Origin: Chloroflexi bacterium CFX6
Lineage (GTDB): Bacteria; Chloroflexota; Anaerolineae; Anaerolineales; Villigracilaceae
Assembly (NCBI GenBank): GCA_030263595.1
Contig: SZPG01000009.1
Coordinates: 1-64,000 of the forward strand
Length of the DNA stretch: 64,000 nucleotides
Reading direction: 5' to 3'
Notes under the pieces: model-generated
The model's input: only the letters and a program-made list of their open reading frames with translations
Databases searched by the model: none
Told to the model about the DNA's origin: nothing
Made by a program: the position numbers and the translations under genes
Part shown: positions 1-64,000 of the stretch, piece by piece
How the letters are laid out: the number at the start of each line of letters is the position of its first letter
Position numbering within the stretch: the stretch's first letter is position 1

Positions 1-2
1 GA

Positions 3-47
3 TTTCACGGAAAAGCACGGATATTTCTTTGATCTTTCCGTGAAAAT
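3..47. repeat. Imperfect inverted repeat at the left edge
   Basis: The arms TTTCACGGAAAAG (3-15) and CTTTCCGTGAAA (36-47) are complementary except for one bulged base and could form a hairpin with a 20-nt loop. The region 1-164 carries no convincing gene. It may be the tail of a dispersed repeat cut by the window edge. Confidence 0.4.
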
Positions 48-164
48 CCGTCAATCCGTGGAATCCGTGTATCCCAACCCCGCTTAATCCCGAAGAACCG
101 AGATTTTTTGAGCCGTTCGAGAGTTTTCAGTTGAACGCCTCTAGCAGCGTCAATTGCGTGCGAA

Positions 165-890
165 CTACGGGGCAAATCCCTGATTGAGCAGTTCGGAATA
201 GGCGACGCCAAATATCGAAGCAAGCCCGAAAGCGATACAGAAGCAGATGCAGGCGATCAGAATGAGCGGAAGGAAGTAGGAGCCAGCCGCCTCTCCCCAC
301 CCGAACTTATTCACTGCCTTGATCGCAAGGAGTTGCAGGTACATGGCATACAGGGCAACGAGCAGGGTGATGGCGCTGAAGCAGTAACCGATCACCCCAG
401 TGGCGCTGAACGGGGTCAGCAGGGAGGTGACGAGGGAAACCGGCACGGAGATCGCCGCCATCACGTACGCCAACTGCGAGAAGGTTCCGGTCCCTTTGAA
501 CATCTTCGCCACCCACTGGAGGATACCGACAAAAATGGCGAAGAAAAGCGCGGAAATCGCTCCGTTGATGGGAGAGGTGCAAAGGGCGATTCCCAGCGAA
601 GCGAGGGCGCTGCGCGGCGCGCTCCCGATCAGGTCGGACAGGCCGGGAATTTGAGGGGCAAAGCCCGCCAATTCCAGGATCGCGCTCAGGACGCCGCTGA
701 TGATCGCGGCGAACGTTCCTGCAAGGAATACCCAGGTGAATGCCCGGCTGTTGGATTGCGCGTCAGGGTGTTCCGCCATGACAGCGTAATTCTGTTCGCT
801 GGGTTTGGAGACGGCGTTCATCCAGGTCGAGAACCAACCGGCAAAACCTGCGGACTCCGGGGGCATGGGGGCGTTCATTTGTTCGTTCAT
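165..890 (-). CDS. Yip1-like integral membrane protein
   Basis: The product is 241 residues. An N-terminal soluble stretch of about 45 residues is followed by five or so hydrophobic segments (for example around AGTFAAIISGVLSAI and a C-terminal LILIACICFCIAFGL). This layout and the glycine/alanine-rich helices resemble the Yip1-domain membrane proteins of bacteria, which have no established enzymatic role. I chose the ATG at 890 because GGAGG sits just upstream (GGAGGAACTC-ATG); longer versions of the frame lack a ribosome site. It stands alone, divergent from uvrC. The family assignment rests on overall look, so the function is open. Confidence 0.6.
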   Translation of the reverse strand: MNEQMNAPMPPESAGFAGWFSTWMNAVSKPSEQNYAVMAEHPDAQSNSRAFTWVFLAGTFAAIISGVLSAILELAGFAPQIPGLSDLIGSAPRSALASLGIALCTSPINGAISALFFAIFVGILQWVAKMFKGTGTFSQLAYVMAAISVPVSLVTSLLTPFSATGVIGYCFSAITLLVALYAMYLQLLAIKAVNKFGWGEAAGSYFLPLILIACICFCIAFGLASIFGVAYSELLNQGFAP

Positions 891-1087
891 GAGTTCCTCC
901 GAGGAATGATTTCGTTCATTATTGCATAAAACAAAACGGATTACAACCACCAAACCGAACGCGCAATGCAATCGTCACACATGCAGTACGGGGCGTCGCT
1001 CGTACATTCAGATGGAAAATGAACTTTGCCCCTCCACGATTGATGGAAGTTTCGTAAAAGGCATGACAAGCGGTAAAATTGCTCCCG

Positions 1088-2950
1088 ATGGAAATCTCCG
1101 AAAAGATCCATGGCATCCTTGCCACCCTGCCCGCCAAACCCGGCTGTTACTTGATGAAGAACGCCGAAGGAAAGGTCGTTTACGTCGGCAAGGCGGTCAA
1201 CCTGAAGAACCGCGTCCGTTCGTACTTTCACGCGGACTCCAGCCACGACAACAAGACGCGCCGCCTCGTCCGCGAGATCGCGGACATCGAGTGGATCGTC
1301 GTCGGTTCGGAACTCGAGGCGCTCATCCTCGAGATGAACCTCATCAAGAAACACCGCCCGAAGTACAACGTCCGTCTCAAGGACGACAAACGCTACCCCT
1401 ACATCAAGATCCATTGGGCGGATCCCTTCCCCAAAGTGACCGTGACGCGGCAGATGGCGGAGGACGGCGCGCGCTACTTCGGTCCCTACACCTCGGCGTG
1501 GGCGGTCTATCAGACGCTGGATGTCCTGCGGAAGGTCTTCCCCTATTTGACGTGCGACCGCGAGATCACGGGACAGGACAAGCGGGCGTGTCTTTACTTT
1601 GACATCAAACTGTGTACCGCTCCCTGCATCGGCGCGGTCACTCAAGCCCAGTACCGCCAAATGATCTCCGACCTGATGGATTTCCTCGGCGGACACAGCG
1701 AGGGCATCGTCCAGCGGCTCGAAGGGGAAATGATGAAGGCATCCGAAGAGATGCGCTTCGAGAAAGCCGCCGCCCTGCGCGACCAGCTCAAGGCGATCCA
1801 GAACATCATCGAACGGCAGCGCATCGTCTTTGCAACGGACTATATCGATTCGGACGTCCTTGCCATGGCGCGCACTGACGGGGAAGCCTGCGTGCAGGTC
1901 TTCTTCATTCGCGGCGGGAAATTGATCGGGCGCGAATACTTCATCCTCGAAGGGACGGAGGACGCGGCAGATACCGAAGTGATGGAACAGTTCGTCACCC
2001 AGTTCTATACCGAAGCCGCCAACATCCCGGAACAGGTCATGCTCCCGCAGCAACTCGAAGAGGCGCGGATCATCGGTCAGTGGCTTCGCTCCAAGCGCGG
2101 CGGCAAAAAAGTGGAGTTCTTCGTGCCGAAGGAGGGTCAGCCTCACGAACTGGTGCAGATGGCAACCGAAAACGCCACCGAGACCCTGCAAGCCCTGCGC
2201 GCCCAATGGCAGGCGGACACGCACAAACAGGAGCAGGCGCTGGCTGAGTTGCAGCAGGCGTTGAACCTGCCCGAACCGCCGAACCGCATCGAGTGCTACG
2301 ATATTTCCAACACGCAGGGGACGGCGATCGTCGGCGCGATGGTCGTGTTCACGCAGGGAGTGCCGGATAAAAAGTTGTATCGCAAGTTCAACATCGAGAG
2401 CGTGGTCGGCGCGCCGGACGATTTCGCCTCGATGGAGGAGATGCTGACGCGACGTTTCAGGAGGTGGAAGTCTGCTGAAGAGTCAGCGAACCAGCCCGGG
2501 GCGAAGAAGGACGCGTCGTTCTCCTTCCTGCCGGACCTCATCATCATTGACGGCGGCAAGGGACAGTTGGGGCGCGCCGTGCAGGTCCTCGAACGATTCG
2601 AATTGGCGGACAAGGTGCCGGTGGTGGGGCTGGCAAAGCAGCAGGAGGAGATCTTCTTTCCTCACAGGTCAGATTCGCTGATGCTGCCGCGTCATTCGCA
2701 GGGACTGTATCTCGTCCAGCGCATCCGCGACGAGGCGCATCGTTACGGGATCACGGCGCACCGTAAAAAAAGGCAGAAACTCGGCATGGCTTCACAATTG
2801 GATTCGATCCCCGGCATCGGTCCGGCAAGGCGGAAGGCGCTCTTGAAACATTTCGGGTCGGTGGATAAGATTAGGGAGGCTCCGATCGAGGAACTCAAGA
2901 CGCTGGTACCGGAGAACGCGGCACAGGCGATAAAGGCGCATCTGGAATGA
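1088..2950 (+). CDS. uvrC: UvrABC excinuclease subunit C
   Basis: UvrC makes both incisions flanking a lesion in nucleotide excision repair. The 620-residue product has the family's normal length and order. The N-terminal GIY-YIG nuclease (PGCYLMKN...VVYVGKA, about residues 13-95) makes the 3' cut. A UVR helix pair near 200-235 (FEKAAALRDQLK) contacts UvrB. The RNase-H-like endonuclease half carries YDIS and IDGGKGQ acidic motifs (about 385-490). A C-terminal helix-hairpin-helix pair (SIPGIGPARRKALL) binds DNA. The ATG at 1088 is preferred over an in-frame TTG at 1079; neither has a strong Shine-Dalgarno. The stop overlaps the next start (ATGA), so the receiver gene behind it is probably translationally coupled. 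Confidence 0.96.
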   Translation: MEISEKIHGILATLPAKPGCYLMKNAEGKVVYVGKAVNLKNRVRSYFHADSSHDNKTRRLVREIADIEWIVVGSELEALILEMNLIKKHRPKYNVRLKDDKRYPYIKIHWADPFPKVTVTRQMAEDGARYFGPYTSAWAVYQTLDVLRKVFPYLTCDREITGQDKRACLYFDIKLCTAPCIGAVTQAQYRQMISDLMDFLGGHSEGIVQRLEGEMMKASEEMRFEKAAALRDQLKAIQNIIERQRIVFATDYIDSDVLAMARTDGEACVQVFFIRGGKLIGREYFILEGTEDAADTEVMEQFVTQFYTEAANIPEQVMLPQQLEEARIIGQWLRSKRGGKKVEFFVPKEGQPHELVQMATENATETLQALRAQWQADTHKQEQALAELQQALNLPEPPNRIECYDISNTQGTAIVGAMVVFTQGVPDKKLYRKFNIESVVGAPDDFASMEEMLTRRFRRWKSAEESANQPGAKKDASFSFLPDLIIIDGGKGQLGRAVQVLERFELADKVPVVGLAKQQEEIFFPHRSDSLMLPRHSQGLYLVQRIRDEAHRYGITAHRKKRQKLGMASQLDSIPGIGPARRKALLKHFGSVDKIREAPIEELKTLVPENAAQAIKAHLE

Positions 2951-3327
2951 GGACCATCTGGACGGTTGACGACGACGAGGAAATGAACCGCGCCATCGGG
3001 CTGATGTTGAAACTGCTCGATTGCGAGGCGACCGCGTTCCACAATGTTCGTTCCGCGGCGCAGATGTTCGCTTCCGGCAGGAAACCGGACCTGCTCATCC
3101 TGGACATCAACATGCCCGAGGTGACAGGCTTGGACATGGTGGAATTCCTGCGCCGCCGCCCGGAGACGAAGAACCTGCCCATCGTGATGCTCTCCTCCGA
3201 AGCGGCGGACATGATGGTGGATAGGGCGATGGAACTCGGCGCGGACGCGTACGTGACGAAACCGGTGACCCTCGAGGAACTCGAAAAGGCGATGGCGACC
3301 GCCTTTTACAAACATTTGAATCAGTGA
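2947..3327 (+). CDS. Single-domain response regulator (CheY-like receiver)
   Basis: This 126-residue protein is only a receiver domain. The acidic pocket is D8-D10, the predicted phospho-acceptor is D53 in LILDINMPE, the switch Ser is S83/S84 and the conserved lysine is K105 in VTKPVT. No output domain is present, so it would act through protein contacts, as CheY or Spo0F do. It starts on the ATGA that ends uvrC. No kinase lies nearby; the nearest in this window is 46 kb away. A link to DNA repair is not implied beyond the operon position. Confidence 0.9.
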   Translation: MRTIWTVDDDEEMNRAIGLMLKLLDCEATAFHNVRSAAQMFASGRKPDLLILDINMPEVTGLDMVEFLRRRPETKNLPIVMLSSEAADMMVDRAMELGADAYVTKPVTLEELEKAMATAFYKHLNQ

Positions 3328-3334
3328 GAAGAAA

Positions 3335-3487
3335 ATGGCAGGCAAAAAGGATAAGAACAAATATCAACCCAAACCGAAGGAAACGGACACGACTTCCAGA
3401 TCCAGGCGCATCTTGCAGGTGATGTTCATCATCCTGTCTGTGTTGATCGTGCTGTCCATGATCCTTGCGGCCACGGCGACCTTTTAG
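3335..3487 (+). CDS. Small single-pass membrane protein (50 aa)
   Basis: An ATG at 3335 opens a 50-codon frame ending TAG at 3485-3487. The first 26 residues are rich in Lys, Arg, Pro and Thr. Residues 27-48 form one hydrophobic helix (VMFIILSVLIVLSMILAA). It follows the receiver gene by 7 bp, with a purine-rich GAGAAGA as possible ribosome site, so it probably belongs to the uvrC transcript. The positively charged N-terminus predicts an inside-facing tail. I recognise no family, and the function is unknown. Confidence 0.6.
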   Translation: MAGKKDKNKYQPKPKETDTTSRSRRILQVMFIILSVLIVLSMILAATATF

Positions 3488-3494
3488 ATTCCCA

Positions 3495-3636
3495 GAGAGT
3501 GTCTGAAGACTTTCGGAAAAGACCCTCAAGGTTTTCTTTGGCTTCGAATTGGCCGGCTAAACGAGAATTCTGTTGCGAAAGTTGCATCTGGTGTGCGGTA
3601 ATAACCTTTAGGGTCCGTCTTTTCAGACACTTTCTC
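3495..3636. repeat. MITE-like element with imperfect terminal inverted repeats
   Basis: The ends GTGTCTGAA (3499-3507) and TTCAGACAC (3622-3630) are exact inverted repeats. Complementarity continues inward with gaps: GACCCTCAAGGTT on the left against AACCTTTAGGGTC on the right. The roughly 140-bp unit has no reading frame of its own and fills the gap after the small membrane gene. This is the form of a miniature inverted-repeat element or the remnant ends of an insertion sequence. No clear target-site duplication is visible. Confidence 0.45.
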
Positions 3637-3710
3637 AGGAAATTCAGAGGGGACGGGGTGATATAATCCCAGCCGCGCGGCGCAGGTTGCCGCGCTTTAT
3701 TCTGGTTGCC

Positions 3711-3852
3711 GTCGTCGCAAGTGGCGCCTCGCGCCGCGAAGCAATTTCCAATATGACGTGGGGATTGCTTGCCACAGGCACGCTTCGCAGTCGTCGCCTC
3801 CGCTTCGACTTCGCCTATGGCTCCGCTCAGCGCGAGGCTCTTCGCAATGACA
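3711..3852. repeat. Dispersed palindromic repeat, copy 1 (GTCGTCGCAAG ... TTCGCAATGACA type)
   Basis: The outer arms GTCGTCGCAAG (3711-3721) and TTCGCAATGACA (3841-3852) and the inner arms GAAGCAATTT (3738-3747) and GGGGATTGCTT (3760-3770) are nested inverted repeats. The same arm sequences recur at 55476-55550. The unit lies directly before prfA, so prfA transcripts may carry it in their leader. A TATAAT at 3662-3667 and a GCGCGGC/GCCGCGC hairpin (3675-3695) lie just upstream. Confidence 0.55.
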
Positions 3853-3866
3853 GAGGAAAATAATAT

Positions 3867-4940
3867 ATGCTCGACAAATTGACAGGCATCGAGGAACGAT
3901 ACGAACAACTCGGCAGGGATCTGCTCGAGGCTGGCAACAACTACCAGCGCGCGGCGGAGATCAACAAGGAACGCGTGGACCTGGAAGAGATCGTCGCGAA
4001 GGCGCGGGAATACCGTCAGGCGATGAAAAGCCTCGAGGAGGCGCGGGCAATTTTGGGGTCCGAGAAGGACGCGGAACTGGTCGCTTTGGCTGAATCCGAT
4101 ATCGAGGAACTCGAACCGAAGATCGAGGCGCTCGAGAAACAGATCAAGGGCATGCTGGTTCCAAAAGACCCGCGCGACGACAGGAACGTCATCATGGAAA
4201 TCCGCGCCGGGACCGGCGGCGACGAAGCCGCGATCTTCGCGGGCGATCTGTTCCGCATGTACACGCGTTTTGCGGACAGGCAACGCTGGAAAACGGAAAT
4301 ACTTTCCGAGAACGCCATCGGCGTGGGAGGCTACAAGGAAATGATCTTCGAGATCCGCGGTAGGGGCGCGTACTCGAAACTCAAATATGAATCGGGCGTG
4401 CATCGCGTCCAGCGCGTGCCGGTGACCGAGTCGTCGGGGCGCATCCACACCTCCACCGCGACGGTCGCTGTGCTTGCCGAAGTGGACGAGGTGGAGATTG
4501 ACATTCCCGAAAGCGATATCGAGATCGAAGTGTATCGTTCGTCAGGCGCGGGCGGACAGAACGTGCAGAAGAACTCGACCGCCGTGCGCCTGTATCACAA
4601 ACCGACCGGAATGGTCGTGACCTGCCAGGACGAACGTTCGCAACTGCAAAATAAACTGCGAGCCATGAGCATTTTGCGAGCGCGTTTATACGAGATGGAA
4701 GAGGAGAAGCGGCGCGCCTCCATAGAATCCGACCGCCGCTCGCAGGTGGGAACAGGCGAAAGGTCGGAGAAGATCCGCACGTATAACTATCCACAAAACC
4801 GCGTGACCGATCACCGCATCGGCTTGTCCAATTACAACCTGCCCGCCGTGATGGATGGGGACATAGGCGAGTTCATCGAGGAATTGTCCACGCGTGACGA
4901 GGCGGAACGGCTTGCGGCAAGCGGGGTCGAGGAAGAGTAA
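3867..4940 (+). CDS. prfA: Peptide chain release factor 1
   Basis: RF1 reads UAA and UAG stop codons and triggers peptidyl-tRNA hydrolysis on the ribosome. The 357-residue length is typical. The stop-codon-reading tripeptide is PVT at 185-187, the P-x-T form of RF1 rather than the SPF of RF2. The catalytic GGQ is at 229-231 inside [10 protein letters not shown], followed by the conserved HKPTG and CQDERSQ segments. The gene is coupled to the next one by a TAATG overlap. prmC, whose product methylates the GGQ glutamine, lies about 1 kb downstream in the same direction. Confidence 0.97.
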
Positions 4941-5908
4941 TGGTGAACGACAACCCCGCGTTCGGCGCGGATTTGCAGCCCTTCATGGGTATTCCCTCCT
5001 TTATGCGCCTGCCGGTGACGCGCGAATTGAAGGGCGTGGACGTCGCCATCCTGGGCGTACCCTTCGACAGCGGCGCGTCCTATCGCACAGGGACGCGCTT
5101 CGGTCCGAGAAAGATACGGGAAGCGTCGTTGATGATCTGGGGACACAACTCTACGCTCGACGTCACGCCGTTGAAAAAAATGAAAGTTGTGGACTACGGG
5201 GACGTTTCGGTCATTCCGACCTCCATCGAACATACGATGAACGCCATCACAAAGACCGCCGGCGGGATCATCGAAACGGGGACAACGCTCATCGCCCTCG
5301 GCGGCGACCACTCCATCGCGCTCCCGCTTTTGCGCGCGCACGCCAAAAAACACGGACCCGTTTCCCTCGTTCACATTGACGCGCACATTGACACCTGGGA
5401 GGCGGAATTCGAGGCGGTTCCGTACAGTCACGGGACTCCGTTCCGACATGCTTTGCAGGAGGGACTCGTCCGCAAGGACGAATACATGCAGATCGGAATT
5501 CGCGGTCCGGTCAGCGGCGAGAACGATTATGCTGAAGCCAGGGAACTGGGCGCGCGCATCGTCACCATCCACGAAGTGATGGAAAAGGGCGTGCATGAGA
5601 TCCTCGAGGAAGTTCACGCGCGCATGAAGGGTCCCGTCTACGTGACCGTTGACATCGATTCCGTTGATCCCGCCTACGCGCCCGGCACCGGCACACCCGA
5701 GGTCGGCGGGTTGACCAGTTATCAACTGCTCCAACTCGTGCGCGGACTTCACGGACTGGACCTGATCGGCTTCGATCTCGTGGAGGTCTCGCCGCCGTTC
5801 GATCACGGCGACATCACCGCCATCCTCGCCTCGAATATCGTATTCGAATACCTGTCTTTGCTCGCAATCAAAAAATCCCGGCCGCAATTTGACATTTCTC
5901 CCTCCTGA
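4940..5908 (+). CDS. speB: Agmatinase/arginase-family ureohydrolase
   Basis: Ureohydrolases split guanidino compounds to urea and an amine with a two-manganese centre. All metal motifs are visible in the 322-residue product: GGDHS (H124), DAHID (D147, H149, D151) and VDIDSVDPA (D238, D240), followed by APGTGTPE. The layout and the HIDAHIDTW context favour agmatinase or guanidinobutyrase over arginase, but the substrate cannot be read from the sequence. It overlaps prfA by one base (TAATG), so it is co-translated with a release factor without an obvious functional link. Confidence 0.85.
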   Translation: MVNDNPAFGADLQPFMGIPSFMRLPVTRELKGVDVAILGVPFDSGASYRTGTRFGPRKIREASLMIWGHNSTLDVTPLKKMKVVDYGDVSVIPTSIEHTMNAITKTAGGIIETGTTLIALGGDHSIALPLLRAHAKKHGPVSLVHIDAHIDTWEAEFEAVPYSHGTPFRHALQEGLVRKDEYMQIGIRGPVSGENDYAEARELGARIVTIHEVMEKGVHEILEEVHARMKGPVYVTVDIDSVDPAYAPGTGTPEVGGLTSYQLLQLVRGLHGLDLIGFDLVEVSPPFDHGDITAILASNIVFEYLSLLAIKKSRPQFDISPS

Positions 5909-5920
5909 CCACAAACCACC

Positions 5921-5954
5921 GCTCACTGTTCACTGATTACTGCTCACTGTTCAC
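5921..5954. repeat. Short tandem repeat before prmC
   Basis: GCTCACTGTTCAC occurs at 5921-5933 and again at 5942-5954 with a 21-bp period. It fills the 49-bp gap between the ureohydrolase stop and the prmC ATG. No recognisable ribosome site remains in front of prmC. Confidence 0.6.
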
Positions 5955-5957
5955 CTC

Positions 5958-6806
5958 ATGCCCCCGCTTCTCTCCGACCTCACAGCCCGCCTCGCCTCCA
6001 TCAGCGACACCTCCGCCCTGGACGCTTCCGTCTTAATTGCCCACATCATGGACAAGCCGCGCGCCTGGGTCGTGGCGCACCCTGACCTAACTCCGACAGC
6101 CGAACAACAGGAGAAACTCGAAGAGTCCCTCGCGCGCCTGGAAAGCGGCGAACCGCTTCCATACGTGCTGGGTCGCTGGGAATTCTTCGGCATGGAATTC
6201 GATCTCACGCCCGATGTCCTGATCCCGCGTCCCGAAACCGAACTGCTCGTCGAGAAAGCCATCGCCTGGCTCCAGCAATCGAAAGTGCGCCGCACCGTTG
6301 CGGACGTGGGAACGGGTTCGGGTATCATCGCCATATCCATTGCCATGAACGTTTCCGACGCGCACATCCTCGCCACCGACATATCCCGCCCCGCGCTGGA
6401 AGTAGCGAAAAGGAACGCGCGCAAATTCGGCGTATCCAAACGCATCGGTTTTGCGGAATGCGACATTCTCCCGCCCCGCCCCGCGTCGTTTCCCACCGAG
6501 GAGCACTTCGACCTGCTCTGCGCCAATCTCCCATACATCCCGACCGAAACCCTCCGCAGCCTGCCGATCTACGAACGCGAACCGGCGCTTGCCCTCGACG
6601 GCGGCGCGGACGGCCTCGACCTCTTCCGCAAACTGATGCGCGTCGCGCCCGACTGGATGGCGCCCAACAGCCTCATCCTGCTCGAGATCGAATCCACCCT
6701 CGGCGTGCAGGCGGTCAACACGGCTTATGACATGTTCTCGCAAGCCGAAATCCATTTGCATAAAGACCTCGCAGGACGCGACCGCCTGCTCGAGATCATG
6801 CTGTGA
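5958..6806 (+). CDS. prmC: Release factor glutamine N5-methyltransferase
   Basis: PrmC methylates the glutamine of the GGQ motif in RF1 and RF2 using S-adenosylmethionine. The 282-residue product has the N-terminal helical substrate-binding part, the linker FFGMEFDLTPDVLIPRPETE, the SAM-binding VGTGSGIIAI motif, and the catalytic tetrapeptide NLPY within LLCANLPYIP. NLPY replaces the more common NPPY, a conservative variant. It lies two genes after its substrate prfA, which supports the call. Its TGA overlaps the next ATG. Confidence 0.93.
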   Translation: MPPLLSDLTARLASISDTSALDASVLIAHIMDKPRAWVVAHPDLTPTAEQQEKLEESLARLESGEPLPYVLGRWEFFGMEFDLTPDVLIPRPETELLVEKAIAWLQQSKVRRTVADVGTGSGIIAISIAMNVSDAHILATDISRPALEVAKRNARKFGVSKRIGFAECDILPPRPASFPTEEHFDLLCANLPYIPTETLRSLPIYEREPALALDGGADGLDLFRKLMRVAPDWMAPNSLILLEIESTLGVQAVNTAYDMFSQAEIHLHKDLAGRDRLLEIML

Positions 6807-7420
6807 TGAAAACGCAGCTCCTCCCCGCAAATTCCCCGACAGCCATATCCCGCGCGCTCGACATCCTAAGATCGGGCGGTCTGGTCGCCTTCCCCACCGA
6901 CACGGTTTACGGCGTCGGCGCGCTGGCGTTCGATGGCAAGGCGGTCGAATCCATCTACGTTGCGAAGGATCGTCCCATCGAAAAAGCGATTCCCATTTTG
7001 ATCGCGGATGCGGAAGACATGGAAAAGGTCGGAAAGGACATTCCCCACATCGCCTACCGACTCGCCGCCCGCTTCTGGCCCGGACCCTTGACCTGCGTCA
7101 TCCCAAAACGGCCGACTCTCCCCGAAGCCGTCTCTGCCACGCCCACCGTCGGGGTGCGCGTGCCGGATCACGAGGTTGCCCGCGCCCTGCTCCGCGCCGC
7201 CGGACCGATGGCTGTGACCTCCGCCAACATTTCCGGCAAACCCAGTCCCTCCACGGCGGAGGAGGTACTCGCCCAACTCAACGGGCGCATCGAACTTGTC
7301 ATTGACGGCGGGGTAACGCCGGGCGGAATCCCCTCGACGGTCGTGGATTGCTCAGGGGCCGGGATCAGGATATTGAGGGAAGGACCCATATCATTGCAGG
7401 AACTGCTTTCGTCGGAATGA
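6806..7420 (+). CDS. tsaC: L-threonylcarbamoyladenylate synthase (Sua5/YrdC)
   Basis: This enzyme makes threonylcarbamoyl-AMP from threonine, bicarbonate and ATP, the first step to t6A37 in tRNAs reading ANN codons. The 204-residue product is a YrdC domain with GLVAFPTDTVYGVGA near the N-terminus and TSANISGKPS near residue 145, both family hallmarks. It lacks the long Sua5 C-terminal domain, so it is the short TsaC form. The ATG at 6806 overlaps the prmC stop; a GTG three bases earlier is an alternative. The second t6A gene, tsaD, lies nearby on the opposite strand. Confidence 0.93.
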   Translation: MKTQLLPANSPTAISRALDILRSGGLVAFPTDTVYGVGALAFDGKAVESIYVAKDRPIEKAIPILIADAEDMEKVGKDIPHIAYRLAARFWPGPLTCVIPKRPTLPEAVSATPTVGVRVPDHEVARALLRAAGPMAVTSANISGKPSPSTAEEVLAQLNGRIELVIDGGVTPGGIPSTVVDCSGAGIRILREGPISLQELLSSE

Positions 7421-7509
7421 CCCCGGCTTGGGCGCTCATTTGCCTTTTACCCGCGTTCACGCGTTGTTTATCTCCGCGTGGATAATAAGGACGAATTCTC
7501 CTCCTTAGA

Positions 7510-7618
7510 AAAGCCCCGAACAAACATACGCAGTTTGTCCGAGGCTTTGGTTTAACAACCGATCCTGATCATAACGTCCCGAAGATTTCTCCTGAGGAGC
7601 ACAGCCGCCTCCGGGACG
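7510..7618. other. Structured intergenic element between tsaC and tsaD
   Basis: Two hairpins lie in the 353-bp gap between the convergent tsaC and tsaD. The first pairs 7510-7525 with 7533-7548 (14 of 16 positions) around a 7-nt loop, and on the minus strand it is followed by TTTTCT. The second closes CGTCCCG (7575-7581) on CGGGACG (7612-7618) around an inner CTCC-TGA-GGAG hairpin (7589-7599). Read on the minus strand this is a structured RNA followed by an intrinsic terminator. TTGACT upstream on that strand could be a -35 box, but I see no good -10. It matches no RNA family I recognise. Confidence 0.4.
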
Positions 7619-7731
7619 ATGCCTAACGCAACAACAAATCAGTCAACCACATTTTCTCTTATCGAACTCTAAAGTCTTGTTCAGGTTTCATTAAAGCGCC
7701 TGCATATAATGAAAAGTGCATTCTCCTTTTC

Positions 7732-7775
7732 AAACCGCCAATGGCTCGGGCAAGCCAAAGGCGGTTTGGGTTTTT
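7732..7775 (+). terminator. Intrinsic terminator reading into the tsaD 3' end
   Basis: AAACCGCC (7732-7739) pairs with GGCGGTTT (7760-7767) around an inner TGGCT/AGCCA stem, followed by GGGTTTTT. The U-run overlaps the tsaD stop codon on the other strand. A TATAAT at 7705-7710 lies just upstream, so a very short plus-strand transcript is possible. Confidence 0.7.
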
Positions 7776-8793
7776 AAGACAACCCCCACGTCGGCTGAAC
7801 GTCCATTGTCAAATCGGAAACGTGTCCCAGCGCGTAGCGGTAATAACCCGCCGCGGCGATCATGGCGGCGTTATCCGTGCATAACGAAAAAGCGGGGATG
7901 TTGACCTTGAATTCCCGTTGAGACGCAAACGCATTCCGCAGGGCGCGGTTGGCGGAGACGCCGCCCGCTACGAGGATCTCCCTCGCATTGCGATCGCGCG
8001 CGGCTTGCATGGTCTTCTCGAACAGCGTATCCACAACCGTTTTCTGGAACGACGCGGCGAGGTCCTCGACGGGAAGCGTCTTGTGTTTCTTTTTCAAATC
8101 ATTGACCTCGTACAATACGGCGGTCTTCAATCCGCTGAAGGAAAAATCGCAGGGGTTATCCAGCCGGGCGCGCGGGAATTTGAAGCGGGTCGGGTCGCCG
8201 CCCTCCGCCGCCTTCTGGATCGCGGGTCCGCCGGGGAAGGGAAGCCCCAGCAGGCGGCCAACCTTGTCGAAAGCCTCGCCAGCCGCGTCGTCGAGGGTGG
8301 AGCCGAGGCGTTCGTAGGTCAAATGATCGGTCATCAGGTTCAGTTCGGTATGTCCGCCGGAGACGATCAGAGCCATCAACGGGAACTGCGGCTCGGGCGG
8401 GACCGATTCGCCCGCGTTGTACACCCACGCCGAATAGACGTGTCCCTCGAGATGATTCACGCCCACAATGGGCAAGCCCGTTCCGAGCGCAAGCCCCTTT
8501 GCCATGTTCATCCCAACCACCAGCGAACCAGCCAGGCCGGGCCCGCGCGTGACGGCGATCGCATCCATGTCCTTGAGCGTGAGGCTGGACTGCGCCAGGG
8601 TCTGCTCGACGACGGGGACGATGCTCAACACGTGCTGGCGCGAAGCGACCTCGGGATACACGCCGCCGTAACGCGCGTGAACGTCCATTTGCGAGGCGAC
8701 GGTGGATGCCAGCAACGCGCGCCCGTTTTCGATGACGGCGCAGGCGGTCTCGTCGCAGGAGGTTTCGATGGCAAGGATGCGGGCGGGTTTCAT
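7774..8793 (-). CDS. tsaD: tRNA N6-adenosine threonylcarbamoyltransferase
   Basis: TsaD transfers the threonylcarbamoyl group from TC-AMP to A37 of tRNA, completing t6A. The 339-residue product has the ASKHA-fold start ILAIETSCDETACAV, the metal-binding HLEGHVYSA (HxxxH) and the late NDGGVSANRALR-like segment VAGGVSANRALR, all diagnostic. I start at the ATG at 8793, which forms an ATGA overlap with the M24 peptidase stop; a GTG at 8802 is possible. Together with tsaC this gives two of the four bacterial t6A genes in one neighbourhood, but tsaB and tsaE are not visible. Confidence 0.96.
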   Translation of the reverse strand: MKPARILAIETSCDETACAVIENGRALLASTVASQMDVHARYGGVYPEVASRQHVLSIVPVVEQTLAQSSLTLKDMDAIAVTRGPGLAGSLVVGMNMAKGLALGTGLPIVGVNHLEGHVYSAWVYNAGESVPPEPQFPLMALIVSGGHTELNLMTDHLTYERLGSTLDDAAGEAFDKVGRLLGLPFPGGPAIQKAAEGGDPTRFKFPRARLDNPCDFSFSGLKTAVLYEVNDLKKKHKTLPVEDLAASFQKTVVDTLFEKTMQAARDRNAREILVAGGVSANRALRNAFASQREFKVNIPAFSLCTDNAAMIAAAGYYRYALGHVSDLTMDVQPTWGLS

Positions 8794-10043
8794 TTCTTCC
8801 ACTTCTTCATCGGCAGGACGAAATCATACGGGTATTCGGCAAGTCTCTCGAATTGTCCATCCGGGCGCACCCAGTAGGTATCCTCGATGCGAACGCCCAT
8901 GCCTTTTTCAGGATAATACAGACCCGGTTCGATGGTGATGACCACACCGGGCTTGAGAATATTATCATTCCCGGAAGCCATGAGGCTGGAGCCGGGGCGT
9001 TCGTGGATGTTCAAGCCAACGCCGTGACCGAGACTATGTACGTATCCATCCAGCGGAGTCTTCGTGTTCAACTGGGATTTGTGTCCCTTCGATTCGAAGT
9101 ATTCACAGGTCATGCGCTGGTAATCCACGAAATTGGCGTTCAGGTCGAGGTCTTCGACGACCTTTTCGTAAATCTCCCTCACCTGATCGTACAAAGCCTG
9201 CGCTTCGGGCGCGGCATATCCCAAACTCCACGTGCGGGTGAAATCGTAGAAGTATCCGCCGCCTTTTTCGGCAGGGAAGATGTCGAAGACGATGGTCTTT
9301 CCCAGCGTGATCAGATCGCCGGGATTCCCGGTCGAATGCGGAACGCCCGCGTCCCGCCCAATGGCAAAGATGACCCCCTCCACATCCACCGCGCCGCGCT
9401 CGGCAAGCCAGAGCGCGATCTTCGCCTTCACGTCCCCGATCGTCAGCGGGCTGCCGTCCTCCTTCAACAACACTTCGTCCTCGCGCACGGCAGAAGACGT
9501 GAGCAATTCCTGAACCATGCCGACAACCTGGGTCGTCACCGCGCCCATGCGCCGGATGCGCGCCACCTCCGCGTCCTCCTTGGTTTCCATCGCGTGCAGG
9601 ATCACGGAATCGAGCACCGACTCGCCGATGAACTCGACATCCGGCAAAAGTTTTGCCAGTTTTGCGATCAAGCCGAACACATTCGAGAATTCCACCTTGC
9701 CGAAGAGGGCAACCCGTCCCTTTGCGAGACCGTGATCGGCAAATATCTTCTGGAACCGTAGTGCGTTTGCCGTTTGCACGTCGCTGTTCGCCTGTTCGAG
9801 AAAATCCTGTATGGGATATTCGTTGAACGAACGGGTCTTCAATCCGCTCTTTGCGGCTTCGTCGCGTTCCATGTCGTTGTAATACAACACAGGCGCCTCG
9901 CCCTGTTTCTTTATCAGCAGCGCGCCGCTCACGTGTCCGCCGCCGACAAAGTAATACATCGGCGGGTTGTTTTCGGCGTCGCCCAGGACCAGCATGGCGT
10001 CCAAATTTCTTGCCTTCATCAAAGCATCGAGGTCGGATTTCAT
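8790..10043 (-). CDS. M24-family metallopeptidase (Xaa-Pro aminopeptidase-like)
   Basis: The family cleaves N-terminal residues, often before proline, with a dinuclear metal centre. The 417-residue protein has an N-terminal creatinase-like half (to about 160) and a C-terminal pita-bread half. All five metal ligands are present: D in VFDIFP, D in YDFTRTW, H in LGHGVGLNIHE, E in TIEPGLYY and E in VRIEDTY. Specificity between X-Pro aminopeptidase and X-Pro dipeptidase cannot be set. It starts at an ATGA overlap with the decayed gene upstream and ends at an ATGA overlap with tsaD, so all are probably on one transcript. Confidence 0.9.
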   Translation of the reverse strand: MKSDLDALMKARNLDAMLVLGDAENNPPMYYFVGGGHVSGALLIKKQGEAPVLYYNDMERDEAAKSGLKTRSFNEYPIQDFLEQANSDVQTANALRFQKIFADHGLAKGRVALFGKVEFSNVFGLIAKLAKLLPDVEFIGESVLDSVILHAMETKEDAEVARIRRMGAVTTQVVGMVQELLTSSAVREDEVLLKEDGSPLTIGDVKAKIALWLAERGAVDVEGVIFAIGRDAGVPHSTGNPGDLITLGKTIVFDIFPAEKGGGYFYDFTRTWSLGYAAPEAQALYDQVREIYEKVVEDLDLNANFVDYQRMTCEYFESKGHKSQLNTKTPLDGYVHSLGHGVGLNIHERPGSSLMASGNDNILKPGVVITIEPGLYYPEKGMGVRIEDTYWVRPDGQFERLAEYPYDFVLPMKKWKK

Positions 10044-10305
10044 TTTATCTCCTGAACATTCAATTTTTCGAATTCCTTCGCAACTTCGTCGTTCTCGAAC
10101 GTCAACTTCAACGATTGCCTGTCCTTTGTAAACCTTGCAGACAGGCCGATCACGTCCTCCGAGTCGTCGAACAGGCTGAGGATGGTCAGCGGGCGCTTCA
10201 ACAACAATTGACCATATTCGGTCTTCCGCAATGCGCGCAACGTTCGGGGAATTTCAAGGCGGGCGGCTTCTTTTTATCTTCGATCGGTATCTCAACGGTA
10301 ATCAT
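10040..10305 (-). pseudogene. Decayed zinc-ribbon gene between selA and the M24 peptidase
   Basis: An ATG at 10305, overlapping the selA stop, opens a 35-codon frame with a lysine/proline-rich N-terminus and the metal-knuckle-like FPERCAHCGRP before a TGA. A second frame continues from about 10240 to the stop at 10040 with a compact C-terminal region (DDSEDVIGLSARF, then LTFENDEVAKEFEKLN). The two pieces read as one short protein split by a frame change near 10200-10240, perhaps with loss of a middle part. The second frame could still be expressed from a TTG, giving 66 residues. An assembly indel is an alternative. Confidence 0.5.
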
Positions 10306-11644
10306 GCAGGACCCTTTTCAAAACCTGTAACAACAGACCATCGTTCAACACGGCGCGCGGGTCGAGCAACACCCTGTCGTTCTCCGTCCTTGCGATGACG
10401 GGCGGATTCGACTCCCGCAATTTTTTCAAAAACCTGTCGGGAGACTTGACGTTCAGGGACAGAACGAACGTGGGCATGGATTCTTCCGGCAGGCTGCCCC
10501 CGCCCACAGTGGATTCGGACTCGACCACCTCGCCCTGTCCCAACGCCTCCCGCCACGCCTCTGCCCTGACCCTGGCCTGCTCCGGCGTCAATGACATCAT
10601 CCTCACGATCGGGATTTCCCTCTCCGCCTCATCCTTGAGGTAATGAGTCAGAGTCGCAGTGACGCCTGCCAGGCAGGTCTTATCGGCTCTGACCGCGCGC
10701 GCCAGGGGATGTTTCCTGAGTTTGTCAATCAACTCCTTTTTGCCGACGATGATTCCCGCCTGTGGACCGCCCAACAGTTTATCGCCCGAAAAACAGACCA
10801 GATCAACACCAGCCGCAAGAGACTCCTGCACGGTCGGTTCGTGGGCGAGACCATACTTTGCCGTATCGTACAACGCGCCGGAACCGAGATCGTCAACGAC
10901 GAGTACGTGGTTCATGTGGGCAATCCCGACAATCTCATCGAGGGCCGGCTCCTCCGTAAACCCGACGATCTTGAAGTTGCTGCGATGCGCGCGCATCGCC
11001 AGGGCGGTCTTCTCCTCGAACGCCTCCCTGTAATCCGACGATCTGACTTTGTTCGTCGTCCCCACCTCGACCAGTTTCGCGCCGGAGCCTTTCATCACGT
11101 CCGGGATGCGGAAGCCGCCGCCGATTTCGACCAGTTGCGAACGGGCGATGACCACGCGTTTCCTGTTCGCCAGCGCAGACAACACGAGTAAAACGGCGGA
11201 GGCATTGTTGTTCACCACCAGCGCGGCTTCGACGTTCAACAATTTTTTCAAAACAGATTCGGCGTGGATGAGCCGCGATCCGCGCCGGCCCTTCGACAAG
11301 TCATATTCGAGGTTGGAGTAATTCGACGCGACCTCGTTCATGGCTCCGATGGTCGCGTTCGACAACGGGGCGCGTCCCAAATTCGTGTGCAGGATGACTC
11401 CCGTCGCGTTGATCACAGGGGATAGAGTCGAAGCCGTCCATTCGGAGAGATGGGATTCGGCCTGGGCAAGGATCAGGTCAATGGAGGGCGGGGCAATTTC
11501 GGGGTCGCGTTTGAAGCGTGCGCGGGTTTCGTCCAGGGTCAATCGGAGCGCGTCGAGAGTCAGCGGACGGCCATATCCGTCAATGAGACGAGACGCATTT
11601 TGCAGGAGTTGTTCGACCGAAGGGAGGTCACGGAGGCTATTCAT
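10292..11644 (-). CDS. selA: L-seryl-tRNA(Sec) selenium transferase
   Basis: SelA converts Ser-tRNA(Sec) to Sec-tRNA(Sec) with selenophosphate, as a PLP-dependent oligomer. The 450-residue product has the family's N-terminal tRNA-binding region (LRDLPSVEQLL...), the conserved INATGVILHTNLGRAPL and the PLP lysine K289 in FSGDKLLGGPQAG. The ATG at 11644 fits the usual SelA start; upstream residues do not look SelA-like. It overlaps the membrane-protein gene before it by 8 bp. No selB, selD or tRNA-Sec is in the window, so use of selenocysteine is implied but not shown. Confidence 0.93.
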   Translation of the reverse strand: MNSLRDLPSVEQLLQNASRLIDGYGRPLTLDALRLTLDETRARFKRDPEIAPPSIDLILAQAESHLSEWTASTLSPVINATGVILHTNLGRAPLSNATIGAMNEVASNYSNLEYDLSKGRRGSRLIHAESVLKKLLNVEAALVVNNNASAVLLVLSALANRKRVVIARSQLVEIGGGFRIPDVMKGSGAKLVEVGTTNKVRSSDYREAFEEKTALAMRAHRSNFKIVGFTEEPALDEIVGIAHMNHVLVVDDLGSGALYDTAKYGLAHEPTVQESLAAGVDLVCFSGDKLLGGPQAGIIVGKKELIDKLRKHPLARAVRADKTCLAGVTATLTHYLKDEAEREIPIVRMMSLTPEQARVRAEAWREALGQGEVVESESTVGGGSLPEESMPTFVLSLNVKSPDRFLKKLRESNPPVIARTENDRVLLDPRAVLNDGLLLQVLKRVLHDYR

Positions 11645-12038
11645 CTTCGTGGACGGGAGGTTTCCAGTGCGATTTTTCGCGCAGGCGGATGAAGTATTCG
11701 ATGGCAAGGAGACCGCCCGCCAGCCCGAGGATGACGTAGACCGTGACGAGGCGTCCAAGTTGGAGCCAGGCGAGGGTCGCGCCGTAGACGCCGAACCACA
11801 GCGACTGGCGGACGACGACGTTTGGCTCGGCGGGCTTTTCTCCCGGAAAACGACGATGCAAGAAATAAACGACGGGCAGGAAGGCGCCCGTGAACGACAT
11901 GATCAGCAGGACGAAGAAACCCCAGCGATACCAGACAAGCGGCAGCGTTTGGGTGATGAGAAGATACAATCCGCCGCCGCCCACAGCGACCAGTGCCAGC
12001 GATGATAGAAGATAGGGTTTGAAACCGGGCGTCTCCAT
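11637..12038 (-). CDS. Small multi-pass membrane protein
   Basis: The product is 133 residues with four hydrophobic segments (about 9-30, 38-60, 80-100 and 100-118) and a basic, proline-containing C-terminal tail ending HEDE. I recognise no family. The ATG at 12038 is preferred because a TATAAT box lies only six bases upstream, implying a leaderless transcript; no Shine-Dalgarno is present. It overlaps selA by 8 bp and probably starts the selA transcript. Its role in that operon is unknown. Confidence 0.6.
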   Translation of the reverse strand: METPGFKPYLLSSLALVAVGGGGLYLLITQTLPLVWYRWGFFVLLIMSFTGAFLPVVYFLHRRFPGEKPAEPNVVVRQSLWFGVYGATLAWLQLGRLVTVYVILGLAGGLLAIEYFIRLREKSHWKPPVHEDE

Positions 12039-12044
12039 ACGCAG

Positions 12045-12050
12045 ATTATA
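12045..12050 (-). promoter_or_regulatory. -10 box (TATAAT) giving a leaderless mRNA
   Basis: On the minus strand GGTATAATCTGCGT runs directly into the ATG at 12038, leaving six bases between box and start codon. I see no convincing -35 element. Confidence 0.55.
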
Positions 12051-12082
12051 CCGTTTGCGGAATACGCCGCCCCAAAGTCGAA

Positions 12083-12865
12083 TCAAAGATCAATGCAGGC
12101 TGGGACTTCATACGGGGGAGAAAAGACACAGCCAAAGCGAAACCCGTTTTCGAAGACGACGATGATGAACGGTTCGATGGTTCCAAGTTTCACCGGGGGG
12201 CGTTGAACGGGCAGGACGTCCGGGTTGGAGCCCAGATGGAACGCGTAGCCGCCTTCGGCTTTGGAAACGAACCCCTCCACCGGTTGAAGCGATTTGGGAA
12301 GTTGACCGCGGCTTTCCGCCTGCATGCCGAGCCGCACGAGTTCGTCCATTTTCGCGAGGGATTGACGCGTCTCGCGGTTCTCCAGGGAGAATATTCCGCT
12401 CGACGCGGCGATCAGGATGGCGATCGCCAAAGGAACGACCCTGCGCGCGAGAGGCATTGCCGCCCGATAGGGGGACGGTTCGAATGTTGACACGATCCAT
12501 CTCACGCCCAGGCTCAAGGGAAGATAGAAAAATATGCGCGGCATAAAGACCAGGAACAGCAGGACAAATGTGGAGGCGCGGTCGGACGTGCCGGTGAGCA
12601 TGATCCAGCCTGAGGACACAACGGAGCCGATGAGCGCAGAGAGGATGACGCCTGAGATGACTTCATCGGTCCATGCAGCGATCAAGCCCAGGACGCCGAA
12701 AAACAATGCCGTGAGCAGGATCAAACCGGACGTCCCCGGCGGCGGAACGTAGAGCGGGACGCCCGGCAGGTAGATTTTGTTGATCAGATTCGAAACGGTT
12801 GCGTGAGCCAATCCGAGCGCGAACCCCAGGGAAAAGCCGGCGAGGCGTCGTGCGGAAGTTTTCAT
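12083..12865 (-). CDS. Membrane protein with a pilin-like soluble C-terminal part
   Basis: The 260-residue product starts at the ATG at 12865 behind GGAGAGAAC. Four or five transmembrane helices fill the first 160 residues. After a helix near 150-170 comes a soluble domain with the segment KMDELVRLGMQAESRGQLPKSLQ, reminiscent of short secreted domains with a helix followed by sheet. I do not recognise a family. A TATAAT on the minus strand at 12902-12897 supplies a -10. The next gene downstream starts 44 bp away. Confidence 0.6.
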   Translation of the reverse strand: MKTSARRLAGFSLGFALGLAHATVSNLINKIYLPGVPLYVPPPGTSGLILLTALFFGVLGLIAAWTDEVISGVILSALIGSVVSSGWIMLTGTSDRASTFVLLFLVFMPRIFFYLPLSLGVRWIVSTFEPSPYRAAMPLARRVVPLAIAILIAASSGIFSLENRETRQSLAKMDELVRLGMQAESRGQLPKSLQPVEGFVSKAEGGYAFHLGSNPDVLPVQRPPVKLGTIEPFIIVVFENGFRFGCVFSPPYEVPACIDL

Positions 12866-13049
12866 GTTCTCTCCACGATTGCGATATGGCGGGCGAATTA
12901 TATCAGCCAATCTTTTCCACGCCGATTCAGCATCCCTTCTCGAGGATTGCGATGGAGTGTCGAAATGCGATCATGGAGGAGGGTCGTTCCGTGGGTATAA
13001 TCGAAAAGGCAGGCTCGAAACGCAGGGACGATCGGGAAAGGAGGCGAAG

Positions 13050-13562
13050 ATGAACGTTGCAGAGGCGATCCGTTTGAAGCGCGCGGTGAGGAAATTTCAG
13101 GATAAGCCGTTGCCGGATGAGATGATCCGCTCGATTCTGAACGCGGGACGGAGGTCGCAGTCGTCGAAGAACGAGCAGGGATGGCAGTTCATCGTGGTCC
13201 GGGATAGATCCACGCTCCGGGCGTTATCCGAATGCGGCGCATACGCCGGACATCTTGCGGGCGCGGCGGCGGCGATTGCCATTCTCACGCCGGAGCCTTT
13301 GGCAAAATTCCAGACGATGTTCGACGCGGGTCAGGCTGCGGCGTTCATGCAACTCATGGCGCTGGAGTTGGGGATCGGCTCCTGCCCGGCTTCGATCTAC
13401 GAACACGAAAAAGCGCGCGAGATTCTGGGATTTCCACCCGAGTGGCACGCGCGGATCGTCCTGTCGTTTGGGTATCCGCTGGAGGAGGAGAAGTTATTCG
13501 CCCCGCTGAGGAAGGGAGGGAGAAGGAAGTTGGAAGAGATGGCGCATTGGGAGAAGTGGTAG
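13050..13562 (+). CDS. Nitroreductase-family FMN protein
   Basis: The 170-residue product is a short nitroreductase-fold protein. It has the N-terminal signature MNVAEAIRLKRAVRKFQDKP and the FMN-binding RRSQSSKNEQGWQFIVV. The middle is LEDLGIGSCP-like (LELGIGSCPAS), and the C-terminus is SFGYPLEEEK. Members use NAD(P)H to reduce nitro groups, quinones or other electrophiles, or act in dehalogenation; the substrate cannot be inferred. The ATG at 13050 has GGAGG nine bases upstream. A TATAAT at 12996-13001 could be its -10. Confidence 0.85.
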   Translation: MNVAEAIRLKRAVRKFQDKPLPDEMIRSILNAGRRSQSSKNEQGWQFIVVRDRSTLRALSECGAYAGHLAGAAAAIAILTPEPLAKFQTMFDAGQAAAFMQLMALELGIGSCPASIYEHEKAREILGFPPEWHARIVLSFGYPLEEEKLFAPLRKGGRRKLEEMAHWEKW

Positions 13563-13627
13563 GACGATTTACGATTTTGGATTTACGCATGGAGATTTAA
13601 ATGGCAACGCGTCCCAAAAATCCCTGC

Positions 13628-13633
13628 TAGAAT
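13628..13633 (+). promoter_or_regulatory. -10 box (TAGAAT) just before the HAD gene
   Basis: TAGAAT ends six bases before the ATG at 13640, and there is no Shine-Dalgarno in between. This predicts a leaderless mRNA, as at 12045. Confidence 0.45.
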
Positions 13634-13639
13634 CACGGC

Positions 13640-14272
13640 ATGACAAACTCGCACATCAAAGCCATCGTCTTCGACTTCGGCAATGTCCTTGTCGAATGGG
13701 ACCCCAGGCTGGTTTATCGGAAATATTTCCCCAACGAACCTGAAAGCATGGAACGCTTCCTCGACGAAGTGGATTTTATGGGCTGGAACGCTCATCAGGA
13801 CAAGGGGCGCACTTTCAAGGAAGGCGTTGCCGACCTTTCGAGGCATTTTCCGCGCTACGCGCGCCTCATTCAGGCATATCACGATCACTGGCAGGATTCG
13901 ATTGGAGACGCCTATTGGGGGACGGTCGGGATCGCGAAGCAACTCAAGCAAATGGGATACCCGCTCTACGGCTTGAGCAACTGGTCTGCAGAGACGTTTC
14001 CGTACGCGCGCGCCAAATACGATTTCTTCGACTTGTTCGACGACATCGTCATTTCGGGCGCGGTGGGATACGTCAAGCCGGAGCCCGGGATCTACCGCAT
14101 CATGCTCGAGAAGATCGGCAAGCCCGCGCGGGAATGTCTGTTCATTGACGACTCGTTGCCAAATATCCAGCAGGCGAATACAATGGGGTTCCAAACGATC
14201 CGTTTCCAGACCAGCGATAAATTGAAAACGGATCTGGAGAACCTGGGCATCCTCAATTCGAAGGGCAGATAA
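13640..14272 (+). CDS. HAD-superfamily phosphatase (YihX-like, subfamily IA)
   Basis: The 210-residue product begins with the HAD motif I IVFDFGNVLVEWD, with D12 as nucleophile. Motif II is in LYGLSNWS, motif III is the lysine in GYVKPEPGIY, and motif IV is LFIDDSLPN. The DFGN form and the cap layout match the group of E. coli YihX, a sugar-phosphate phosphatase, more than haloacid dehalogenases. The exact substrate is unknown. Its stop overlaps the ATG of the prenyl synthase (TAATG), so the two are co-translated. It may act in isoprenoid or sugar-phosphate turnover, but that is inference. Confidence 0.87.
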   Translation: MTNSHIKAIVFDFGNVLVEWDPRLVYRKYFPNEPESMERFLDEVDFMGWNAHQDKGRTFKEGVADLSRHFPRYARLIQAYHDHWQDSIGDAYWGTVGIAKQLKQMGYPLYGLSNWSAETFPYARAKYDFFDLFDDIVISGAVGYVKPEPGIYRIMLEKIGKPARECLFIDDSLPNIQQANTMGFQTIRFQTSDKLKTDLENLGILNSKGR

Positions 14273-15273
14273 TGGATTTCGACACGCTTCTTCCTCACAT
14301 CGAACTGGAACTGCAAAAACAGATTTCGCGCCTCGATCAGCCGCGCACGAAGCGCTTCCACGACATGGTTGCTTATCACATGGGCTGGACGGGCGAAGGC
14401 GCGGGTCCCGACGCGACGGGCAAACGCATCCGTCCGTTGTTGGTTTTGTTATGCGCTTCCGCCTGCGGCGCAAATTGGCAATTTGCGCTGCCCGCCGCGG
14501 CGGCGGTGGAATTGGTTCACAACTTCTCGCTCGTCCACGACGACATTCAGGACAACTCCCCCAAACGGCGCGGGCGCGATACGGTGTGGGTCAAATGGGG
14601 CGCGCCGATGGCGATCAACGTTGGCGACGCGCTGTTCGTGATGTCGAACCAGGCGATCGTGAGACTGAAGGGAAACTTCCCGGCGGAGGTCGTCCTCAAA
14701 ACGGCGGAGATCTTGCACGACACGTGCCTCGACCTGACGCGCGGTCAATTTCTGGATATGTCCTTCGCGGCGCGAACCGACCTGACGACGGACGATTACT
14801 GGCACATGATCGCGGGCAAGACCGCGGCTTTACTCTCCGCTTGTTGTCACATCGGGGCGATACTCGGCGGGGCGGACGAAGAGAAACAGACCGCCTATAA
14901 ATCCTTCGGTCAATTTCTTGGGCTGGCGTTCCAGGTGCAGGACGACATTCTCGGCATTTGGGGGGACGAAACCATCACGGGCAAATCCGCGACGAGCGAT
15001 CTGGTGGAGGGGAAAAAGTCGCTGCCGGTGCTGGCGGGTTTGTCGGTCAACGGGAAATTTGCCGCGCGCTGGAGACAGGGACCCATCGAACCGCACGAGG
15101 TGGAGGACCTGGCGCGCCTGCTCGCCAGCGAGGGCGGGTATGAAACCGCGCACGAGGCGTCGAGTCAGATGACCGAACTTGCCATGTTGAATCTGCGCGA
15201 GGCGGACCCGCAGGGCGAGGCGGGCGATCTTTTGTTCGGGCTGGCGGAAAGGCTCTTGAAACGGAGGCAGTGA
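14272..15273 (+). CDS. Polyprenyl diphosphate synthase (trans-isoprenyl chain elongation)
   Basis: The enzyme condenses isopentenyl diphosphate onto an allylic diphosphate. The 333-residue product has the first aspartate-rich motif DDIQD (D90-D94) preceded by ELVHNFSLVH. The KRIRP and RGRDTVW segments and the second aspartate motif QDDILGIWGD (D224-D225) are also present. The residues before the first motif are bulky, but chain length (GPP, FPP, GGPP or longer) cannot be set by eye. The gene follows the HAD gene with a one-base overlap and ends about 50 bp before the tRNA promoter. Confidence 0.92.
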   Translation: MDFDTLLPHIELELQKQISRLDQPRTKRFHDMVAYHMGWTGEGAGPDATGKRIRPLLVLLCASACGANWQFALPAAAAVELVHNFSLVHDDIQDNSPKRRGRDTVWVKWGAPMAINVGDALFVMSNQAIVRLKGNFPAEVVLKTAEILHDTCLDLTRGQFLDMSFAARTDLTTDDYWHMIAGKTAALLSACCHIGAILGGADEEKQTAYKSFGQFLGLAFQVQDDILGIWGDETITGKSATSDLVEGKKSLPVLAGLSVNGKFAARWRQGPIEPHEVEDLARLLASEGGYETAHEASSQMTELAMLNLREADPQGEAGDLLFGLAERLLKRRQ

Positions 15274-15319
15274 CCGGGTCGGGAATGAGGCGGGTTCGAT
15301 CCTCACGCGGGACCTTTGC

Positions 15320-15348
15320 TTGACATCCCCCTGTCGGGTCGCTATAAT
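15320..15348 (+). promoter_or_regulatory. Consensus promoter of the host tRNA-Gly gene
   Basis: TTGACA (15320-15325) and TATAAT (15343-15348) are separated by exactly 17 bp, a perfect consensus. It drives the tRNA-Gly sequence that starts at 15362, which the integrated element has truncated at its 3' end. Confidence 0.9.
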
Positions 15349-15359
15349 CCCCTTATCGC

Positions 15360-15420
15360 ACGCGGGTGTAGTTCAGTGGTAGAACGCATGCTTCCCAAGC
15401 ATGATATCGTGGGTTCGAGT
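15360..15420 (+). repeat. attL: 61-bp direct repeat, left copy
   Basis: Identical over 61 bases to 24634-24694. Identity begins one base before the 5' CG of the tRNA (ACGCGGG...) and ends in the T-loop (...TTCGAGT). It stops abruptly on both sides (C versus T before, A versus C after). Confidence 0.9.
15362..15420 (+). pseudogene. Truncated tRNA-Gly(CCC) left by integration
   Basis: The acceptor 5' strand GCGGGTG, D-arm, anticodon arm with loop TTCCCAA and the 5' half of the T-arm match the intact gene at 24636. After TTCGAGT the sequence becomes ATCCCCGCCGCC, which cannot rebuild the acceptor stem. The copy has the strong promoter at 15320 but cannot give a functional tRNA. Confidence 0.85.
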
Positions 15421-15427
15421 ATCCCCG

Positions 15428-15460
15428 CCGCCATTCTCCCTTTAGAATGGCGGTTTTTTT
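15428..15460 (+). terminator. Strong intrinsic terminator overlapping the integrase start
   Basis: CCGCCATTCT (15428-15437) pairs perfectly with AGAATGGCGG (15444-15453) across a 6-nt loop and is followed by seven T. It will stop transcripts from the tRNA promoter. The ATG at 15447 of the integrase lies inside the 3' arm of the hairpin. Confidence 0.9.
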
Positions 15461-16346
15461 GTCCCCCGAAACCACAACCCAGCAGCATAGAGCGCTTGCC
15501 TCGTATCGTCTCATTGACGCGTACACGGACTTTATTCTGTCACGGCAGGCCATGAATTGCGCCGTCAACACCATGAAGTTCTACGCTAGCACGGCGGGAA
15601 GGTTTTTGCAGTGGTGTGAAACCCAGGGGATAACGGAACCAGGCGAAGTGACGGCGCGCATCGTCCGCCAATATCTGGCGTTTTTGCAGGGTGCGGATCG
15701 GACCAGGCACGCACACGCACGGGCGATAAAGACACTGCTTCGATTTTGGCATCGGGAGGGATACATAACCCAGGCGGTTATATTCGACATGCCGAAGATC
15801 GCAAAGAAGCGCCTGCCAGTGTTGACGGGCGACCAGGTGAAAGAGATCGTCAAGGCTTGCGACGTGCGGGATCGTGCGATTGTGCTATTCATGGCGGATA
15901 GCGGACTGAGGCGCGGCGAGGTGTGCGCGCTGGATTGGGCGGACGTGGACATGCAGAGCGGGACCGTCATCGTCAAACGTGGGAAGGGCGGAAAGCCTCG
16001 TATTTCGAGGATAGGGGCAAAGACACGGCGCGCCCTGCTTGCGTATCGTAGAACGCTTGCAGATCGGGAAGGCGTGTTATTTCGGTCGAGGCGCGGGGAT
16101 CGCCTGACGGGATCGGGCCTGTTGCTCATTTTTCGCAGGCTATCCAAGCGGACCGGGATACACGTCACCCCTCACGCAATGCGGCGCACGTGGGCGATCC
16201 TGTCCCTTCGCGCTGGCATGGATGCGTTATTCGTCCAGGGACTGGGCGGGTGGGCTGATTTGGAAATGGTGAGCTATTACGCAAGCCTCGAGGATGACGA
16301 CCTGCTACAAGCGCATCGGGAACATTCCCCCATTGACAATCTATAA
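15447..16346 (+). CDS. Tyrosine recombinase (XerC/D-type integrase), attL-proximal
   Basis: The enzyme would integrate or excise the element by strand exchange at the tRNA repeat. The 299-residue product has an N-terminal SAM-like core-binding domain (about 20-105) and a catalytic domain with R155 (SGLRRGE), a lysine in KRGKGGK (about 177-180), HAMRR (H243, R246), and Y277 or Y278. The usual LGH histidine is W269 in LGGWA; tryptophan is tolerated in this position in some recombinases. The ATG at 15447 lies in a terminator hairpin and lacks a ribosome site. A later TTG at 15459 is an alternative start. Position next to attL supports it as the element's integrase. Confidence 0.85.
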   Translation: MAVFLSPETTTQQHRALASYRLIDAYTDFILSRQAMNCAVNTMKFYASTAGRFLQWCETQGITEPGEVTARIVRQYLAFLQGADRTRHAHARAIKTLLRFWHREGYITQAVIFDMPKIAKKRLPVLTGDQVKEIVKACDVRDRAIVLFMADSGLRRGEVCALDWADVDMQSGTVIVKRGKGGKPRISRIGAKTRRALLAYRRTLADREGVLFRSRRGDRLTGSGLLLIFRRLSKRTGIHVTPHAMRRTWAILSLRAGMDALFVQGLGGWADLEMVSYYASLEDDDLLQAHREHSPIDNL

Positions 16347-16350
16347 CAAA

Positions 16351-16380
16351 AAAAGACCCGCCTTATTTGGCGGGTTTTTT
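16351..16380. terminator. Bidirectional intrinsic terminator between convergent genes
   Basis: CCCGCC (16357-16362) pairs with GGCGGG (16369-16374), flanked by an A-run on the left and a T-run on the right. It serves the integrase on the plus strand and the XRE gene, whose last codons lie inside it, on the minus strand. Confidence 0.85.
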
Positions 16381-16611
16381 GGTTTTGGGGGTGTATTCGA
16401 GCAGGTCCGACAAACTGACTTGGAAGTATTCACAAAGCGCCTCGATAACAGGCAGATCGAAACGCGTGACCGTGTTCTTTGCCCACGATGTAAGGGTGGG
16501 GCGGGATACCCCCGTTGCATTGGATACCTCAAGAAGCGAAATATTCCGCTTCTCCCTGGCCTGCTTTTCAGCAAGCAAAACACCGAATTTGTTATTGATT
16601 GGCACGTTCAT
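16363..16611 (-). CDS. XRE-family helix-turn-helix regulator
   Basis: The 82-residue protein is a Cro/CI-type DNA-binding domain. The helix-turn-helix is in ISLLEVSNATGVSRPTLTSW, followed by the typical ALCEYFQVSLSDLLEY. A short lysine-rich tail ends the protein. It has no ligand or protease domain, so it probably works as a simple repressor. GGAG precedes the ATG at 16611. It diverges from the second recombinase gene, and an inverted repeat in the shared upstream region is the likely operator. It is the probable switch for the element's lysogeny-like state. Confidence 0.88.
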   Translation of the reverse strand: MNVPINNKFGVLLAEKQAREKRNISLLEVSNATGVSRPTLTSWAKNTVTRFDLPVIEALCEYFQVSLSDLLEYTPKTKKPAK

Positions 16612-16638
16612 AATTTTACTCCAAGTGTGGAAAACTAT

Positions 16639-16660
16639 GTTTACATTCGTCAGTGTAAAC
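16639..16660. promoter_or_regulatory. Palindromic operator of the XRE regulator
   Basis: GTTTACA (16639-16645) and TGTAAAC (16654-16660) are perfect inverted repeats with an 8-bp spacer. The site sits 28 bp upstream of the XRE start and about 85 bp before the divergent recombinase promoter. Confidence 0.65.
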
Positions 16661-16743
16661 TTGCTTATTTTACGACGCTTATGTTTGTTGTTTCAATGTC
16701 TATTTTACCATTTATTTGCATAGTTTGATGGAAAGAATACATC

Positions 16744-16772
16744 TTGACTAAACGATAACTTAGTTTTACAAT
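16744..16772 (+). promoter_or_regulatory. Promoter of the second recombinase and cargo genes
   Basis: TTGACT (16744-16749) and TACAAT (16767-16772) are separated by 17 bp. Transcription would start near 16779, almost on the ATG at 16781, which favours the next in-frame ATG at 16802 as the real start. Confidence 0.7.
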
Positions 16773-16801
16773 CGGGGAAAATGAGAAAGGAACCTAAACC
16801 C

Positions 16802-17716
16802 ATGGCAACCGCCCTAATCCCCTCCCCCGCTCTTGATACCTCCGCCATTGATCGGGCGCCGCTGCAACCGTCAACCAAGGCCAAGTACACGACGGAGATC
16901 CGCAAGATGCACGCGGCAGGCGTGAACCCGGCCAACCATAAAGCCTTGCAAGCCTACGCGGACACGTTGAAATCCAGCCGCCGCCAGTTTTTGAAATCCG
17001 CCCTCCGCCTCATGGTCCGCGGGATCGAGCAGGACATGAAGGCAGGCGCAACCCCGCAAAACCTAAAACAGACACAAGCCGCATTGCTCCGCCTCGAGGC
17101 CATGCAGAACGCCGTCACGGTCGAGCAGCACAAGGGGACGAAGGCGCACACGTGGTTATCTCAAAAGCAGGTTGTACACATTACCAGCCTTTGCGGTGAC
17201 ACGCTCAAAGGGAAGCGGGATTGGATAATCCTTGGCCTGCTCCTGGGCGCGGGCCTTCGCCGTGATGAACTGGTCAACCTGACATTCGACGCCCTGAAGC
17301 AGCAGCCGACCAAGGCGGGGAAAATGCGGACCGTGATCGAAGTCCAGGGCAAGGGCAACAAGAGCCGCGTTATTCCCATCCAGGACAAACTAGCCGACCA
17401 TCTGAGGGAATGGCGCACGATTACAGGCGGTGGATACATTGCCCGGGCCATGACCCGAAGCGGCGACCTTTCCGAGAGAATGAGCGACAAAGGCATCTTT
17501 GAACTGGTCCGCAGCTATGGGAGGCGGATCGGCCTTGACACCCTGGCGCCGCATGACCTCCGCCGCACGTTCGCGCAGCTGGGTTATGAGGCGGGTATCC
17601 CTCTCACGCAAATCTCAACCCTGTTAGGTCATTCATCCGTTGCCACTACGCAGCGCTATTTGAACCTCGCGCTAGACCTGGAAACAAGCGCGAGCGACTT
17701 TATCCCCCTGGCATAA
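16802..17716 (+). CDS. Tyrosine recombinase, second copy
   Basis: The 304-residue product has an alpha-helical core-binding domain and a full catalytic set: R in AGLRRDE, K in GKGNKSR, H and R in HDLRRT, H in LGHSS and Y in TQRYLN. Unlike the attL-proximal integrase it keeps the LGH histidine. The start at 16802 has AAAGGAA upstream; an ATG at 16781 would be leaderless. It may be the excision partner, a resolvase for multimers of the replicating form, or a second integrase. It heads a plus-strand series of small genes. Confidence 0.85.
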   Translation: MATALIPSPALDTSAIDRAPLQPSTKAKYTTEIRKMHAAGVNPANHKALQAYADTLKSSRRQFLKSALRLMVRGIEQDMKAGATPQNLKQTQAALLRLEAMQNAVTVEQHKGTKAHTWLSQKQVVHITSLCGDTLKGKRDWIILGLLLGAGLRRDELVNLTFDALKQQPTKAGKMRTVIEVQGKGNKSRVIPIQDKLADHLREWRTITGGGYIARAMTRSGDLSERMSDKGIFELVRSYGRRIGLDTLAPHDLRRTFAQLGYEAGIPLTQISTLLGHSSVATTQRYLNLALDLETSASDFIPLA

Positions 17717-17763
17717 ACAGGTACGCGGTACCTGTTGCAATAATCACACGAAAGGAATAGGAC

Positions 17764-18048
17764 ATGAAACAAATTATCAACCGCAAAGTGTATGACACCA
17801 AGACCGCCTCCCTTGTGGCATCGGATCGCTATTGGGATGGTAGCAACTTCGAGCGGCACGGGCGCAATACCTATCTCTACAAGACCCCGAACGGGGCGTT
17901 CTTCTCCCATCACACAACCCAATGGCAGGGTGAGCGGGACAGCATCCAAGCCCTGTCCGTTGACGAGGCCAAGGACCTGTTTGAACGCCTGCCCGAGCAT
18001 GACATGAGCTATGAAGCCGCGTTCGGTGAGAAGCCCGAGGAAGCATGA
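17764..18048 (+). CDS. Conserved small protein of mobile-element type
   Basis: The 94-residue product starts MKQIINRKVYDTKTA and continues with LYKTPNGAFFSHH and EAKDLFERLPEHDMSYEAAFG. This pattern resembles small proteins common on mobile elements of Gram-positive bacteria, whose function is unknown. GAAAGGAATAG precedes the ATG. Its stop overlaps the next start (ATGA). Confidence 0.65.
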   Translation: MKQIINRKVYDTKTASLVASDRYWDGSNFERHGRNTYLYKTPNGAFFSHHTTQWQGERDSIQALSVDEAKDLFERLPEHDMSYEAAFGEKPEEA

Positions 18049-18332
18049 ACACCCGTTCCCTGCTCGACAATATCAGCCCCGCAAATTTCATTCTGTTGCT
18101 GGCCTCGCAGCTGAGGAAACTCGCCTTCGAAGATCGGTGCAGCGTGGTCGACTTCTTCCTGTTTATGAAGTTCAAGGGCGGACACCTGACCCCGCTTCAG
18201 ATCGTTTCCCGCTCCCCGTCAATTTTGCGCGGCGCCGCGGCCACGTGGTCCCGTTACTTCCTCGCGCCCTATGGCATCGGCGGGTATGCGATGGTTGACC
18301 GCAAGACAAGCCAGGTAAAGGCGATCCGATAG
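18045..18332 (+). CDS. Hypothetical element protein, 95 aa
   Basis: The 95-residue product is moderately hydrophobic at the N-terminus (ANFILLLASQLRKLAF) and basic overall, with no motif I recognise. It begins on an ATGA overlap with the gene before and ends 8 bp before the lipoprotein gene, so expression is operonic. It may be a small DNA-binding or membrane-associated protein; nothing in the sequence decides. Confidence 0.55.
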   Translation: MNTRSLLDNISPANFILLLASQLRKLAFEDRCSVVDFFLFMKFKGGHLTPLQIVSRSPSILRGAAATWSRYFLAPYGIGGYAMVDRKTSQVKAIR

Positions 18333-18340
18333 GAGGCAGA

Positions 18341-18655
18341 TTGAAACGAATACTAACCCTCATTCTCTCATTGACCCTTGCCGCGTGTTTGGATACGAGC
18401 GCGGCAATTGTACAACCCGCGACCAGGACACCCACCCCCCACCCCACCCAGGAACCGACCGCAACGGCAACGGACGCGCCGAGCCTTTGCACAGTGACCG
18501 CCGAAGCATTGCACATCCGTTCGGGACCTGGCATCGAGCATCCCGTCATTGGCTATCTGTACGCGGGCGATATTGTGAGCATCCTAGACCAGCGCGGCGC
18601 ATGGTACGAGATCGGCGCCGACCGCTGGATACATTCAAGATATTGCGAGGAGTAA
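18341..18655 (+). CDS. SH3-domain lipoprotein carried by the element
   Basis: The 104-residue product opens with a signal peptide ending in the lipobox LAAC, so Cys16 would be lipidated. A Thr/Pro-rich linker follows. The C-terminal 55 residues form a bacterial SH3 (SH3_3) domain with ALHIRSGPG, VIGYLYAGD and WIHSRYC. Such domains often bind peptidoglycan or surface partners. Two cysteines (CTVTAEAL..., RYC) could form a disulfide. The start is TTG at 18341 behind GGAGG. As cargo of an integrated element it may act in surface exclusion or defence of the host envelope, which is inference. Confidence 0.75.
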   Translation: MKRILTLILSLTLAACLDTSAAIVQPATRTPTPHPTQEPTATATDAPSLCTVTAEALHIRSGPGIEHPVIGYLYAGDIVSILDQRGAWYEIGADRWIHSRYCEE

Positions 18656-18661
18656 AAGACC

Positions 18662-18805
18662 ATGAAAAAGTTCGAAGTGTACGGACATGCGGACGCGAAA
18701 GGAAAGGCGCCATTCCTCGGCACAGTCTTCGCCAACGACCGAGGCGAGGCGATGGAAAAGGCGCGGGCAAAATGGGGAAACGCCGTAGCCTACCTTTACC
18801 CGTAA
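18662..18805 (+). CDS. Small element protein, 47 aa
   Basis: An ATG at 18662 with GGAG upstream opens a 47-codon frame (MKKFEVYGHADAKGK..., ending VAYLYP). The pattern FLGTVFANDRGEAMEKARAKWG suggests a small alpha/beta fold. I know no function. It lies 6 bp after the lipoprotein stop and 13 bp before the next start. Confidence 0.6.
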   Translation: MKKFEVYGHADAKGKAPFLGTVFANDRGEAMEKARAKWGNAVAYLYP

Positions 18806-18818
18806 GGAGTAAAAGACC

Positions 18819-19028
18819 ATGAAGATCGTTCCCTTGACCATCATTTCCGTTTTCGCCCTGTTGGGTCTCGCGCTTGTGTTACCGGCCGCGGCGCAATGGG
18901 AAGCCCTGCAAATTCAAGCGGGCCTTGGCAATACCCAGCCATTGACGGAGGCAATTGTCAAAATGGCGGGCGGTATCGTGTGCCTGGCTATTGCATGGTT
19001 TGGCCTGAAAAAGACACGCAGCCAATAA
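18819..19028 (+). CDS. Small secreted or membrane protein, 69 aa
   Basis: The product has an N-terminal hydrophobic helix ending LPAAAAQ, which reads as a signal peptide with an A-A-Q cleavage site. A second helix follows (about 45-62, MAGGIVCLAIAWFGL) with a basic tail KKTRSQ. The layout resembles small pilin-like or holin-like subunits, such as TrbC/VirB2 or phage coat-like proteins: a short hydrophobic protein with a cleaved leader. No neighbouring secretion genes support this. GGAG precedes the ATG with the same leader sequence as its neighbours. Confidence 0.6.
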   Translation: MKIVPLTIISVFALLGLALVLPAAAQWEALQIQAGLGNTQPLTEAIVKMAGGIVCLAIAWFGLKKTRSQ

Positions 19029-19041
19029 GGAGTAACAAGCC

Positions 19042-19749
19042 ATGAAAAAGGTTTTGCAGACCGCAAGCAAGTACATATTCGCCGCGTTCGGGATCGCCGT
19101 CCTGGCTTTGCTCATGTCCCTGACGTATTCCGCCCTCGCGCGCATCTTCCCCGACAGCCTCACTAACCGCATGTGGGGATTGGTGATGTTCGATATTGCC
19201 GCCATGTGCTGGGCCTTGTCGTTTGTGTTCGGAAGCGAAAGCACCGGGCAGTATGCAACCTCCGCCATCGGCTTTATTGTGGCCTTCATCGGCACGCTGG
19301 GCATGGTGGGCGCGGAAGTGGCCTTGTCGAGTGACTTCCTCGAAGCGGGCGACATCGGTAAATGGATGGTGTACGGTTTCATCATCGTTACCGCACTACA
19401 CGCCGCCCTGCTGTATGCCCATCACGCGACCGCCCCGGACATCCACGAAAAGATAAACGTGGGTATTGCCCGCGGCGAGATCGTGACCGACGCGATCCAA
19501 AAGGCCACGAAGCAACTGGACGAAAACAAGGCGGAACTTTCCCATTCAATCACCCTGGATATTGTTTCACAGGTCAAGCGCGACCTCGGATTGACACCGA
19601 CCGAAGGGACGCCGTTTGAACGGAAGCAGGCGGAAACCGCCGCGGTAGTGGCGAAGGGCAAACAGGCAGCGCCGACCGCAGGGACCGAAGAGGAGGAAAC
19701 GGGCGAACCGCCCGCCCCTTTTCCAGACCGTCCCGAGTACATGTCCTAG
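19042..19749 (+). CDS. Four-helix membrane protein with cytosolic helical tail
   Basis: The 235-residue product has four hydrophobic segments (about 10-35, 47-63, 72-92 and 108-127). A soluble tail follows with a predicted amphipathic helix (IQKATKQLDENKAELSHSI) and a disordered acidic/proline-rich end. No family is recognised. It follows the 69-residue gene by 13 bp behind AAGGAG. The pair may form a small membrane complex encoded by the element. Confidence 0.6.
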   Translation: MKKVLQTASKYIFAAFGIAVLALLMSLTYSALARIFPDSLTNRMWGLVMFDIAAMCWALSFVFGSESTGQYATSAIGFIVAFIGTLGMVGAEVALSSDFLEAGDIGKWMVYGFIIVTALHAALLYAHHATAPDIHEKINVGIARGEIVTDAIQKATKQLDENKAELSHSITLDIVSQVKRDLGLTPTEGTPFERKQAETAAVVAKGKQAAPTAGTEEEETGEPPAPFPDRPEYMS

Positions 19750-19814
19750 CCCGCCGTTTGCGGTCCTGGTGGGATCGTCAGGTCCTGACATGGCGCTTGC
19801 AACCTTACAACCTC

Positions 19815-20021
19815 ATGCGCGTCAAACAACAGATGTTATGGACCGCCAAAAAGGACGGGACGCGGGAGCGGATATTTTGCAAGGCTTGTCTGATAGAGGG
19901 CAACCCCTGGTTGACCCCCGAGCCGTGCGAACACATCCTGAAAGCGGACCCAGGGGAACCGGTACAGGGGCACGTAATGCGGGAGATCCTGACGGAATTG
20001 AAGATCGACCGCGAAGGGTGA
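19815..20021 (+). CDS. Small Cys-containing element protein
   Basis: The 68-residue product from the ATG at 19815 contains CKACLIEG and, 16 residues on, CEHI, spaced as a possible zinc site. A longer frame opens at a TTG at 19758. Neither start has a Shine-Dalgarno, so the N-terminus is unsure. The stop TGA overlaps the next GTG. Confidence 0.5.
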   Translation: MRVKQQMLWTAKKDGTRERIFCKACLIEGNPWLTPEPCEHILKADPGEPVQGHVMREILTELKIDREG

Positions 20022-20149
20022 AAAAGACCTACCGCCGCGAATGTGGCTATTGTGGCGAGGTGTTCACAAGTCACAGCCACGCGGCCAGGTATTGCCCCCG
20101 CCCGAAGCATTGCCGCGAGTATGCCTACCGCGACCGCCGCAGCCGTTGA
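20018..20149 (+). CDS. Zinc-finger small protein, 43 aa
   Basis: A GTG at 20018 overlaps the previous stop (GTGA) and opens a 43-codon frame. It holds ECGYCGEVF, then RYCPRPKHC: four cysteines as C-x2-C...C-x5-C with a very basic C-terminus (YRDRRSR). This is the pattern of a tiny nucleic-acid-binding zinc ribbon, common on phages and plasmids. Confidence 0.6.
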   Translation: MKKTYRRECGYCGEVFTSHSHAARYCPRPKHCREYAYRDRRSR

Positions 20150-20232
20150 CAGTCGGCAGTCAGAGTGTCAACAAAAACAGCCCTACAAGCCCCGGCGCGC
20201 CTGAAAACGGGCCGGGGTACGGATACCCACAA

Positions 20233-20463
20233 ATGACGACTTACCTAGCCATTTTGAAGGACGACAAACGGACGGTGGTCATTGAGTTTGTACCGCTGCT
20301 GGATAGCCCCGCGTTCGAGCCGTTCTTTACAGGGATCGAGATCGTGTCAGTGGACATCCAACAGATCCCGCACACCTGGGCGGAGCAGCGCGCAGCGTAC
20401 CAGGCAAGCCCGAGCAGGCCAAAACCGCCGCATCAACCAGGGCTGTTCGATGACCAAAAATAG
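20233..20463 (+). CDS. Hypothetical element protein, 76 aa
   Basis: The product from the ATG at 20233 starts MTTYLAILKDDKRTVVIEF and ends with a proline-rich stretch (SRPKPPHQPGLFDDQK). The GLFD-type end resembles clamp- or partner-binding tails, but this is speculative. There is no clear ribosome site and the frame extends upstream without a better start. Confidence 0.45.
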   Translation: MTTYLAILKDDKRTVVIEFVPLLDSPAFEPFFTGIEIVSVDIQQIPHTWAEQRAAYQASPSRPKPPHQPGLFDDQK

Positions 20464-20532
20464 CTGTTTTGACCTTCCGTATATTTTCCTTTCATCTACC
20501 CATGAGATCGGCAAAACTCTAATGTTAAAAAA

Positions 20533-20562
20533 TTGTCCAGACCCGATGAATGGTGATATAGT
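20533..20562 (+). promoter_or_regulatory. Promoter upstream of the replication module
   Basis: TTGTCC (20533-20538) and TATAGT (20557-20562) are 18 bp apart. Transcription would begin near 20569 and run straight into the attenuator-like hairpins at 20578-20640. Confidence 0.5.
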
Positions 20563-20577
20563 CAATGCAACAACCAC

Positions 20578-20640
20578 CTGATCGCAGAAGAAGAAACGGA
20601 TCAGAGAGGCCTCTCGGCTTCTCGATCCGTTTTTTTGTTT
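20578..20640 (+). terminator. Attenuator-like terminator with a competing hairpin
   Basis: AACGGATC (20595-20602) pairs with GATCCGTT (20624-20631) and is followed by a long T-run. An upstream CTGATC (20578-20583) can instead pair with GATCAG (20599-20604), which overlaps the terminator's 5' arm, so the two hairpins are mutually exclusive. The loop contains the palindrome GAGAGGCCTCTC. The first gene behind it starts at 20713 and leads into the primase gene. Confidence 0.65.
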
Positions 20641-20712
20641 TTCCCCGCCCTGAAAGCACAACCGCCCTCGGGAAAGGGCGGCGGGACGGCGGACACGATA
20701 GGAGCGTGTCAC

Positions 20713-21180
20713 ATGAAAGAATTTACCACAACCGCAAGAATAATACAACCGGGGGAGATCGAGGTACACGAAGGACAAGGCAGGCAGAAGTTTTACGCCC
20801 TCAATCCCCATCGTGGCGGCAAGCGTCACATCGGGACCCTGATCGGTGCAACCTACGAAAAGACGGCGCAGGTCCTACGCAAGCCCGAACCGTCTTTAGC
20901 TCTCACGGCGCCCGAACTGGAAGCGGTGCAGGTCCTGGGCGGGCAGTTTGTGCGCGTCATTGTGAACAATTCCGAAACCTACGCAATAAGCACGGCGGAT
21001 TTTGTGCGCCATGCTGAAAGGTTTGTAAATCCGTTCTATGGTCATCAAATGCGCGTCCCTCTCCGATACTGGGCATCTACCAGCAGAACAGCAAAGCGCA
21101 ACGCGCTAGTGGACAACCCGAAGATCGAGCGGGAGGGGTTTGAATTGCCGCGCGATCGGCAGCTGAGGTTATTCGGATAA
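20713..21180 (+). CDS. Hypothetical protein of the replication module
   Basis: The 155-residue product starts at the ATG at 20713 behind GGAG. The first third looks like a small beta-rich domain (ARIIQPGEIEVHEGQGRQKFYALN), and the end is basic with RLFG. No family is recognised. It is only 6 bp from the primase-polymerase gene and lies behind the attenuator. A role in replication or its control is therefore plausible. Confidence 0.6.
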   Translation: MKEFTTTARIIQPGEIEVHEGQGRQKFYALNPHRGGKRHIGTLIGATYEKTAQVLRKPEPSLALTAPELEAVQVLGGQFVRVIVNNSETYAISTADFVRHAERFVNPFYGHQMRVPLRYWASTSRTAKRNALVDNPKIEREGFELPRDRQLRLFG

Positions 21181-21186
21181 AACGCC

Positions 21187-22722
21187 GTGACTGAAACAAA
21201 ACGCGTCCGCACTTTATACATTGAACAGGGATACGATTGTATCCCTCTCAAGCCATTGTCAAAACTGCCACTATCGGCAGGCTGGCAGGAGCGTGAGACC
21301 TTTCGCCAATGGCAACGCGCGCCCGAAGATGCAAATTTCGGTTTACGTGCTGGCCATGGCAAAGCCTTTATAGATTGTGATACCAAGAGCGACCCGTCCA
21401 CGACTGAAAACGTCCTTCGCTGGCTGGACGGTTTGGGGATACGAAATTATCCCATCGTGCAGACCCCTAGCGGCGGAAGTCACATCTATGTCAACTTTGA
21501 GGGGGTATTACTTGGAAGTAAACGCAATCTATCGAGACAGATCGGAAAGGGTGAATTTCGTTATGATCATGGTGCGTATGTCGCCGCGCCGCCATCGGTC
21601 ATCCAGGAGGGAACATACACGCTTCTAGAGGGCGATCCTGGGCGACTGCCTACACTGGACATAAAAGATATTGCCGCGCTTGTGAACGTCAATGAAAACG
21701 TAACCGACATGAAGCCCGCCGCGATCATGTCTCAAACTGCCCGCGCCTTGTCAATGGGGCAGGGGATCGAGCGCTATCAATCCAGGAGCGAAGCAGAGGC
21801 CGCCCTCGTGTTGTCTCTTGTCAATTCAGGCTTTGACTTTCAGCAGATAAAAGTCATCTTTGACACTTCGCCTTGTGCTGGAAAATATGCCGAAATTCGG
21901 ACCCGCAACCCGAGGAAAGCAGAGGCCTATTTGTTGCACACCTGGAAAAACGCCGAGCGATACAAGCACAACGAAAGCCCCACGAGGCGCAAGATCCGCG
22001 AACTTCAAGCCATGGCCGAGCGCGCCGCCTGGGGGAGGGCTACGGATAAACTGGTATTCCTTGCGCATACACGGATCGCCTACAAGGCCGGGCGCTTCGA
22101 GTATGCCGCCTCGCGCCGCGACCTGGCATTAGAGGCGGGGGTGTCCAGTGACGCAACGGCCACGAACGCCACAAAGCGACTTATGAAGCGGGAACTGCTG
22201 ACGCTGCAAGAAAAGAGCGCGGCGAGGTTTGCAAACAGGTATGCTTTGCAGGTGGACAAATTTACCCACTTCCTCACATCTGCGCTCTTAGGGAGTGGGC
22301 ATTTTTGTCCACCTGCTGTAGTGATGGACAATGGGCTTATCCTGGACCTGGAGTGGCTGGAAACCTCCGACGCGTTCAGGAACGGGAAAGGCCGCCTCGG
22401 ACGACGCGCCGGGCAGGTGTATAAACTACTATTCGTGGAACACCTGACCGCCTCCGAGATCGCAGCACGGACCGGAGCAAGTCTAAAGACAATCCGCCGC
22501 GTGCTGGCCAAACTGGCAAAGGTCAAGGATCGTAAAACAGGCGAGGTGATCCAGATGGTCTCTTGTGACGAGGCCGACCGCTGGCGGTCTCATGTTGTTG
22601 ACCTGGAACTTCTAGAAGCTATTTACGGGACGCGCGGCGCAACGGAAAAGCAGAGGGAGAAATACGAGCGCGAACGGCGCGATCATGCCCGCGCCCTGGA
22701 GAGAGGAAAACTAACATCATGA
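21187..22722 (+). CDS. Primase-polymerase (AEP superfamily) with C-terminal HTH
   Basis: The 511-residue product carries an N-terminal bifunctional primase/polymerase domain. It opens with the SAGWQERE segment, the DxD-like catalytic pair D63/D65 in FIDCDTKSD and H99 in SGGSHIYVNF, then FRYDHGAYVAAPPS. The middle is alpha-helical. Residues around 435-460 (LTASEIAARTGASLKTIRRVL) form a helix-turn-helix, consistent with origin recognition. There is no obvious helicase domain. GTG at 21187 is the start. With the iterons 1.2 kb downstream this points to self-primed replication of the excised element. Confidence 0.82.
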   Translation: MTETKRVRTLYIEQGYDCIPLKPLSKLPLSAGWQERETFRQWQRAPEDANFGLRAGHGKAFIDCDTKSDPSTTENVLRWLDGLGIRNYPIVQTPSGGSHIYVNFEGVLLGSKRNLSRQIGKGEFRYDHGAYVAAPPSVIQEGTYTLLEGDPGRLPTLDIKDIAALVNVNENVTDMKPAAIMSQTARALSMGQGIERYQSRSEAEAALVLSLVNSGFDFQQIKVIFDTSPCAGKYAEIRTRNPRKAEAYLLHTWKNAERYKHNESPTRRKIRELQAMAERAAWGRATDKLVFLAHTRIAYKAGRFEYAASRRDLALEAGVSSDATATNATKRLMKRELLTLQEKSAARFANRYALQVDKFTHFLTSALLGSGHFCPPAVVMDNGLILDLEWLETSDAFRNGKGRLGRRAGQVYKLLFVEHLTASEIAARTGASLKTIRRVLAKLAKVKDRKTGEVIQMVSCDEADRWRSHVVDLELLEAIYGTRGATEKQREKYERERRDHARALERGKLTS

Positions 22723-22970
22723 TCAAGCTGAGCAAATGCGAACAGTTTGCAGAGAACCTCTACCGCGAGAACCTCCGCGCCTTCCTCGAACTGGAAAGCA
22801 TGCGGTACGGCATCATGGCCCGCCTGGGTTTCAGCGAAGCCGACGCCCTCGAGCTGGCCGTCGCCATCGTAGCCGTGGACAGGCAGGCATCCCAGGCGCC
22901 ACGGGCCACGGTCGAGGTGGGGATCGGTGAGGTAATGACAGCCGCAGGCGGACGCGTGTCCGCTGGCTGA
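22719..22970 (+). CDS. Hypothetical element protein, 83 aa
   Basis: The 83-residue product is helical and acidic in its first half (CEQFAENLYRENLRAFLELE). It starts on an ATGA overlap with the primase gene, so it is translationally coupled to it. No motif is recognised; a primase accessory or copy-control role would fit the position but is not shown. Confidence 0.55.
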   Translation: MIKLSKCEQFAENLYRENLRAFLELESMRYGIMARLGFSEADALELAVAIVAVDRQASQAPRATVEVGIGEVMTAAGGRVSAG

Positions 22971-22993
22971 TACCACAAACGAAAGGCAGAAAC

Positions 22994-23230
22994 ATGAACG
23001 CACAAGACAGAGAACTACTTCGAAAGTTGGACGCGCTGGAGGTTGAAATCTCCAAGATGAGCGGACCCTCACAACTCCCCGTTGAGGATCTCCGCCGCGG
23101 GATCGGTGACCTGCTCAAACAGTGTTTCGAGCAGAACGGTTTCCCGCGTGTGAAGCCCGAGAACTTCACGCCCGAATTGCGGGCCGAATGGCTGAGAGAG
23201 ATCGAGGGCGGTATCAAGACCGCACACTAG
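22994..23230 (+). CDS. Hypothetical element protein, 78 aa
   Basis: The 78-residue, highly charged helical product starts MNAQDRELLRKLDALE. GAAAGGCAG precedes the ATG. It lies between the primase module and the next coiled-coil-like gene. No family is recognised. Confidence 0.55.
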   Translation: MNAQDRELLRKLDALEVEISKMSGPSQLPVEDLRRGIGDLLKQCFEQNGFPRVKPENFTPELRAEWLREIEGGIKTAH

Positions 23231-23243
23231 AAAGGGACACACG

Positions 23244-23906
23244 ATGAACGAACAAAAACAGAAACAGGCACAACTTGCCGCCTCGCTTTTTAGCGGGATC
23301 GAAGCGCAGATCCGAGGCGTCGTCACGGCAAAGCAGACTTACAAGGCGGACCTGGCGAAACTGGGTGAGCTGAGTTACTACACCCCCGAACACCTCGAAA
23401 CACGGAAGATCGAACTGAGGCTGGCATACGACCAGGCGCGGGGAAAGGCTTATGAGAAAATCTCCGCCTCCCTGGATGAACTGAGAGCCGCCCTCGAAGA
23501 AAAACACGGCACGCTTGACCTGGCATCCCCCGAGTGGACAAACGCGCTAAGGCTTATCGAGATCGGCGGTGATACGCTGGATTATCAGACCATCGGGCAG
23601 ATCAATTCCGCGTTTGCCCATGACCAGCCCGCCCTCCGAGCGTTACAAACCATCTACAAGGCGCGGGGGATCGAAAATGACGGCGGGATCGCTAAAATGA
23701 TTTACGAGATCGAACCGTCATTCAAGAGGCTACAGGAAACCGCCGAACTTGTGCTGATACGGGAGGGCGGTCCAACCATCGGCACGCTTGCCCGAGCCGT
23801 CGGTGAGATCGCAGGCCTGGAAGGCGTGTCATTCGATACCAGCCCCGACCCTGACGCGCTTCAGGAGGCCGTGAACATCGGCGCGGGCCTGGCAGTGATG
23901 CAATGA
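23244..23906 (+). CDS. Helical element protein, 220 aa
   Basis: The 220-residue product is mostly charged helices with several long amphipathic stretches (for example KAYEKISASLDELRAALEEK). It looks like a coiled-coil structural or scaffold protein. AAAGGGACAC precedes the ATG. Its stop lies 35 bp before the first iteron. No family is recognised. Confidence 0.55.
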   Translation: MNEQKQKQAQLAASLFSGIEAQIRGVVTAKQTYKADLAKLGELSYYTPEHLETRKIELRLAYDQARGKAYEKISASLDELRAALEEKHGTLDLASPEWTNALRLIEIGGDTLDYQTIGQINSAFAHDQPALRALQTIYKARGIENDGGIAKMIYEIEPSFKRLQETAELVLIREGGPTIGTLARAVGEIAGLEGVSFDTSPDPDALQEAVNIGAGLAVMQ

Positions 23907-23940
23907 CAATTACCGCAGTTTTACAGCGGGAAACAGCGGA

Positions 23941-24061
23941 AAATAACGCCTGCTAGCAGGGGAAGAACAGGGGAAAATAACGCCTGCTAGCAGGGGAAGA
24001 ACAGGGGAAAATAACGCCTGCTAGCAGGGGAAGAACAGGGGAAAAATTCCCTGCTAGGCAG
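23941..24061. repeat. Three 34-bp iterons: candidate replication origin
   Basis: An exact 34-bp unit repeats at 23941-23974, 23975-24008 and 24009-24042, with a decayed fourth unit to about 24061. Each unit contains the 12-bp palindrome CCTGCTAGCAGG and an A-rich AAATAA. Tandem phased repeats next to a primase gene are the usual form of an iteron origin. Confidence 0.7.
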
Positions 24062-24137
24062 TGAAAAAGCAGGCGTAAACGGTTGCAAAAGGTAACATTT
24101 TCGTCACTGTTAACTGTGGCAACTACAGCGACAATAC

Positions 24138-24158
24138 GGGGCGGGCAAAACCCGCCCC
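24138..24158. other. Strong GC hairpin before the small Cys-rich gene
   Basis: GGGGCGGG (24138-24145) and CCCGCCCC (24151-24158) form a perfect 8-bp stem. No T-run follows, so it is not a standard terminator. It lies 10 bp before the ATG at 24168 and could hide that start or belong to the origin region. Confidence 0.5.
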
Positions 24159-24167
24159 GGGTGTATT

Positions 24168-24365
24168 ATGAAAACGCAATGCGAGACATGCAGGCATTAT
24201 TTCGGCCTGGGGCAATGTGCCGCATTTGACCAGATCCCCGAGCCGATAATCCTGGGCGAACACGACCATAGGCAGCCGTTCGATGGTGATCGCGGCATTT
24301 TGTGGGAACCCGCCGACGCACAGGAGGAAGCCGATAGTGGGGGATCGGTCCGCCGCCCTGGGTAG
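24168..24365 (+). CDS. Small Cys-rich protein (CxxCxHY...CxAF type)
   Basis: The 65-residue product begins MKTQCETCRHYFGLGQCAAF and continues PEPIILGEHDHRQPFDGDRGI. The spacing of Cys and His residues and the order C-x2-C-x-HY, C-x-AF, GE-x-DH, GD-x-GI match a small conserved protein seen scattered through bacteria, often on elements. It probably binds a metal. Its function is unknown. No Shine-Dalgarno is visible; the hairpin just upstream may matter for its translation. The 190 bp behind it hold no convincing gene. Confidence 0.6.
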   Translation: MKTQCETCRHYFGLGQCAAFDQIPEPIILGEHDHRQPFDGDRGILWEPADAQEEADSGGSVRRPG

Positions 24366-24557
24366 CCGCCCCAATGCCATAAACCATCATATACGGAAGG
24401 CACTTTTACCAGGACGCCCCAGGTTGAACGGATCGCCGTCGGTCCTTCCCGTCAGTCATGGCACGCACGAAGCGCACAGCCAAGCCACGCCACGCGCCAA
24501 ACACGCGGCATCTAGTCGTGTCCTCGCAGATTTGCGGAAGCAATTTTGATTTTAGTC

Positions 24558-24586
24558 TTGCCCGTAGAGCAAAGGGGTTTTATACT
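24558..24586 (+). promoter_or_regulatory. Element-borne promoter that drives the rebuilt tRNA-Gly
   Basis: TTGCCC (24558-24563) and TATACT (24581-24586) are exactly 17 bp apart and lie about 50 bp before the tRNA. They are inside the element, upstream of the right repeat. In the excised circle the same promoter would face the integrase at the left end. Confidence 0.7.
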
Positions 24587-24633
24587 AAGAGCGCATGCCC
24601 ATTTCAAAAAATGGGAGCATGGCAGCAGGACAT

Positions 24634-24694
24634 ACGCGGGTGTAGTTCAGTGGTAGAACGCATGCTTCCCAAGCATGATATCGTGGGTTCGAGT
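24634..24694 (+). repeat. attR: 61-bp direct repeat, right copy
   Basis: Identical to 15360-15420. Downstream of it the host sequence CCCATCACCCGC completes the tRNA. Confidence 0.9.
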
Positions 24695-24707
24695 CCCATC
24701 ACCCGCT
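24636..24707 (+). tRNA. tRNA-Gly (anticodon CCC), intact
   Basis: A full cloverleaf can be drawn. Acceptor GCGGGTG pairs with CACCCGC, D-stem GTTC with GAAC, and anticodon stem CATGC with GCATG around TTCCCAA. T-stem GTGGG pairs with CCCAT around TTCGAGT. The CCC anticodon reads GGG glycine codons. The CCA end is not encoded. Confidence 0.95.
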
Positions 24708-24710
24708 CAG

Positions 24711-24745
24711 AATGCCGAGGAGAGACTCTCTCGGCATTTGTCTTT
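24711..24745 (+). terminator. Intrinsic terminator of the tRNA-Gly gene
   Basis: AATGCCGAG (24711-24719) pairs with CTCGGCATT (24730-24738), followed by TGTCTTTT. It directly follows the tRNA and is host sequence. Confidence 0.85.
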
Positions 24746-24817
24746 TACAATTGTAAGGTGACTGTTATGTGTTCCCAATGGGGGCGTATTAGAATTGGCG
24801 CGGAGGATCCTGAACAA

Positions 24818-25213
24818 ATGTTACCGACTGACGAAAAAGCCACCGTCCTCTACGTGGAAGACAACCCGGATAACCGCCTGCTTATCCGGCGTATTTTGCT
24901 TTCGGAAAATTATGGGCTGCTGGAGGCAAACGACGCGCAGGAAGCGCTCGAAGTGTTGAAGACCAACAAACCGGACCTGATCCTGATGGACATCAATATG
25001 CCTGACATGGACGGTTACACCCTGACAGCCAAGATCAAGACCACCCCCGGTTTCGAACGCATCCCCATCCTGGCGCTGACCGCGAACGTCATGCGGGGCG
25101 ACAAGGAAAAATCCCTCGAAGCCGGTTGCGATGGTTACATCCAGAAGCCGGTGGATTTCGACGAACTGTTGAGGGAGATCGAAAGATTTCTTGCAAGGAG
25201 AACCAATGCCTGA
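24818..25213 (+). CDS. Single-domain response regulator heading the sensor operon
   Basis: The 131-residue protein is a lone receiver. Its acidic residues are E14 and D15 in YVEDN, the phospho-acceptor is D58 in LILMDINMP, the switch residue is T88 and the lysine is K110 in IQKPVD. This is the DivK/CheY-like group often used as phosphorelay carriers. GGAGG precedes the ATG at 24818; an ATG at 24767 would add 17 residues. It overlaps the second receiver gene. Its likely partner is the hybrid kinase at 49513, at the far end of the same gene run. Confidence 0.9.
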   Translation: MLPTDEKATVLYVEDNPDNRLLIRRILLSENYGLLEANDAQEALEVLKTNKPDLILMDINMPDMDGYTLTAKIKTTPGFERIPILALTANVMRGDKEKSLEAGCDGYIQKPVDFDELLREIERFLARRTNA

Positions 25214-25649
25214 TAACGTTCTCGACACCCAACCCATCAAGAAACCCAATATCCCGAAGGATGCGACCGTTTTGGTGGTGGAGGACAACGTTGCGAATTT
25301 TGTGTTGATCGCGCGCATGCTCGGATATCTGGGCATCCATTGCGAGTGGAAGACGTCCGGCTATGAAGTGGTGGAATACGCCGATACGCTCCAGCGCCTC
25401 GATCTGATCCTGATGGACATTCGGCTGCCGTACGAGGACGGTTACGGCGCGCTGAAAAAGATCAGGGCATCCGAGAGACTCAAGAACATCCCCATTGTCG
25501 CCGTCACTGCGGAAGCCAGCCAGGACCAGATGACCAAGGCGCAGGAATCGGGCTTCGACGGTTTCCTCGGCAAACCGCTCGACCCCGACCGATTCCCCGA
25601 TCAAATTCGCCGCATCCTTGCGGGCGAACCGGTTTGGGAATTCAATTAA
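25206..25649 (+). CDS. Second single-domain response regulator
   Basis: The 147-residue product has a 20-residue N-terminal tail followed by a receiver. D71 in LILMDIRLP, T101 in VAVTAE and K123 in LGKPLD make up the active site. AAGGAG sits directly before the ATG at 25206, which overlaps the end of the first receiver by 8 bp. Two coupled lone receivers beside one hybrid kinase suggest a branched relay with two soluble carriers. Confidence 0.9.
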   Translation: MPDNVLDTQPIKKPNIPKDATVLVVEDNVANFVLIARMLGYLGIHCEWKTSGYEVVEYADTLQRLDLILMDIRLPYEDGYGALKKIRASERLKNIPIVAVTAEASQDQMTKAQESGFDGFLGKPLDPDRFPDQIRRILAGEPVWEFN

Positions 25650-25666
25650 CCCAGATTATCGGTACG

Positions 25667-27790
25667 ATGACCACACACCAATCGAATGGACACGGATCGC
25701 CCTTCTTTCTAACGGCATTCTTTACCGTCGTTGGAAACCGCCTGCAACTCACCCATTTTTCGGATCCGCAAAGCCGGGACGCGCAGATCACCATTCCGCG
25801 CGGAATGGAATTGATGCGGCAGGACATGGAAGCCTTCCTCAAGGACGGACCGCTGACGGTGCATCTCAAGGGCGAAACCACCATCCCGCCGCCGCTGCAC
25901 GAATATCCAAAACAACTGGGATGCGAAACAGCCGCGTATGTACCCATTCTTCAGGAAGGACAACTGCGCGGCGTTGTGTTAATTGGCGCAAGGGACGAAC
26001 AGCGCCTGGACGACGACGCCGTCGAAGCGTTCAACCGCACGATCCGCCTGACGATCAATTCGATCGTTCCCAAAACGTCCCCTACGGAACCGACCAGCGA
26101 CCGCCGCGCCGCGGAGTTGAGCGCGTTGAACGCCCTGGCTTCGACTGCCGCCTCGATCAACGATCTGCAATCCTTTTATGCGACCATTTACGAACACGTG
26201 CGGGACGTGATCGGCGACTACGGTTTCGTCATCGCCCTTTACGACCAGAAGACGAATTCCATCAGCATCCCGTTCTTATATGAAGAAGGGAGACTCTCGA
26301 ACCTCGAGGCGTTCCCTCTTGGCGAGGGCTTGACCTCCATCCTGATCCGCACGCGCCAACCGCTGATGCTCGTGGAGGATACGATGAACCGCGCCGTCGC
26401 CATGGGTGCCAAGATCGCCGGCAAACCCGCCAAGTCATGGATGGGCGTTCCGCTTCTGGCGCAGGGCGCGCCCATCGGCGCGCTCATTGCGCAGGACCTC
26501 GAGAACGAACACAGTTTCGACGAGGAAGACCTGCGTTTCCTGACTTCGGTTGCCAACCAGGTTTCGGGAGCGATCTACAACATCCGCGTATTGAACGAGA
26601 GCAGGCAGACCGCGCTCCAATTCGAAACGGCGGCGGAAATCGCCCGCGATATCAGCAGTTCGCTGAACCTGGACGAACTGCTGGAAAAAGCCGTAAGCCT
26701 GATCCGCTCCCGATTCGATTTTTATCATGCGAGCGTCTTTCTCAAGGACCCGACCGGCGAGTTCGTCGTCGTCCGCGAAGCGACCGGGGAGGCTGGCGCG
26801 CAACTCAAACGTTCCGGCTTCAAACTCGGCGTCGGGTCGAAATCCATCGTCGGCTACGTGGCAGGCAAAGGGGAGCCGTTGATCGTCAACGACACGACCC
26901 GGGACGCCACCTACTACCCGAATCCGCTTCTGCCGGATACGCGGGCGGAAGCCGCCCTCCCATTGCGCGTCGGCGACCGCATCGTCGGCGTGCTGGACGT
27001 GCAAAGCAAAAGCCCTTACGCCTTCGCGGAGGACAACCTGCGGACGCTCCAGATCCTTGCGGACCAACTGGGCATTGCCGTCGTCAACACCGAACTGTTC
27101 GCCGAAACGCAGGAACATCTCGCGCAGCACCGCCTGCTCCATCACATCACGACCACCGCCGCCTCTGGAACAACTTTGGATGAGGCGTTGGAGTCTGCGG
27201 TCAACGGCTTGCAAGTAACGCTCGGCGGCGACCGGGTCGCCATCCTGCTGGCGGACCGCGAGAAGAAGGCGCTGGAAGTAAAAGCCCAGGTGGGATACGC
27301 GCCCGATATTTACGAACTGAAAGTGCCGATCGGGAGCGGCATCACCGGCTGGGTGGCGGCGCATCGCCGCACACTGCGGGTCAACAACGTCCAGGAAGAC
27401 ATGCGCTACATCGAAGGCAGCGTCAACACGCGCTCGGAACTGGCGATCCCGTTGATCTACCGCAGCGAATTACTCGGCGTCCTCAACGTGGAGAGCGAAC
27501 AATACAACGCCTACACCGAAAGCGACGAGGAATTGCTCGGCACGCTGGGAGGCAGCCTGGCGGCGATCATAGCCAACGCCAGGTTGCTCGAACAGATCCG
27601 CGCGCAGGCTGAACGCGAGCGCCTCCTGTTCGAGATCACGGACAAGATCCGCCGAACCACCGATTTACAGACCATCCTCACCACCACCGTCAGCGAATTG
27701 ACGAAGGTGACAGGCGCAAGCCGGGTTCACATCAAACTCGGCTCGGCTGTCGAAGAGCAAAAAACGGGAACAGGCGATGACACACTTTAG
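25667..27790 (+). CDS. Soluble four-GAF sensor protein, no kinase domain
   Basis: The 707-residue product has no transmembrane helix. GAF-like domains occupy about 15-135 (degenerate), 155-310, 330-475 and 490-640. Its last 50 residues (EITDKIRRTTDLQTIL..., then GASRVHIKL) resemble only the first helix and strand of a further GAF domain. GAF domains bind small ligands such as cyclic nucleotides, tetrapyrroles or metals; no bilin-type cysteine is obvious. It is the only sensor of the run that lacks membrane anchoring and the W...GYRY segment. The ATG at 25667 has no clear ribosome site; a TTG at 25634 is possible. It overlaps the next gene by 14 bp. Confidence 0.85.
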   Translation: MTTHQSNGHGSPFFLTAFFTVVGNRLQLTHFSDPQSRDAQITIPRGMELMRQDMEAFLKDGPLTVHLKGETTIPPPLHEYPKQLGCETAAYVPILQEGQLRGVVLIGARDEQRLDDDAVEAFNRTIRLTINSIVPKTSPTEPTSDRRAAELSALNALASTAASINDLQSFYATIYEHVRDVIGDYGFVIALYDQKTNSISIPFLYEEGRLSNLEAFPLGEGLTSILIRTRQPLMLVEDTMNRAVAMGAKIAGKPAKSWMGVPLLAQGAPIGALIAQDLENEHSFDEEDLRFLTSVANQVSGAIYNIRVLNESRQTALQFETAAEIARDISSSLNLDELLEKAVSLIRSRFDFYHASVFLKDPTGEFVVVREATGEAGAQLKRSGFKLGVGSKSIVGYVAGKGEPLIVNDTTRDATYYPNPLLPDTRAEAALPLRVGDRIVGVLDVQSKSPYAFAEDNLRTLQILADQLGIAVVNTELFAETQEHLAQHRLLHHITTTAASGTTLDEALESAVNGLQVTLGGDRVAILLADREKKALEVKAQVGYAPDIYELKVPIGSGITGWVAAHRRTLRVNNVQEDMRYIEGSVNTRSELAIPLIYRSELLGVLNVESEQYNAYTESDEELLGTLGGSLAAIIANARLLEQIRAQAERERLLFEITDKIRRTTDLQTILTTTVSELTKVTGASRVHIKLGSAVEEQKTGTGDDTL

Positions 27791-29714
27791 CGAAACGCTG
27801 CTCAAGCGCACAGGCGGATGGTACATCCTCCTTTCGGTTGCCATCAGCCAGATCGTCGGACTGCTGGGAGCGATACCGGGGCTCGTCTCCATTCAACTGA
27901 ACGTCGCGCTCAGCGACGAACTCGGGCAATTGTTTCAACGCCTCGTCCCCGCGCTCTTCCTCGTCAGCCAGGCAGCCCTCCTTGTGTTTGCCTGGTATAT
28001 CACGCCCAACGCAAGGCGCCGCCTGGACGCCTGGATGAACGGGAACCTCCGCGCGGACGCGGACAGGGAATTCACAGCCTGGAAGGAGATCACCAGCCTC
28101 GTCACCCGGTACGGGATCGGCGCGATGCTCATCGCCCTCGGCGTCAACGTCCTCCCGCCGTTCATCATTGCGCTTTCTCGCAGGGAGGTTGTGACCTCCG
28201 TCTTCCAACCCTCCGCCGTCAGTTCGCCCGTTCCGATCTACATCCTTCTCGGAGGACTCGCCGCCGCGCTCGGTTCGGTCATCCTTTCGCTTTTGACTCT
28301 CGAACGCCTCACGCTACCCTCGAGGCTGATCCTGCTTCCGAGCGGCTTCGAGACTCAACTCAAAGCGCGCTCCGGCGTTCTCCTGGGCGTCAAATTCCAG
28401 ATCGTAGCGCTGGGACTCATTCTCATCGGCGTGGCGGTCATCGCGCCGATCGGCTATCAACAAACCATACGCATCCTCTATGCGGAAGTCAGTTCCATCC
28501 AGGTGTTCAGGGACCTGCAGATCCAGACGCTTCTCCTGAGTGCGCTGGCGCTCATCCTGGGCGCCGCCTTTTCCTTCTACGCCACGCGTTCCATCTCCGA
28601 ACCGGTCAACGGCCTGATCGAAACTTTTCAAAAGATCGAGAGAGGAGACCTGAAACAGCGCGTCCCCGTCACCGCGACCGATGAACTTGCCATCGTCGCC
28701 ATGCACTTCAACCGCATGGTCGCGCGGCTCGACGCATTGCAATCCACGCTGGAACAACAGGTGGCGGAACGCACCAAACAACTCACCGCAACCAACGAGG
28801 TCGGGCGGGTCGCATCCTCGATCCTCGACCCCGAACAATTGCTCGAAAGGGTCGCGAACCTCATCGGCGAACAATTCGGATATTACTACGTTGCCATCTA
28901 CCTGCTCGATCCCAGCGAAAAATGGGCGGAACTCAAGGAAGCCACCGGGCAGGCTGGCAAGGTCCTGAAACAGAACCGCCATCGCCTCGAAGTTCCCGGC
29001 AAGAGCATGGTGGCGAACTGCATCCGCGAAAAAACGCCGCGCATCGCGCAGGATACAGCCGAGGAAAAACAGAGATTCGAAAACCCGCTCCTGCCCTACA
29101 CACGCTCCGAGATCGCCTTGCCCCTGATGATCGGCGACCGCGTGATCGGGGCGTTGGACGTTCAATCCACCAAACCGGCGGATTTCGGCGCGCAGGTCAT
29201 CGAGACCATGCAGAACATGGCAAGCCAGGTCGCCATTGCGCTCGAAAACGCGCGCCTGTTCCAGGAGGCGCAGCACAGTATCAACGAACTGCGCGCCATT
29301 CAAAAACAATACCTGCTCGAAGGCTGGACCAGCATCAAATCCTATGGCGAGGATCTGGAATACGGCATCGGCGAACCTGACGAAGCCGCGGGCCAGGTCA
29401 TGGAAAGCCCCGTCAACCTCCGCAATCAAATCCTGGGGAAGATCGTCCTCGAAAGCCATACGGAGTGGACGCCGGAACAACAAAGCCTGGTGAACGCCGT
29501 CGTATCGCAAGCCGCCATCGCCCTGGAAAACGCCCGTCTCGTCTCCGAAAGCCGCCAGATCGCCCAACGCGAACGCACGCTGGCGGAGATCAACTCGAGG
29601 ATCTGGACGTCCGCCTCCATAGACGGCATCCTCCAGACCGTGGTCAAGGAACTGGGCAGAAGACTGGACACGTCGCAAACCGTGATCGAATTGAACCTGG
29701 ACGAAGAATCGTGA
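27777..29714 (+). CDS. Membrane GAF sensor with HAMP (six helices)
   Basis: The 645-residue product has six hydrophobic segments (about 15-37, 55-74, 110-132, 150-172, 203-224 and 248-270). A HAMP linker follows (about 270-322, with SEPVNGLIETFQKIERGDL), then a short coiled coil and a GAF domain (350-495). A degenerate W-containing segment lies near 515 and a GAF C-terminal half at about 540-590. The tail ends RLDTSQTVIEL. No histidine kinase, cyclase or methyl-accepting region is present. The stop overlaps the next GTG (GTGA). Confidence 0.87.
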   Translation: MTHFSETLLKRTGGWYILLSVAISQIVGLLGAIPGLVSIQLNVALSDELGQLFQRLVPALFLVSQAALLVFAWYITPNARRRLDAWMNGNLRADADREFTAWKEITSLVTRYGIGAMLIALGVNVLPPFIIALSRREVVTSVFQPSAVSSPVPIYILLGGLAAALGSVILSLLTLERLTLPSRLILLPSGFETQLKARSGVLLGVKFQIVALGLILIGVAVIAPIGYQQTIRILYAEVSSIQVFRDLQIQTLLLSALALILGAAFSFYATRSISEPVNGLIETFQKIERGDLKQRVPVTATDELAIVAMHFNRMVARLDALQSTLEQQVAERTKQLTATNEVGRVASSILDPEQLLERVANLIGEQFGYYYVAIYLLDPSEKWAELKEATGQAGKVLKQNRHRLEVPGKSMVANCIREKTPRIAQDTAEEKQRFENPLLPYTRSEIALPLMIGDRVIGALDVQSTKPADFGAQVIETMQNMASQVAIALENARLFQEAQHSINELRAIQKQYLLEGWTSIKSYGEDLEYGIGEPDEAAGQVMESPVNLRNQILGKIVLESHTEWTPEQQSLVNAVVSQAAIALENARLVSESRQIAQRERTLAEINSRIWTSASIDGILQTVVKELGRRLDTSQTVIELNLDEES

Positions 29715-31573
29715 AAGAAACCATGGAAGCAAATCCATCTCAATTTCCCACCCTGCGCACGAGGCTGGCGCTCACCCTCATCGTCCTCGCGGCGATCTTT
29801 TCCGCGGGCGTATCCTCGATCCTATACGTCAACTTTCGGCAGGAATTGAGGGAAAGCCTGCGCCGCCGCCTGGAAAACATCGCCGCCCTCGCGGGATTGC
29901 AACAGGATGGAGACGCGTTCGTAAAGGTCCAGTCGCAGGAGGATGAATACTTCCAGAAGATCCACGAGACGAACCTGAAGATAAAAACCTCCGAACCCGA
30001 TTTGAGATTCGTTTACACCATGCGAAAAGACCGGGAGGGAATTTATTTCGTCGTGGATGCCGGGCTGCCGGACGAACCGCTCATTTCCGCATTCGGCGAA
30101 CGCTACGAAGAGCCGAGCCAGACTCTCGTGGATAACTTCGACGCCATGACAGGCACGATCGTCGAAAGCGATTTCTACACGGATGAATACGGCACGTTCC
30201 TCTCGGCATACACGCCGATCTTCACCTCGGACGGGCAACGGGCGGGCGTCCTGGGAGTGGATATAACCGCCGATACCGTCCTCGCCCAGGAACGACAATA
30301 TCTGACCCGGCTGATCTTCATTTTCCTTGGCACGCTTCCCTTCCTGGTCGTGGCGGGATTCGTCTTCGCAAACTATCTGGCAAAGCCGATCGTCGTCCTG
30401 CGGAACGCGGCGCACCGGATCACGGAAGGCGATTACACCTTCAAGATCGCGGATCTCCCTCCAACCCGCGAACTGGCGGAATTGGCGGTGGATTTCAACA
30501 TCATGTCCGCCAAGTTGAACGGCCTGATCAACGAATTGGAGAATCGCGTTGCGGAACGCACAGATAGGCTATCGCGTAGGACCAGCCAGTTCCGCGCCGC
30601 CTCCTACATCGCCCGCCAGACCGCAGAGATTCAGGACATTGACAGGATCCTGTCGTCGGTCGTCAACCTCGTGACCGATCAATTCGGTTTCTATCACACC
30701 GGCATCTTTCTGATGAACGAGGCGGGCGACGAGGTTATCCTGGTGGCGGCGTCCTCCGAGGGAGGCAGGCAGATGCTCGCCAAGGGACATTCGCTTCGTG
30801 TGGGCGCGCAGGGAATTGTGGGGTACGTCGCCGCGCAGAAAAAACCACGCATCGCGCTGGACGTTGGGACTGACGCCGTTTTCTTCAACAATCCCGACCT
30901 CCCGATGACGCGCTCCGAGGTCGCCCTTCCGCTGATGGTTCGCAAAAAGGTGCTGGGCGTGCTGGACATTCAATCCGACCAACCGCAGGCGTTCAGCGCG
31001 GAGGAGATTGACGTTCTGCAAACGCTCGCCGACCAGGTGGCGGTCGCCATCGAAAGCGCACGCTTGCTGGAAGAGTCCCAGACGGCGCTCAACCAGATCG
31101 AAGCGCTGACAGCCGTCCGCACGCGCGAAGCGTGGAGTCGCAAAGTCCAGCAGGGCAGTTTCTCATACACGTACACCCCGCTCGGCATTCGCGCCGGCAA
31201 AACCTCCGAAGAAACAGACGGGGCTTTGAAGGTTCCCATCATCCTGCGCGGGCAAAAGATCGGGACCATCGCGCTGGCGCGCAAAGGCGATGCGTCCTGG
31301 AGCGAAATGGACATGGAACTGATCAACGAGGTGGCGTACCAGGCTGCCCTGGCGCTGGATAACGTGCGCCTGGTGGAGGAGGCGACGCAACGCGCCTGGC
31401 AGGAACAGACGGTGGGCGAACTCGCCGCCCGTTTCAGCCAAGCCATGGATATTGACAGCCTGCTCCAGACCGCCGCCCGTGAACTGGGTCGCATGGCGGA
31501 CGTGGCGGAGGTCTCCGTGTTCATCGGTCAGAACCCAGGGCAGGAGACGGAAAGAAGACGCGTGAGGCAATGA
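29711..31573 (+). CDS. Membrane GAF sensor with extracytoplasmic Cache-like domain and HAMP
   Basis: The 620-residue product has a transmembrane helix (18-40), an external Cache-like domain (about 41-200, with LRFVYTMRKDREGIYFVVD and TDEYGTFLSAYTPI), and a second helix (201-222). HAMP (223-275) and a coiled coil (275-300) follow. A GAF domain (305-455), the W segment near 478, a half GAF and the usual tail complete it. Cache domains bind small extracellular ligands such as amino or organic acids. GTG at 29711 overlaps the previous stop; the ATG at 29723 is an alternative. Confidence 0.85.
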   Translation: MKETMEANPSQFPTLRTRLALTLIVLAAIFSAGVSSILYVNFRQELRESLRRRLENIAALAGLQQDGDAFVKVQSQEDEYFQKIHETNLKIKTSEPDLRFVYTMRKDREGIYFVVDAGLPDEPLISAFGERYEEPSQTLVDNFDAMTGTIVESDFYTDEYGTFLSAYTPIFTSDGQRAGVLGVDITADTVLAQERQYLTRLIFIFLGTLPFLVVAGFVFANYLAKPIVVLRNAAHRITEGDYTFKIADLPPTRELAELAVDFNIMSAKLNGLINELENRVAERTDRLSRRTSQFRAASYIARQTAEIQDIDRILSSVVNLVTDQFGFYHTGIFLMNEAGDEVILVAASSEGGRQMLAKGHSLRVGAQGIVGYVAAQKKPRIALDVGTDAVFFNNPDLPMTRSEVALPLMVRKKVLGVLDIQSDQPQAFSAEEIDVLQTLADQVAVAIESARLLEESQTALNQIEALTAVRTREAWSRKVQQGSFSYTYTPLGIRAGKTSEETDGALKVPIILRGQKIGTIALARKGDASWSEMDMELINEVAYQAALALDNVRLVEEATQRAWQEQTVGELAARFSQAMDIDSLLQTAARELGRMADVAEVSVFIGQNPGQETERRRVRQ

Positions 31574-31609
31574 CCGCAGAACCCCGCATCCATCAGGTCG
31601 AAAGAAATC

Positions 31610-33760
31610 ATGCAAACGAATGAGACGCGCAGAGGCATCGAAATGAAACGGCTCCCCGTCTGGCTCCAGGGCTGGAAGGGTTTTTGGGCGTTGGCTGCGG
31701 GCGCATACGCGGCGGTGTATTCCGCCTGGATTCTGTTCAAGTGGACGGACCCCGCCTATGAAGTCCTGATCGCCGGATTGGGCTACCTGCCGCTGGGTAT
31801 CTTTGCCGCCGCCTTCTCCAGTTACGTTGCGAATCTCAAGCAACTCAACCTCGCCATTCGCCGGGCGTGGACGTTCATCGCCGTCAGCATGATCTCGCTT
31901 GCCGTCGCCGACATCGTTTACACGACGCTGGAACTTACCAGGGGCATCGGTTTCCCGGATATTCCCGATTTTCTTTATCTTGCTTATTATCCGCTGGCTT
32001 TCATCGGCTTGATAACCATCCCCACCCAGGTGTACGATCTCTCGCAAAAGAAGACGTGGAAACTCGACCTTGCGATCATCATCGTCAGTTCCACGGCGAT
32101 ACTCTGGTATTTCGTCATTGCGCCCACGGCGATGGCGGGCGGGGATAACTGGGCGGAGATACTCGTCGCCGGCGCGTATCCCGCCATGGATATTCTTCTT
32201 CTGTCGAGCATCGCCAGCATACTATTTCGAAAGAGCGAGATCAACACCCGGCATTCGCTGTTCATCCTGGGGTTCGGTCTCCTGTTGTACGTCATCGCCG
32301 ATATCGTCTATGGATGGCTGGTGTTGCAGGAACTCTATCTGTCGGGCGCGTGGGTGGACATACTCTGGACGCTCAGTTATCTCGCGGTGGGACTGGCAGC
32401 CCTCCGGCAAGCCACTCCGTATCTGACCGAGCCCGAAAGCCCCCGGAAAACTCTGTCTTACTGGCAAACCTCCCTTTTGCCGTTTACCGCGCTGGGGGCG
32501 GGCGTGTTCGTATCCCTGTACGCCACCAGCACCGGCATCGGGGCGGGGATCAGGACGAGCGGACTCGTCATCGGCACCGCCCTGGCGGTCTTTCTGACGA
32601 TCACGCGGCAGATCATCACGATACGCGAGAATTCCAGGCTCGTGGACGAACTCAACGTTGCCTACGACCGATTACGCGATAACGCAAGGATTCTCGAGGA
32701 ACGCGTAGTCGAACGCACGCGCGAACTCGAAGATCAAACGACCCGATTGCACCTTGCCGCCCAGATCGCGCGGGATGTCGCGTCGGCGAGGGACCTCGAA
32801 AGTCTGTTGGAACTTTCCACGAACTTCATCCTCGAGCGATTCAGACTCTATCACACCGGCATCTACCTGCTGGACCAGAAGGGAGAGCGCCTGGTGTTGA
32901 CCGCCTCGCCTACGGAGGCAGGCAGGCAAATGATCGCCGAGGATCACAGGCTGGACGTCAACGAAGAAGGCGTCATCAGCCGCGCGGCTCTTACGGGAGA
33001 ACCCCGCGTCCTGCGCGACCGCGAATCCGACGCGCGGCGCGACCATACCCGCCTCCTTCCAAACACGCGCTCCGAAATGGCTCTGCCCCTCAAGGTGGAG
33101 AACAGGATCATCGGCGTGCTGGACGTGCATAGCGACCTGCCCGACGCCTTCGACGAGAACGACATCACCGTCATGCAGATCCTCGCGGACCAATTGGCTA
33201 TCGCCATCGAACGCACGCGCCTCCTGCAACAAACCCAGGAAAACCTGAAAGAACTGCAACAGGCATACGGACGCTCCACGAGGGAGGGCTGGGAATCCCT
33301 CGTCGGAAGCGGATTGCTCAACAACGCCGGGTACCGTTTCGATAACGTCCGCATCCAGTCCATCAAGACAGCGCCCGACCTCGGCTCGGAAGCCATGCAG
33401 GGCGGGAAACCGATCGTGCGGAGCGAGAACGGAAACGATCCGTCGCGGCAGGTTGTGGCGGCGATCCCGATCAAGTTACGCGGACAATCCATCGGCGTTG
33501 TCACCGTCAAACTCAAGGAAGGTTACAACCCGAACACGATCAGCACGATCGAACAGGCGGTCGAGCGCCTCGCCGCCTCGCTCGAAAGCGCCCGCCTCTT
33601 CGAGGAAGCCCGCGCCCGCGCAGACCGCGAACAGGCTATTTCACAGGTGACAGCCGCCATCACTTCCGCGCCCGAATTCGACGCGATCCTGCGAACAACG
33701 GTCATCGAGATCGGCAGGGCGCTGGGCGATGCGGAAGTCAGCATTCAACTTACGGAGTAG
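31610..33760 (+). CDS. Membrane GAF sensor with nine-helix N-terminal domain
   Basis: The 716-residue product has about nine transmembrane helices in the first 345 residues, an arrangement like MASE-type integral sensory domains, though I cannot name one. A long coiled coil (about 335-380), a GAF domain (385-535), the W...GYRF segment near 565, a half GAF (610-670) and the terminal helix-strand fragment follow. No HAMP is needed because the coiled coil connects directly to the last helix. The ligand may be hydrophobic or a membrane state; this is inference. Confidence 0.83.
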   Translation: MQTNETRRGIEMKRLPVWLQGWKGFWALAAGAYAAVYSAWILFKWTDPAYEVLIAGLGYLPLGIFAAAFSSYVANLKQLNLAIRRAWTFIAVSMISLAVADIVYTTLELTRGIGFPDIPDFLYLAYYPLAFIGLITIPTQVYDLSQKKTWKLDLAIIIVSSTAILWYFVIAPTAMAGGDNWAEILVAGAYPAMDILLLSSIASILFRKSEINTRHSLFILGFGLLLYVIADIVYGWLVLQELYLSGAWVDILWTLSYLAVGLAALRQATPYLTEPESPRKTLSYWQTSLLPFTALGAGVFVSLYATSTGIGAGIRTSGLVIGTALAVFLTITRQIITIRENSRLVDELNVAYDRLRDNARILEERVVERTRELEDQTTRLHLAAQIARDVASARDLESLLELSTNFILERFRLYHTGIYLLDQKGERLVLTASPTEAGRQMIAEDHRLDVNEEGVISRAALTGEPRVLRDRESDARRDHTRLLPNTRSEMALPLKVENRIIGVLDVHSDLPDAFDENDITVMQILADQLAIAIERTRLLQQTQENLKELQQAYGRSTREGWESLVGSGLLNNAGYRFDNVRIQSIKTAPDLGSEAMQGGKPIVRSENGNDPSRQVVAAIPIKLRGQSIGVVTVKLKEGYNPNTISTIEQAVERLAASLESARLFEEARARADREQAISQVTAAITSAPEFDAILRTTVIEIGRALGDAEVSIQLTE

Positions 33761-33799
33761 TCCCGATGCGGAAACAAGCGAACGGAGTCACGAACGGCG

Positions 33800-35482
33800 A
33801 TGAATGAATCACGAGAGACCATGACGGAATCGAACTTGCACTTCATCACAACCGATGGAATGGTTGTCAATATCCTCGCCGTCATTGCGGGCGGTCTGGG
33901 GATCGTCGCCGTTGCCGTTGGGCTGGCGGGAGATAACCCGGCCATCGTCGCGCTCCTGTCCATTTCGGCGGCGATCGTCGTCGGCGGAATGATCCTGGCT
34001 TCACGCGGCATGTCCCTGCCGGGCAGGGTCTTCGCGCCATCCATATTGACAATGGCTGCGGCGTTCATCGCATACAACCGGGGCGGTCTTTATCACATTG
34101 CCATGCTGGCGTTCCCGATCATCGTCGTGCTGGCGGGTTCGCTGCTTGGCGTACGCGGGTCGTTCATTTTCGCGGCGATCGCATCGGCGGCATCGGCGCT
34201 CATCGGGTATGCCGACATCAACGGACTGTCCCCCTTCTCCGAAACGAGCAGGACGGGCTACGAGGACATCGCGGCTGCGGTCACCATGATCTTCGCAACA
34301 GCGATCGTGCTGCGGGTCATCATTCAGCGCCTCACCGAGAGCCTCCGGGAAGCGGAAGCCTATAGCGAGGCGCAGGAAAGAGCCAATGCGGAATTGAAGA
34401 ACCTGCAATTGGCACTGGAACAACGCGTAGCGGAGCGAACCGCCCAGTTGAGCAAACGCGCAAATCAACTGGAGGCGATTTCGAGCGTGGCGCGCTCCAC
34501 AGCCGCCCTGCAAAACTTCGACGAACTCCTGCCCGCCATCACGCGGCTCGTGAGCGAAAAATTCGGCAACTATCACACCGGCATTTTCCTGCTGGATGAA
34601 GAACGCGAGTTCGCGGTCCTGCGAGCCGCCAACAGCGAAGGCGGGCAAAGGATGTTGAACCGCCGGCACAAACTGAAACTGGATACCGCCAGCATCGTCG
34701 GATTTGTCGCTTCGCGCGGCGAACCCCGCGTCGCCCTCGACGTTGGAACTGACGCGGTTTTCTTCGACAATCCCGACCTCCCCGAAACCCGCTCCGAAAT
34801 GGCTCTCCCCCTCCGCGTGCGCGGGCGGATCATCGGAGTATTGGACGCGCAAAGCGCGCAGCCCAACGCATTCACGGAGGACGACGTCGCCACCCTCGCC
34901 ATACTCGCCGACCAGGTTGCCATGGCCATCGAAAATGCCCGGTTGTTCGAAGAAGCGCGCCAGGCGCTCAAAGAGTCGGAAGAGACCATTACACGCTACG
35001 TCAAACAGGACTGGAAAGCCTTTGCAAGCCAGGCAGGAACCAGAGGGTACGTCTTCGACGGCAAGCGGGTCCTTTCGCTCTCGAAGGACGGCGAAACGCC
35101 AGCCGCCCAGTCCCTGCCGCAAACGGGCAATCTCTCTCTGGGAAAAAGCACAGGCAGGATCGCCATCCCTGTCAAATTCCGCGGGCAGACCATCGCCATG
35201 CTCAACGTGAAATCCAAAGCTGAGAACCGAAACTGGACGCCGGACGAAATCACCCTGCTGGAGGCGGCGGCTGAACGCGCCGCTCTCGCCCTCGAAAACG
35301 CCCGCCTCGTGGAAACCGCCCAGCGCCGCGCGTCACGTGAACGCACCATCGGCGAGATCTCCACGAAGATCGGCGCGGTCAGCGATCTGGAAGCCATCAT
35401 GCAAACGGCGGTCGAGGAACTTGGGCGCAGGATCGGCGGCGCGACGGAAGTCACCCTCGAACTCGAAGGCGAAACGGAATAG
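33800..35482 (+). CDS. Membrane GAF sensor, six-helix type
   Basis: The 560-residue product has about six short helices between 20 and 175, a coiled coil (175-225), a GAF domain (232-375), a W...GYVF segment near 397, a half GAF (445-500) and the terminal fragment ending GGATEVTLEL. The GAF block is nearly identical in sequence to those of several neighbours. Part of it is identical in DNA over 30 bases with two other genes of the run. A later ATG at 33821 is an alternative start; both have weak ribosome sites. Confidence 0.84.
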   Translation: MNESRETMTESNLHFITTDGMVVNILAVIAGGLGIVAVAVGLAGDNPAIVALLSISAAIVVGGMILASRGMSLPGRVFAPSILTMAAAFIAYNRGGLYHIAMLAFPIIVVLAGSLLGVRGSFIFAAIASAASALIGYADINGLSPFSETSRTGYEDIAAAVTMIFATAIVLRVIIQRLTESLREAEAYSEAQERANAELKNLQLALEQRVAERTAQLSKRANQLEAISSVARSTAALQNFDELLPAITRLVSEKFGNYHTGIFLLDEEREFAVLRAANSEGGQRMLNRRHKLKLDTASIVGFVASRGEPRVALDVGTDAVFFDNPDLPETRSEMALPLRVRGRIIGVLDAQSAQPNAFTEDDVATLAILADQVAMAIENARLFEEARQALKESEETITRYVKQDWKAFASQAGTRGYVFDGKRVLSLSKDGETPAAQSLPQTGNLSLGKSTGRIAIPVKFRGQTIAMLNVKSKAENRNWTPDEITLLEAAAERAALALENARLVETAQRRASRERTIGEISTKIGAVSDLEAIMQTAVEELGRRIGGATEVTLELEGETE

Positions 35483-35488
35483 AGCCTC

Positions 35489-36922
35489 ATGCGCAGCGAG
35501 ACCGAAACGATGAAACGGCAGACTCCTCCCTCCAGGAATACCGAAGCCCGGCGTTACGCGCTGATCGGCATATTCTTTGGTTTCCTGTTCCCCGTCTGGG
35601 CGACCGTCATCAGGATCGCGAGCAACGGCAATCCCCTGAATCTGTCGAGCGTCATTTTGGCGCAAACGACAGACCCGCTGCTTTGGATCATTGACACAGC
35701 CCCGCTCTTCCTCGGCCTCTTCGCCGCCCTCGCGGGACGAAGGCAGGATATCCTCCAGAACCTGAACACGGAATTACAAAACAGGGAAAAGGAACTGAAA
35801 AACGTACAGGCGACCCTCAGGCAGCGCGTGGAGGAACGGACAGCCGCGCTGGAAGCGAGCGCCGCCCAGATCCAAAAACGCGCCTCGCAACTCGAAGCCA
35901 TCGCCCATACCGCGCGCTCCGCCGCCGTCGTCAAATCGCTGGATGAACTTCTCCCAGCCGTCGCCCAGGACATTGGTTCGCGCTTTGGCTTCTATCACGC
36001 GGGCATTTTCATGTTGGACGAAAGAAGGGAATTTGCCATCCTCAAAGCCGCAAGCAGCGAAGACGGCAAAAAAATGCTCGACAGAGGCTATCGTCTGAGA
36101 GTCGGGCAGGAAGGCGTCGTGGGTCACGTCGCCTACAGCGGAAACCCGCGCGTCGTTTCGAACGTGGGCGAAGACGCTGAATACTTCGACAACCCGGACC
36201 TCCCCGAGGCGCATTCCGAAGCCGCCCTGCCCCTCAAATTTGGCGATGAGATCATCGGCGCGCTGGACATTCAATCGAAGGAAGTAAACGCCTTCTCGCA
36301 GGAAGACCTGCGCATCTTTTCCATTCTGGCTGACCAGGTTTCGATAGCGATCCAAAACGCGCGTTCGTTCGAACAGGCGCAACGCGCCCTGTCCGAAGCC
36401 GAAGCCGCGACCAGTCAGTTGACGGGACTGGCATGGAAGGATTTCTTGGAGACCATCCGCACGAGAGGCTATCGTTACGACGGCATCAAACCGGAACCCG
36501 TAAGAAAGACCTCCAAGCCCGTCGAAAACGGGAACGCGCTGACCGTGCCGGTGCAACTGCGCGGGCAGACGATCGGACGCCTGAAACTGAAGACGCCGGA
36601 CCCCGTCCGCAAATGGACGGAGGACGAACTATCCATCATCGAAGCGACGGCGGAACGCGTTGCGCTTGCCATTGACGGCGCCCGGCTGTTGGGTGACGCT
36701 CAAAAACGCGCCGCGCGCGAAACCCTTCTCGCCGAACTGGCGGCAAAACTCGGCGCCTCCTTCCAACTGGATTCCATCCTGCGCGACACGGTGGAGGAAC
36801 TCGGCGAAGCCCTGAAAGGTTCCACGGTCACCTTTCAACTGGTCAACCCCTCCGCGCTCCCAACGACGGATAAGGACGATGGAACGGCGCGCAAAAGCAA
36901 AGACAGGAGTGAGACAGGTTAA
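35489..36922 (+). CDS. Membrane GAF sensor, two-helix minimal type
   Basis: The 477-residue product is the shortest of the series. Two transmembrane helices (about 24-45 and 67-85) lie close together. A coiled coil (88-135), a GAF domain (145-290), the W...GYRYD segment near 310-325, a half GAF (350-405) and the terminal fragment follow, with an extra polar C-terminus. It has almost no external domain, so it probably senses through the GAF domain or the membrane. It starts 6 bp after the previous stop and ends on a TAATG overlap. Confidence 0.84.
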   Translation: MRSETETMKRQTPPSRNTEARRYALIGIFFGFLFPVWATVIRIASNGNPLNLSSVILAQTTDPLLWIIDTAPLFLGLFAALAGRRQDILQNLNTELQNREKELKNVQATLRQRVEERTAALEASAAQIQKRASQLEAIAHTARSAAVVKSLDELLPAVAQDIGSRFGFYHAGIFMLDERREFAILKAASSEDGKKMLDRGYRLRVGQEGVVGHVAYSGNPRVVSNVGEDAEYFDNPDLPEAHSEAALPLKFGDEIIGALDIQSKEVNAFSQEDLRIFSILADQVSIAIQNARSFEQAQRALSEAEAATSQLTGLAWKDFLETIRTRGYRYDGIKPEPVRKTSKPVENGNALTVPVQLRGQTIGRLKLKTPDPVRKWTEDELSIIEATAERVALAIDGARLLGDAQKRAARETLLAELAAKLGASFQLDSILRDTVEELGEALKGSTVTFQLVNPSALPTTDKDDGTARKSKDRSETG

Positions 36923-38670
36923 TGAGCGACAACCTGAAAACAACACCGACTCGAAAATCCCCCTTGCGGCAGGCGTGGGATCGCCTGACCGCGCCGTCCC
37001 CCGGCATTACCGATGTCGGCGAACAACGCTCCGCGAGACTGGCGTCGTCCTTCCTGTTCATCGTGGCGTCCTTCGGTCTTCTCAGCGTTTTGATTCGCGC
37101 CCCGCGCACAGGCTTGGACGATGCGTTCTCGGGAGGCGTTGGGATTTCTCTGATTTCGAGTTTCGTCGCCTACCTCATTTCAAGAACCAGATGGTATCGC
37201 GCCGCAATACTCATCTTTTCCATCAGTTTCGCGTCCACCGCCTACCTGTCCATGGTCATACAGGGAGCAGACGCCAACTTTGACAGGCTGATCCTGATCT
37301 ACGTGCCGATCAGCCTGATCGTGGCAAGCGCGTTCGTTTCCCCCTGGGTCGTACTCCTGCTCATGGGATTGAACGTCGGCGCGTTGTACCTGGCGAGAGC
37401 CATCGGCGCGCCGGTGGACGCAGGACCCGCGCTCGCGGGGGCAGGCATGATCACCGTCATCGGCGTGATCCTGATCGTCCTCGCAAATTTTCGCAACAAC
37501 GTCGAAAAGGACAGGCTCGAAGAAGCCCGCGCCATGAATCGCAAACTCGAGGAACTGACCGCCGCACTGGAACAGGGCGTGGAGGAACGCGCCGCCGATC
37601 TCGAAAAGGCAAACCGACAGATCACCCGCCGCGCATTCCAATTACAGGCGATCACCGAGCTCTCGGAAGCCATCGCCCGGTTGCAGGATTTGAACGAACT
37701 CCTCCCCGTCGCAACCCGTCTGATCAGCGAACGCTTCGGTTTCTATCACGTCGGCATCTTTTTGGTGGATGGCGACCAGCAGTTCGCGATCCTGCAAGCC
37801 GCGAACAGCGAAGGCGGCAGGCGGATGCTGGCGCGCGGTCACCGCCTCAAACTTGGGACCGGCGTGGTGGGCTTTGCCGCGCAATCGGGCAAACCACGCA
37901 TCGCGCTGGACGTTGGGAGGGATGCTGTTTTCTTCAACAATCCCGACCTCCCCGAAACCCGCTCCGAAGCCGCGCTTCCGTTGAGATCGCGCGAGGAGGT
38001 CATCGGCGTGCTGGACGTGCAATCCACGCAGGCGGGCGCCTTTACCAACGAAGACCTGCAGGTGTTGAGCGCCCTCGCCAACCAGGTGGCTATCGCCTTC
38101 GAGAACGCGCGCCTTTTGACTGAAACCCGCGCGGCGTTGACGCAGGCGCAGGAGGTATATAACGAATTTACGCGGGTCGAATGGAGCCGCGCAGCCTCCC
38201 AGGCGGGGCATCCGGGTTTCCGCTACAACGCCGGGCGGATCGAACTGCTCGAAACCGAACTGCAGACTCCGGAGTTGGCTTCAGCGGTGGAGAGCGGACA
38301 GGTTGCGGCGAACCAGCCCAACGGGTCGAGGGAGAAGCGTTCCGCGTTGGCGGTGCCGGTCAAATTGCGAGGGGAGGTCATCGGCGTGCTGCACGTCGAG
38401 TCGAACGATCCATCCAAAACATGGCAGGCGGACGAGATCGGTCTTGTGGAGGCGGTCGCCGAACGCGCCGCGTACGCCATGGAGAACGCGAGGTTGTTCC
38501 AGGAAGCGCGCCGCCGCGCCGCGAAGGAACAATTGATCTCGGAAGCCTCCGCAAAGATCGGCGGCGCCATCAACCTGGAAAACATCCTGCAAACCACGGC
38601 GGAGGAATTGGAACGGGTATTGGGCGGCTCTGAAATTTTGATCCAATTCCAGAACAAGGAGCAAGCGTGA
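36922..38670 (+). CDS. Membrane GAF sensor, five- to six-helix type
   Basis: The 582-residue product has five or six helices between 40 and 195 and a coiled coil with a repeated LEELTAALEQ pattern (195-240). A GAF domain (245-385), the W...GFRYN segment near 410, a half GAF (465-520) and the terminal fragment ending GGSEILIQF follow. It starts on a TAATG overlap and ends on a GTGA overlap, so translation is coupled on both sides. Confidence 0.84.
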   Translation: MSDNLKTTPTRKSPLRQAWDRLTAPSPGITDVGEQRSARLASSFLFIVASFGLLSVLIRAPRTGLDDAFSGGVGISLISSFVAYLISRTRWYRAAILIFSISFASTAYLSMVIQGADANFDRLILIYVPISLIVASAFVSPWVVLLLMGLNVGALYLARAIGAPVDAGPALAGAGMITVIGVILIVLANFRNNVEKDRLEEARAMNRKLEELTAALEQGVEERAADLEKANRQITRRAFQLQAITELSEAIARLQDLNELLPVATRLISERFGFYHVGIFLVDGDQQFAILQAANSEGGRRMLARGHRLKLGTGVVGFAAQSGKPRIALDVGRDAVFFNNPDLPETRSEAALPLRSREEVIGVLDVQSTQAGAFTNEDLQVLSALANQVAIAFENARLLTETRAALTQAQEVYNEFTRVEWSRAASQAGHPGFRYNAGRIELLETELQTPELASAVESGQVAANQPNGSREKRSALAVPVKLRGEVIGVLHVESNDPSKTWQADEIGLVEAVAERAAYAMENARLFQEARRRAAKEQLISEASAKIGGAINLENILQTTAEELERVLGGSEILIQFQNKEQA

Positions 38671-41648
38671 ACGAAAACCGTACCCCGCTCCTCGCCGGAG
38701 GCGAGCGCCAACTCCGCGCCGCATACGTGATTTGCGTGACGGCGCTGCTGGCGTTCCTTTCCCTGACAGTGACGATCACCTGGCACGCGATGCGGGCGCC
38801 TGGCTGGCAGTTATTTGCACTGGCGGGTTTGACCCTCGCAGCGACGATCGCTTCGTGGAACGGCTTGAGGCTGGTTCACAACCGCCGCATTGACCTCGGA
38901 ATGAGCGTACTCATCGCGTCCATCGCCGTTGTCCTGCCGTTCACCTCCCTGCTCGTTCGCGGGTTGGGTTTCTATATCGGGATCGCCCAACTTGCCGGCG
39001 TTTCGCTCATCGTTGCCCTAGTGGTATCGAGAAAGCCGGGCGTCGCGTTGGGAGGACTTACTTTCGTCTCCGCGTTCCTGACCGTCATACTGGACCTGTT
39101 GGGCAGCCCAGCCCGGCAGGCGCCGCCCATTCCTCAAGGGGCGATCTACACGATCCTCGGGTTGATTTTGCTGGTCTTTGCGTTCGTCTTCCTCAGGAAC
39201 TTCCGCGATTTCAGCCTGCAAACAAAGATTTCCCTGGGGATCCTGTTCACGGGCGGCGTGGCGTTGGGCGTTTTATCGTTCTTCGCCATGAACCGCACCG
39301 TGAACATTACGAACACTCTTTCGGAACGTCTCGAGACGAGCGTGAACCTGCTGGCGGAGGAGCAGTTGTTCGGCACGGTCGTGGAAGAGGCGAACGGCGC
39401 AAATCGAATTTTCGATTCCGCCGTCTCCCAGGTGGCGGGACTTTCCAGCCAGTTGGAGTTGCTTCAGGAACAGAAGAGCATCCTCGGCGCGGGGACGTAT
39501 TGGGACGCCGGCGCCAGACTGACGAGATTCAGCGACGGACAATATTTCAACAACCGCTATTCGCCGGGCAGCGTGTTCGTCCCCTCCACGGTCGAACTGG
39601 ATGAAAGCATAATCCGCGATTTGAACGTGATGGCGTATCTCGATTTTTCCGCGCCCTTCGTGTTGGAAAACAACCCGCAGATCACGGCGGTCTATTACAC
39701 GGACGAACGGGGGATGATCGTCTACTATCCGAACGTCCTCGTCAGCGCGAGTTTCCCGCACGATTACGACGGCACGGCGCAACCGACGTATCGCGTGGCG
39801 ACCCCATTGTTCAACCCGGAGAAGAAGCCGCGCTGGTCGTTCCCCCGGCAGGATTCGACGGGCGCCGGGCTGGTGATTTCCGTTTCCGTCCCGGTCTATT
39901 TCAAGGATGAATTCAAAGGCGTGATGACGGCGGACTTCAAACTCGACCGCATTGCCGAGGACGTCAACGCCATTCGGGTCGGCGCCAGCGGTTACGCCTT
40001 CCTGGTGGACAGCGACGGTCACATCATTGCCATGCCGCCGCAGGGATATGAGTTCTTCGATCTGCAGCCCGAAGCGCTGGAGGTGAACCAGGAGCCGCAA
40101 CAGACGATCTTCGACGGCGACCAACCTTTTGAATTGCAACAGATCACGCGCAGGATGGTGGTCGGTGGAAGCGGCATCATCACGACGAACGTGGGCGGCG
40201 TGGATTATTTCCTCGCCTACGCGCCGCTCGCGGATAGAAACTTCAGCCTCGGCGTGATCGTGCCGGTCGCGGAGTTGACCCAGCCCGTCTTCGTGACGCG
40301 CAACGAGATCAATACCCAGATGCAACTCGCCGTGCGGAACGCCGCGTTCATCCTGCTCATATTGCTCCTCGGCGCGGTGCTTGTCAGCGTTGCGCTCGGT
40401 CAGATCATCGCCGCGCCGGTCCTGCGCCTGACGCAAACCGCCAACCAGATCCTCGAGGGAGACCTGTACGCGCAAGCCGAGGTCGCTTCCAGGGACGAGA
40501 TCGGCACGCTGGCGCAAGCCTTCAACGCCATGACCTCCCGGTTGCGCGAAACCTTCGAAGGGCAGGAAAAGATCATCGAGGAGCGCACGGCTGAACTAAT
40601 GAACGTCAGCGAAAGCAACAAGCGGCGCGCAAGACAATTCCAGTCCATTGCCCAGGTGGCGCGCGCCATCAGTTCCACGCTCGATCTCGACAGCCTGCTG
40701 AAAAAGATCACGATCGCCATCAGCAACGAATTCGGTTTTTATCACGTGGGCGTCTTCCTGCTCGACTCCGCGAAGGAATACGCCGTGCTGGGCGCCGCGA
40801 ACAGCGAAGGCGGACAGGTGATGCTGGCGCGCGGTCACAGGCTCAAGGTCGGCGAAAAGGGATTGGTCGGCTTTGTCGCCGCGACGGGAAGACCCCGCGT
40901 CGCGCTGGACACCGGGGCGGATGCCGTTTTCTTCAACAACCCCGACCTCCCGGATACGCGCTCGGAGGTTGCGCTGCCACTGCGCGCGGGCGAGCAGGTC
41001 ATCGGCGTGCTGGACGTGCAAAGCGTCGAACCGAACGCTTTCACCGAGGAGGACGTCGCCATACTCGCCACGCTTGCCGATCAGGTGAGCATCGCCATCC
41101 AGAACGCGAGACAAAGCGATGAAACAAAGAAGGCGCTGGCTGAATCGGAAGCCCTTTCGCGTCAGTTCGCGCAAGCCAGATGGCTGGACTTCACGAACCG
41201 GCAGAACCTCATCGGGATCCGTCACACGGGAGCCAAAGCCACCCTGCTCTACGCGAAAAATGCCGGGAATGGGAATGAACCTCCTCGGGGCGCGAACCAG
41301 CCTAAATCGAAGGGGAGAGGCGCAGTCCTTTCCCTGCCGATCAAACTGCGCGGGCAGGTGATCGGCTTGGTGGAGGTCAGCGCGCCGGATAATCGTCAAT
41401 GGGATCAGGATGAAATGGATATTGTCAGCGCCATCATCGAACGCGCCGCAATCGCCATGGAAAACTCCCGCCTGCTCGCGGAAAGCCGGAAACGAGCCGC
41501 TAAAGAGCAAGCCATCGGCGAGATCGCCGCCAAAATCAGCGCGCAAAGCGACGTGGACGAACTGCTCAAGATCGCCGCGCGGGAATTGAACCGCACCCTG
41601 CCCGGCACCGAGATCGCAATCCAATTCAGGAAGGAGGACGCCGAATGA
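38667..41648 (+). CDS. Large membrane sensor: multi-helix, dCache, HAMP, GAF
   Basis: The 993-residue product combines two sensory parts. About six helices fill residues 15-180. A further helix (about 190-212), a large external double-Cache domain (about 213-555, with VSVPVYFKDEFKGVMTADF and GYAFLVDSDGHIIAMP) and a return helix follow. Then come HAMP (EGDLYAQAEVASRDEIGTLA), a coiled coil, a GAF domain (about 680-830), the W segment, a half GAF and the tail. The dCache motifs match those that bind amino acids or amines. GTG at 38667 overlaps the previous stop. Confidence 0.86.
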   Translation: MNENRTPLLAGGERQLRAAYVICVTALLAFLSLTVTITWHAMRAPGWQLFALAGLTLAATIASWNGLRLVHNRRIDLGMSVLIASIAVVLPFTSLLVRGLGFYIGIAQLAGVSLIVALVVSRKPGVALGGLTFVSAFLTVILDLLGSPARQAPPIPQGAIYTILGLILLVFAFVFLRNFRDFSLQTKISLGILFTGGVALGVLSFFAMNRTVNITNTLSERLETSVNLLAEEQLFGTVVEEANGANRIFDSAVSQVAGLSSQLELLQEQKSILGAGTYWDAGARLTRFSDGQYFNNRYSPGSVFVPSTVELDESIIRDLNVMAYLDFSAPFVLENNPQITAVYYTDERGMIVYYPNVLVSASFPHDYDGTAQPTYRVATPLFNPEKKPRWSFPRQDSTGAGLVISVSVPVYFKDEFKGVMTADFKLDRIAEDVNAIRVGASGYAFLVDSDGHIIAMPPQGYEFFDLQPEALEVNQEPQQTIFDGDQPFELQQITRRMVVGGSGIITTNVGGVDYFLAYAPLADRNFSLGVIVPVAELTQPVFVTRNEINTQMQLAVRNAAFILLILLLGAVLVSVALGQIIAAPVLRLTQTANQILEGDLYAQAEVASRDEIGTLAQAFNAMTSRLRETFEGQEKIIEERTAELMNVSESNKRRARQFQSIAQVARAISSTLDLDSLLKKITIAISNEFGFYHVGVFLLDSAKEYAVLGAANSEGGQVMLARGHRLKVGEKGLVGFVAATGRPRVALDTGADAVFFNNPDLPDTRSEVALPLRAGEQVIGVLDVQSVEPNAFTEEDVAILATLADQVSIAIQNARQSDETKKALAESEALSRQFAQARWLDFTNRQNLIGIRHTGAKATLLYAKNAGNGNEPPRGANQPKSKGRGAVLSLPIKLRGQVIGLVEVSAPDNRQWDQDEMDIVSAIIERAAIAMENSRLLAESRKRAAKEQAIGEIAAKISAQSDVDELLKIAARELNRTLPGTEIAIQFRKEDAE

Positions 41649-43360
41649 TCTGGAAGTTCTTCAGCCCGCCTCCATTCGAAGACGAGAACGACAGGTTCCG
41701 CGCGAAGTTCATCAACGGATTCGCCTGGGCGACGATCTTCCTGCTCGCGCTGGCGATGATCCCCTACCTGATTCGATCCACGTCGGATTTCACCGTGCCG
41801 ATCCTGTCCGCCCTGATCGTCGTGATGATCGTCGCCCTGTACCTGCTCCGCCAGGGAAAAGTCAACGCCAGCGGCTTGACCATCATCGTTTTGGGATGGC
41901 TGGGCCTTGGTCTCCAGGCGTACACCGCGGACGGCGTGAGGGACGTCATCGTCATCGCCTACATCGCGCTCGGTTTGCTCGCCAGCATCATCGTCCATTG
42001 GCGCGCCGGAAGCCTGGTCATCCTTTCCAGCATCGGCGTCGTCTGGGCGCTGGCGCTCCTGGAGGTCAACGGGCTTTTCGTCCCGCGTCCGCAGGATCCC
42101 GTCGTCTTCGCGCGCGACCTCACGTTCATATTTCTCGTCGTTACCGCGTTGATCTACCTCGACACGACCAGCCTGCGGGATGCCGTCTCTCGCGCGAACA
42201 AAAGCGAAGAAAGTTTGCGCGCCGCCAACAGGGAATTGCGCGAACTCAACCAATCCCTGGAGGATCGCATCGCCAGCCGCACCGCCGAACTCGAACTCGC
42301 CAACCGGCGCAACGAAAAACGCGTCAAACAATTCGAAGCCATCGCGCAACTGGCGCACGCCACCGCCGCAAACGAAAATCTCGAAACGCTCCTGCCGCGC
42401 CTCGCATCGCTCATCAGCGAACAGTTCGGCTTCTATCACACCGGCATCTTCCTCCTGGACGAAAACCGCGCCTACGCCGTCCTGCGCGCCGCGAACAGCG
42501 AAGGCGGCAAGCGGATGCTCGCGCGCGGACACAAACTCCAGGTCGGGCAGACCGGCATCGTCGGCTACGTCGCCGCGGTTGGCGCGCCCCGCATCGCCCT
42601 GGACGTGGGGTCTGACGCGGCGTACTTCGACAATCCCGACCTCCCGAACACCCGCTCCGAAATGGCGCTTCCCCTCCGCGTGGCAGACGAAATCATCGGT
42701 GTGCTGGACGCGCAAAGCATCGTGTCCAACGCATTCCAGGAGGAGGACGTCGAAGTCCTCTCTACGCTGGCGGATCAGGTTGCCATCGCGATCCAGAACG
42801 CCCGCTCCTATGAACGGATGCAGGGATTGGTCAGGGAGGCGCAAAGGGTATCCGGCGCCTACCTGCGGGAGGCATGGCGCGTCCTGCAAGCGGACGAAAC
42901 AAACGTCGGGTACCGGGTTGCGGGCGATGAGATCAACTCACTGACCCGCCCGTTGACCGCCGCGCACGTCAAAAAGGCGGTGCGGGATGGGCGGACGGTG
43001 ACGGAAAGCGGAAAGGTCGCCGCGCTCGCCATACCCATCCGCCTGCGCGACGAGGTGATCGGCGTGATGGACATCCGCACGACCGCCGAACACGAATGGG
43101 ACGAGGACGAGGTGGACATCGCGGAAGCGGTGGCAGACCGTTTGTCGCTGGCGCTCGAAACGTCGTTCCTCCTCAAGTCCACGCAAAGACGCGCCGAGAT
43201 CGAACGCATCACCGCCGACATCTCCGGCAGGATCGGCGAAACCACCCAGTTCGATTCGATCCTTCGCACCGCCGCCGAGGAACTCAGCCGCGTGCTGGGC
43301 GGCTCGGAAGTGCTGGTGCAGATCCAGTCGCTGGATCAGGAAACACATCCCGAAACGTAG
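41645..43360 (+). CDS. Membrane GAF sensor, six-helix type
   Basis: The 571-residue product has six helices between 25 and 180, a coiled coil (185-235), a GAF domain (240-385), the W...GYRVAG segment near 405, a half GAF (450-510) and the terminal fragment ending GGSEVLVQIQ. It begins on an ATGA overlap. The N-terminal helices show no recognisable ligand motif. Confidence 0.84.
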   Translation: MIWKFFSPPPFEDENDRFRAKFINGFAWATIFLLALAMIPYLIRSTSDFTVPILSALIVVMIVALYLLRQGKVNASGLTIIVLGWLGLGLQAYTADGVRDVIVIAYIALGLLASIIVHWRAGSLVILSSIGVVWALALLEVNGLFVPRPQDPVVFARDLTFIFLVVTALIYLDTTSLRDAVSRANKSEESLRAANRELRELNQSLEDRIASRTAELELANRRNEKRVKQFEAIAQLAHATAANENLETLLPRLASLISEQFGFYHTGIFLLDENRAYAVLRAANSEGGKRMLARGHKLQVGQTGIVGYVAAVGAPRIALDVGSDAAYFDNPDLPNTRSEMALPLRVADEIIGVLDAQSIVSNAFQEEDVEVLSTLADQVAIAIQNARSYERMQGLVREAQRVSGAYLREAWRVLQADETNVGYRVAGDEINSLTRPLTAAHVKKAVRDGRTVTESGKVAALAIPIRLRDEVIGVMDIRTTAEHEWDEDEVDIAEAVADRLSLALETSFLLKSTQRRAEIERITADISGRIGETTQFDSILRTAAEELSRVLGGSEVLVQIQSLDQETHPET

Positions 43361-43379
43361 GTTGAAATTGGAGTTTGAT

Positions 43380-46232
43380 ATGACGGAAGGCACTGCACGC
43401 CGCGAAAATCAGCGAACGGAAGACGATCAACGGAAAACCGCGACCCGCATCGCGTTGATCACGTTCGCGTTGACGCTGGTCACGGCGCTTGTAACTTTAT
43501 TCCTCGTTCCGAACGAGGACAAAACCCCAATTGACAACTACATGATGCCGTTGGTTGCCCTGAGCGCGGGGTATGCCTACCTTCTTGCGCGCCGAGGCGA
43601 TCACATCCGCGGAATATTCATCCTGCTGGGCGTCATCGCGCTTGCCTCCGCGTCCTATCCCTTCGTCGCGAACAACGTCGGCTGGCAGACCGCCATCGGC
43701 ATGTTGCTGGTGGTCACCGGCATCGCGAACGGAACACTCCCACCCAACACCGCCGGGCGCGTTTCCGCGGGGGCGTTCGCGCTTGCCATCCTCATCGTGG
43801 CGATCGAACTGTTCGTGGAAGGCGTCACCGACATCCCCGTCACCACCGTTTCGATCATCGTTACCGGCGTGTTGGGCGTCATCTACGCCGGCATCATCCT
43901 GTCGCGCTTCCGCCTGTATTCCCTGCGCACGAAACTCATCACCGCCTTCATCGCCATCAGCATCGTATCGGTGGGCGTCGTGATCTTCGCCGTCAGCCGT
44001 TCCGTCCTGGGACAGTTGACCGTCGAGGCTGGACGGGAATTGACCGGCGTGGCGCGCCTCTCGTCCTCATCCATCACTGTCGAACTGGTCAAACAATTGG
44101 ACCTGTTGCGGGCGGTCGCCTTGAACGACGTCCTGAACGATGAACTGGCGAAAGTCAACGCCGACGCGACAAGCGATCCTGCCCGGCTCGAACAACTGGA
44201 CCGACAGTGGCGCGCGGCGGACCTCGCCGGGAACGACTCCGATCCCCTCGTGCAATCGGTCCTGACTCACCCCATCTCGGCGCAACTGCGCGAACTGAGC
44301 GTCGCCTTTCCCGAACACATCGAGATCTTTGTGACCGACCGTCACGGCGCGCTCGTCGCATCCACAGTCCGCACGCCGACCTACCAGCAAGCCGCAGAGG
44401 CGTGGTGGCGCGCGGCTTACCGGGACGGGCAGGGCGGCGTTTACATCAGCCAGCCGGTGTTCGACGAGAAGCATCAAACCTTGGCATTGCAAATCGCCGT
44501 GCCGATCATGGGAGAAACCGGATCGGGCGAAGTGGCGGGGATACTCCGCGCTACCGTGAACCTGGAAGCATTCGTCGCCGCGTTCGAAGCCGGGCGATTC
44601 GGGGAAACGGGCAGGACTGAAATCTACCTGCCGGATGGGAGCGAACTCGAGATCGAGCGGGAGCCGGGCGGCGAATTCGAATTGCGCCTGGAGGAAGCGC
44701 CTCAGGACTTTACCGCCGCGCTTCAAAGCGGACAGCCCTTCTTGGACACAACCCACGACGGCGTGCCAGTCCTGGCTGGAGTCTCCTCCCTTCAAAGCCC
44801 TGGCGATGCGAACGCGGACGCGGCGCTTCAAAGTTTGGGGTGGCGCGTGGTCGCCATGCAGGATCGCGTCGAAGCGCTCAAGATCGTAACGGACGCGAGG
44901 CGCAACGCGCAACTGGCAGGGCTGGGCATCCTGTTACTGGCTGGGCTGTTGGGCATCGGCGTAGCCCAATTTCTCACCGGTCCCCTCGCCCGCCTCACCC
45001 AGGCGGCGGAAAGGGTCTCCTCCGGCGACCTGCGAACCAGCGCCCCGGTCGAATCGCCCGATGAGATCGGCGTCCTGGCTGAATCGTTCAACCGCATGAC
45101 AAGCCGCCTGAGAGACACATTGGGAGGCTTGGAAAGACGCGTCGCCGAACGCACCGCCGACCTCGAAACCGCGCGCCTGCTCAGCGAACGCCGGGCGTTA
45201 GACCTTCAATCCATCAACGAGATCTCGCGCGTCATCTCCAGCGAACAAAAACTCGATGTGCTGCTGCCGCTCATCACCCGTCTCGTCAGTGAAAAGTTCG
45301 ACTTCTATCACGTCGGCATCTTCATTGTGGACAGTGCGAGGCAGTTCGCCGTCCTGCAAGCCGCGAACAGCCCGGGCGGTCAGCGGATGCTGGCGCGCGG
45401 TCACAAACTGGAGGTGGGAAAGACCGGCCTCGTCGGCTACGTGGCTAGAACGGGAAAAACACGCATCGCCCTCGACGTTGGGTCTGACGCGGTTTTCTTC
45501 AACAATCCCGACCTCCCCGAAACCCGCTCCGAAATGGCTCTCCCGCTCAACCTGCGCGGACAGACCATCGGCGTGCTGGACGTGCAAAGCGTCAAACCGG
45601 GCGCGTTCGCAGAAAGCGACGCCAGCCTCCTCGGCATCCTCGCGGAACAGGTCGCCGTCGCCATCGAAAACGCCCGCCTCTTCAACCAGATGCAACAGGC
45701 GCGTGAAGAAGCCGAAGCGTTGTACGCCCAGATCCAACGGCGGGAGTGGAGCGCCTTTGCCAGCCGCGAGACCCGCATCGGTTATCGCCAGACCGCGACC
45801 GGCGGCAAACGGCTGCTCAAACCGATGGAAACGGACGAGATCCGCCGCGCCCTCGACAGCGGTCAGGTCGTCGTCCTGGAGGGAAGGGAAAACAAATCCC
45901 AGCCGACCATCGTCGTCCCCGTCAAACTGCGCGGACAGACCATCGGCGTCCTCAACATCAAAGCGCCCACAAAAGACCGCAAGTGGAACCAGGACGAGAT
46001 CAACCTGGCGCAAGCCGTCTCGGATCGCCTTGCCCTTGCGCTCGATAACGCCCGCCTCCTGCTGGAGTCGCAGCGACGCGCCGCAAAGGAGGCAAAGATC
46101 GGGGAAGTATCCGCGAAGATCGGCGCGTCCATCAATATGCGTAACGTGCTGCAAACGGCGGTCGAAGAGTTGGGACGCGCCCTTCCCGGATCCGAGGTCC
46201 TGATCCAGTTCGAAAGTTCGGATGGAGCGTGA
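43380..46232 (+). CDS. Large membrane sensor: multi-helix, dCache, HAMP, GAF
   Basis: The 950-residue product repeats the plan of the gene at 38667. About six helices (20-175), a helix near 185-205 and an external Cache-type domain (205-500, with IEIFVTDRHGALVAS and GGVYISQPVFDEK) come first. A return helix, HAMP (SSGDLRTSAPVESPDEIGVLA), a GAF domain (about 615-755), the W...GYRQ segment, a half GAF and the tail ending GSEVLIQFE follow. The ATG at 43380 has GGAG upstream. The two large genes may be old duplicates with diverged external domains. Confidence 0.85.
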   Translation: MTEGTARRENQRTEDDQRKTATRIALITFALTLVTALVTLFLVPNEDKTPIDNYMMPLVALSAGYAYLLARRGDHIRGIFILLGVIALASASYPFVANNVGWQTAIGMLLVVTGIANGTLPPNTAGRVSAGAFALAILIVAIELFVEGVTDIPVTTVSIIVTGVLGVIYAGIILSRFRLYSLRTKLITAFIAISIVSVGVVIFAVSRSVLGQLTVEAGRELTGVARLSSSSITVELVKQLDLLRAVALNDVLNDELAKVNADATSDPARLEQLDRQWRAADLAGNDSDPLVQSVLTHPISAQLRELSVAFPEHIEIFVTDRHGALVASTVRTPTYQQAAEAWWRAAYRDGQGGVYISQPVFDEKHQTLALQIAVPIMGETGSGEVAGILRATVNLEAFVAAFEAGRFGETGRTEIYLPDGSELEIEREPGGEFELRLEEAPQDFTAALQSGQPFLDTTHDGVPVLAGVSSLQSPGDANADAALQSLGWRVVAMQDRVEALKIVTDARRNAQLAGLGILLLAGLLGIGVAQFLTGPLARLTQAAERVSSGDLRTSAPVESPDEIGVLAESFNRMTSRLRDTLGGLERRVAERTADLETARLLSERRALDLQSINEISRVISSEQKLDVLLPLITRLVSEKFDFYHVGIFIVDSARQFAVLQAANSPGGQRMLARGHKLEVGKTGLVGYVARTGKTRIALDVGSDAVFFNNPDLPETRSEMALPLNLRGQTIGVLDVQSVKPGAFAESDASLLGILAEQVAVAIENARLFNQMQQAREEAEALYAQIQRREWSAFASRETRIGYRQTATGGKRLLKPMETDEIRRALDSGQVVVLEGRENKSQPTIVVPVKLRGQTIGVLNIKAPTKDRKWNQDEINLAQAVSDRLALALDNARLLLESQRRAAKEAKIGEVSAKIGASINMRNVLQTAVEELGRALPGSEVLIQFESSDGA

Positions 46233-48760
46233 ATCAAATGACGAGTATACCGGAAACGACAGGCATAAAACGATCACTCGCATCCCTGCGCTCGCTCCCG
46301 ATCCGAAACAGGCTGGTGGCGGGAAGCATCGCCATCGTGTTCCTGGCGATTGCGATCATGGGTGCGTTCGTCTACGTGCGGACCAGGCAGACCAACGACA
46401 ATCTTTTGCAGCGCCTGGAAACAAGCACCCGCGAGGAGGCGGAGAACGTCCTCAACTCCACTGCGGAGCGGCAGGCGGAGACCCTCTCGAATTATTTCGG
46501 ATCGTTGAGGACGAGCGCGCTTTCCCTCAGGGACTACAGCCAGAACCTGCTTGCCGACCAGCCCTCCTTTGGGACGGGCATCTATTGGGACGCGGAAGGT
46601 TCGCTTGCCCGGAACGAGAAGGGCAGTTGGGACAATTCGAATTCCGAGATCGGCTCCGTCTTCATCCCCGCCGCATCCGACCTTTCGACCGCGATGATCT
46701 CCGAACTGAACTCCCTGCGGCACATGGATCTCATCGTTCCATCCATCCTCGAGACCAACCCGGACATCATTGCCGTCTATTTCGGCGGGGCGACCGGCTT
46801 GACCCTGTATTACCCCAACATTGACCTTGCCGCCATCGTCCCTGCGGACTTCGACGTGACCGGGCGTCCCTGGTACGTGAAGGCAAACCCGGATTCGAAC
46901 CCGGACAGGGACGCGGTCTGGTCCGACCCCTACCTGGACGCGGCGTTGAATGGGATTGTCATCACGAACAGCGCCCCGGTCTATGACGCCTCCGGCAGGT
47001 TGTTGGGCGTCGTCGCACAGGACGTCCAACTGACGAAGATATCGGAGAACATCGCGAATATCCGCGTGGGCGAGACCGGCTACGCATTCCTCATTGACCG
47101 CGACAGGCGGTTGATCGCCATGCCCGATTTGGGCTACGCAGACCTGGGAATTGACCCCGAAACGATCCCGCTGGGAAGCGAACTGACGGACGACGCGCTG
47201 GGAAGCGGGGGGACGGACTTCGGCGCCATCCTGCGGGACATGGTTTCCGGCAACGCCGGATTCTCGCAGATCACTGTGAACGGCACGGAACGCTTCATCG
47301 CCTATCGCCCCGTCGAGGGCGTGAACTTCAGCCTCGCGATCCTCGTGCCTTCGCAGGAAATGCTTGCGGACGCGCTGACCGCGGAACAACAACTCGACCG
47401 CGAAAACAGCATCGTCCTGGCGATTAGCGTTTTCGTCGTGCTGGGGATCTTCGCCCTCACGTCCGTCATCACCGTCAACTTCGCAAACAACCTGCTCGCG
47501 CCGCTGGCATCCCTGACGCGCGCAGCGGAAGAGATGGCGAAGGGCGACCTGAACGCCCGCGCGGAGGTAACGGAACAAAACGAGTTTGGCAGGCTCGCAG
47601 CCACCCTGAATTCGATGGCTTCGGAATTGAAGGGGGCGATCGGCACCCTCGAATCGCGGGTTGCCGAACGAACAAAAGAGGCGCAGCAGCGCAGCCTCGA
47701 ACTGGAGAACGCGAACGAACAGATCCGCCGGCGCGCCGCGCAATTCGAGGCGCTCGCCCAGGTCGCCCGTTCCATCACATCCGTCCGTGACCTCCAGCAA
47801 CTTCTTCCGCAGGTGACGACGATGATCAGCGAGAACTATGGTTTCTATCACGTCGGCGTCTTCCTGCTCGACGAAGCGAACGAATACGCGGTGCTTGCCG
47901 CCGCCAACAGCGAAGGCGGACAAAGAATGCTCGCGCGCGGACACCGCCTGCGCGTGGGCGAAGAAGGCATCGTGGGCAACGTCGCCGCGCGCGGCGAACC
48001 CCGCATCGCCCTCGACGTGGGAAAGGACGCCGTGTTCTTCAACAACCCGGACCTGCCGGAAACGCACTCCGAAATGGCTCTGCCTCTCAAAAGCGGAGAC
48101 CGCATCATCGGCGCGCTGGACGTGCAAAGCAGGGAAACCGGCGCGTTCACGAACGAGGACGCGCAAACCCTCAGCCTCCTCGCCGACCAGGTGAGCCTCG
48201 CCATCGAGAACGCGCGGCTCTTCGAAAACTCGAACCGCGCGCTGACGGAATTGCAACTGGTCATGCGCCAGTCCACGCGGGAGGCGTGGAAGCGCCTGCC
48301 CAAACAACAAAGGCTGCTGGGATACCGCTATAACGCCATGGGCGCCTCCCCGCTCAGGGAGCCGGTCAACCTGGCGGAAACGGGCAAGGGCAGGGCAAAA
48401 GCCCGGGTCGCCGAATCAGGTTCCGTCGTGGTCCCGATCGAATTGCGCGGCGAGGTCATCGGCAATCTGGTCGTCCAATCCCCGGGCGGGAGCGGCAAAT
48501 GGAACGAGGATCAATTGGACCTCATCCGGGCGGTTGCCGAACGTGTGGCGCTCTCGGCGGAGAACGCGCGCTTGTTCGAGGAAACGACCCTGCGCGCCGA
48601 ACGCGAGCGGCTCGTCTCCGAGATCACCGGCAAGATCAGGAGTCATACCGACCCGCAAGCCATGATCGAAACAGCCCTCAACGAACTGCGGGACGCGCTG
48701 GGCGCCAGCCGGGTGGAGATCGTCCCGCGCAAGAGCGACGGCAAAGGATCGGAGGCGTAA
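46229..48760 (+). CDS. Membrane dCache-HAMP-GAF sensor
   Basis: The 843-residue product has a helix at 26-48, a double-Cache domain (about 60-385), a return helix (about 395-417) and HAMP with AKGDLNARAEVTEQNEFG. The Cache part includes FDVTGRPWYVKA, VWSDPYLD and GETGYAFLIDRDRRLIAMP. A coiled coil, a GAF domain (520-660), the W...GYRYN segment, a half GAF and the tail ending GASRVEIVP follow. The Cache motifs are the clearest of the series and resemble those of amino-acid chemoreceptors. GTG at 46229 overlaps the previous stop. Directly downstream is the ParA gene. Confidence 0.86.
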   Translation: MNQMTSIPETTGIKRSLASLRSLPIRNRLVAGSIAIVFLAIAIMGAFVYVRTRQTNDNLLQRLETSTREEAENVLNSTAERQAETLSNYFGSLRTSALSLRDYSQNLLADQPSFGTGIYWDAEGSLARNEKGSWDNSNSEIGSVFIPAASDLSTAMISELNSLRHMDLIVPSILETNPDIIAVYFGGATGLTLYYPNIDLAAIVPADFDVTGRPWYVKANPDSNPDRDAVWSDPYLDAALNGIVITNSAPVYDASGRLLGVVAQDVQLTKISENIANIRVGETGYAFLIDRDRRLIAMPDLGYADLGIDPETIPLGSELTDDALGSGGTDFGAILRDMVSGNAGFSQITVNGTERFIAYRPVEGVNFSLAILVPSQEMLADALTAEQQLDRENSIVLAISVFVVLGIFALTSVITVNFANNLLAPLASLTRAAEEMAKGDLNARAEVTEQNEFGRLAATLNSMASELKGAIGTLESRVAERTKEAQQRSLELENANEQIRRRAAQFEALAQVARSITSVRDLQQLLPQVTTMISENYGFYHVGVFLLDEANEYAVLAAANSEGGQRMLARGHRLRVGEEGIVGNVAARGEPRIALDVGKDAVFFNNPDLPETHSEMALPLKSGDRIIGALDVQSRETGAFTNEDAQTLSLLADQVSLAIENARLFENSNRALTELQLVMRQSTREAWKRLPKQQRLLGYRYNAMGASPLREPVNLAETGKGRAKARVAESGSVVVPIELRGEVIGNLVVQSPGGSGKWNEDQLDLIRAVAERVALSAENARLFEETTLRAERERLVSEITGKIRSHTDPQAMIETALNELRDALGASRVEIVPRKSDGKGSEA

Positions 48761-48761
48761 C

Positions 48762-49547
48762 GTGGCATACATTATCGCGATGTCGAATGAAAAAGGCGGC
48801 GTGGCAAAGACCACCTCCACGCTCTCGTTGGGAGCCGCGCTCGCCGAATTGAATTACCGCGTGCTGCTGGTGGACCTCGACCCGCAGGCGAATCTTTCGC
48901 TTGCCCTCGGTCTCGAAGCGGAGGAGGCGAGCGTTTCATCCGCGAATGTATTGATTGAGAACGCCGGGATCAAGACCGCCATCCGCAAATCCGAGGTCCC
49001 GAACCTGGACATCGTTCCCTCCAGTTTTCGCATCGAGAACGCGGAACAGTTCCTGCCCATGCGGACCCATTACCTGACCACGCTTCGCGACGCCCTCGAG
49101 GCTGATTCGCTTCCCTACGACTACATCCTGCTCGATTGCCCTCCCGCCCTCGGGGCGATCACGCTGAACGCGCTCGCCGCGGCGGACCTGCTCATCATCC
49201 CCACGCAGGCGGAATACTTCTCCGCCTATGCGTTGAGGAACATGATGGGCACCATCCGCCGCATCCGGCAGGACGTAAACCCCGGCCTCGCCTACCGCAT
49301 CCTCGTCACGCTGCTCGACCGCCGCAATCGGACGCACCGCAACATCTTCGAGCAATTACAAGCCACGTTCGGGCAGGGCGTGTTTACGACGGTCATCGAG
49401 ATAGACACCAAATTGCGGGAAAGCCCCATCGCCGGAGTGCCGATCACATTTTACAAACCGAACAGCCGCGGCTCGCAACAGTATCGCGTCCTTGCCCAGG
49501 AGTTGATCGAATATGCCAAAGAAGAAGCCAATCGCCAAACGGCTTGA
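48762..49547 (+). CDS. ParA/Soj-type ATPase within the sensor operon
   Basis: The 261-residue product is a ParA-family ATPase. Its deviant Walker A is KGGVAKTTS, Walker A' is LVDLDPQANLS and Walker B is ILLDCPPALG. Family members form ATP-dependent dimers on DNA and position plasmids, chromosomes or protein clusters. No parB or centromere is near. Relatives that sit in chemosensory operons place receptor arrays, so positioning the sensor-kinase assembly is the attractive reading, but it is inference. The gene starts with GTG one base after the last sensor and overlaps the kinase gene by 35 bp. Confidence 0.9.
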   Translation: MAYIIAMSNEKGGVAKTTSTLSLGAALAELNYRVLLVDLDPQANLSLALGLEAEEASVSSANVLIENAGIKTAIRKSEVPNLDIVPSSFRIENAEQFLPMRTHYLTTLRDALEADSLPYDYILLDCPPALGAITLNALAAADLLIIPTQAEYFSAYALRNMMGTIRRIRQDVNPGLAYRILVTLLDRRNRTHRNIFEQLQATFGQGVFTTVIEIDTKLRESPIAGVPITFYKPNSRGSQQYRVLAQELIEYAKEEANRQTA

Positions 49548-52500
49548 CAAACTGTTCGACGATATCAAACACGAGGAACCGAGCGCGACGCCGGCTGCGG
49601 GCGTTCCCAAACGCGCGCCGGAGGAAAGAGCCCGCGCGGTCGAAACGAAAGCCGCTCCCCGACGCGCCCGCGCGCTCGAGCCGACCAAGCCCCTCTCCCA
49701 GACCGAGACCGTCCTGGCTCTGGAATTCCAGATCGCCCCCGACACCTGGGTAACGCTTCAGGCGCTGGACGAAACGAACCAGCGGAACTGGACGGACGAG
49801 GATCAACTGCTCGTGCGGCAGGTCACCGACCAACTCACGCTCGCGCTCGAAAACGCGCGTTTGTTCCAGGAGACCCAACGGTCCGAATCGGAATTGCGCG
49901 CCCTGTTCGCGTCCATGAACGACGTGATCATCGTATACGACAAGGATGGACGATACGTTCGCATTGCGCCGACCAACCCCTCCCTGCTCATACGTCCGCC
50001 CACCGAAATGGTCGGAAAAAACATAAGGGATATCCTTCCGCCCGAACTGCACAAGCAGTTCATGGACGTGATCCGCGAGGCGCTGCGCGGCGACACCATC
50101 GTCAAGACCGAATACCTGCTCAACCTCGAAGGGAACGACATCTGGTTCGACGCGAACGTTTCGAAACTCAGCGACGACCAGGTGTTCTGGGTGGCGCGCG
50201 ACATCACCGACCGAAAGGCGCACGAACTGACGCAAGCCGCCATTACGCAGATCTCCGAGAGCGCCCTCACGTCGAACACGGTCGAGGAACTGTTCCAGAC
50301 CGTCCATGCGGCGATCCAGGAAATATTGCCCGCCCGTAATTTTTACGTGGCGTTCTACGACCGGGCGGCGAACCTGATCACCTTCCCCTATTACGCCGAC
50401 GAGTTCGACACCGATTGGGCGCCGCGCAAATTGGGCAGAGGGTTGACCTCCTACGTCATCCGCTCCGGCAAACGGTTGCGCGCCACGCCGGAGATATTTG
50501 CCGATCTCGAAGCCGCAGGCGAGATCGTCTCGAGCGGAGTCCGCAGCGTGGATTGGCTCGGGGTTCCGCTGAAAAGCGAAGGGGGAGTCCGAGGCGTTAT
50601 GGCGGTGCAGACGTACGATACGACCGCACGCATCACGGAGAGTCACGCCGAGAACTTCGAATTGATCGTCGCGCAAACCGCCGCCGCGCTCGAACGCATG
50701 CAAGCCAGGGAAGCCGTGGAACGGCGCAACACGTATCTCGCCGCATCCGCGGAGATCGGGCGACTCGTCACCTCCACGCTCGACCTGAACACGATCTTCA
50801 CCCGCGCCGTCAACCTGGTCGGCGACAGGCTGGGGTTCTACTTCGCCTCGATCTATCAGATGGACGAGGACGGCTTCCATGCCGTTTTGCGCGAAGGCAC
50901 CGGCGGGGCGGGCGAAGTTATGAAACTCCAAAAACACAGGGTCCTGGTCGGTTCGCAGACCATCGTGGGAAAGGCGGCGGAAAGCGGGGAGACCGTCCTC
51001 GCCAACGACGTAAGACACGAACCGCTTCACCAGCCCAACCCGCTCCTGCTCGATACGCAATCCGAGGTCGCCATTCCCTTGAAGGTGGGCGGCAAGATCC
51101 TGGGCGTGCTGGATATCCAATCCACGCAGGAACACGCCTTCACCCCCGACGTCGTCTCCGTGCTGCAATCGCTCGCGGACCAGATCGCGGTCGCCATCAA
51201 CAACGCCGCGCTCTTCGCCGAATCGCAGGAACTCATCACGAGCCTCAAGGAGGTGGACCAACTCAAGAGTCAGTTCCTGGCGAACATGAGCCACGAACTG
51301 CGGACGCCTTTGAACTCCATCATCGGTTTTTCGCGCGTCATCCTGAAGGGCATTGATGGACCCATCACCGACATGCAGCAGCAGGACCTGACCGCCATCT
51401 ACAATTCGGGTCAACACCTGCTCGGCTTGATCAACGATATCCTCGACCTGGCGCGCATCGAAGCCGGAAAGATGGAACTCAAATTCGAGGAAGTCCACCT
51501 GTCCGAGATGATCCATAGCGTGTTCTCCACCGCCAAGGGACTCGTCAAGGAAAAACCGATCCAACTGATCGAGATGGTTCCGCCGGACATGCCCACCATT
51601 CGCGGCGACACGATGCGCGTCCGCCAGGTGCTGCTCAACCTGATCTCCAATGCGGCGAAGTTCACGGAGGAGGGTTCGATCACCGTCGAGACGCGCGTCC
51701 AAAAAGCGCCCAATGGAAAACTGGAGGCGCTCATCAACGTCACGGACACGGGTCCCGGCATTTCGCTGGAGGGACAGGAGAAACTCTTCAAGGCGTTCTC
51801 GCAGGTGGACGGCTCCGCCACGCGCAAGACCGGCGGTTCGGGTCTGGGTCTTTCCATTTGCGCGAACCTCGTGCAACTGCACGGGGGGCGCATCGGCGTC
51901 ACGAGCGAGGAAGGCAAAGGCTCCACCTTCTGGTTTACGATGCCGCTCTTCCACCAGCCCGTCGAGGAGATTCCCCCCGGCAAGAAGATCGTCCTCGCCA
52001 TTGATGACGACCCGCAGGTCATCAACCTGTACGAGCGTTACCTCAACCCGCAGGGCTATCACGTCGTTCCGCTCACGGAACCCTCGAGGGCAAAGGAACG
52101 GATCAAGGAACTTCGCCCCTTCGCCGTGACGCTCGACATCATGATGCCCAACGTGGACGGATGGACGGTTCTCACCGACGTCAAATCTGATCCCGCCACC
52201 CGGGACACCCCCGTCATCATCTGCTCCATCGTCGAACAGACCGACAAGGGCTTCAACCTCGGCGCGACGGATTACCTCGTCAAACCCATCATCGAGGAGG
52301 ATCTCGTCAACGCGCTGGAACGCCTGAATAAAAACGGGAACATCCACACTGTGATGGTGATTGACGACGATCCCAATGACCTGCGCCTCATCGAAAAGAT
52401 CCTGAAGGAACACGGCAAATACAAGACCGTCCTTGCCGACGGGGGGCGCAAAGGCTGGGAATACATCAACGCCAGTCCGCCCGACGCGATCCTGCTCGAT

Positions 52501-52725
52501 ATCTTCATGCCCGAAATGGACGGCTTTTCGATCCTGGAAAAACTGCGCGAAGACCGCGACCTGAGGGAGATACCCGTCCTGGTGGTCAGCGGCGGCGGTT
52601 TGACCAACGAACAGCAAAAGCAGCTTGCCGAATACGGACAAAGGTTGATCTTCAAGGGCTCCCTCGACGAAAACGACCTGATCGAAAGCATCGAGAACGC
52701 GCTCAAACGCATCGGCGACCAATAA
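49513..52725 (+). CDS. Hybrid histidine kinase with split-GAF N-terminus and two receivers
   Basis: The 1070-residue protein is the only kinase of the run. After a basic, disordered start (1-60) comes the C-terminal part of a GAF domain (67-122, with NWTDEDQLLVRQ and ALENARLF). A PAS domain (125-235) and two full GAF domains (about 250-400 and 425-570) follow. Then come HisKA with H594 in SHELRTPLN and HATPase_c with N-, G1- (DTGPGIS) and G2-type boxes (GGSGLGLS). Two receivers complete it: D875 in TLDIMMP and D996 in LLDIFMPE. No membrane helix is present, so membrane signals must reach it from partner proteins. Confidence 0.93.
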   Translation: MPKKKPIAKRLDKLFDDIKHEEPSATPAAGVPKRAPEERARAVETKAAPRRARALEPTKPLSQTETVLALEFQIAPDTWVTLQALDETNQRNWTDEDQLLVRQVTDQLTLALENARLFQETQRSESELRALFASMNDVIIVYDKDGRYVRIAPTNPSLLIRPPTEMVGKNIRDILPPELHKQFMDVIREALRGDTIVKTEYLLNLEGNDIWFDANVSKLSDDQVFWVARDITDRKAHELTQAAITQISESALTSNTVEELFQTVHAAIQEILPARNFYVAFYDRAANLITFPYYADEFDTDWAPRKLGRGLTSYVIRSGKRLRATPEIFADLEAAGEIVSSGVRSVDWLGVPLKSEGGVRGVMAVQTYDTTARITESHAENFELIVAQTAAALERMQAREAVERRNTYLAASAEIGRLVTSTLDLNTIFTRAVNLVGDRLGFYFASIYQMDEDGFHAVLREGTGGAGEVMKLQKHRVLVGSQTIVGKAAESGETVLANDVRHEPLHQPNPLLLDTQSEVAIPLKVGGKILGVLDIQSTQEHAFTPDVVSVLQSLADQIAVAINNAALFAESQELITSLKEVDQLKSQFLANMSHELRTPLNSIIGFSRVILKGIDGPITDMQQQDLTAIYNSGQHLLGLINDILDLARIEAGKMELKFEEVHLSEMIHSVFSTAKGLVKEKPIQLIEMVPPDMPTIRGDTMRVRQVLLNLISNAAKFTEEGSITVETRVQKAPNGKLEALINVTDTGPGISLEGQEKLFKAFSQVDGSATRKTGGSGLGLSICANLVQLHGGRIGVTSEEGKGSTFWFTMPLFHQPVEEIPPGKKIVLAIDDDPQVINLYERYLNPQGYHVVPLTEPSRAKERIKELRPFAVTLDIMMPNVDGWTVLTDVKSDPATRDTPVIICSIVEQTDKGFNLGATDYLVKPIIEEDLVNALERLNKNGNIHTVMVIDDDPNDLRLIEKILKEHGKYKTVLADGGRKGWEYINASPPDAILLDIFMPEMDGFSILEKLREDRDLREIPVLVVSGGGLTNEQQKQLAEYGQRLIFKGSLDENDLIESIENALKRIGDQ

Positions 52726-52749
52726 CCCAACAAGGAAAAGAATACTTTT

Positions 52750-54426
52750 ATGTCATTCGTAATCCGATGTCTCGATTGCGGCAATACCGCGCCGTTCACG
52801 CCCAGTTCCATGCAATGCCCCAATTGCTCGAGCCAGTGGCGCGAAGCGGAATACGACATGCAGGAGGTCGCGAAGACTTTTCCCTCGCAACTCAAGAACC
52901 GCGAGTTCGACTTGTGGCGTTACCGCGAACTCCTGCCCATTCATAATCCAAATCCCAGCCTGAGGCTTGGGGAAGGCGGAACCCCCCTCATCAAAGCCGT
53001 GAACCTGGGCATGATGCTGGGACTCAACAACCTGTATATCAAGGACGAACGCCAGGGACCGACCTCCTCCTTCAAGGACCGGCAGGCGGCGCTGACGATC
53101 GCCGCGCTCAAGGAGGGCGGCATCACCGAGATGGTCGCCGCATCCACCGGGAACGTCGCCATTTCGCTTTCGGCGTACGCGGCTCGGGCGGGGATCAAAC
53201 TCTGGGCGTTCGTCACCAGCCTCGTTCCGGGGGTCAAGATGCGTGAGATCGCCTTGTACGGGAGTCAGGTGGTCAAGATCACAGGTTCCTACGACGAGGC
53301 GAAGATCATGGCGGCGGAGTTTGCGCGTCAACGCGGCTTGTACCAGGACATGGGCGCGCGGACCGTCACCGCGGTCGAAGCCATGAAGACGCTGGCGTTC
53401 GAGATCGCCGAACAATTGACCCTGCAAAACGGCGCGCCGCCCGGCTCCGCCGAGGAGCATCCCAAATGGCGGACGCCCGATTGGTACGTTCAATCCATCA
53501 GCGGCGGATTGGGCCCGCTCGGCGTGTACAAGGGCTTCCGCGAATTGAAGGCGCTCGGGCTGATTGACCGCATCCCCGCCATTGCGCCCATCCAGGTGGA
53601 CGGATGCGCGCCGATGGTGACGAGTTGGAGGAGGGGTCTCGAAAAAGCCGAACCGGTGCTTACCCCGAAGACGCGCATCGAAACGCTGGCGACCGGCGAC
53701 CCCGGGCGCTCCTACACGATGCTCCGCCGGCAGGTCAACGAAACCGGCGGCGTCTTCGATAGCGTATCGGATGAAGAGTCGTTTCGCGCCATGCACGTTT
53801 TGGCAAAACTGGAGGGCATCTCCGCGGAGCCGGCCTCCGCTACGGCGTTTGCGGGTCTTTTCAAACTGGTGCGCGCCGGGGTCATCAAACCGAACGACGT
53901 GGTGGTCGTCAATTGCACGGGACACACTCTGCCGGCGGAACAATTCCTCTTCGGCGAAGGCTGGACGCGCGACATTGACCTGCGGGAGAGGAAGGCGGGA
54001 GTCGAAACGCCGCAGGAGGGACTCCTCTCCGCCCTGAACAATGTGACCCCGAACCGCTTCTCGCGCGTGGTTGTGGTTGACGATACCTCCGAGGCGCGTC
54101 GTCTCATCCGACGCATTTTGCAATCGCAGGGAGATTTCGAGATCTTCGAAGCCGCGAGCGGACGCGAAGCCATCGAACTGATCAGCCGCGAACTGCCCGA
54201 CATCGTGATTCTCGACCTGATGATGCCCGAAGTGGACGGTTTCGCCGTGCTGGACGCATTACGAAGCAAACCCGAAACGGCGAACATCCCCGTCATTGTC
54301 GCCACCGCCAAGGAACTGACCGTGGACGAGAAGAGCCGCCTCCAGGGACAGATCCAATCGCTCATGCTGAAGGGGGATTTTCTGAACGACGAATTCCTGG
54401 AGGAAGTCCGTTCGTTGATAAAATGA
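52750..54426 (+). CDS. Threonine synthase-like PLP enzyme fused to a receiver domain
   Basis: The 558-residue product joins an enzyme and a signalling domain. An N-terminal zinc ribbon (CLDC near 8-11, CPNC near 23-26) precedes a fold-type II PLP domain with K109 in TSSFKDR, the STGNVAISL phosphate site, and GGLGPLGVYKGF. This matches bacterial threonine synthase, which turns O-phosphohomoserine into threonine; related PLP synthases are possible. From about 437 a receiver follows, with acidic pocket VVDDTS, phospho-acceptor D489 in VILDLMMPE, T in VATAKEL and K in MLKGD. AAGGAAAAG lies before the ATG. Confidence 0.9.
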   Translation: MSFVIRCLDCGNTAPFTPSSMQCPNCSSQWREAEYDMQEVAKTFPSQLKNREFDLWRYRELLPIHNPNPSLRLGEGGTPLIKAVNLGMMLGLNNLYIKDERQGPTSSFKDRQAALTIAALKEGGITEMVAASTGNVAISLSAYAARAGIKLWAFVTSLVPGVKMREIALYGSQVVKITGSYDEAKIMAAEFARQRGLYQDMGARTVTAVEAMKTLAFEIAEQLTLQNGAPPGSAEEHPKWRTPDWYVQSISGGLGPLGVYKGFRELKALGLIDRIPAIAPIQVDGCAPMVTSWRRGLEKAEPVLTPKTRIETLATGDPGRSYTMLRRQVNETGGVFDSVSDEESFRAMHVLAKLEGISAEPASATAFAGLFKLVRAGVIKPNDVVVVNCTGHTLPAEQFLFGEGWTRDIDLRERKAGVETPQEGLLSALNNVTPNRFSRVVVVDDTSEARRLIRRILQSQGDFEIFEAASGREAIELISRELPDIVILDLMMPEVDGFAVLDALRSKPETANIPVIVATAKELTVDEKSRLQGQIQSLMLKGDFLNDEFLEEVRSLIK

Positions 54427-54447
54427 AGAAGGAACGCGCGCGCAAGG

Positions 54448-54479
54448 AACGACGGGCGGAAGCCGGATCGCCCGTCGTT
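54448..54479 (+). terminator. Stem-loop at the end of the sensor operon
   Basis: AACGACGGGC (54448-54457) pairs perfectly with GCCCGTCGTT (54470-54479) around a 12-nt loop. The following sequence TATCGCTTG is not a U-run, so termination may be weak or factor-dependent. Confidence 0.6.
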
Positions 54480-54503
54480 ATCGCTTGAGGTTCGGATACA
54501 CAC

Positions 54504-55448
54504 TTGTCAAGGAAAAAACGCAACCAGGGAATTTTCGCCGCGCTGGTTTCGGCGTCGCTGATCGGGTTGGCGCCAGTGTTCGGCAAAGCCGCGATGGGAC
54601 CGGGGCAGTTCTCCCCGTACGCGGTGGTCGCGTTGCGCACGGGGATGGCGGCGGCTCTGCTCGTTTTGATCATGCTCCTCTTCCGGCGGCAGTTCCTGTA
54701 CATCTATCCCGCCGGGCTATATGGATGCCTGCTGGCTGGCGCGTTCAACGGCATCGGTTCCATTTTTTATTACGTCGGCTTGAACCGGTTGAACGCGAAC
54801 GTGGCGCAAATGCTCTACGTGCTATATCCGTTCTTCGTGGCGTTCTGGCTTCAACTCGACGGTCAGCCTCCCTCGAAACTGACCCTTTTCCGAATCGTGA
54901 TCGCGGGTTGTTCCGCTTTCCTGCTGACGAAGGTGGAGACCGGGAACATAGACCTGCTCGGCGTGACGTTCATGCTGATCTCCGCCGCTCTGTACGCCCT
55001 CCACCTTCCCGTTAACCAACGCGTGTTATACGACGTCCCCGCCCCCACAGTGACCGTGTACACCCTGCTCGCCATGAGCGCCATCGTGATCCCTGCGTAT
55101 TTCATAGCCAGCCCGCCTCCGCCGCAGGGGAACGCGCCCTGGATGCCGATCCTGGGTTTGACCGCCGTCACGTTCATCTCGCGCCTGATGCTCTTCCTCG
55201 GCGTGAAAAACATCGGCGGGATGCAGACCGCCCTGCTCGGTCTGGCGGAACTTCTGGTTGCCATCCTGTTCAGTTACCTGCTCCTCGGCGAAACGCTGAC
55301 CGCCTGGCAATGGGCGGGAACTGCCGGGTTGAGCGCGAGCCTGCTGCTGGTCTGGTTCGAAAAACCCGCCGCGCATTTGCTCCGCAACAAGGGATTGTTG
55401 AGCTGGCTCCAACCCCCCGATTTTCCCTCGGATTTTTACAAGCATTAG
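54504..55448 (+). CDS. EamA/DMT-superfamily permease
   Basis: The 314-residue product has ten predicted transmembrane helices in two homologous halves, as EamA (drug/metabolite transporter) proteins do. The first half ends near 155; the second repeats the pattern with a loop SPPPPQGNAPW. Family members export amino acids, nucleotides or other metabolites. The start is a TTG at 54504, the only start codon after an in-frame stop at 54486. GAGG lies 14 bases upstream. The C-terminus has a polar tail. Being next to a threonine-synthase-like gene invites an amino-acid exporter guess, which is not shown. Confidence 0.82.
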   Translation: MSRKKRNQGIFAALVSASLIGLAPVFGKAAMGPGQFSPYAVVALRTGMAAALLVLIMLLFRRQFLYIYPAGLYGCLLAGAFNGIGSIFYYVGLNRLNANVAQMLYVLYPFFVAFWLQLDGQPPSKLTLFRIVIAGCSAFLLTKVETGNIDLLGVTFMLISAALYALHLPVNQRVLYDVPAPTVTVYTLLAMSAIVIPAYFIASPPPPQGNAPWMPILGLTAVTFISRLMLFLGVKNIGGMQTALLGLAELLVAILFSYLLLGETLTAWQWAGTAGLSASLLLVWFEKPAAHLLRNKGLLSWLQPPDFPSDFYKH

Positions 55449-55475
55449 GGTCAGTAAATTATTAACTTCCCTCAT

Positions 55476-55550
55476 GTCGTTGCGAGTCTTCGAGAAGCAA
55501 TCTCCTGTTGCCATGGATTTTCCTGCAAAGTGGGGATTGCTTCAATGACA
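55476..55550. repeat. Dispersed palindromic repeat, copy 2
   Basis: GTCGTTGCGAG (55476-55486), GAAGCAATCTCC (55494-55505), GGGGATTGCTTC (55532-55543) and CAATGACA (55543-55550) repeat the arms seen at 3711-3852 in the same order. This copy is shorter, with a collapsed right arm. It fills the gap between convergent genes, and nothing else is visible there. Confidence 0.55.
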
Positions 55551-55633
55551 TCCATTTCGGGGAAGGTGAGGGAGCTTATTTTTTTACGAACCCTTAGCGA
55601 CCGGTTCGAATGTTCGGGCAGATGGGGCGCCGC

Positions 55634-58189
55634 CTATCGCAACGAAATGTAATACAACCCTCCCAAATCCTTCACCGCCACCAAAGCGGACCCGTCCGGC
55701 GAGGCGATGACCCAGGGCGAAAAGCCGTCGCCAACCAGCGACCAGTACGCCTGCATTTCTCCATCCGGTAGGGAGACCAGTGAAATGCCGTGCGCCGAAG
55801 CGACAGCCAGTTGTGAACTCCCCGGCAGATACTCGAGGCTGAGGTGCGGATATTCGCGAGGGGTGTGCCCGGTCAGGATCAACCGGGGATGCGCGGTCTC
55901 AGGAGTATCCACCATGACAACATCGTATTCGTCGCGGTAGGTCGGCGTGGTCTCCAGTTTGGGCATTTCCATCAAATAGCCATCGGGGAAGATCAACAGC
56001 GTGTGATGTTCGTGATCGTAGACATATTTTTGCCCGGTGCGGGAGGAATACAGGTACGTGGATTGATTGCGCGGATGGTTGAGGCGGACCGCCAGGTAAT
56101 AGTCGCCGCCCACCAGATGCGAACCGGAAGCGGATATATCATCCGGGAATTTAATATCCAGGCCGAAGATGTCCTCCAGTACGTTGGCGAACGTGACCTG
56201 GTCCGCGCTGAAATCCGCGATAAGCCATTCCCCCTGCGCGAACAGAAGGACTTCCGAATCGCTTATTGCCTCCATCCAGGGCGCGCTCTGACCGAATTCG
56301 CCCTCCATGAAATGACTTTTCAGAACCTCGCCGGTTTCCCCGTCAATTAGATAAAGCGTCGAACCGGCATTGCTTTCCTGGCGGCCCTCCAGCCGGGCAA
56401 TGACCAGACGCTCGCCGCCGGGCAGCCAGACATATCTATCCCAATGAAATTCATACGGGTTGGGGGTTACATCCGGGATCTGTCGCGCTTCCAGTGTGCT
56501 GCTGTCCAAAATCCAGTACGCGCTTTCGCTCCGTAAAAGGACCCGCCCGGTCTCCGGCGCGTATGCCCCAATTTGAGTAAAGGTCGCTTCGAAACGATCT
56601 GTCAACCGTTCAACTTCTGATCTACACGGCGTCAACACGACCATCTCGCCAGTCCCGTCCACAGACAGGAGGCGACCGTCCGGCAGCCAGGCGTAACGCT
56701 CGCGCAACCCGTCCATACGGGAAAACCGACTCTCCGCCGTGCAGATCTCGCCGGTGTTGCCGTTCAAAAAATGGACGGTCGTGCCTGCGCCCTGCGTCCC
56801 GAAGACGAAATACGATCCATCCGGCGACCAACTTCCAGCGAAGGCGGACGCGCCCTCGAGCACCGGCTGGACTTCCGTCTTCGGCATCCCCACGTCAATT
56901 TCAGGAAGAGGCGTGGGCATGGGCGGCCGCATTGCGTTCGGATCCTCCATCGGGGAATAGTATTTTTCCTTCATTTCCGCCAATCGTCCCTCGCAGGACA
57001 TCGGACTTGACGGAACGTCCCCGGCAGATTCGTAGAGGCGCAGCGAGACCGGCGCGCTGAAGAATTCCCGGTAGAACGCCGCCAGCCGGTAATGATCCCC
57101 GCCGCTTTCATAGCACCATTCCTCACCTGCCAGGATCATCGGCTGCTGGATGAATAGAAGATCGCGCGGGGTCAACTCTTGGAGCGATTCGGGATAATGA
57201 CCTTCACGTTCTTTGAACTGGTCGAGCGCGCCGGCGATGCGCGCGGCTCGTGTTTCTGTGATCTCGTGATAGGAAACCTGCCAGCCTCTCTCGAAAGATT
57301 GCTGGAGAAAGATGGGTATGGCTATCATGAACAACAAGCCGACCAGGCGGTTCCTGCCGCGCGTGGCAAGGATCATGACCATGCCAGCGCCGATGGCTGT
57401 GATCGCGGCAGGGTCTGCCAAAAAAACGCCTAATAATCCGTCATCGGTCTGATCCCACACGGAGCCCCAATGGATGATATACCCAAGATAGAGAAGAAGA
57501 CCCGCACCAAGTGCGATCCTTGCCGCTCGATGAAAACGGTTCAGACTTTCCTCATCCTGGGTCAGGCTGTCGGTGAGTAACACTGCCGACATGACCACCG
57601 AAAGCCCGGGGATGACGAAAAGCGGGAAGAATAACACCATGCCGAGCGCACGAACATTTGGGTTTTCGTAATCAGGAGGGTGGGTCATTGTCCAGTTTGT
57701 GTATAAGAGGATGGCGATGGAAAACAAACTCAAAATAATTGCCAGCCGCGGATGCCGCCTTCCCAACGCCCACCCGACCGACAGGATCACCGCTCCCGGC
57801 AGGATCAAGAATTCCAACCCCCACTGAGAATCCCGGTTCAGCGTGAAAAGAACTGCCGTCACCAGCGCCAGCGCACCGACCGCCGCCTTGGTTCTGCGGT
57901 TCATATTTATCCAGGCTGTCCTTGCATTCAGCAGAATGAGCGCCAGAATTCCCAGGATGGATGGAGCCAACAGCCAGGTCGCTTGAAATATCGGCTGGTT
58001 ATATGGCTCGGTGAAAAAACGCCTTATGATGAAAAGAGCCAGTTGAAACAACACCATCACCCCCAGCAAAAATAACAAAAAGCGGGGAACGTTCCCTTCC
58101 TTATTCTCACCTCGCAGGATCAGGATCCCCGTCAGCGTGATCAATATGGCAGGGATGATGCCCAGTTGATTCAAGAGTGTTGTCGTCAT
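55634..58189 (-). CDS. Membrane protein with propeller-like C-terminal domain, intact paralog
   Basis: The 851-residue product has about nine transmembrane helices in the first 320 residues. Next comes an external segment with a pilin-like helix, FKEREGHYPESLQEL. The C-terminal half has repeated SWSPDGSYFVF, AWLPDGRLLS and VWLPGGERLVI blades like TolB or WD40 propellers. The ATG at 58189 has GGAGGAGC upstream. It is the last gene of the PadR-led operon, 23 bp behind a paralog of the same layout. The function is unknown; a surface or periplasmic sensor/transport accessory would fit. Confidence 0.72.
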   Translation of the reverse strand: MTTTLLNQLGIIPAILITLTGILILRGENKEGNVPRFLLFLLGVMVLFQLALFIIRRFFTEPYNQPIFQATWLLAPSILGILALILLNARTAWINMNRRTKAAVGALALVTAVLFTLNRDSQWGLEFLILPGAVILSVGWALGRRHPRLAIILSLFSIAILLYTNWTMTHPPDYENPNVRALGMVLFFPLFVIPGLSVVMSAVLLTDSLTQDEESLNRFHRAARIALGAGLLLYLGYIIHWGSVWDQTDDGLLGVFLADPAAITAIGAGMVMILATRGRNRLVGLLFMIAIPIFLQQSFERGWQVSYHEITETRAARIAGALDQFKEREGHYPESLQELTPRDLLFIQQPMILAGEEWCYESGGDHYRLAAFYREFFSAPVSLRLYESAGDVPSSPMSCEGRLAEMKEKYYSPMEDPNAMRPPMPTPLPEIDVGMPKTEVQPVLEGASAFAGSWSPDGSYFVFGTQGAGTTVHFLNGNTGEICTAESRFSRMDGLRERYAWLPDGRLLSVDGTGEMVVLTPCRSEVERLTDRFEATFTQIGAYAPETGRVLLRSESAYWILDSSTLEARQIPDVTPNPYEFHWDRYVWLPGGERLVIARLEGRQESNAGSTLYLIDGETGEVLKSHFMEGEFGQSAPWMEAISDSEVLLFAQGEWLIADFSADQVTFANVLEDIFGLDIKFPDDISASGSHLVGGDYYLAVRLNHPRNQSTYLYSSRTGQKYVYDHEHHTLLIFPDGYLMEMPKLETTPTYRDEYDVVMVDTPETAHPRLILTGHTPREYPHLSLEYLPGSSQLAVASAHGISLVSLPDGEMQAYWSLVGDGFSPWVIASPDGSALVAVKDLGGLYYISLR

Positions 58190-58212
58190 GGAAACGCTCC
58201 TCCTTCGCTGTC

Positions 58213-60806
58213 CTATTTTGATGGGAGGGGAATGTAATACAACCCATCCCTGTCCGAGGCGACGATCAACGCCTCGCCGTTCGGCGAGGGGAACAGGTCG
58301 AAATACTCCGCATGGCTCGACAGTTCCCAAAAGGCGGTTGTTTTGCCATCGGGGATCGAGACCAGTGAAATGCCCTGTGAGGAATGGAAAACCAGTTGGG
58401 ACGTCCCAGGCAAATATCTTGGGAAAATCTGCGGATGGGCGCGCGGCGCGTGACCCTCCACTTTCAACCTCGTCTTCTCATTCGACCGATCCATCCAGAC
58501 CAGTTCGTATTCATCGCGATACGTCGGCTCGTCCTCCCATTTCAACAAACGCATCCATTGACCGTCATCGAAGAAGAGCAATGTGCTGACATCGTGTTGA
58601 AACACCTCGACCTCTCCCGTTTCGGAGGAGTACACGTACGCATCCGTATTGCGCGGATGATTGACCTGCACTCCGATGTAGTATCCCTCGCCATCCTCCG
58701 AGCGGACAGAATCCATACCCCAAACATCGAGCGGATACGCAATATCCAGCAGGAAAATGTCCTTCAGAATATCGGTCTTTGTGGGCGGCTCCGAGCGGAA
58801 GTCCAGCACCGTCAGTGTGCTTCCATGCAAAAGCAGTTCGTCACGCGCCAGCCACTCGACGATGGGCAGGTTCGCGTCCGACGCGCCTTCGAGCGGGATG
58901 ACCTCCTCCACCTGCGCGCTCGCCCAATCCACGATGTACAGGAACGCCTCGTCCTCGACCTGCGGTACGCTCATCAGGGATAGCGCGAGACGCCCGCCGC
59001 CCGGCGACCAGTCATACCACGGACGATACGACTCTGTTGGGACGCCCTCGATCTTTCTCACCTCGAGGCTGATCCCGTCCATCAGCCAATACGCCTCTTC
59101 ATTCTTTAGCAGAACGCGCTCGCCCGACTTATCAGATGACATGATATGTGTGAACGTGACAGGATACCGATCTGCCAGATCCTCCACCTCGTCAGCGCAG
59201 GGACGGAACAGGGTCATTGCTCCAGCCTCGGTCACGTAGAGGAAGCGTCCGTCCGGCAGCCAGGCGGAATGGTCACGCAGACCGTTCGATTGTCCCACCG
59301 TCCATTTGCTCTGGCTGGGTTGGCAGATCTCCCCGCTGTTTACATCGAGGAAACGCAGGTCAATCGTCACGTGTTCCACTTCGTCCATGAAATACTTGTA
59401 AACCCGAAGACGAGATACTTTCCGTCCGGCGACCAACTGCCCACCGAAAATGAACTCGCTTGCAAGAGCGGCTCGACGACCACGCGCGGGACCGAAACCT
59501 CGCTGGCGGGAAGCGGAACCGGCGTGGGAGGAGGATCAAGATAAGGGCTTTGTGATTTCGCTTCCGCCAATTTCTCATCACATTCCCAGGTTCCTTCCGG
59601 CACATTCCCCGCGGAGGCATACACGCGAACACTAAAATACGGCGAACTCCAATGTTCCCGATAGACCGCGCCCAGGCGGTAATAATTCGAGCCGCCCTGA
59701 TAACACCAGCCCTGCCCCGGCACGATCATGGGAAGCGGGATGCGCCACATTTCACCCGGAACCAACTCCTCGAGTTTCAAGGGATACCAGCCTGTTTTGA
59801 CGCGGTGATTCTCGACGGCTTGCTGGATACGCGCGGCGCGTTCCTCGGTGACCGTATAATTGGTGACCTCGTTCCCAAAGCCGAATTGTGCCATACCCGC
59901 CAGATAAAGAGGACCCACGATCAATCCTACGAATACCAAGCCAATCCAACGCCGCCATCCGGAGGCAGTCATGGCGATCACCAGCCAGGCGGAGAGCGCT
60001 GTAATGGCAGATACAATCATCGTCATAATCCAGCGGATACCGTCGTCCATTCCATCCCACAGCCAGAACCACCGATTTACATAAAAAAACAATCCAAACA
60101 AAACGATGACGAGCGCCAACCGCCCAAGGAGCGGGATCCACGCAACCGGTTTGGCTTCGCCGGTTGTAGAGGCGATGTTCAGCGCGCCCGCCGTCAACAT
60201 CGCCATGACCGGGATGGTGATCCCCGGAATTGCCAGATATGCCAGCGCGCCTGATACATTCCACCACCCTGGCATGGTTTCGGATGGCAGGGATACCGAT
60301 CCCAGATCGAAAGCCAGAAAAAAAATCAGATAGAGTGCGGTGATCGCGCTCGGCAGAAGCGGATAGTGCATTCCCCACTTCCGGGCAAGGAATAGAAACG
60401 CCGTAATGGTGAAAAGCGTCATCCCAAAGAAGATCGCTTCGATTTGCCGTTCATCGCCTTTCAGGTTCAGGATCGCAAATTGCACGACGGTCAATCCGAT
60501 TAGCAGAATGACGACAGACAGAATCGGAATCTTTGCTTGTCTGCTCAGGGAGTTCCATTCATGCCATTGCAGGAGGGTCAAAACGACCAGCCCGGGAATT
60601 ACGGGAAATAATATCAATCCATAACCAAAGAGGAGACGAGGGAACGTCCAATTGAGGAGGATCAATGCCAGCGCCCCGATGCTCGTCCAAACCAAAAACA
60701 GGAAGTATCGCCGCCCGGCGGTTTCAGGGTTTCCTCGCGCGCGGATGAGGATGCCGACGATAATGAGCAATAACACTGGCGAGATAAAAACGATCAAATT
60801 CAGCAT
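58213..60806 (-). pseudogene. Frameshifted paralog of the membrane-propeller gene
   Basis: Two frames together repeat the full layout of the intact neighbour. The first (from ATG 60806 behind GGAGG) gives the helices, the external pilin-like segment and the blade start SWSPDGKYLVFGF, then runs into a TGA at 59367. The second carries on from about 59410 with YKYFMDE and the remaining blades to 58213. A single missing base near GGGTTTAC at about 59400 would restore one frame of some 860 residues. No slippery heptamer lies in the right phase, so programmed frameshifting is unlikely. An assembly indel at the T-run is equally possible. Confidence 0.7.
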
Positions 60807-60821
60807 CGCTCAAGCCTCCGA

Positions 60822-61889
60822 TCAGGCCGCGCTGAAGCGGGCGGCGCGTCCCATCAATGCGAGGAGAATCGGAGAGACGATGAGCGCCCCCCATTGAAGC
60901 CAGAATTTCAACAACCAGAACATTTCCTCGCTCCCGGTGGATGGAAGCGTAACCCAACCCATCAGCCCCCCGGCAAAGGCGATCTTGTCCATCCAGGCGC
61001 TCCAAATCGCAAGGGTCAGCCCAGTCAACAACGCGGCAATTTGGGCTGACGCGGTTCGGCTGCGGCAATAGATCAACGCGCTCACGACCATCCCCAAAGC
61101 AGACAACGCGAGATAGGGCGTGCGGTTGTTGGCGTGCGCGTCGTCGAAAGCCATGAGGAGGATCAACGGCATCGCGCCGAACATCCCAAAGGACAGACGC
61201 GTCCAATCTACAGAAATACTCTGTCCGATGCGCCGAAGCGGAAGCGGCAAAAGCGACCGCTGCGGGTTGGTAACGACCTCCGCAATCGCCAGCGCGAGGA
61301 ACGCCAGTACCATGATGAATAAGAACAGCCACACGCCGGATTGATACGAGACGAACGACTGATATCCCGCCAATAGCCCGCCGAACGGGTACGCCCAGCG
61401 CGGCAGTCCGCGCGCCAGGCCGAGGAGCAGGAAGGGCAGCGTCAACGGTACGATCACCTTGCCGAGGAATTCAGGATCGCGCTGCCAGCCCGGGCTCATC
61501 TCGACAAAAGGCGCGTATGTGCCGAGAACGAGAAGCAGCGCGGCAATTACGAAGATGCTCAATTCCCCAAAAGCCCGTCGCCAGGAGTCGCGTCCGTCTG
61601 GAGGAGCAGGCGGAAGGTCGGAGGTCGAGGCGATGTCCTGCAGGATTCGAATCCCGTTTTGCAGTTTCATCATCCACCCATCCCAATAGGCGTTCACAAG
61701 CGCCTTCGGGGTATCGCGCAATTCCCTCGCAACGAACCCACCGAGCGTCCCTTGCGAACTTGCCTCCTCGGCTCCCTCGGTGAAAGTGCTGCTCATCTCG
61801 TCCGCAAATTGCGCGCGATACGCAGGCGGATACACGTTCAAGAGCAGCCGATAGAGAGAGATGAGCGAATGGAGGAGATACGGTTTCAT
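60822..61889 (-). CDS. Permease-prefix-type membrane protein of the PadR operon
   Basis: The 355-residue product starts with a soluble segment typical of permease prefix domains (LISLYRLLLNVYPPAYRAQFADEM, then FVARELRDTPKALVNAYWDGW). About eight transmembrane helices follow. Such proteins are commonly encoded next to PadR regulators and ABC permeases. No ATPase is seen here. It starts 4 bp behind the FG-GAP gene and ends 15 bp before the frameshifted paralog, so all are one transcript. Confidence 0.75.
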   Translation of the reverse strand: MKPYLLHSLISLYRLLLNVYPPAYRAQFADEMSSTFTEGAEEASSQGTLGGFVARELRDTPKALVNAYWDGWMMKLQNGIRILQDIASTSDLPPAPPDGRDSWRRAFGELSIFVIAALLLVLGTYAPFVEMSPGWQRDPEFLGKVIVPLTLPFLLLGLARGLPRWAYPFGGLLAGYQSFVSYQSGVWLFLFIMVLAFLALAIAEVVTNPQRSLLPLPLRRIGQSISVDWTRLSFGMFGAMPLILLMAFDDAHANNRTPYLALSALGMVVSALIYCRSRTASAQIAALLTGLTLAIWSAWMDKIAFAGGLMGWVTLPSTGSEEMFWLLKFWLQWGALIVSPILLALMGRAARFSAA

Positions 61890-61893
61890 GCGA

Positions 61894-63039
61894 TCACCGA
61901 TATGCGGACTGGTTGCCGGCGTCGAAGGTCCCGTCTTCGTTTCCGCGCCACAATTGATACGAATCGGGTCCGCCCACGAAAACGTCGGGGACGCCGTCGC
62001 CGGTCACGTCGCCCACTGCGACTGCCTCATAACGACTGTGAGAGATTTGCTGTCCCGCTTTGAACTGCCCGCCGCCGTCGTTCAACCAGACCCGCCCGGA
62101 AGTATCGCCGCCCAAAAACAAATCCAGGTCGCCATCGCCGTCGAGGTCGGTCACGAAAATGGTGTTCGTCACCCTACTGCCCAGGCGCTGGTTACCATTG
62201 GTAAAGTTGCCTTGACCGTCGTTGAACCAGATTTCCCCTCCTTCACGATTGCCCACCACCGCATCGGGATAACCGTCATCATTTAGGTCGCCCAACGCCG
62301 CATAAAAACTTTGTGCATTTCCCAACCTCTGACTGCTATCGGTGAAGTTCCCTGTTCCATCGTTGAACCAGACTTCGTTTGGTGTGGCGGTTTGAGGTTT
62401 CCCATTTACAAGCATCCATCCTTTGGCAAGGAAGACATCGAGCGCGCCGTCGCCGTTCAAATCACCCAGCGCAGCGGCCGCGGAAGGATCCGACCCCAGG
62501 CAGGGATGGCGATCCGATGGCAGGAGCTCATAATTCATCATCGTCGTGCCGCCGCCGCAACAACCTGCAATGTAATCCTCTGGAATGCCATCGCGGTTCC
62601 CATCCCGTATCGCAAAGACTTGACCTGGATCATCCACTGTGCTGACCGGGAAAATATAATCGGATGACATCCCGCCGCATTCCACTATCAGTTCCCCTCC
62701 CATCTCCCCATGCTCGAAGTGGATCAGAATGGCGTCCAACTGTCCGTTCCCATTCAAATCGCCCAGCGCCAGCGCGTACTTTCGCGTGAACAGTTCTTTA
62801 CTCGACGTAAAGTTTCCGCTCCCGTCGTTGAAAACGATGAGGTGCATTTGATTGGTGACCATGAAGACATCCTGATGGCTGTCTCCGTTCAAGTCGGCGA
62901 TGAAAACGTGGACAACGCGTTTCTTTGTTTCATCGCCAAAAGCGAGAGACAATCTTTGCAGGGCAACGATGCCCGCCGCCCCCAGCAACAGGCACGCGCA
63001 GACGAGCAGGATAGCCGGACGCGACAGATTTTTCAACAT
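61894..63039 (-). CDS. Exported FG-GAP/VCBS repeat protein
   Basis: The 381-residue product has a signal peptide or N-terminal anchor (LLVCACLLLGAAGIVALQ). About seven repeats follow, each with a DLNGDSHQDVF- or DGDGDLDLFLG-type calcium-binding loop and a VWFNDGTGNFT-type strand. This is an extracytoplasmic seven-bladed propeller of the integrin-alpha/VCBS kind. The C-rich insert AGCCGGG lies mid-protein. The gene follows padR by 40 bp with AAGGTGGAAGG before the ATG. Ligand or partner unknown. Confidence 0.85.
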   Translation of the reverse strand: MLKNLSRPAILLVCACLLLGAAGIVALQRLSLAFGDETKKRVVHVFIADLNGDSHQDVFMVTNQMHLIVFNDGSGNFTSSKELFTRKYALALGDLNGNGQLDAILIHFEHGEMGGELIVECGGMSSDYIFPVSTVDDPGQVFAIRDGNRDGIPEDYIAGCCGGGTTMMNYELLPSDRHPCLGSDPSAAAALGDLNGDGALDVFLAKGWMLVNGKPQTATPNEVWFNDGTGNFTDSSQRLGNAQSFYAALGDLNDDGYPDAVVGNREGGEIWFNDGQGNFTNGNQRLGSRVTNTIFVTDLDGDGDLDLFLGGDTSGRVWLNDGGGQFKAGQQISHSRYEAVAVGDVTGDGVPDVFVGGPDSYQLWRGNEDGTFDAGNQSAYR

Positions 63040-63079
63040 CCTTCCACCTTTTGCCTGTTTGCCAGCCGCGCCGGACCGT

Positions 63080-63421
63080 TCACGCCTTTTCCTCGACCAT
63101 GCGCCGGTTTGCGACGTTCAGCAGTTTTTGCAAACGCGCGGTTTCAGCCTGCAACACGCCTCGACCGTGACTGCTGAGCGCATACACCTTTCGGTCGCGG
63201 ATATTGCCCCTGGGTTCGGCGTCCTCCAGGCGGACGATCCAGCCCTGGTCGAGCAGGCGTTTGAGCGCGCCGTATAACGTGCCGGTGCTGAGGATGACGC
63301 GATCTTCACTGAGCGTCTGCACGTCCTTCATAATGGCGTAACCGTGCTTCGGCTTCGGCGAAAGACTCAGCAGGATGAAATAGGTGGTTTCAGTAAGAGG
63401 GAGTTGAACGGGTTGTTCCAT
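63080..63421 (-). CDS. PadR-family transcriptional regulator
   Basis: The 113-residue product is the short PadR type. The winged helix has the typical LPLTETTYFILLSLSPKPKHGYAIMKDV, then ILSTGTLYGALKRLLDQGWIVRLE and the wing KVYALSSHGRGVL. A short C-terminal helix gives dimerisation. PadR proteins repress their own operon until a ligand binds. The gene heads the minus-strand membrane/FG-GAP operon, and a perfect palindrome lies 20 bp upstream of its start. Confidence 0.92.
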   Translation of the reverse strand: MEQPVQLPLTETTYFILLSLSPKPKHGYAIMKDVQTLSEDRVILSTGTLYGALKRLLDQGWIVRLEDAEPRGNIRDRKVYALSSHGRGVLQAETARLQKLLNVANRRMVEEKA

Positions 63422-63440
63422 CTGGAATTCTCACTCTGAT

Positions 63441-63457
63441 ATGTCGCCTGGCGACAT
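63441..63457. promoter_or_regulatory. PadR operator palindrome
   Basis: ATGTCGCCTGGCGACAT is a perfect palindrome with one central base, of the ATGT...ACAT type known for PadR sites. It lies between the padR promoter and its start codon, so binding would block transcription. Confidence 0.75.
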
Positions 63458-63470
63458 GTAGGTTGACGAT

Positions 63471-63499
63471 ATAATACCCGATTTCCCGGCAAAAGGCAA
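63471..63499 (-). promoter_or_regulatory. padR operon promoter
   Basis: On the minus strand TTGCCT (63499-63494) and TATTAT (63476-63471) are 17 bp apart. The start point would be near 63463, directly before the operator. Confidence 0.7.
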
Positions 63500-63522
63500 G
63501 CCCTGTCACGGATAAAAATCAC

Positions 63523-63550
63523 TTGTAAAGCCATTGCGCCTGTCTATAAT
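63523..63550 (+). promoter_or_regulatory. Promoter of the right-edge nitroreductase
   Basis: TTGTAA (63523-63528) and TATAAT (63545-63550) with a 16-bp spacer, 26 bp before the ATG at 63576. Confidence 0.6.
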
Positions 63551-63575
63551 GAAATTCGAGGAAAGGACGGCGGCC

Positions 63576-64000
63576 ATGGATTATTTCGATGTCATGGACA
63601 GACGGCGTTCCATACGCGCGTTCAAGGATCAGCCGGTCGAAGCGGAAAAGTCCTGGAAAATTCTGGAAGCCCTGAACCAGGCGCCATCGGCGGGGAACCT
63701 GCAGGCGTATGAAGTCTATCTGGTTTGCGACGCCAGACATAAACTTGCGCTGGTCGAAGCCTCCGGCGGTCAGGAGTTTCTCGCGCAGGCGCCGCTGGTA
63801 TTGGTCTTTTGCGTACATCCTGACAGATCAACGAAAAAATACGGGAAGCGCGGCGCGGAACTGTATTGCATACAGGATGCCGCCATCGCCTGCGCGTTTG
63901 CCATGCTTGCAGCCACGGCGCTTGGGCTGTCAACGGTTTGGGTGGGCGCGTTCGATGAAGAGGCTGTCCGCCAAATCATTGATGCGCCGCAGGCTCACCG
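63576..64000 (+). CDS. Nitroreductase-family FMN protein, cut by the window end
   Basis: The 141 visible codons start MDYFDVMDRRRSIRAF. The FMN-binding NQAPSAGNLQAYEVYLV and the later IAAAFAMLAATALGLSTVWVG-like block follow; all are typical of nitroreductases. GAAAGGACGG precedes the ATG. The frame runs off the right edge. It is divergent from padR with about 150 bp between, so the PadR operator could affect both. It is not closely similar to the nitroreductase at 13050. Confidence 0.85.
   Translation, partial: MDYFDVMDRRRSIRAFKDQPVEAEKSWKILEALNQAPSAGNLQAYEVYLVCDARHKLALVEASGGQEFLAQAPLVLVFCVHPDRSTKKYGKRGAELYCIQDAAIACAFAMLAATALGLSTVWVGAFDEEAVRQIIDAPQAH

Follow-up and report, generated by a model that had tools for sequence, protein, structure and literature searches.

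We begin by considering the array at positions 24818-54426 of the window (the whole stretch of 64,000 nucleotides that was analysed, from an uncultured member of the Anaerolineales), which consists of two receivers, eleven GAF proteins that have no kinase domain (ten in the membrane and one soluble), a ParA-type ATPase, a cytosolic hybrid kinase and a PLP enzyme-receiver fusion. The features of the array and its borders are the following.

24636-24708 (+): tRNA-Gly(CCC), upstream border of the array (ARAGORN)
24710-24739: terminator-like hairpin after tRNA-Gly(CCC) (terminator scan)
24818-25213 (+): REC1, single-domain receiver (Pfam, E 2.7e-29)
25206-25649 (+): REC2, single-domain receiver (Pfam)
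25667-27790 (+): S03, soluble multi-GAF sensor; half-GAF tail 27584-27751
27777-29714 (+): S04, membrane sensor, HAMP-GAF; tail 29538-29708
29711-31573 (+): S05, membrane sensor, HAMP-GAF-GAF; tail 31370-31537
31610-33760 (+): S06, membrane sensor; tail 33596-33757
33800-35482 (+): S07, membrane sensor; tail 35306-35479
35489-36922 (+): S08, membrane sensor, two helices; tail 36686-36853
36922-38670 (+): S09, membrane sensor; tail 38494-38664
38667-41648 (+): S10, membrane sensor, dCache_1 and HAMP; tail 41472-41642
41645-43360 (+): S11, membrane sensor, six helices; tail 43169-43339 (AlphaFold model m80c2987c587d)
43380-46232 (+): S12, membrane sensor, dCache_1 just below cut-off, HAMP; tail 46056-46223
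46229-48760 (+): S13, membrane sensor, dCache_1, HAMP; tail 48572-48739
48762-49547 (+): ParA-type ATPase, deviant Walker A KGGVAKT, overlapping the kinase gene by 35 nt (Pfam, ortholog searches)
49513-52725 (+): hub hybrid histidine kinase: N-terminal helix, linker, half-GAF, PAS, GAFs, HisKA, HATPase_c, REC, REC (Pfam)
49513-49569 (+): conserved N-terminal helix motif of the kinase, residues 1-19, MPKKKPIAKRLDKLFDDIK (alignment, profile)
49711-49896 (+): half-GAF of the kinase, residues 67-128 (hhalign, AlphaFold)
52750-54426 (+): threonine-synthase-like PLP enzyme, zinc ribbon, with a C-terminal receiver fused
54504-55448 (+): EamA-family transporter, the 17th co-directional gene, 77 nt downstream of the array (Pfam, synteny)

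All 16 genes of the array lie on the + strand and are spaced by -35 to +39 nt with the chosen starts (that of S03 is probably the ATG at 25667), in agreement with the single direction and the overlaps or short gaps described in the sequence-only reading. Genes one and two each encode a lone receiver, a correction to that reading, which had also overlooked the sensor tail, the N-terminal helix and half-GAF of the kinase, the EamA transporter and a paralogous second array that exists in some genomes. In a scan of the window, no terminator-like site is found on the + strand in the intergenic gaps of the array; the + strand matches from REC1 to the enzyme are all within genes. A tRNA-Arg called by ARAGORN at 48580-48670 on the - strand falls within S13 and is regarded as spurious.

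The possibility that the synteny would be absent in relatives, raised together with the sequence-only reading, is not borne out: the gene order is shared within the family and more widely in the order, and is found once beyond it. With all counts inflated by the kinship among the genomes, and with the family genes counted in + strand frames only, 21 family genomes (the window and 20 picked by their enzyme) have ParA and the PALP-receiver enzyme in 21/21, and EamA and REC1 in 20/21 each, the one missing REC1 being that of G025, whose stretch was fetched from inside the array. Wherever the flank permits, 80 named loci have ParA in 58/59, the kinase in 59/59, EamA in 73/74, sensors upstream of ParA in 62/62 and the kinase helix, by a loose pattern, in 65/67. 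Because the cluster is conserved, a chance arrangement is excluded. The array-bearing group is large and mostly uncultured, and its sources include groundwater, lakes and sediments according to the record titles.

The eleven sensors had been described as having no kinase, cyclase or methyl-accepting output, and this holds in Pfam at E<=0.01, where GAF is found in 11/11, while kinase, GGDEF/EAL, phosphatase and methyl-accepting domains are all at 0/11. The Cache-type input modules are also recovered, with dCache_1 above the curated cut-off in S10 and S13 and just under it in S12 (44.2 vs 45 bits), and Pfam places HAMP in S04, S05, S10, S12 and S13. From the proposed range of 2-9 membrane helices, hydropathy retains 2-7 segments in ten sensors and 0 in S03; the upper figure of 9 is not reproduced. 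Many BLAST matches to the sensors are confined to the cytosolic cassette.

The same 45-residue C-terminal piece, corresponding to helix 1 and strand 1 of a GAF domain, ends all 11 sensors, and it is present in 280/285 complete sensors from 43 genomes at a median of 8 residues from the C-terminus. In a whole-genome search of four array genomes (each without a second array and with one enzyme match), the strong matches to the tail profile (E<=5.6e-13) number 11, 10, 12 and 10; these 43/43 are inside arrays, one per sensor and equal in count to the sensors, and the remaining matches all have E>=1.5e-5. Searched with the same profile, two of three array-less genomes have no match and the third (G097) has two weak ones. 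To judge from sequence comparison, the tail is GAF-derived: once trimmed, it matches the opening part of GAF1 at 86% (score 28.5, with 30 shuffled controls at <=13.7), and the whole GAF1 profile at 25% only. The untrimmed tail at first matched the wrong end of GAF1 because the preceding helix was still attached. In the AlphaFold model of S11 the tail helix (residues 536-550) forms and the residues of the tail strand remain coil, and three isolated tails and the isolated half-GAF have no GAF match in Pfam. Could the sensors be merely a neutral tandem expansion with no joint function? The input modules do differ among relatives, as such an expansion would have it, but the flanking gene order and the tails are conserved and 2-13 sensors are retained across genera and families, and we regard this explanation as very improbable.

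The description of a single cytosolic kinase stands as well, as Pfam and hydropathy give one protein without a membrane segment that carries PAS, GAFs and the HisKA, HATPase_c and two receiver domains of a hybrid-kinase phosphorelay; counted in + strand frames only, exactly one kinase is present in each of the 21 family stretches. Its half-GAF consists of two strands followed by the beginning of a long helix, without the first helix or the first strand of the domain, and matches GAF by hhalign at 97% (score 64.6, with 20 controls at <=15.3). AlphaFold gives strand, strand and long helix over residues 67-135 (block pLDDT 64-86), preceded by a disordered linker, and the half-GAF is found in 21/21 family hubs by alignment and in 20/22 hubs of the wider order. 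Foldseek on the model of the kinase N-terminus is uninformative for the half-GAF, as the PAS domain dominates the matches. We considered the tail and the half-GAF as two halves of one split GAF and rejected this: the half-GAF looks like the closing part of GAF1 and of GAF2, and the tail is the opening part of a further GAF, and one ancestral split domain is therefore not supported.

With these pieces, a model of the sensor side can be proposed. Eleven sensors with different inputs would present a common cytosolic GAF-GAF cassette ending in an orphan GAF helix and strand, and these tails would dock on the hub kinase, most likely at the N-terminal half-GAF that is without just those elements. 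If the tails dock on the sole cytosolic hybrid kinase, all inputs would therefore converge there. The convergence of many inputs on one kinase, as first suggested for this locus, gains support from the one kinase per stretch in 21 genomes, from the array-confined tail and from kinases that carry a sensor-type module; the binding between sensor and kinase is a prediction from sequence. Several relatives set bounds on this scheme. In G622, six tail sensors accompany a kinase that is membrane-bound and has no such N-terminus, so a half-GAF is not in every case there for the tail to meet. Because the sensors of the second array are tailed too (18 ORFs), the tails alone do not point to one kinase in two-array genomes. 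In G602, G547, G590 and G584 the ORF at the hub position behind ParA lacks the kinase core, and no PALP-receiver gene is downstream of the hub in G527. The simplest version is that of G710, with a membrane kinase, the PALP-receiver enzyme and a receiver.

Alternatively, the GAF-GAF spine of a sensor may pair alongside the GAF/PAS spine of the kinase as a heterodimer, in the manner of parallel sensor dimers, with the tail and the half-GAF as the cut ends of a formerly continuous protein and not as lock and key. The kinase of G409b opens with an S11-type membrane module (E 8e-24), as does that of G622 with a weaker match (2e-5). Kinases fused in this way to a membrane module of sensor type are seen in place of a fusion joined exactly at the tail and half-GAF, which is absent in the class-level loci L114, L115 and L117 and in G395 (the source of L112). 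The GAF origin of both pieces, the long continuous helices in AlphaFold and the tail-like piece that also finishes the core-less hub ORFs (the first part in G025, and G602) are consistent with this arrangement. Cut ends should erode, yet the tail is still found close to the C-terminus in 280/285 sensors, and outside the arrays the four searched genomes encode nothing with a comparably strong tail; we consider the heterodimer unlikely. Less probable still is that the sensors act directly on the receivers, the enzyme or ParA, or on kinases elsewhere, with co-location serving shared expression only. The weak GAF-type tail matches elsewhere in the genome, from which it follows that other GAF proteins exist, would fit such action, but the strong tails are confined to the arrays, each of the 21 family arrays has its one kinase, and the same single hub is kept in arrays of 6-13 sensors. 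Docking on the hub kinase is the reading that we carry forward.

The next question is how ParA enters the assembly. Its Walker A motif follows the deviant ParA/MinD form KGGxxK[S/T] that the available part of PMC9178275 gives. In 22 contexts from the order, the kinase gene begins 22-49 nt before the end of the ParA gene, the kinase start picked being the one nearest to the expected overlap. The kinase helix is present in 42/44 hubs adjoining ParA vs 0/13 kinases of class and phylum relatives without ParA in the fetched stretch (these from 20 class/phylum contexts, omitting G129, G377, G349a and G465, where the gene next to the enzyme on its upstream side is not a kinase, and G128, whose kinase is cut by the contig end; the 1387-residue ORF of G173 has neither helix nor kinase match, giving 13 kinases and not 14 ORFs). 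Both ParA and the helix are found in G358, which is outside the order and absent from the helix profile. The available text of PMC7993993 describes the usual ParA/MinD activators as basic N-terminal peptides, and the kinase resembles the PomX and ParB activators treated there in having a short basic N-terminal peptide followed by an Ala/Pro-rich stretch; it differs in that the peptide sits on a histidine kinase and is not ParB-like by profile score. By eye, the kinase N-terminus MPKKKPIAKRLDKLF resembles the host ParB MPKRSGLGKGLDAL, but homology to ParB was rejected as profile scores are those of background: against 21 ParB N-termini (22 loci sampled, L138 having no ParB start by pattern and five weaker ParB loci being left out) the helix profile gives a mean of -11.4, with a background of -12.1. 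Most likely, ParA would position or segregate the assembly by touching the short N-terminal helix of the kinase.

It may be, however, that ParA and the helix are unrelated, with the helix serving a partner common to both array types (e.g., the enzyme or a receiver) and ParA positioning something else. The helix persists in paralogous second arrays, mostly without an adjacent ParA (nine second-array loci, of which p041 and q077 gave no readable kinase start), and in three such genomes no array-type ParA is found; it is also missing from two ParA-bearing arrays, G548 and G510, and has no similarity to ParB N-termini. Against these stand the 0/13 kinases without an adjacent ParA together with the G358 pair, the overlap of the two genes (35 nt in the window) and the basic N-terminal peptides of the ParA/MinD activators described in the available text of PMC7993993. 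We place this alternative a little short of even odds and retain the contact between ParA and the kinase helix in the model.

Downstream of the kinase, the enzyme keeps the PLP lysine (SFKDR), the zinc cysteines and the receiver aspartates, and the lysine, K109, is invariant in 13/13 enzyme sequences. Its closest solved structures are threonine synthases, with which it has the SFKDR lysine of a PLP enzyme in common; it differs in being fused to a receiver and in falling below the curated threonine synthase cut-offs (247.9 of 303 bits for NCBIfam NF006050 and 145 of 167.1 bits for TIGR00260). A housekeeping threonine synthase is ruled out, as a separate proper copy is elsewhere in the genome (594.5 bits). 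At E<=1e-60 the PALP-receiver enzyme is found in 101/120 family genomes, 97 with this type and 51 with a paralogous type (46-48% identity), and plasmids have no match at the same threshold.

Combining this information, we propose a multi-input array, to which we assign a probability of roughly 0.6, where the tails would dock on one kinase, ParA would position the complex and the kinase would control the PLP enzyme. The kinase is predicted to phosphorylate its own receivers and, besides these, REC1, REC2 and the enzyme's receiver domain. The enzyme may have an amino-acid-like product, for which EamA may be the transporter.

Arrays in which a single kinase collects the signals of numerous receptors are known mainly from chemotaxis; the receptors there vary in their inputs, have a cytosolic part in common and feed the same kinase. 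The present array is alike in its many inputs, shared cytosolic part and one kinase, on which docking would take place. It differs in that a methyl-accepting domain is found by Pfam in 0/11 sensors and a CheW domain in none of the 16 genes, the kinase is of HisKA-HATPase_c-REC-REC type and not a CheA with Hpt and CheW-like domains, and a receiver-bearing PLP enzyme takes the place of a flagellar switch as conserved partner. In the stressosome (RsbR paralogues and RsbT), several sensors that differ in their N-termini and share a C-terminal module act through a single kinase, a plan that the array resembles; here, in contrast, no sensor has STAS, the kinase is of HisKA type and ten of the eleven sensors are membrane proteins. 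Chemoreceptor arrays positioned by a ParA-like ATPase are described in the available parts of PMC5706961 and PMC6829392 (Vibrio ParC/ParP, Rhodobacter PpfA/TlpT), TlpT touching PpfA via its N-terminus (PMC5706961), and the present array has a ParA-like gene in its putative operon likewise. The GacS/RetS/LadS multikinase networks, as given in the available parts of PMC5992135 and PMC4866733, also have several sensors on one hybrid kinase, but there the extra sensors are themselves kinases and here none is. A search of the literature for the present system found no description of it.

A bolder and rather doubtful reading is that of a separate kind of receptor array, arisen outside chemotaxis, where interchangeable receptors without a kinase domain plug GAF fragments into the half-GAF socket of a mobile, ParA-positioned kinase and a receiver-gated PLP enzyme makes an exported amino-acid-like signal. 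A second array design, if true, would reveal the features that such arrays need, namely a common receptor tail, one hub and spatial control, and would provide a natural plug-in scheme to couple new sensors with one kinase. The array also points to an enzyme of metabolism, and not a transcription factor, as the conserved neighbour and the likely target of a two-component system in many Anaerolineae.

All of the genes of the array (24818-54426) lie on the plus strand: REC1 and REC2, eleven GAF proteins (the sensors S03-S13), ParA, one hybrid kinase that we call the hub, and a threonine-synthase-like PLP enzyme fused to a receiver (the PALP-receiver enzyme). The intergenic gaps are 39 nt or shorter and there are several 4-nt overlaps. 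An EamA transporter is the next gene, 77 nt downstream of the enzyme, while the upstream border is formed by a tRNA-Gly and then a terminator-like hairpin. According to Pfam, none of S03-S13 carries an output domain. S03 is soluble, and the other ten sensors are predicted to have 2-7 membrane segments; three contain a dCache-type domain, one of them slightly under the cut-off. The array ParA differs from the chromosomal one (36% identity), which has ParB as its neighbour on contig C54.

The closest logic to this array is that of the chemoreceptor arrays with ParC or PpfA, the defining domains of which are, however, absent from it (Pfam). Among the papers listed by searches of mainly open-access literature, none describes this operon, a threonine-synthase-like enzyme fused to a receiver, or arrays of GAF proteins that lack a kinase.

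The 9.3 kb or so immediately before the array (15360-24694), probably an integrated element, are flanked by two identical 61-bp copies of tRNA-Gly(CCC) sequence (window 15360 and 24634) and contain the following genes:

15447-16346, phage-type integrase
16781-17716, phage-type integrase
21187-22722, Prim-Pol protein

A tandem repeat (23932-24045; 34-bp unit, 3.4 copies, 98% matches) lies between the last long ORF of the element and the tRNA. Downstream of the array, an FG-GAP repeat protein is encoded on the minus strand (61894-63039).

We turn to the conservation of the array. The PALP-receiver enzyme is present in 101 of 120 genomes of the family Villigracilaceae. In 32-40 kb neighbourhoods from 20 of these genomes together with the window, all 21 stretches contain ParA, the enzyme and exactly one kinase; EamA is found in 20, as are REC1 and REC2, and the complete sensors number 6-13 per array. 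A named set of 80 loci, nearly throughout Chloroflexi or Anaerolineales MAGs with one labelled Blastopirellula marina, gives, where the flank sufficed, ParA 58/59, kinase 59/59, EamA 73/74 and sensors 62/62. In the order, ParA matched 64 of 151 genomes at E<=1e-70, and we examined 22 contexts out of the 47 matches outside the family; because they were selected by ParA, its presence there is no independent evidence. All 22 have sensors of the same C-terminal type upstream of ParA (at least 2-6 complete ones each) and a hub ORF beginning at the ParA end. Within the stretch, the kinase core is seen in 13, the enzyme in 10 and EamA in 8; G527 has a kinase without the enzyme after it. Among the nine contexts without a core, the stretch stops inside the hub ORF in five (G517, G494, G599, G499, G609), and the ORF terminates without a core in four (G602, G547, G590, G584). 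As the G602 hub has no kinase domain and a tail-like piece at its end, this branch seems to split the kinase. The gene of a FIST-domain protein follows that hub (L163:17112-18257, plus strand), and then a PAS protein. Beyond the order, 20 contexts from the class and the phylum were examined, and the same array occurs in one of them, G358.

Two first-type enzymes are encoded in the genome G038 (C69; C7:31624-33285; 73% and 65% identity), which possibly holds two full arrays. Some arrays have orphan substrate-binding lipoproteins between the sensor genes (L048:6215-7183, plus strand; G014, G011, G082, G013, G025), of which the window has none. The one in G037 is NMT1-like by Pfam; by eye, those of other arrays look like binding proteins, NMT1-like or of other families.

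The sensors share a 45-residue C-terminal tail, which ends 280 of 285 complete sensors (43 genomes) at a median distance of 8 residues from the stop. Three of the five misses (G609, G543, G512) show the tail by eye, below threshold, and the other two (G038, G548) have long Pro/Gly-rich extensions. The tail profile was run against seven whole genomes, four with the array, all without the second array described below, and three array-less. Strong matches are confined to the arrays and equal the sensor counts: 11 (G000), 10 (G058), 12 (G008) and 10 (G063, no contributor to the profile). All remaining matches have E>=1.5e-5; among the array-less genomes, G003 and G360 give none and G097 two weak ones. 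Profile comparison identifies the tail as the helix and the strand with which a GAF domain begins: the match reaches 86% when the opening part of GAF1 is the target and 25% with the whole domain. AlphaFold models the tail of S11 with its helix formed (536-550) and the subsequent strand residues as coil (block pLDDT 70, then 52); the rest of the model is a tandem-GAF sensor with phytochromes and GAF domains as nearest solved structures.

The 21 family hubs all start with M-basic-R-L/I-x-x-L/I-F-x-x-I/V/L/M (the helix; residues 1-19 in the window), then a Pro/Ala-rich stretch and then a half-GAF, which profile comparison aligns to the closing half of GAF1 at a probability of 97%. In G025 hub and kinase are split. 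The kinase model has a helix at 8-14 (low confidence), disorder at 18-60, strands at 67-75 and 78-85 and a helix at 95-135. The half-GAF recurs in 20 of the 22 wider-order hubs (E<=6.5e-13; exceptions G527, weak, and G599, cut short), by eye also without the first helix of the domain, and a PAS domain often lies between helix and half-GAF. The helix profile scores 20-47 in 41 of the 43 hubs that built it, and none of 477 other proteins scores above 7.0; G358, outside the profile, scores 20.9.

With ParA directly upstream, 42 of 44 hubs have the helix (missing in G548 and G510), and it is absent from all 13 class or phylum kinases without ParA in the fetched stretch (best score -5.6), eight of which have two or more membrane segments. 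A paralogous second array occurs in 51 of 120 family genomes. It comprises tail sensors, a kinase, a receiver, a PALP-receiver enzyme that shares 44-48% identity with that of the first array and, often, a further PALP protein. Eighteen of its ORFs also carry the terminal tail. Across nine loci (L149-L153, L183-L186), array-type ParA is adjacent in G077 only, where it immediately follows the receiver of the second array. Six of the nine genomes hold such a ParA (62-80% identity), and in G103, G104 and G072, drafts 88-96% complete, only a 38-39% identical type is found. Five of seven readable second-array kinase starts outscore all background, p014 and p078 being the exceptions. Since the helix is thus kept mostly without an adjacent array-type ParA, the link between ParA and helix is suggestive only.

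In all 13 sequences compared, the PALP-receiver enzyme retains the zinc cysteines (7, 10, 23, 26), the PLP lysine (109) and, in the receiver, the aspartates 445 and 489 together with lysine 541. It scores below the threonine synthase cut-offs, and a copy elsewhere in the genome lies far above them. The enzyme is common among the Anaerolineae, where 146 of 396 genomes match it at E<=1e-100; in the phylum sample 42 of 400 do. The best matches listed span both domains. The simplest contexts (G710 and G859, same genus) are made up of the enzyme, a receiver and a single membrane kinase of 1877 residues, whose membrane part resembles that of S12-type sensors (E 4e-12). From few contexts rather than a tree, we infer a likely order of events: kinase and enzyme would have been the starting pair, kinase-less sensors with tails would then have been added, and the kinase would finally have lost its own membrane part along with the gain of helix and ParA.
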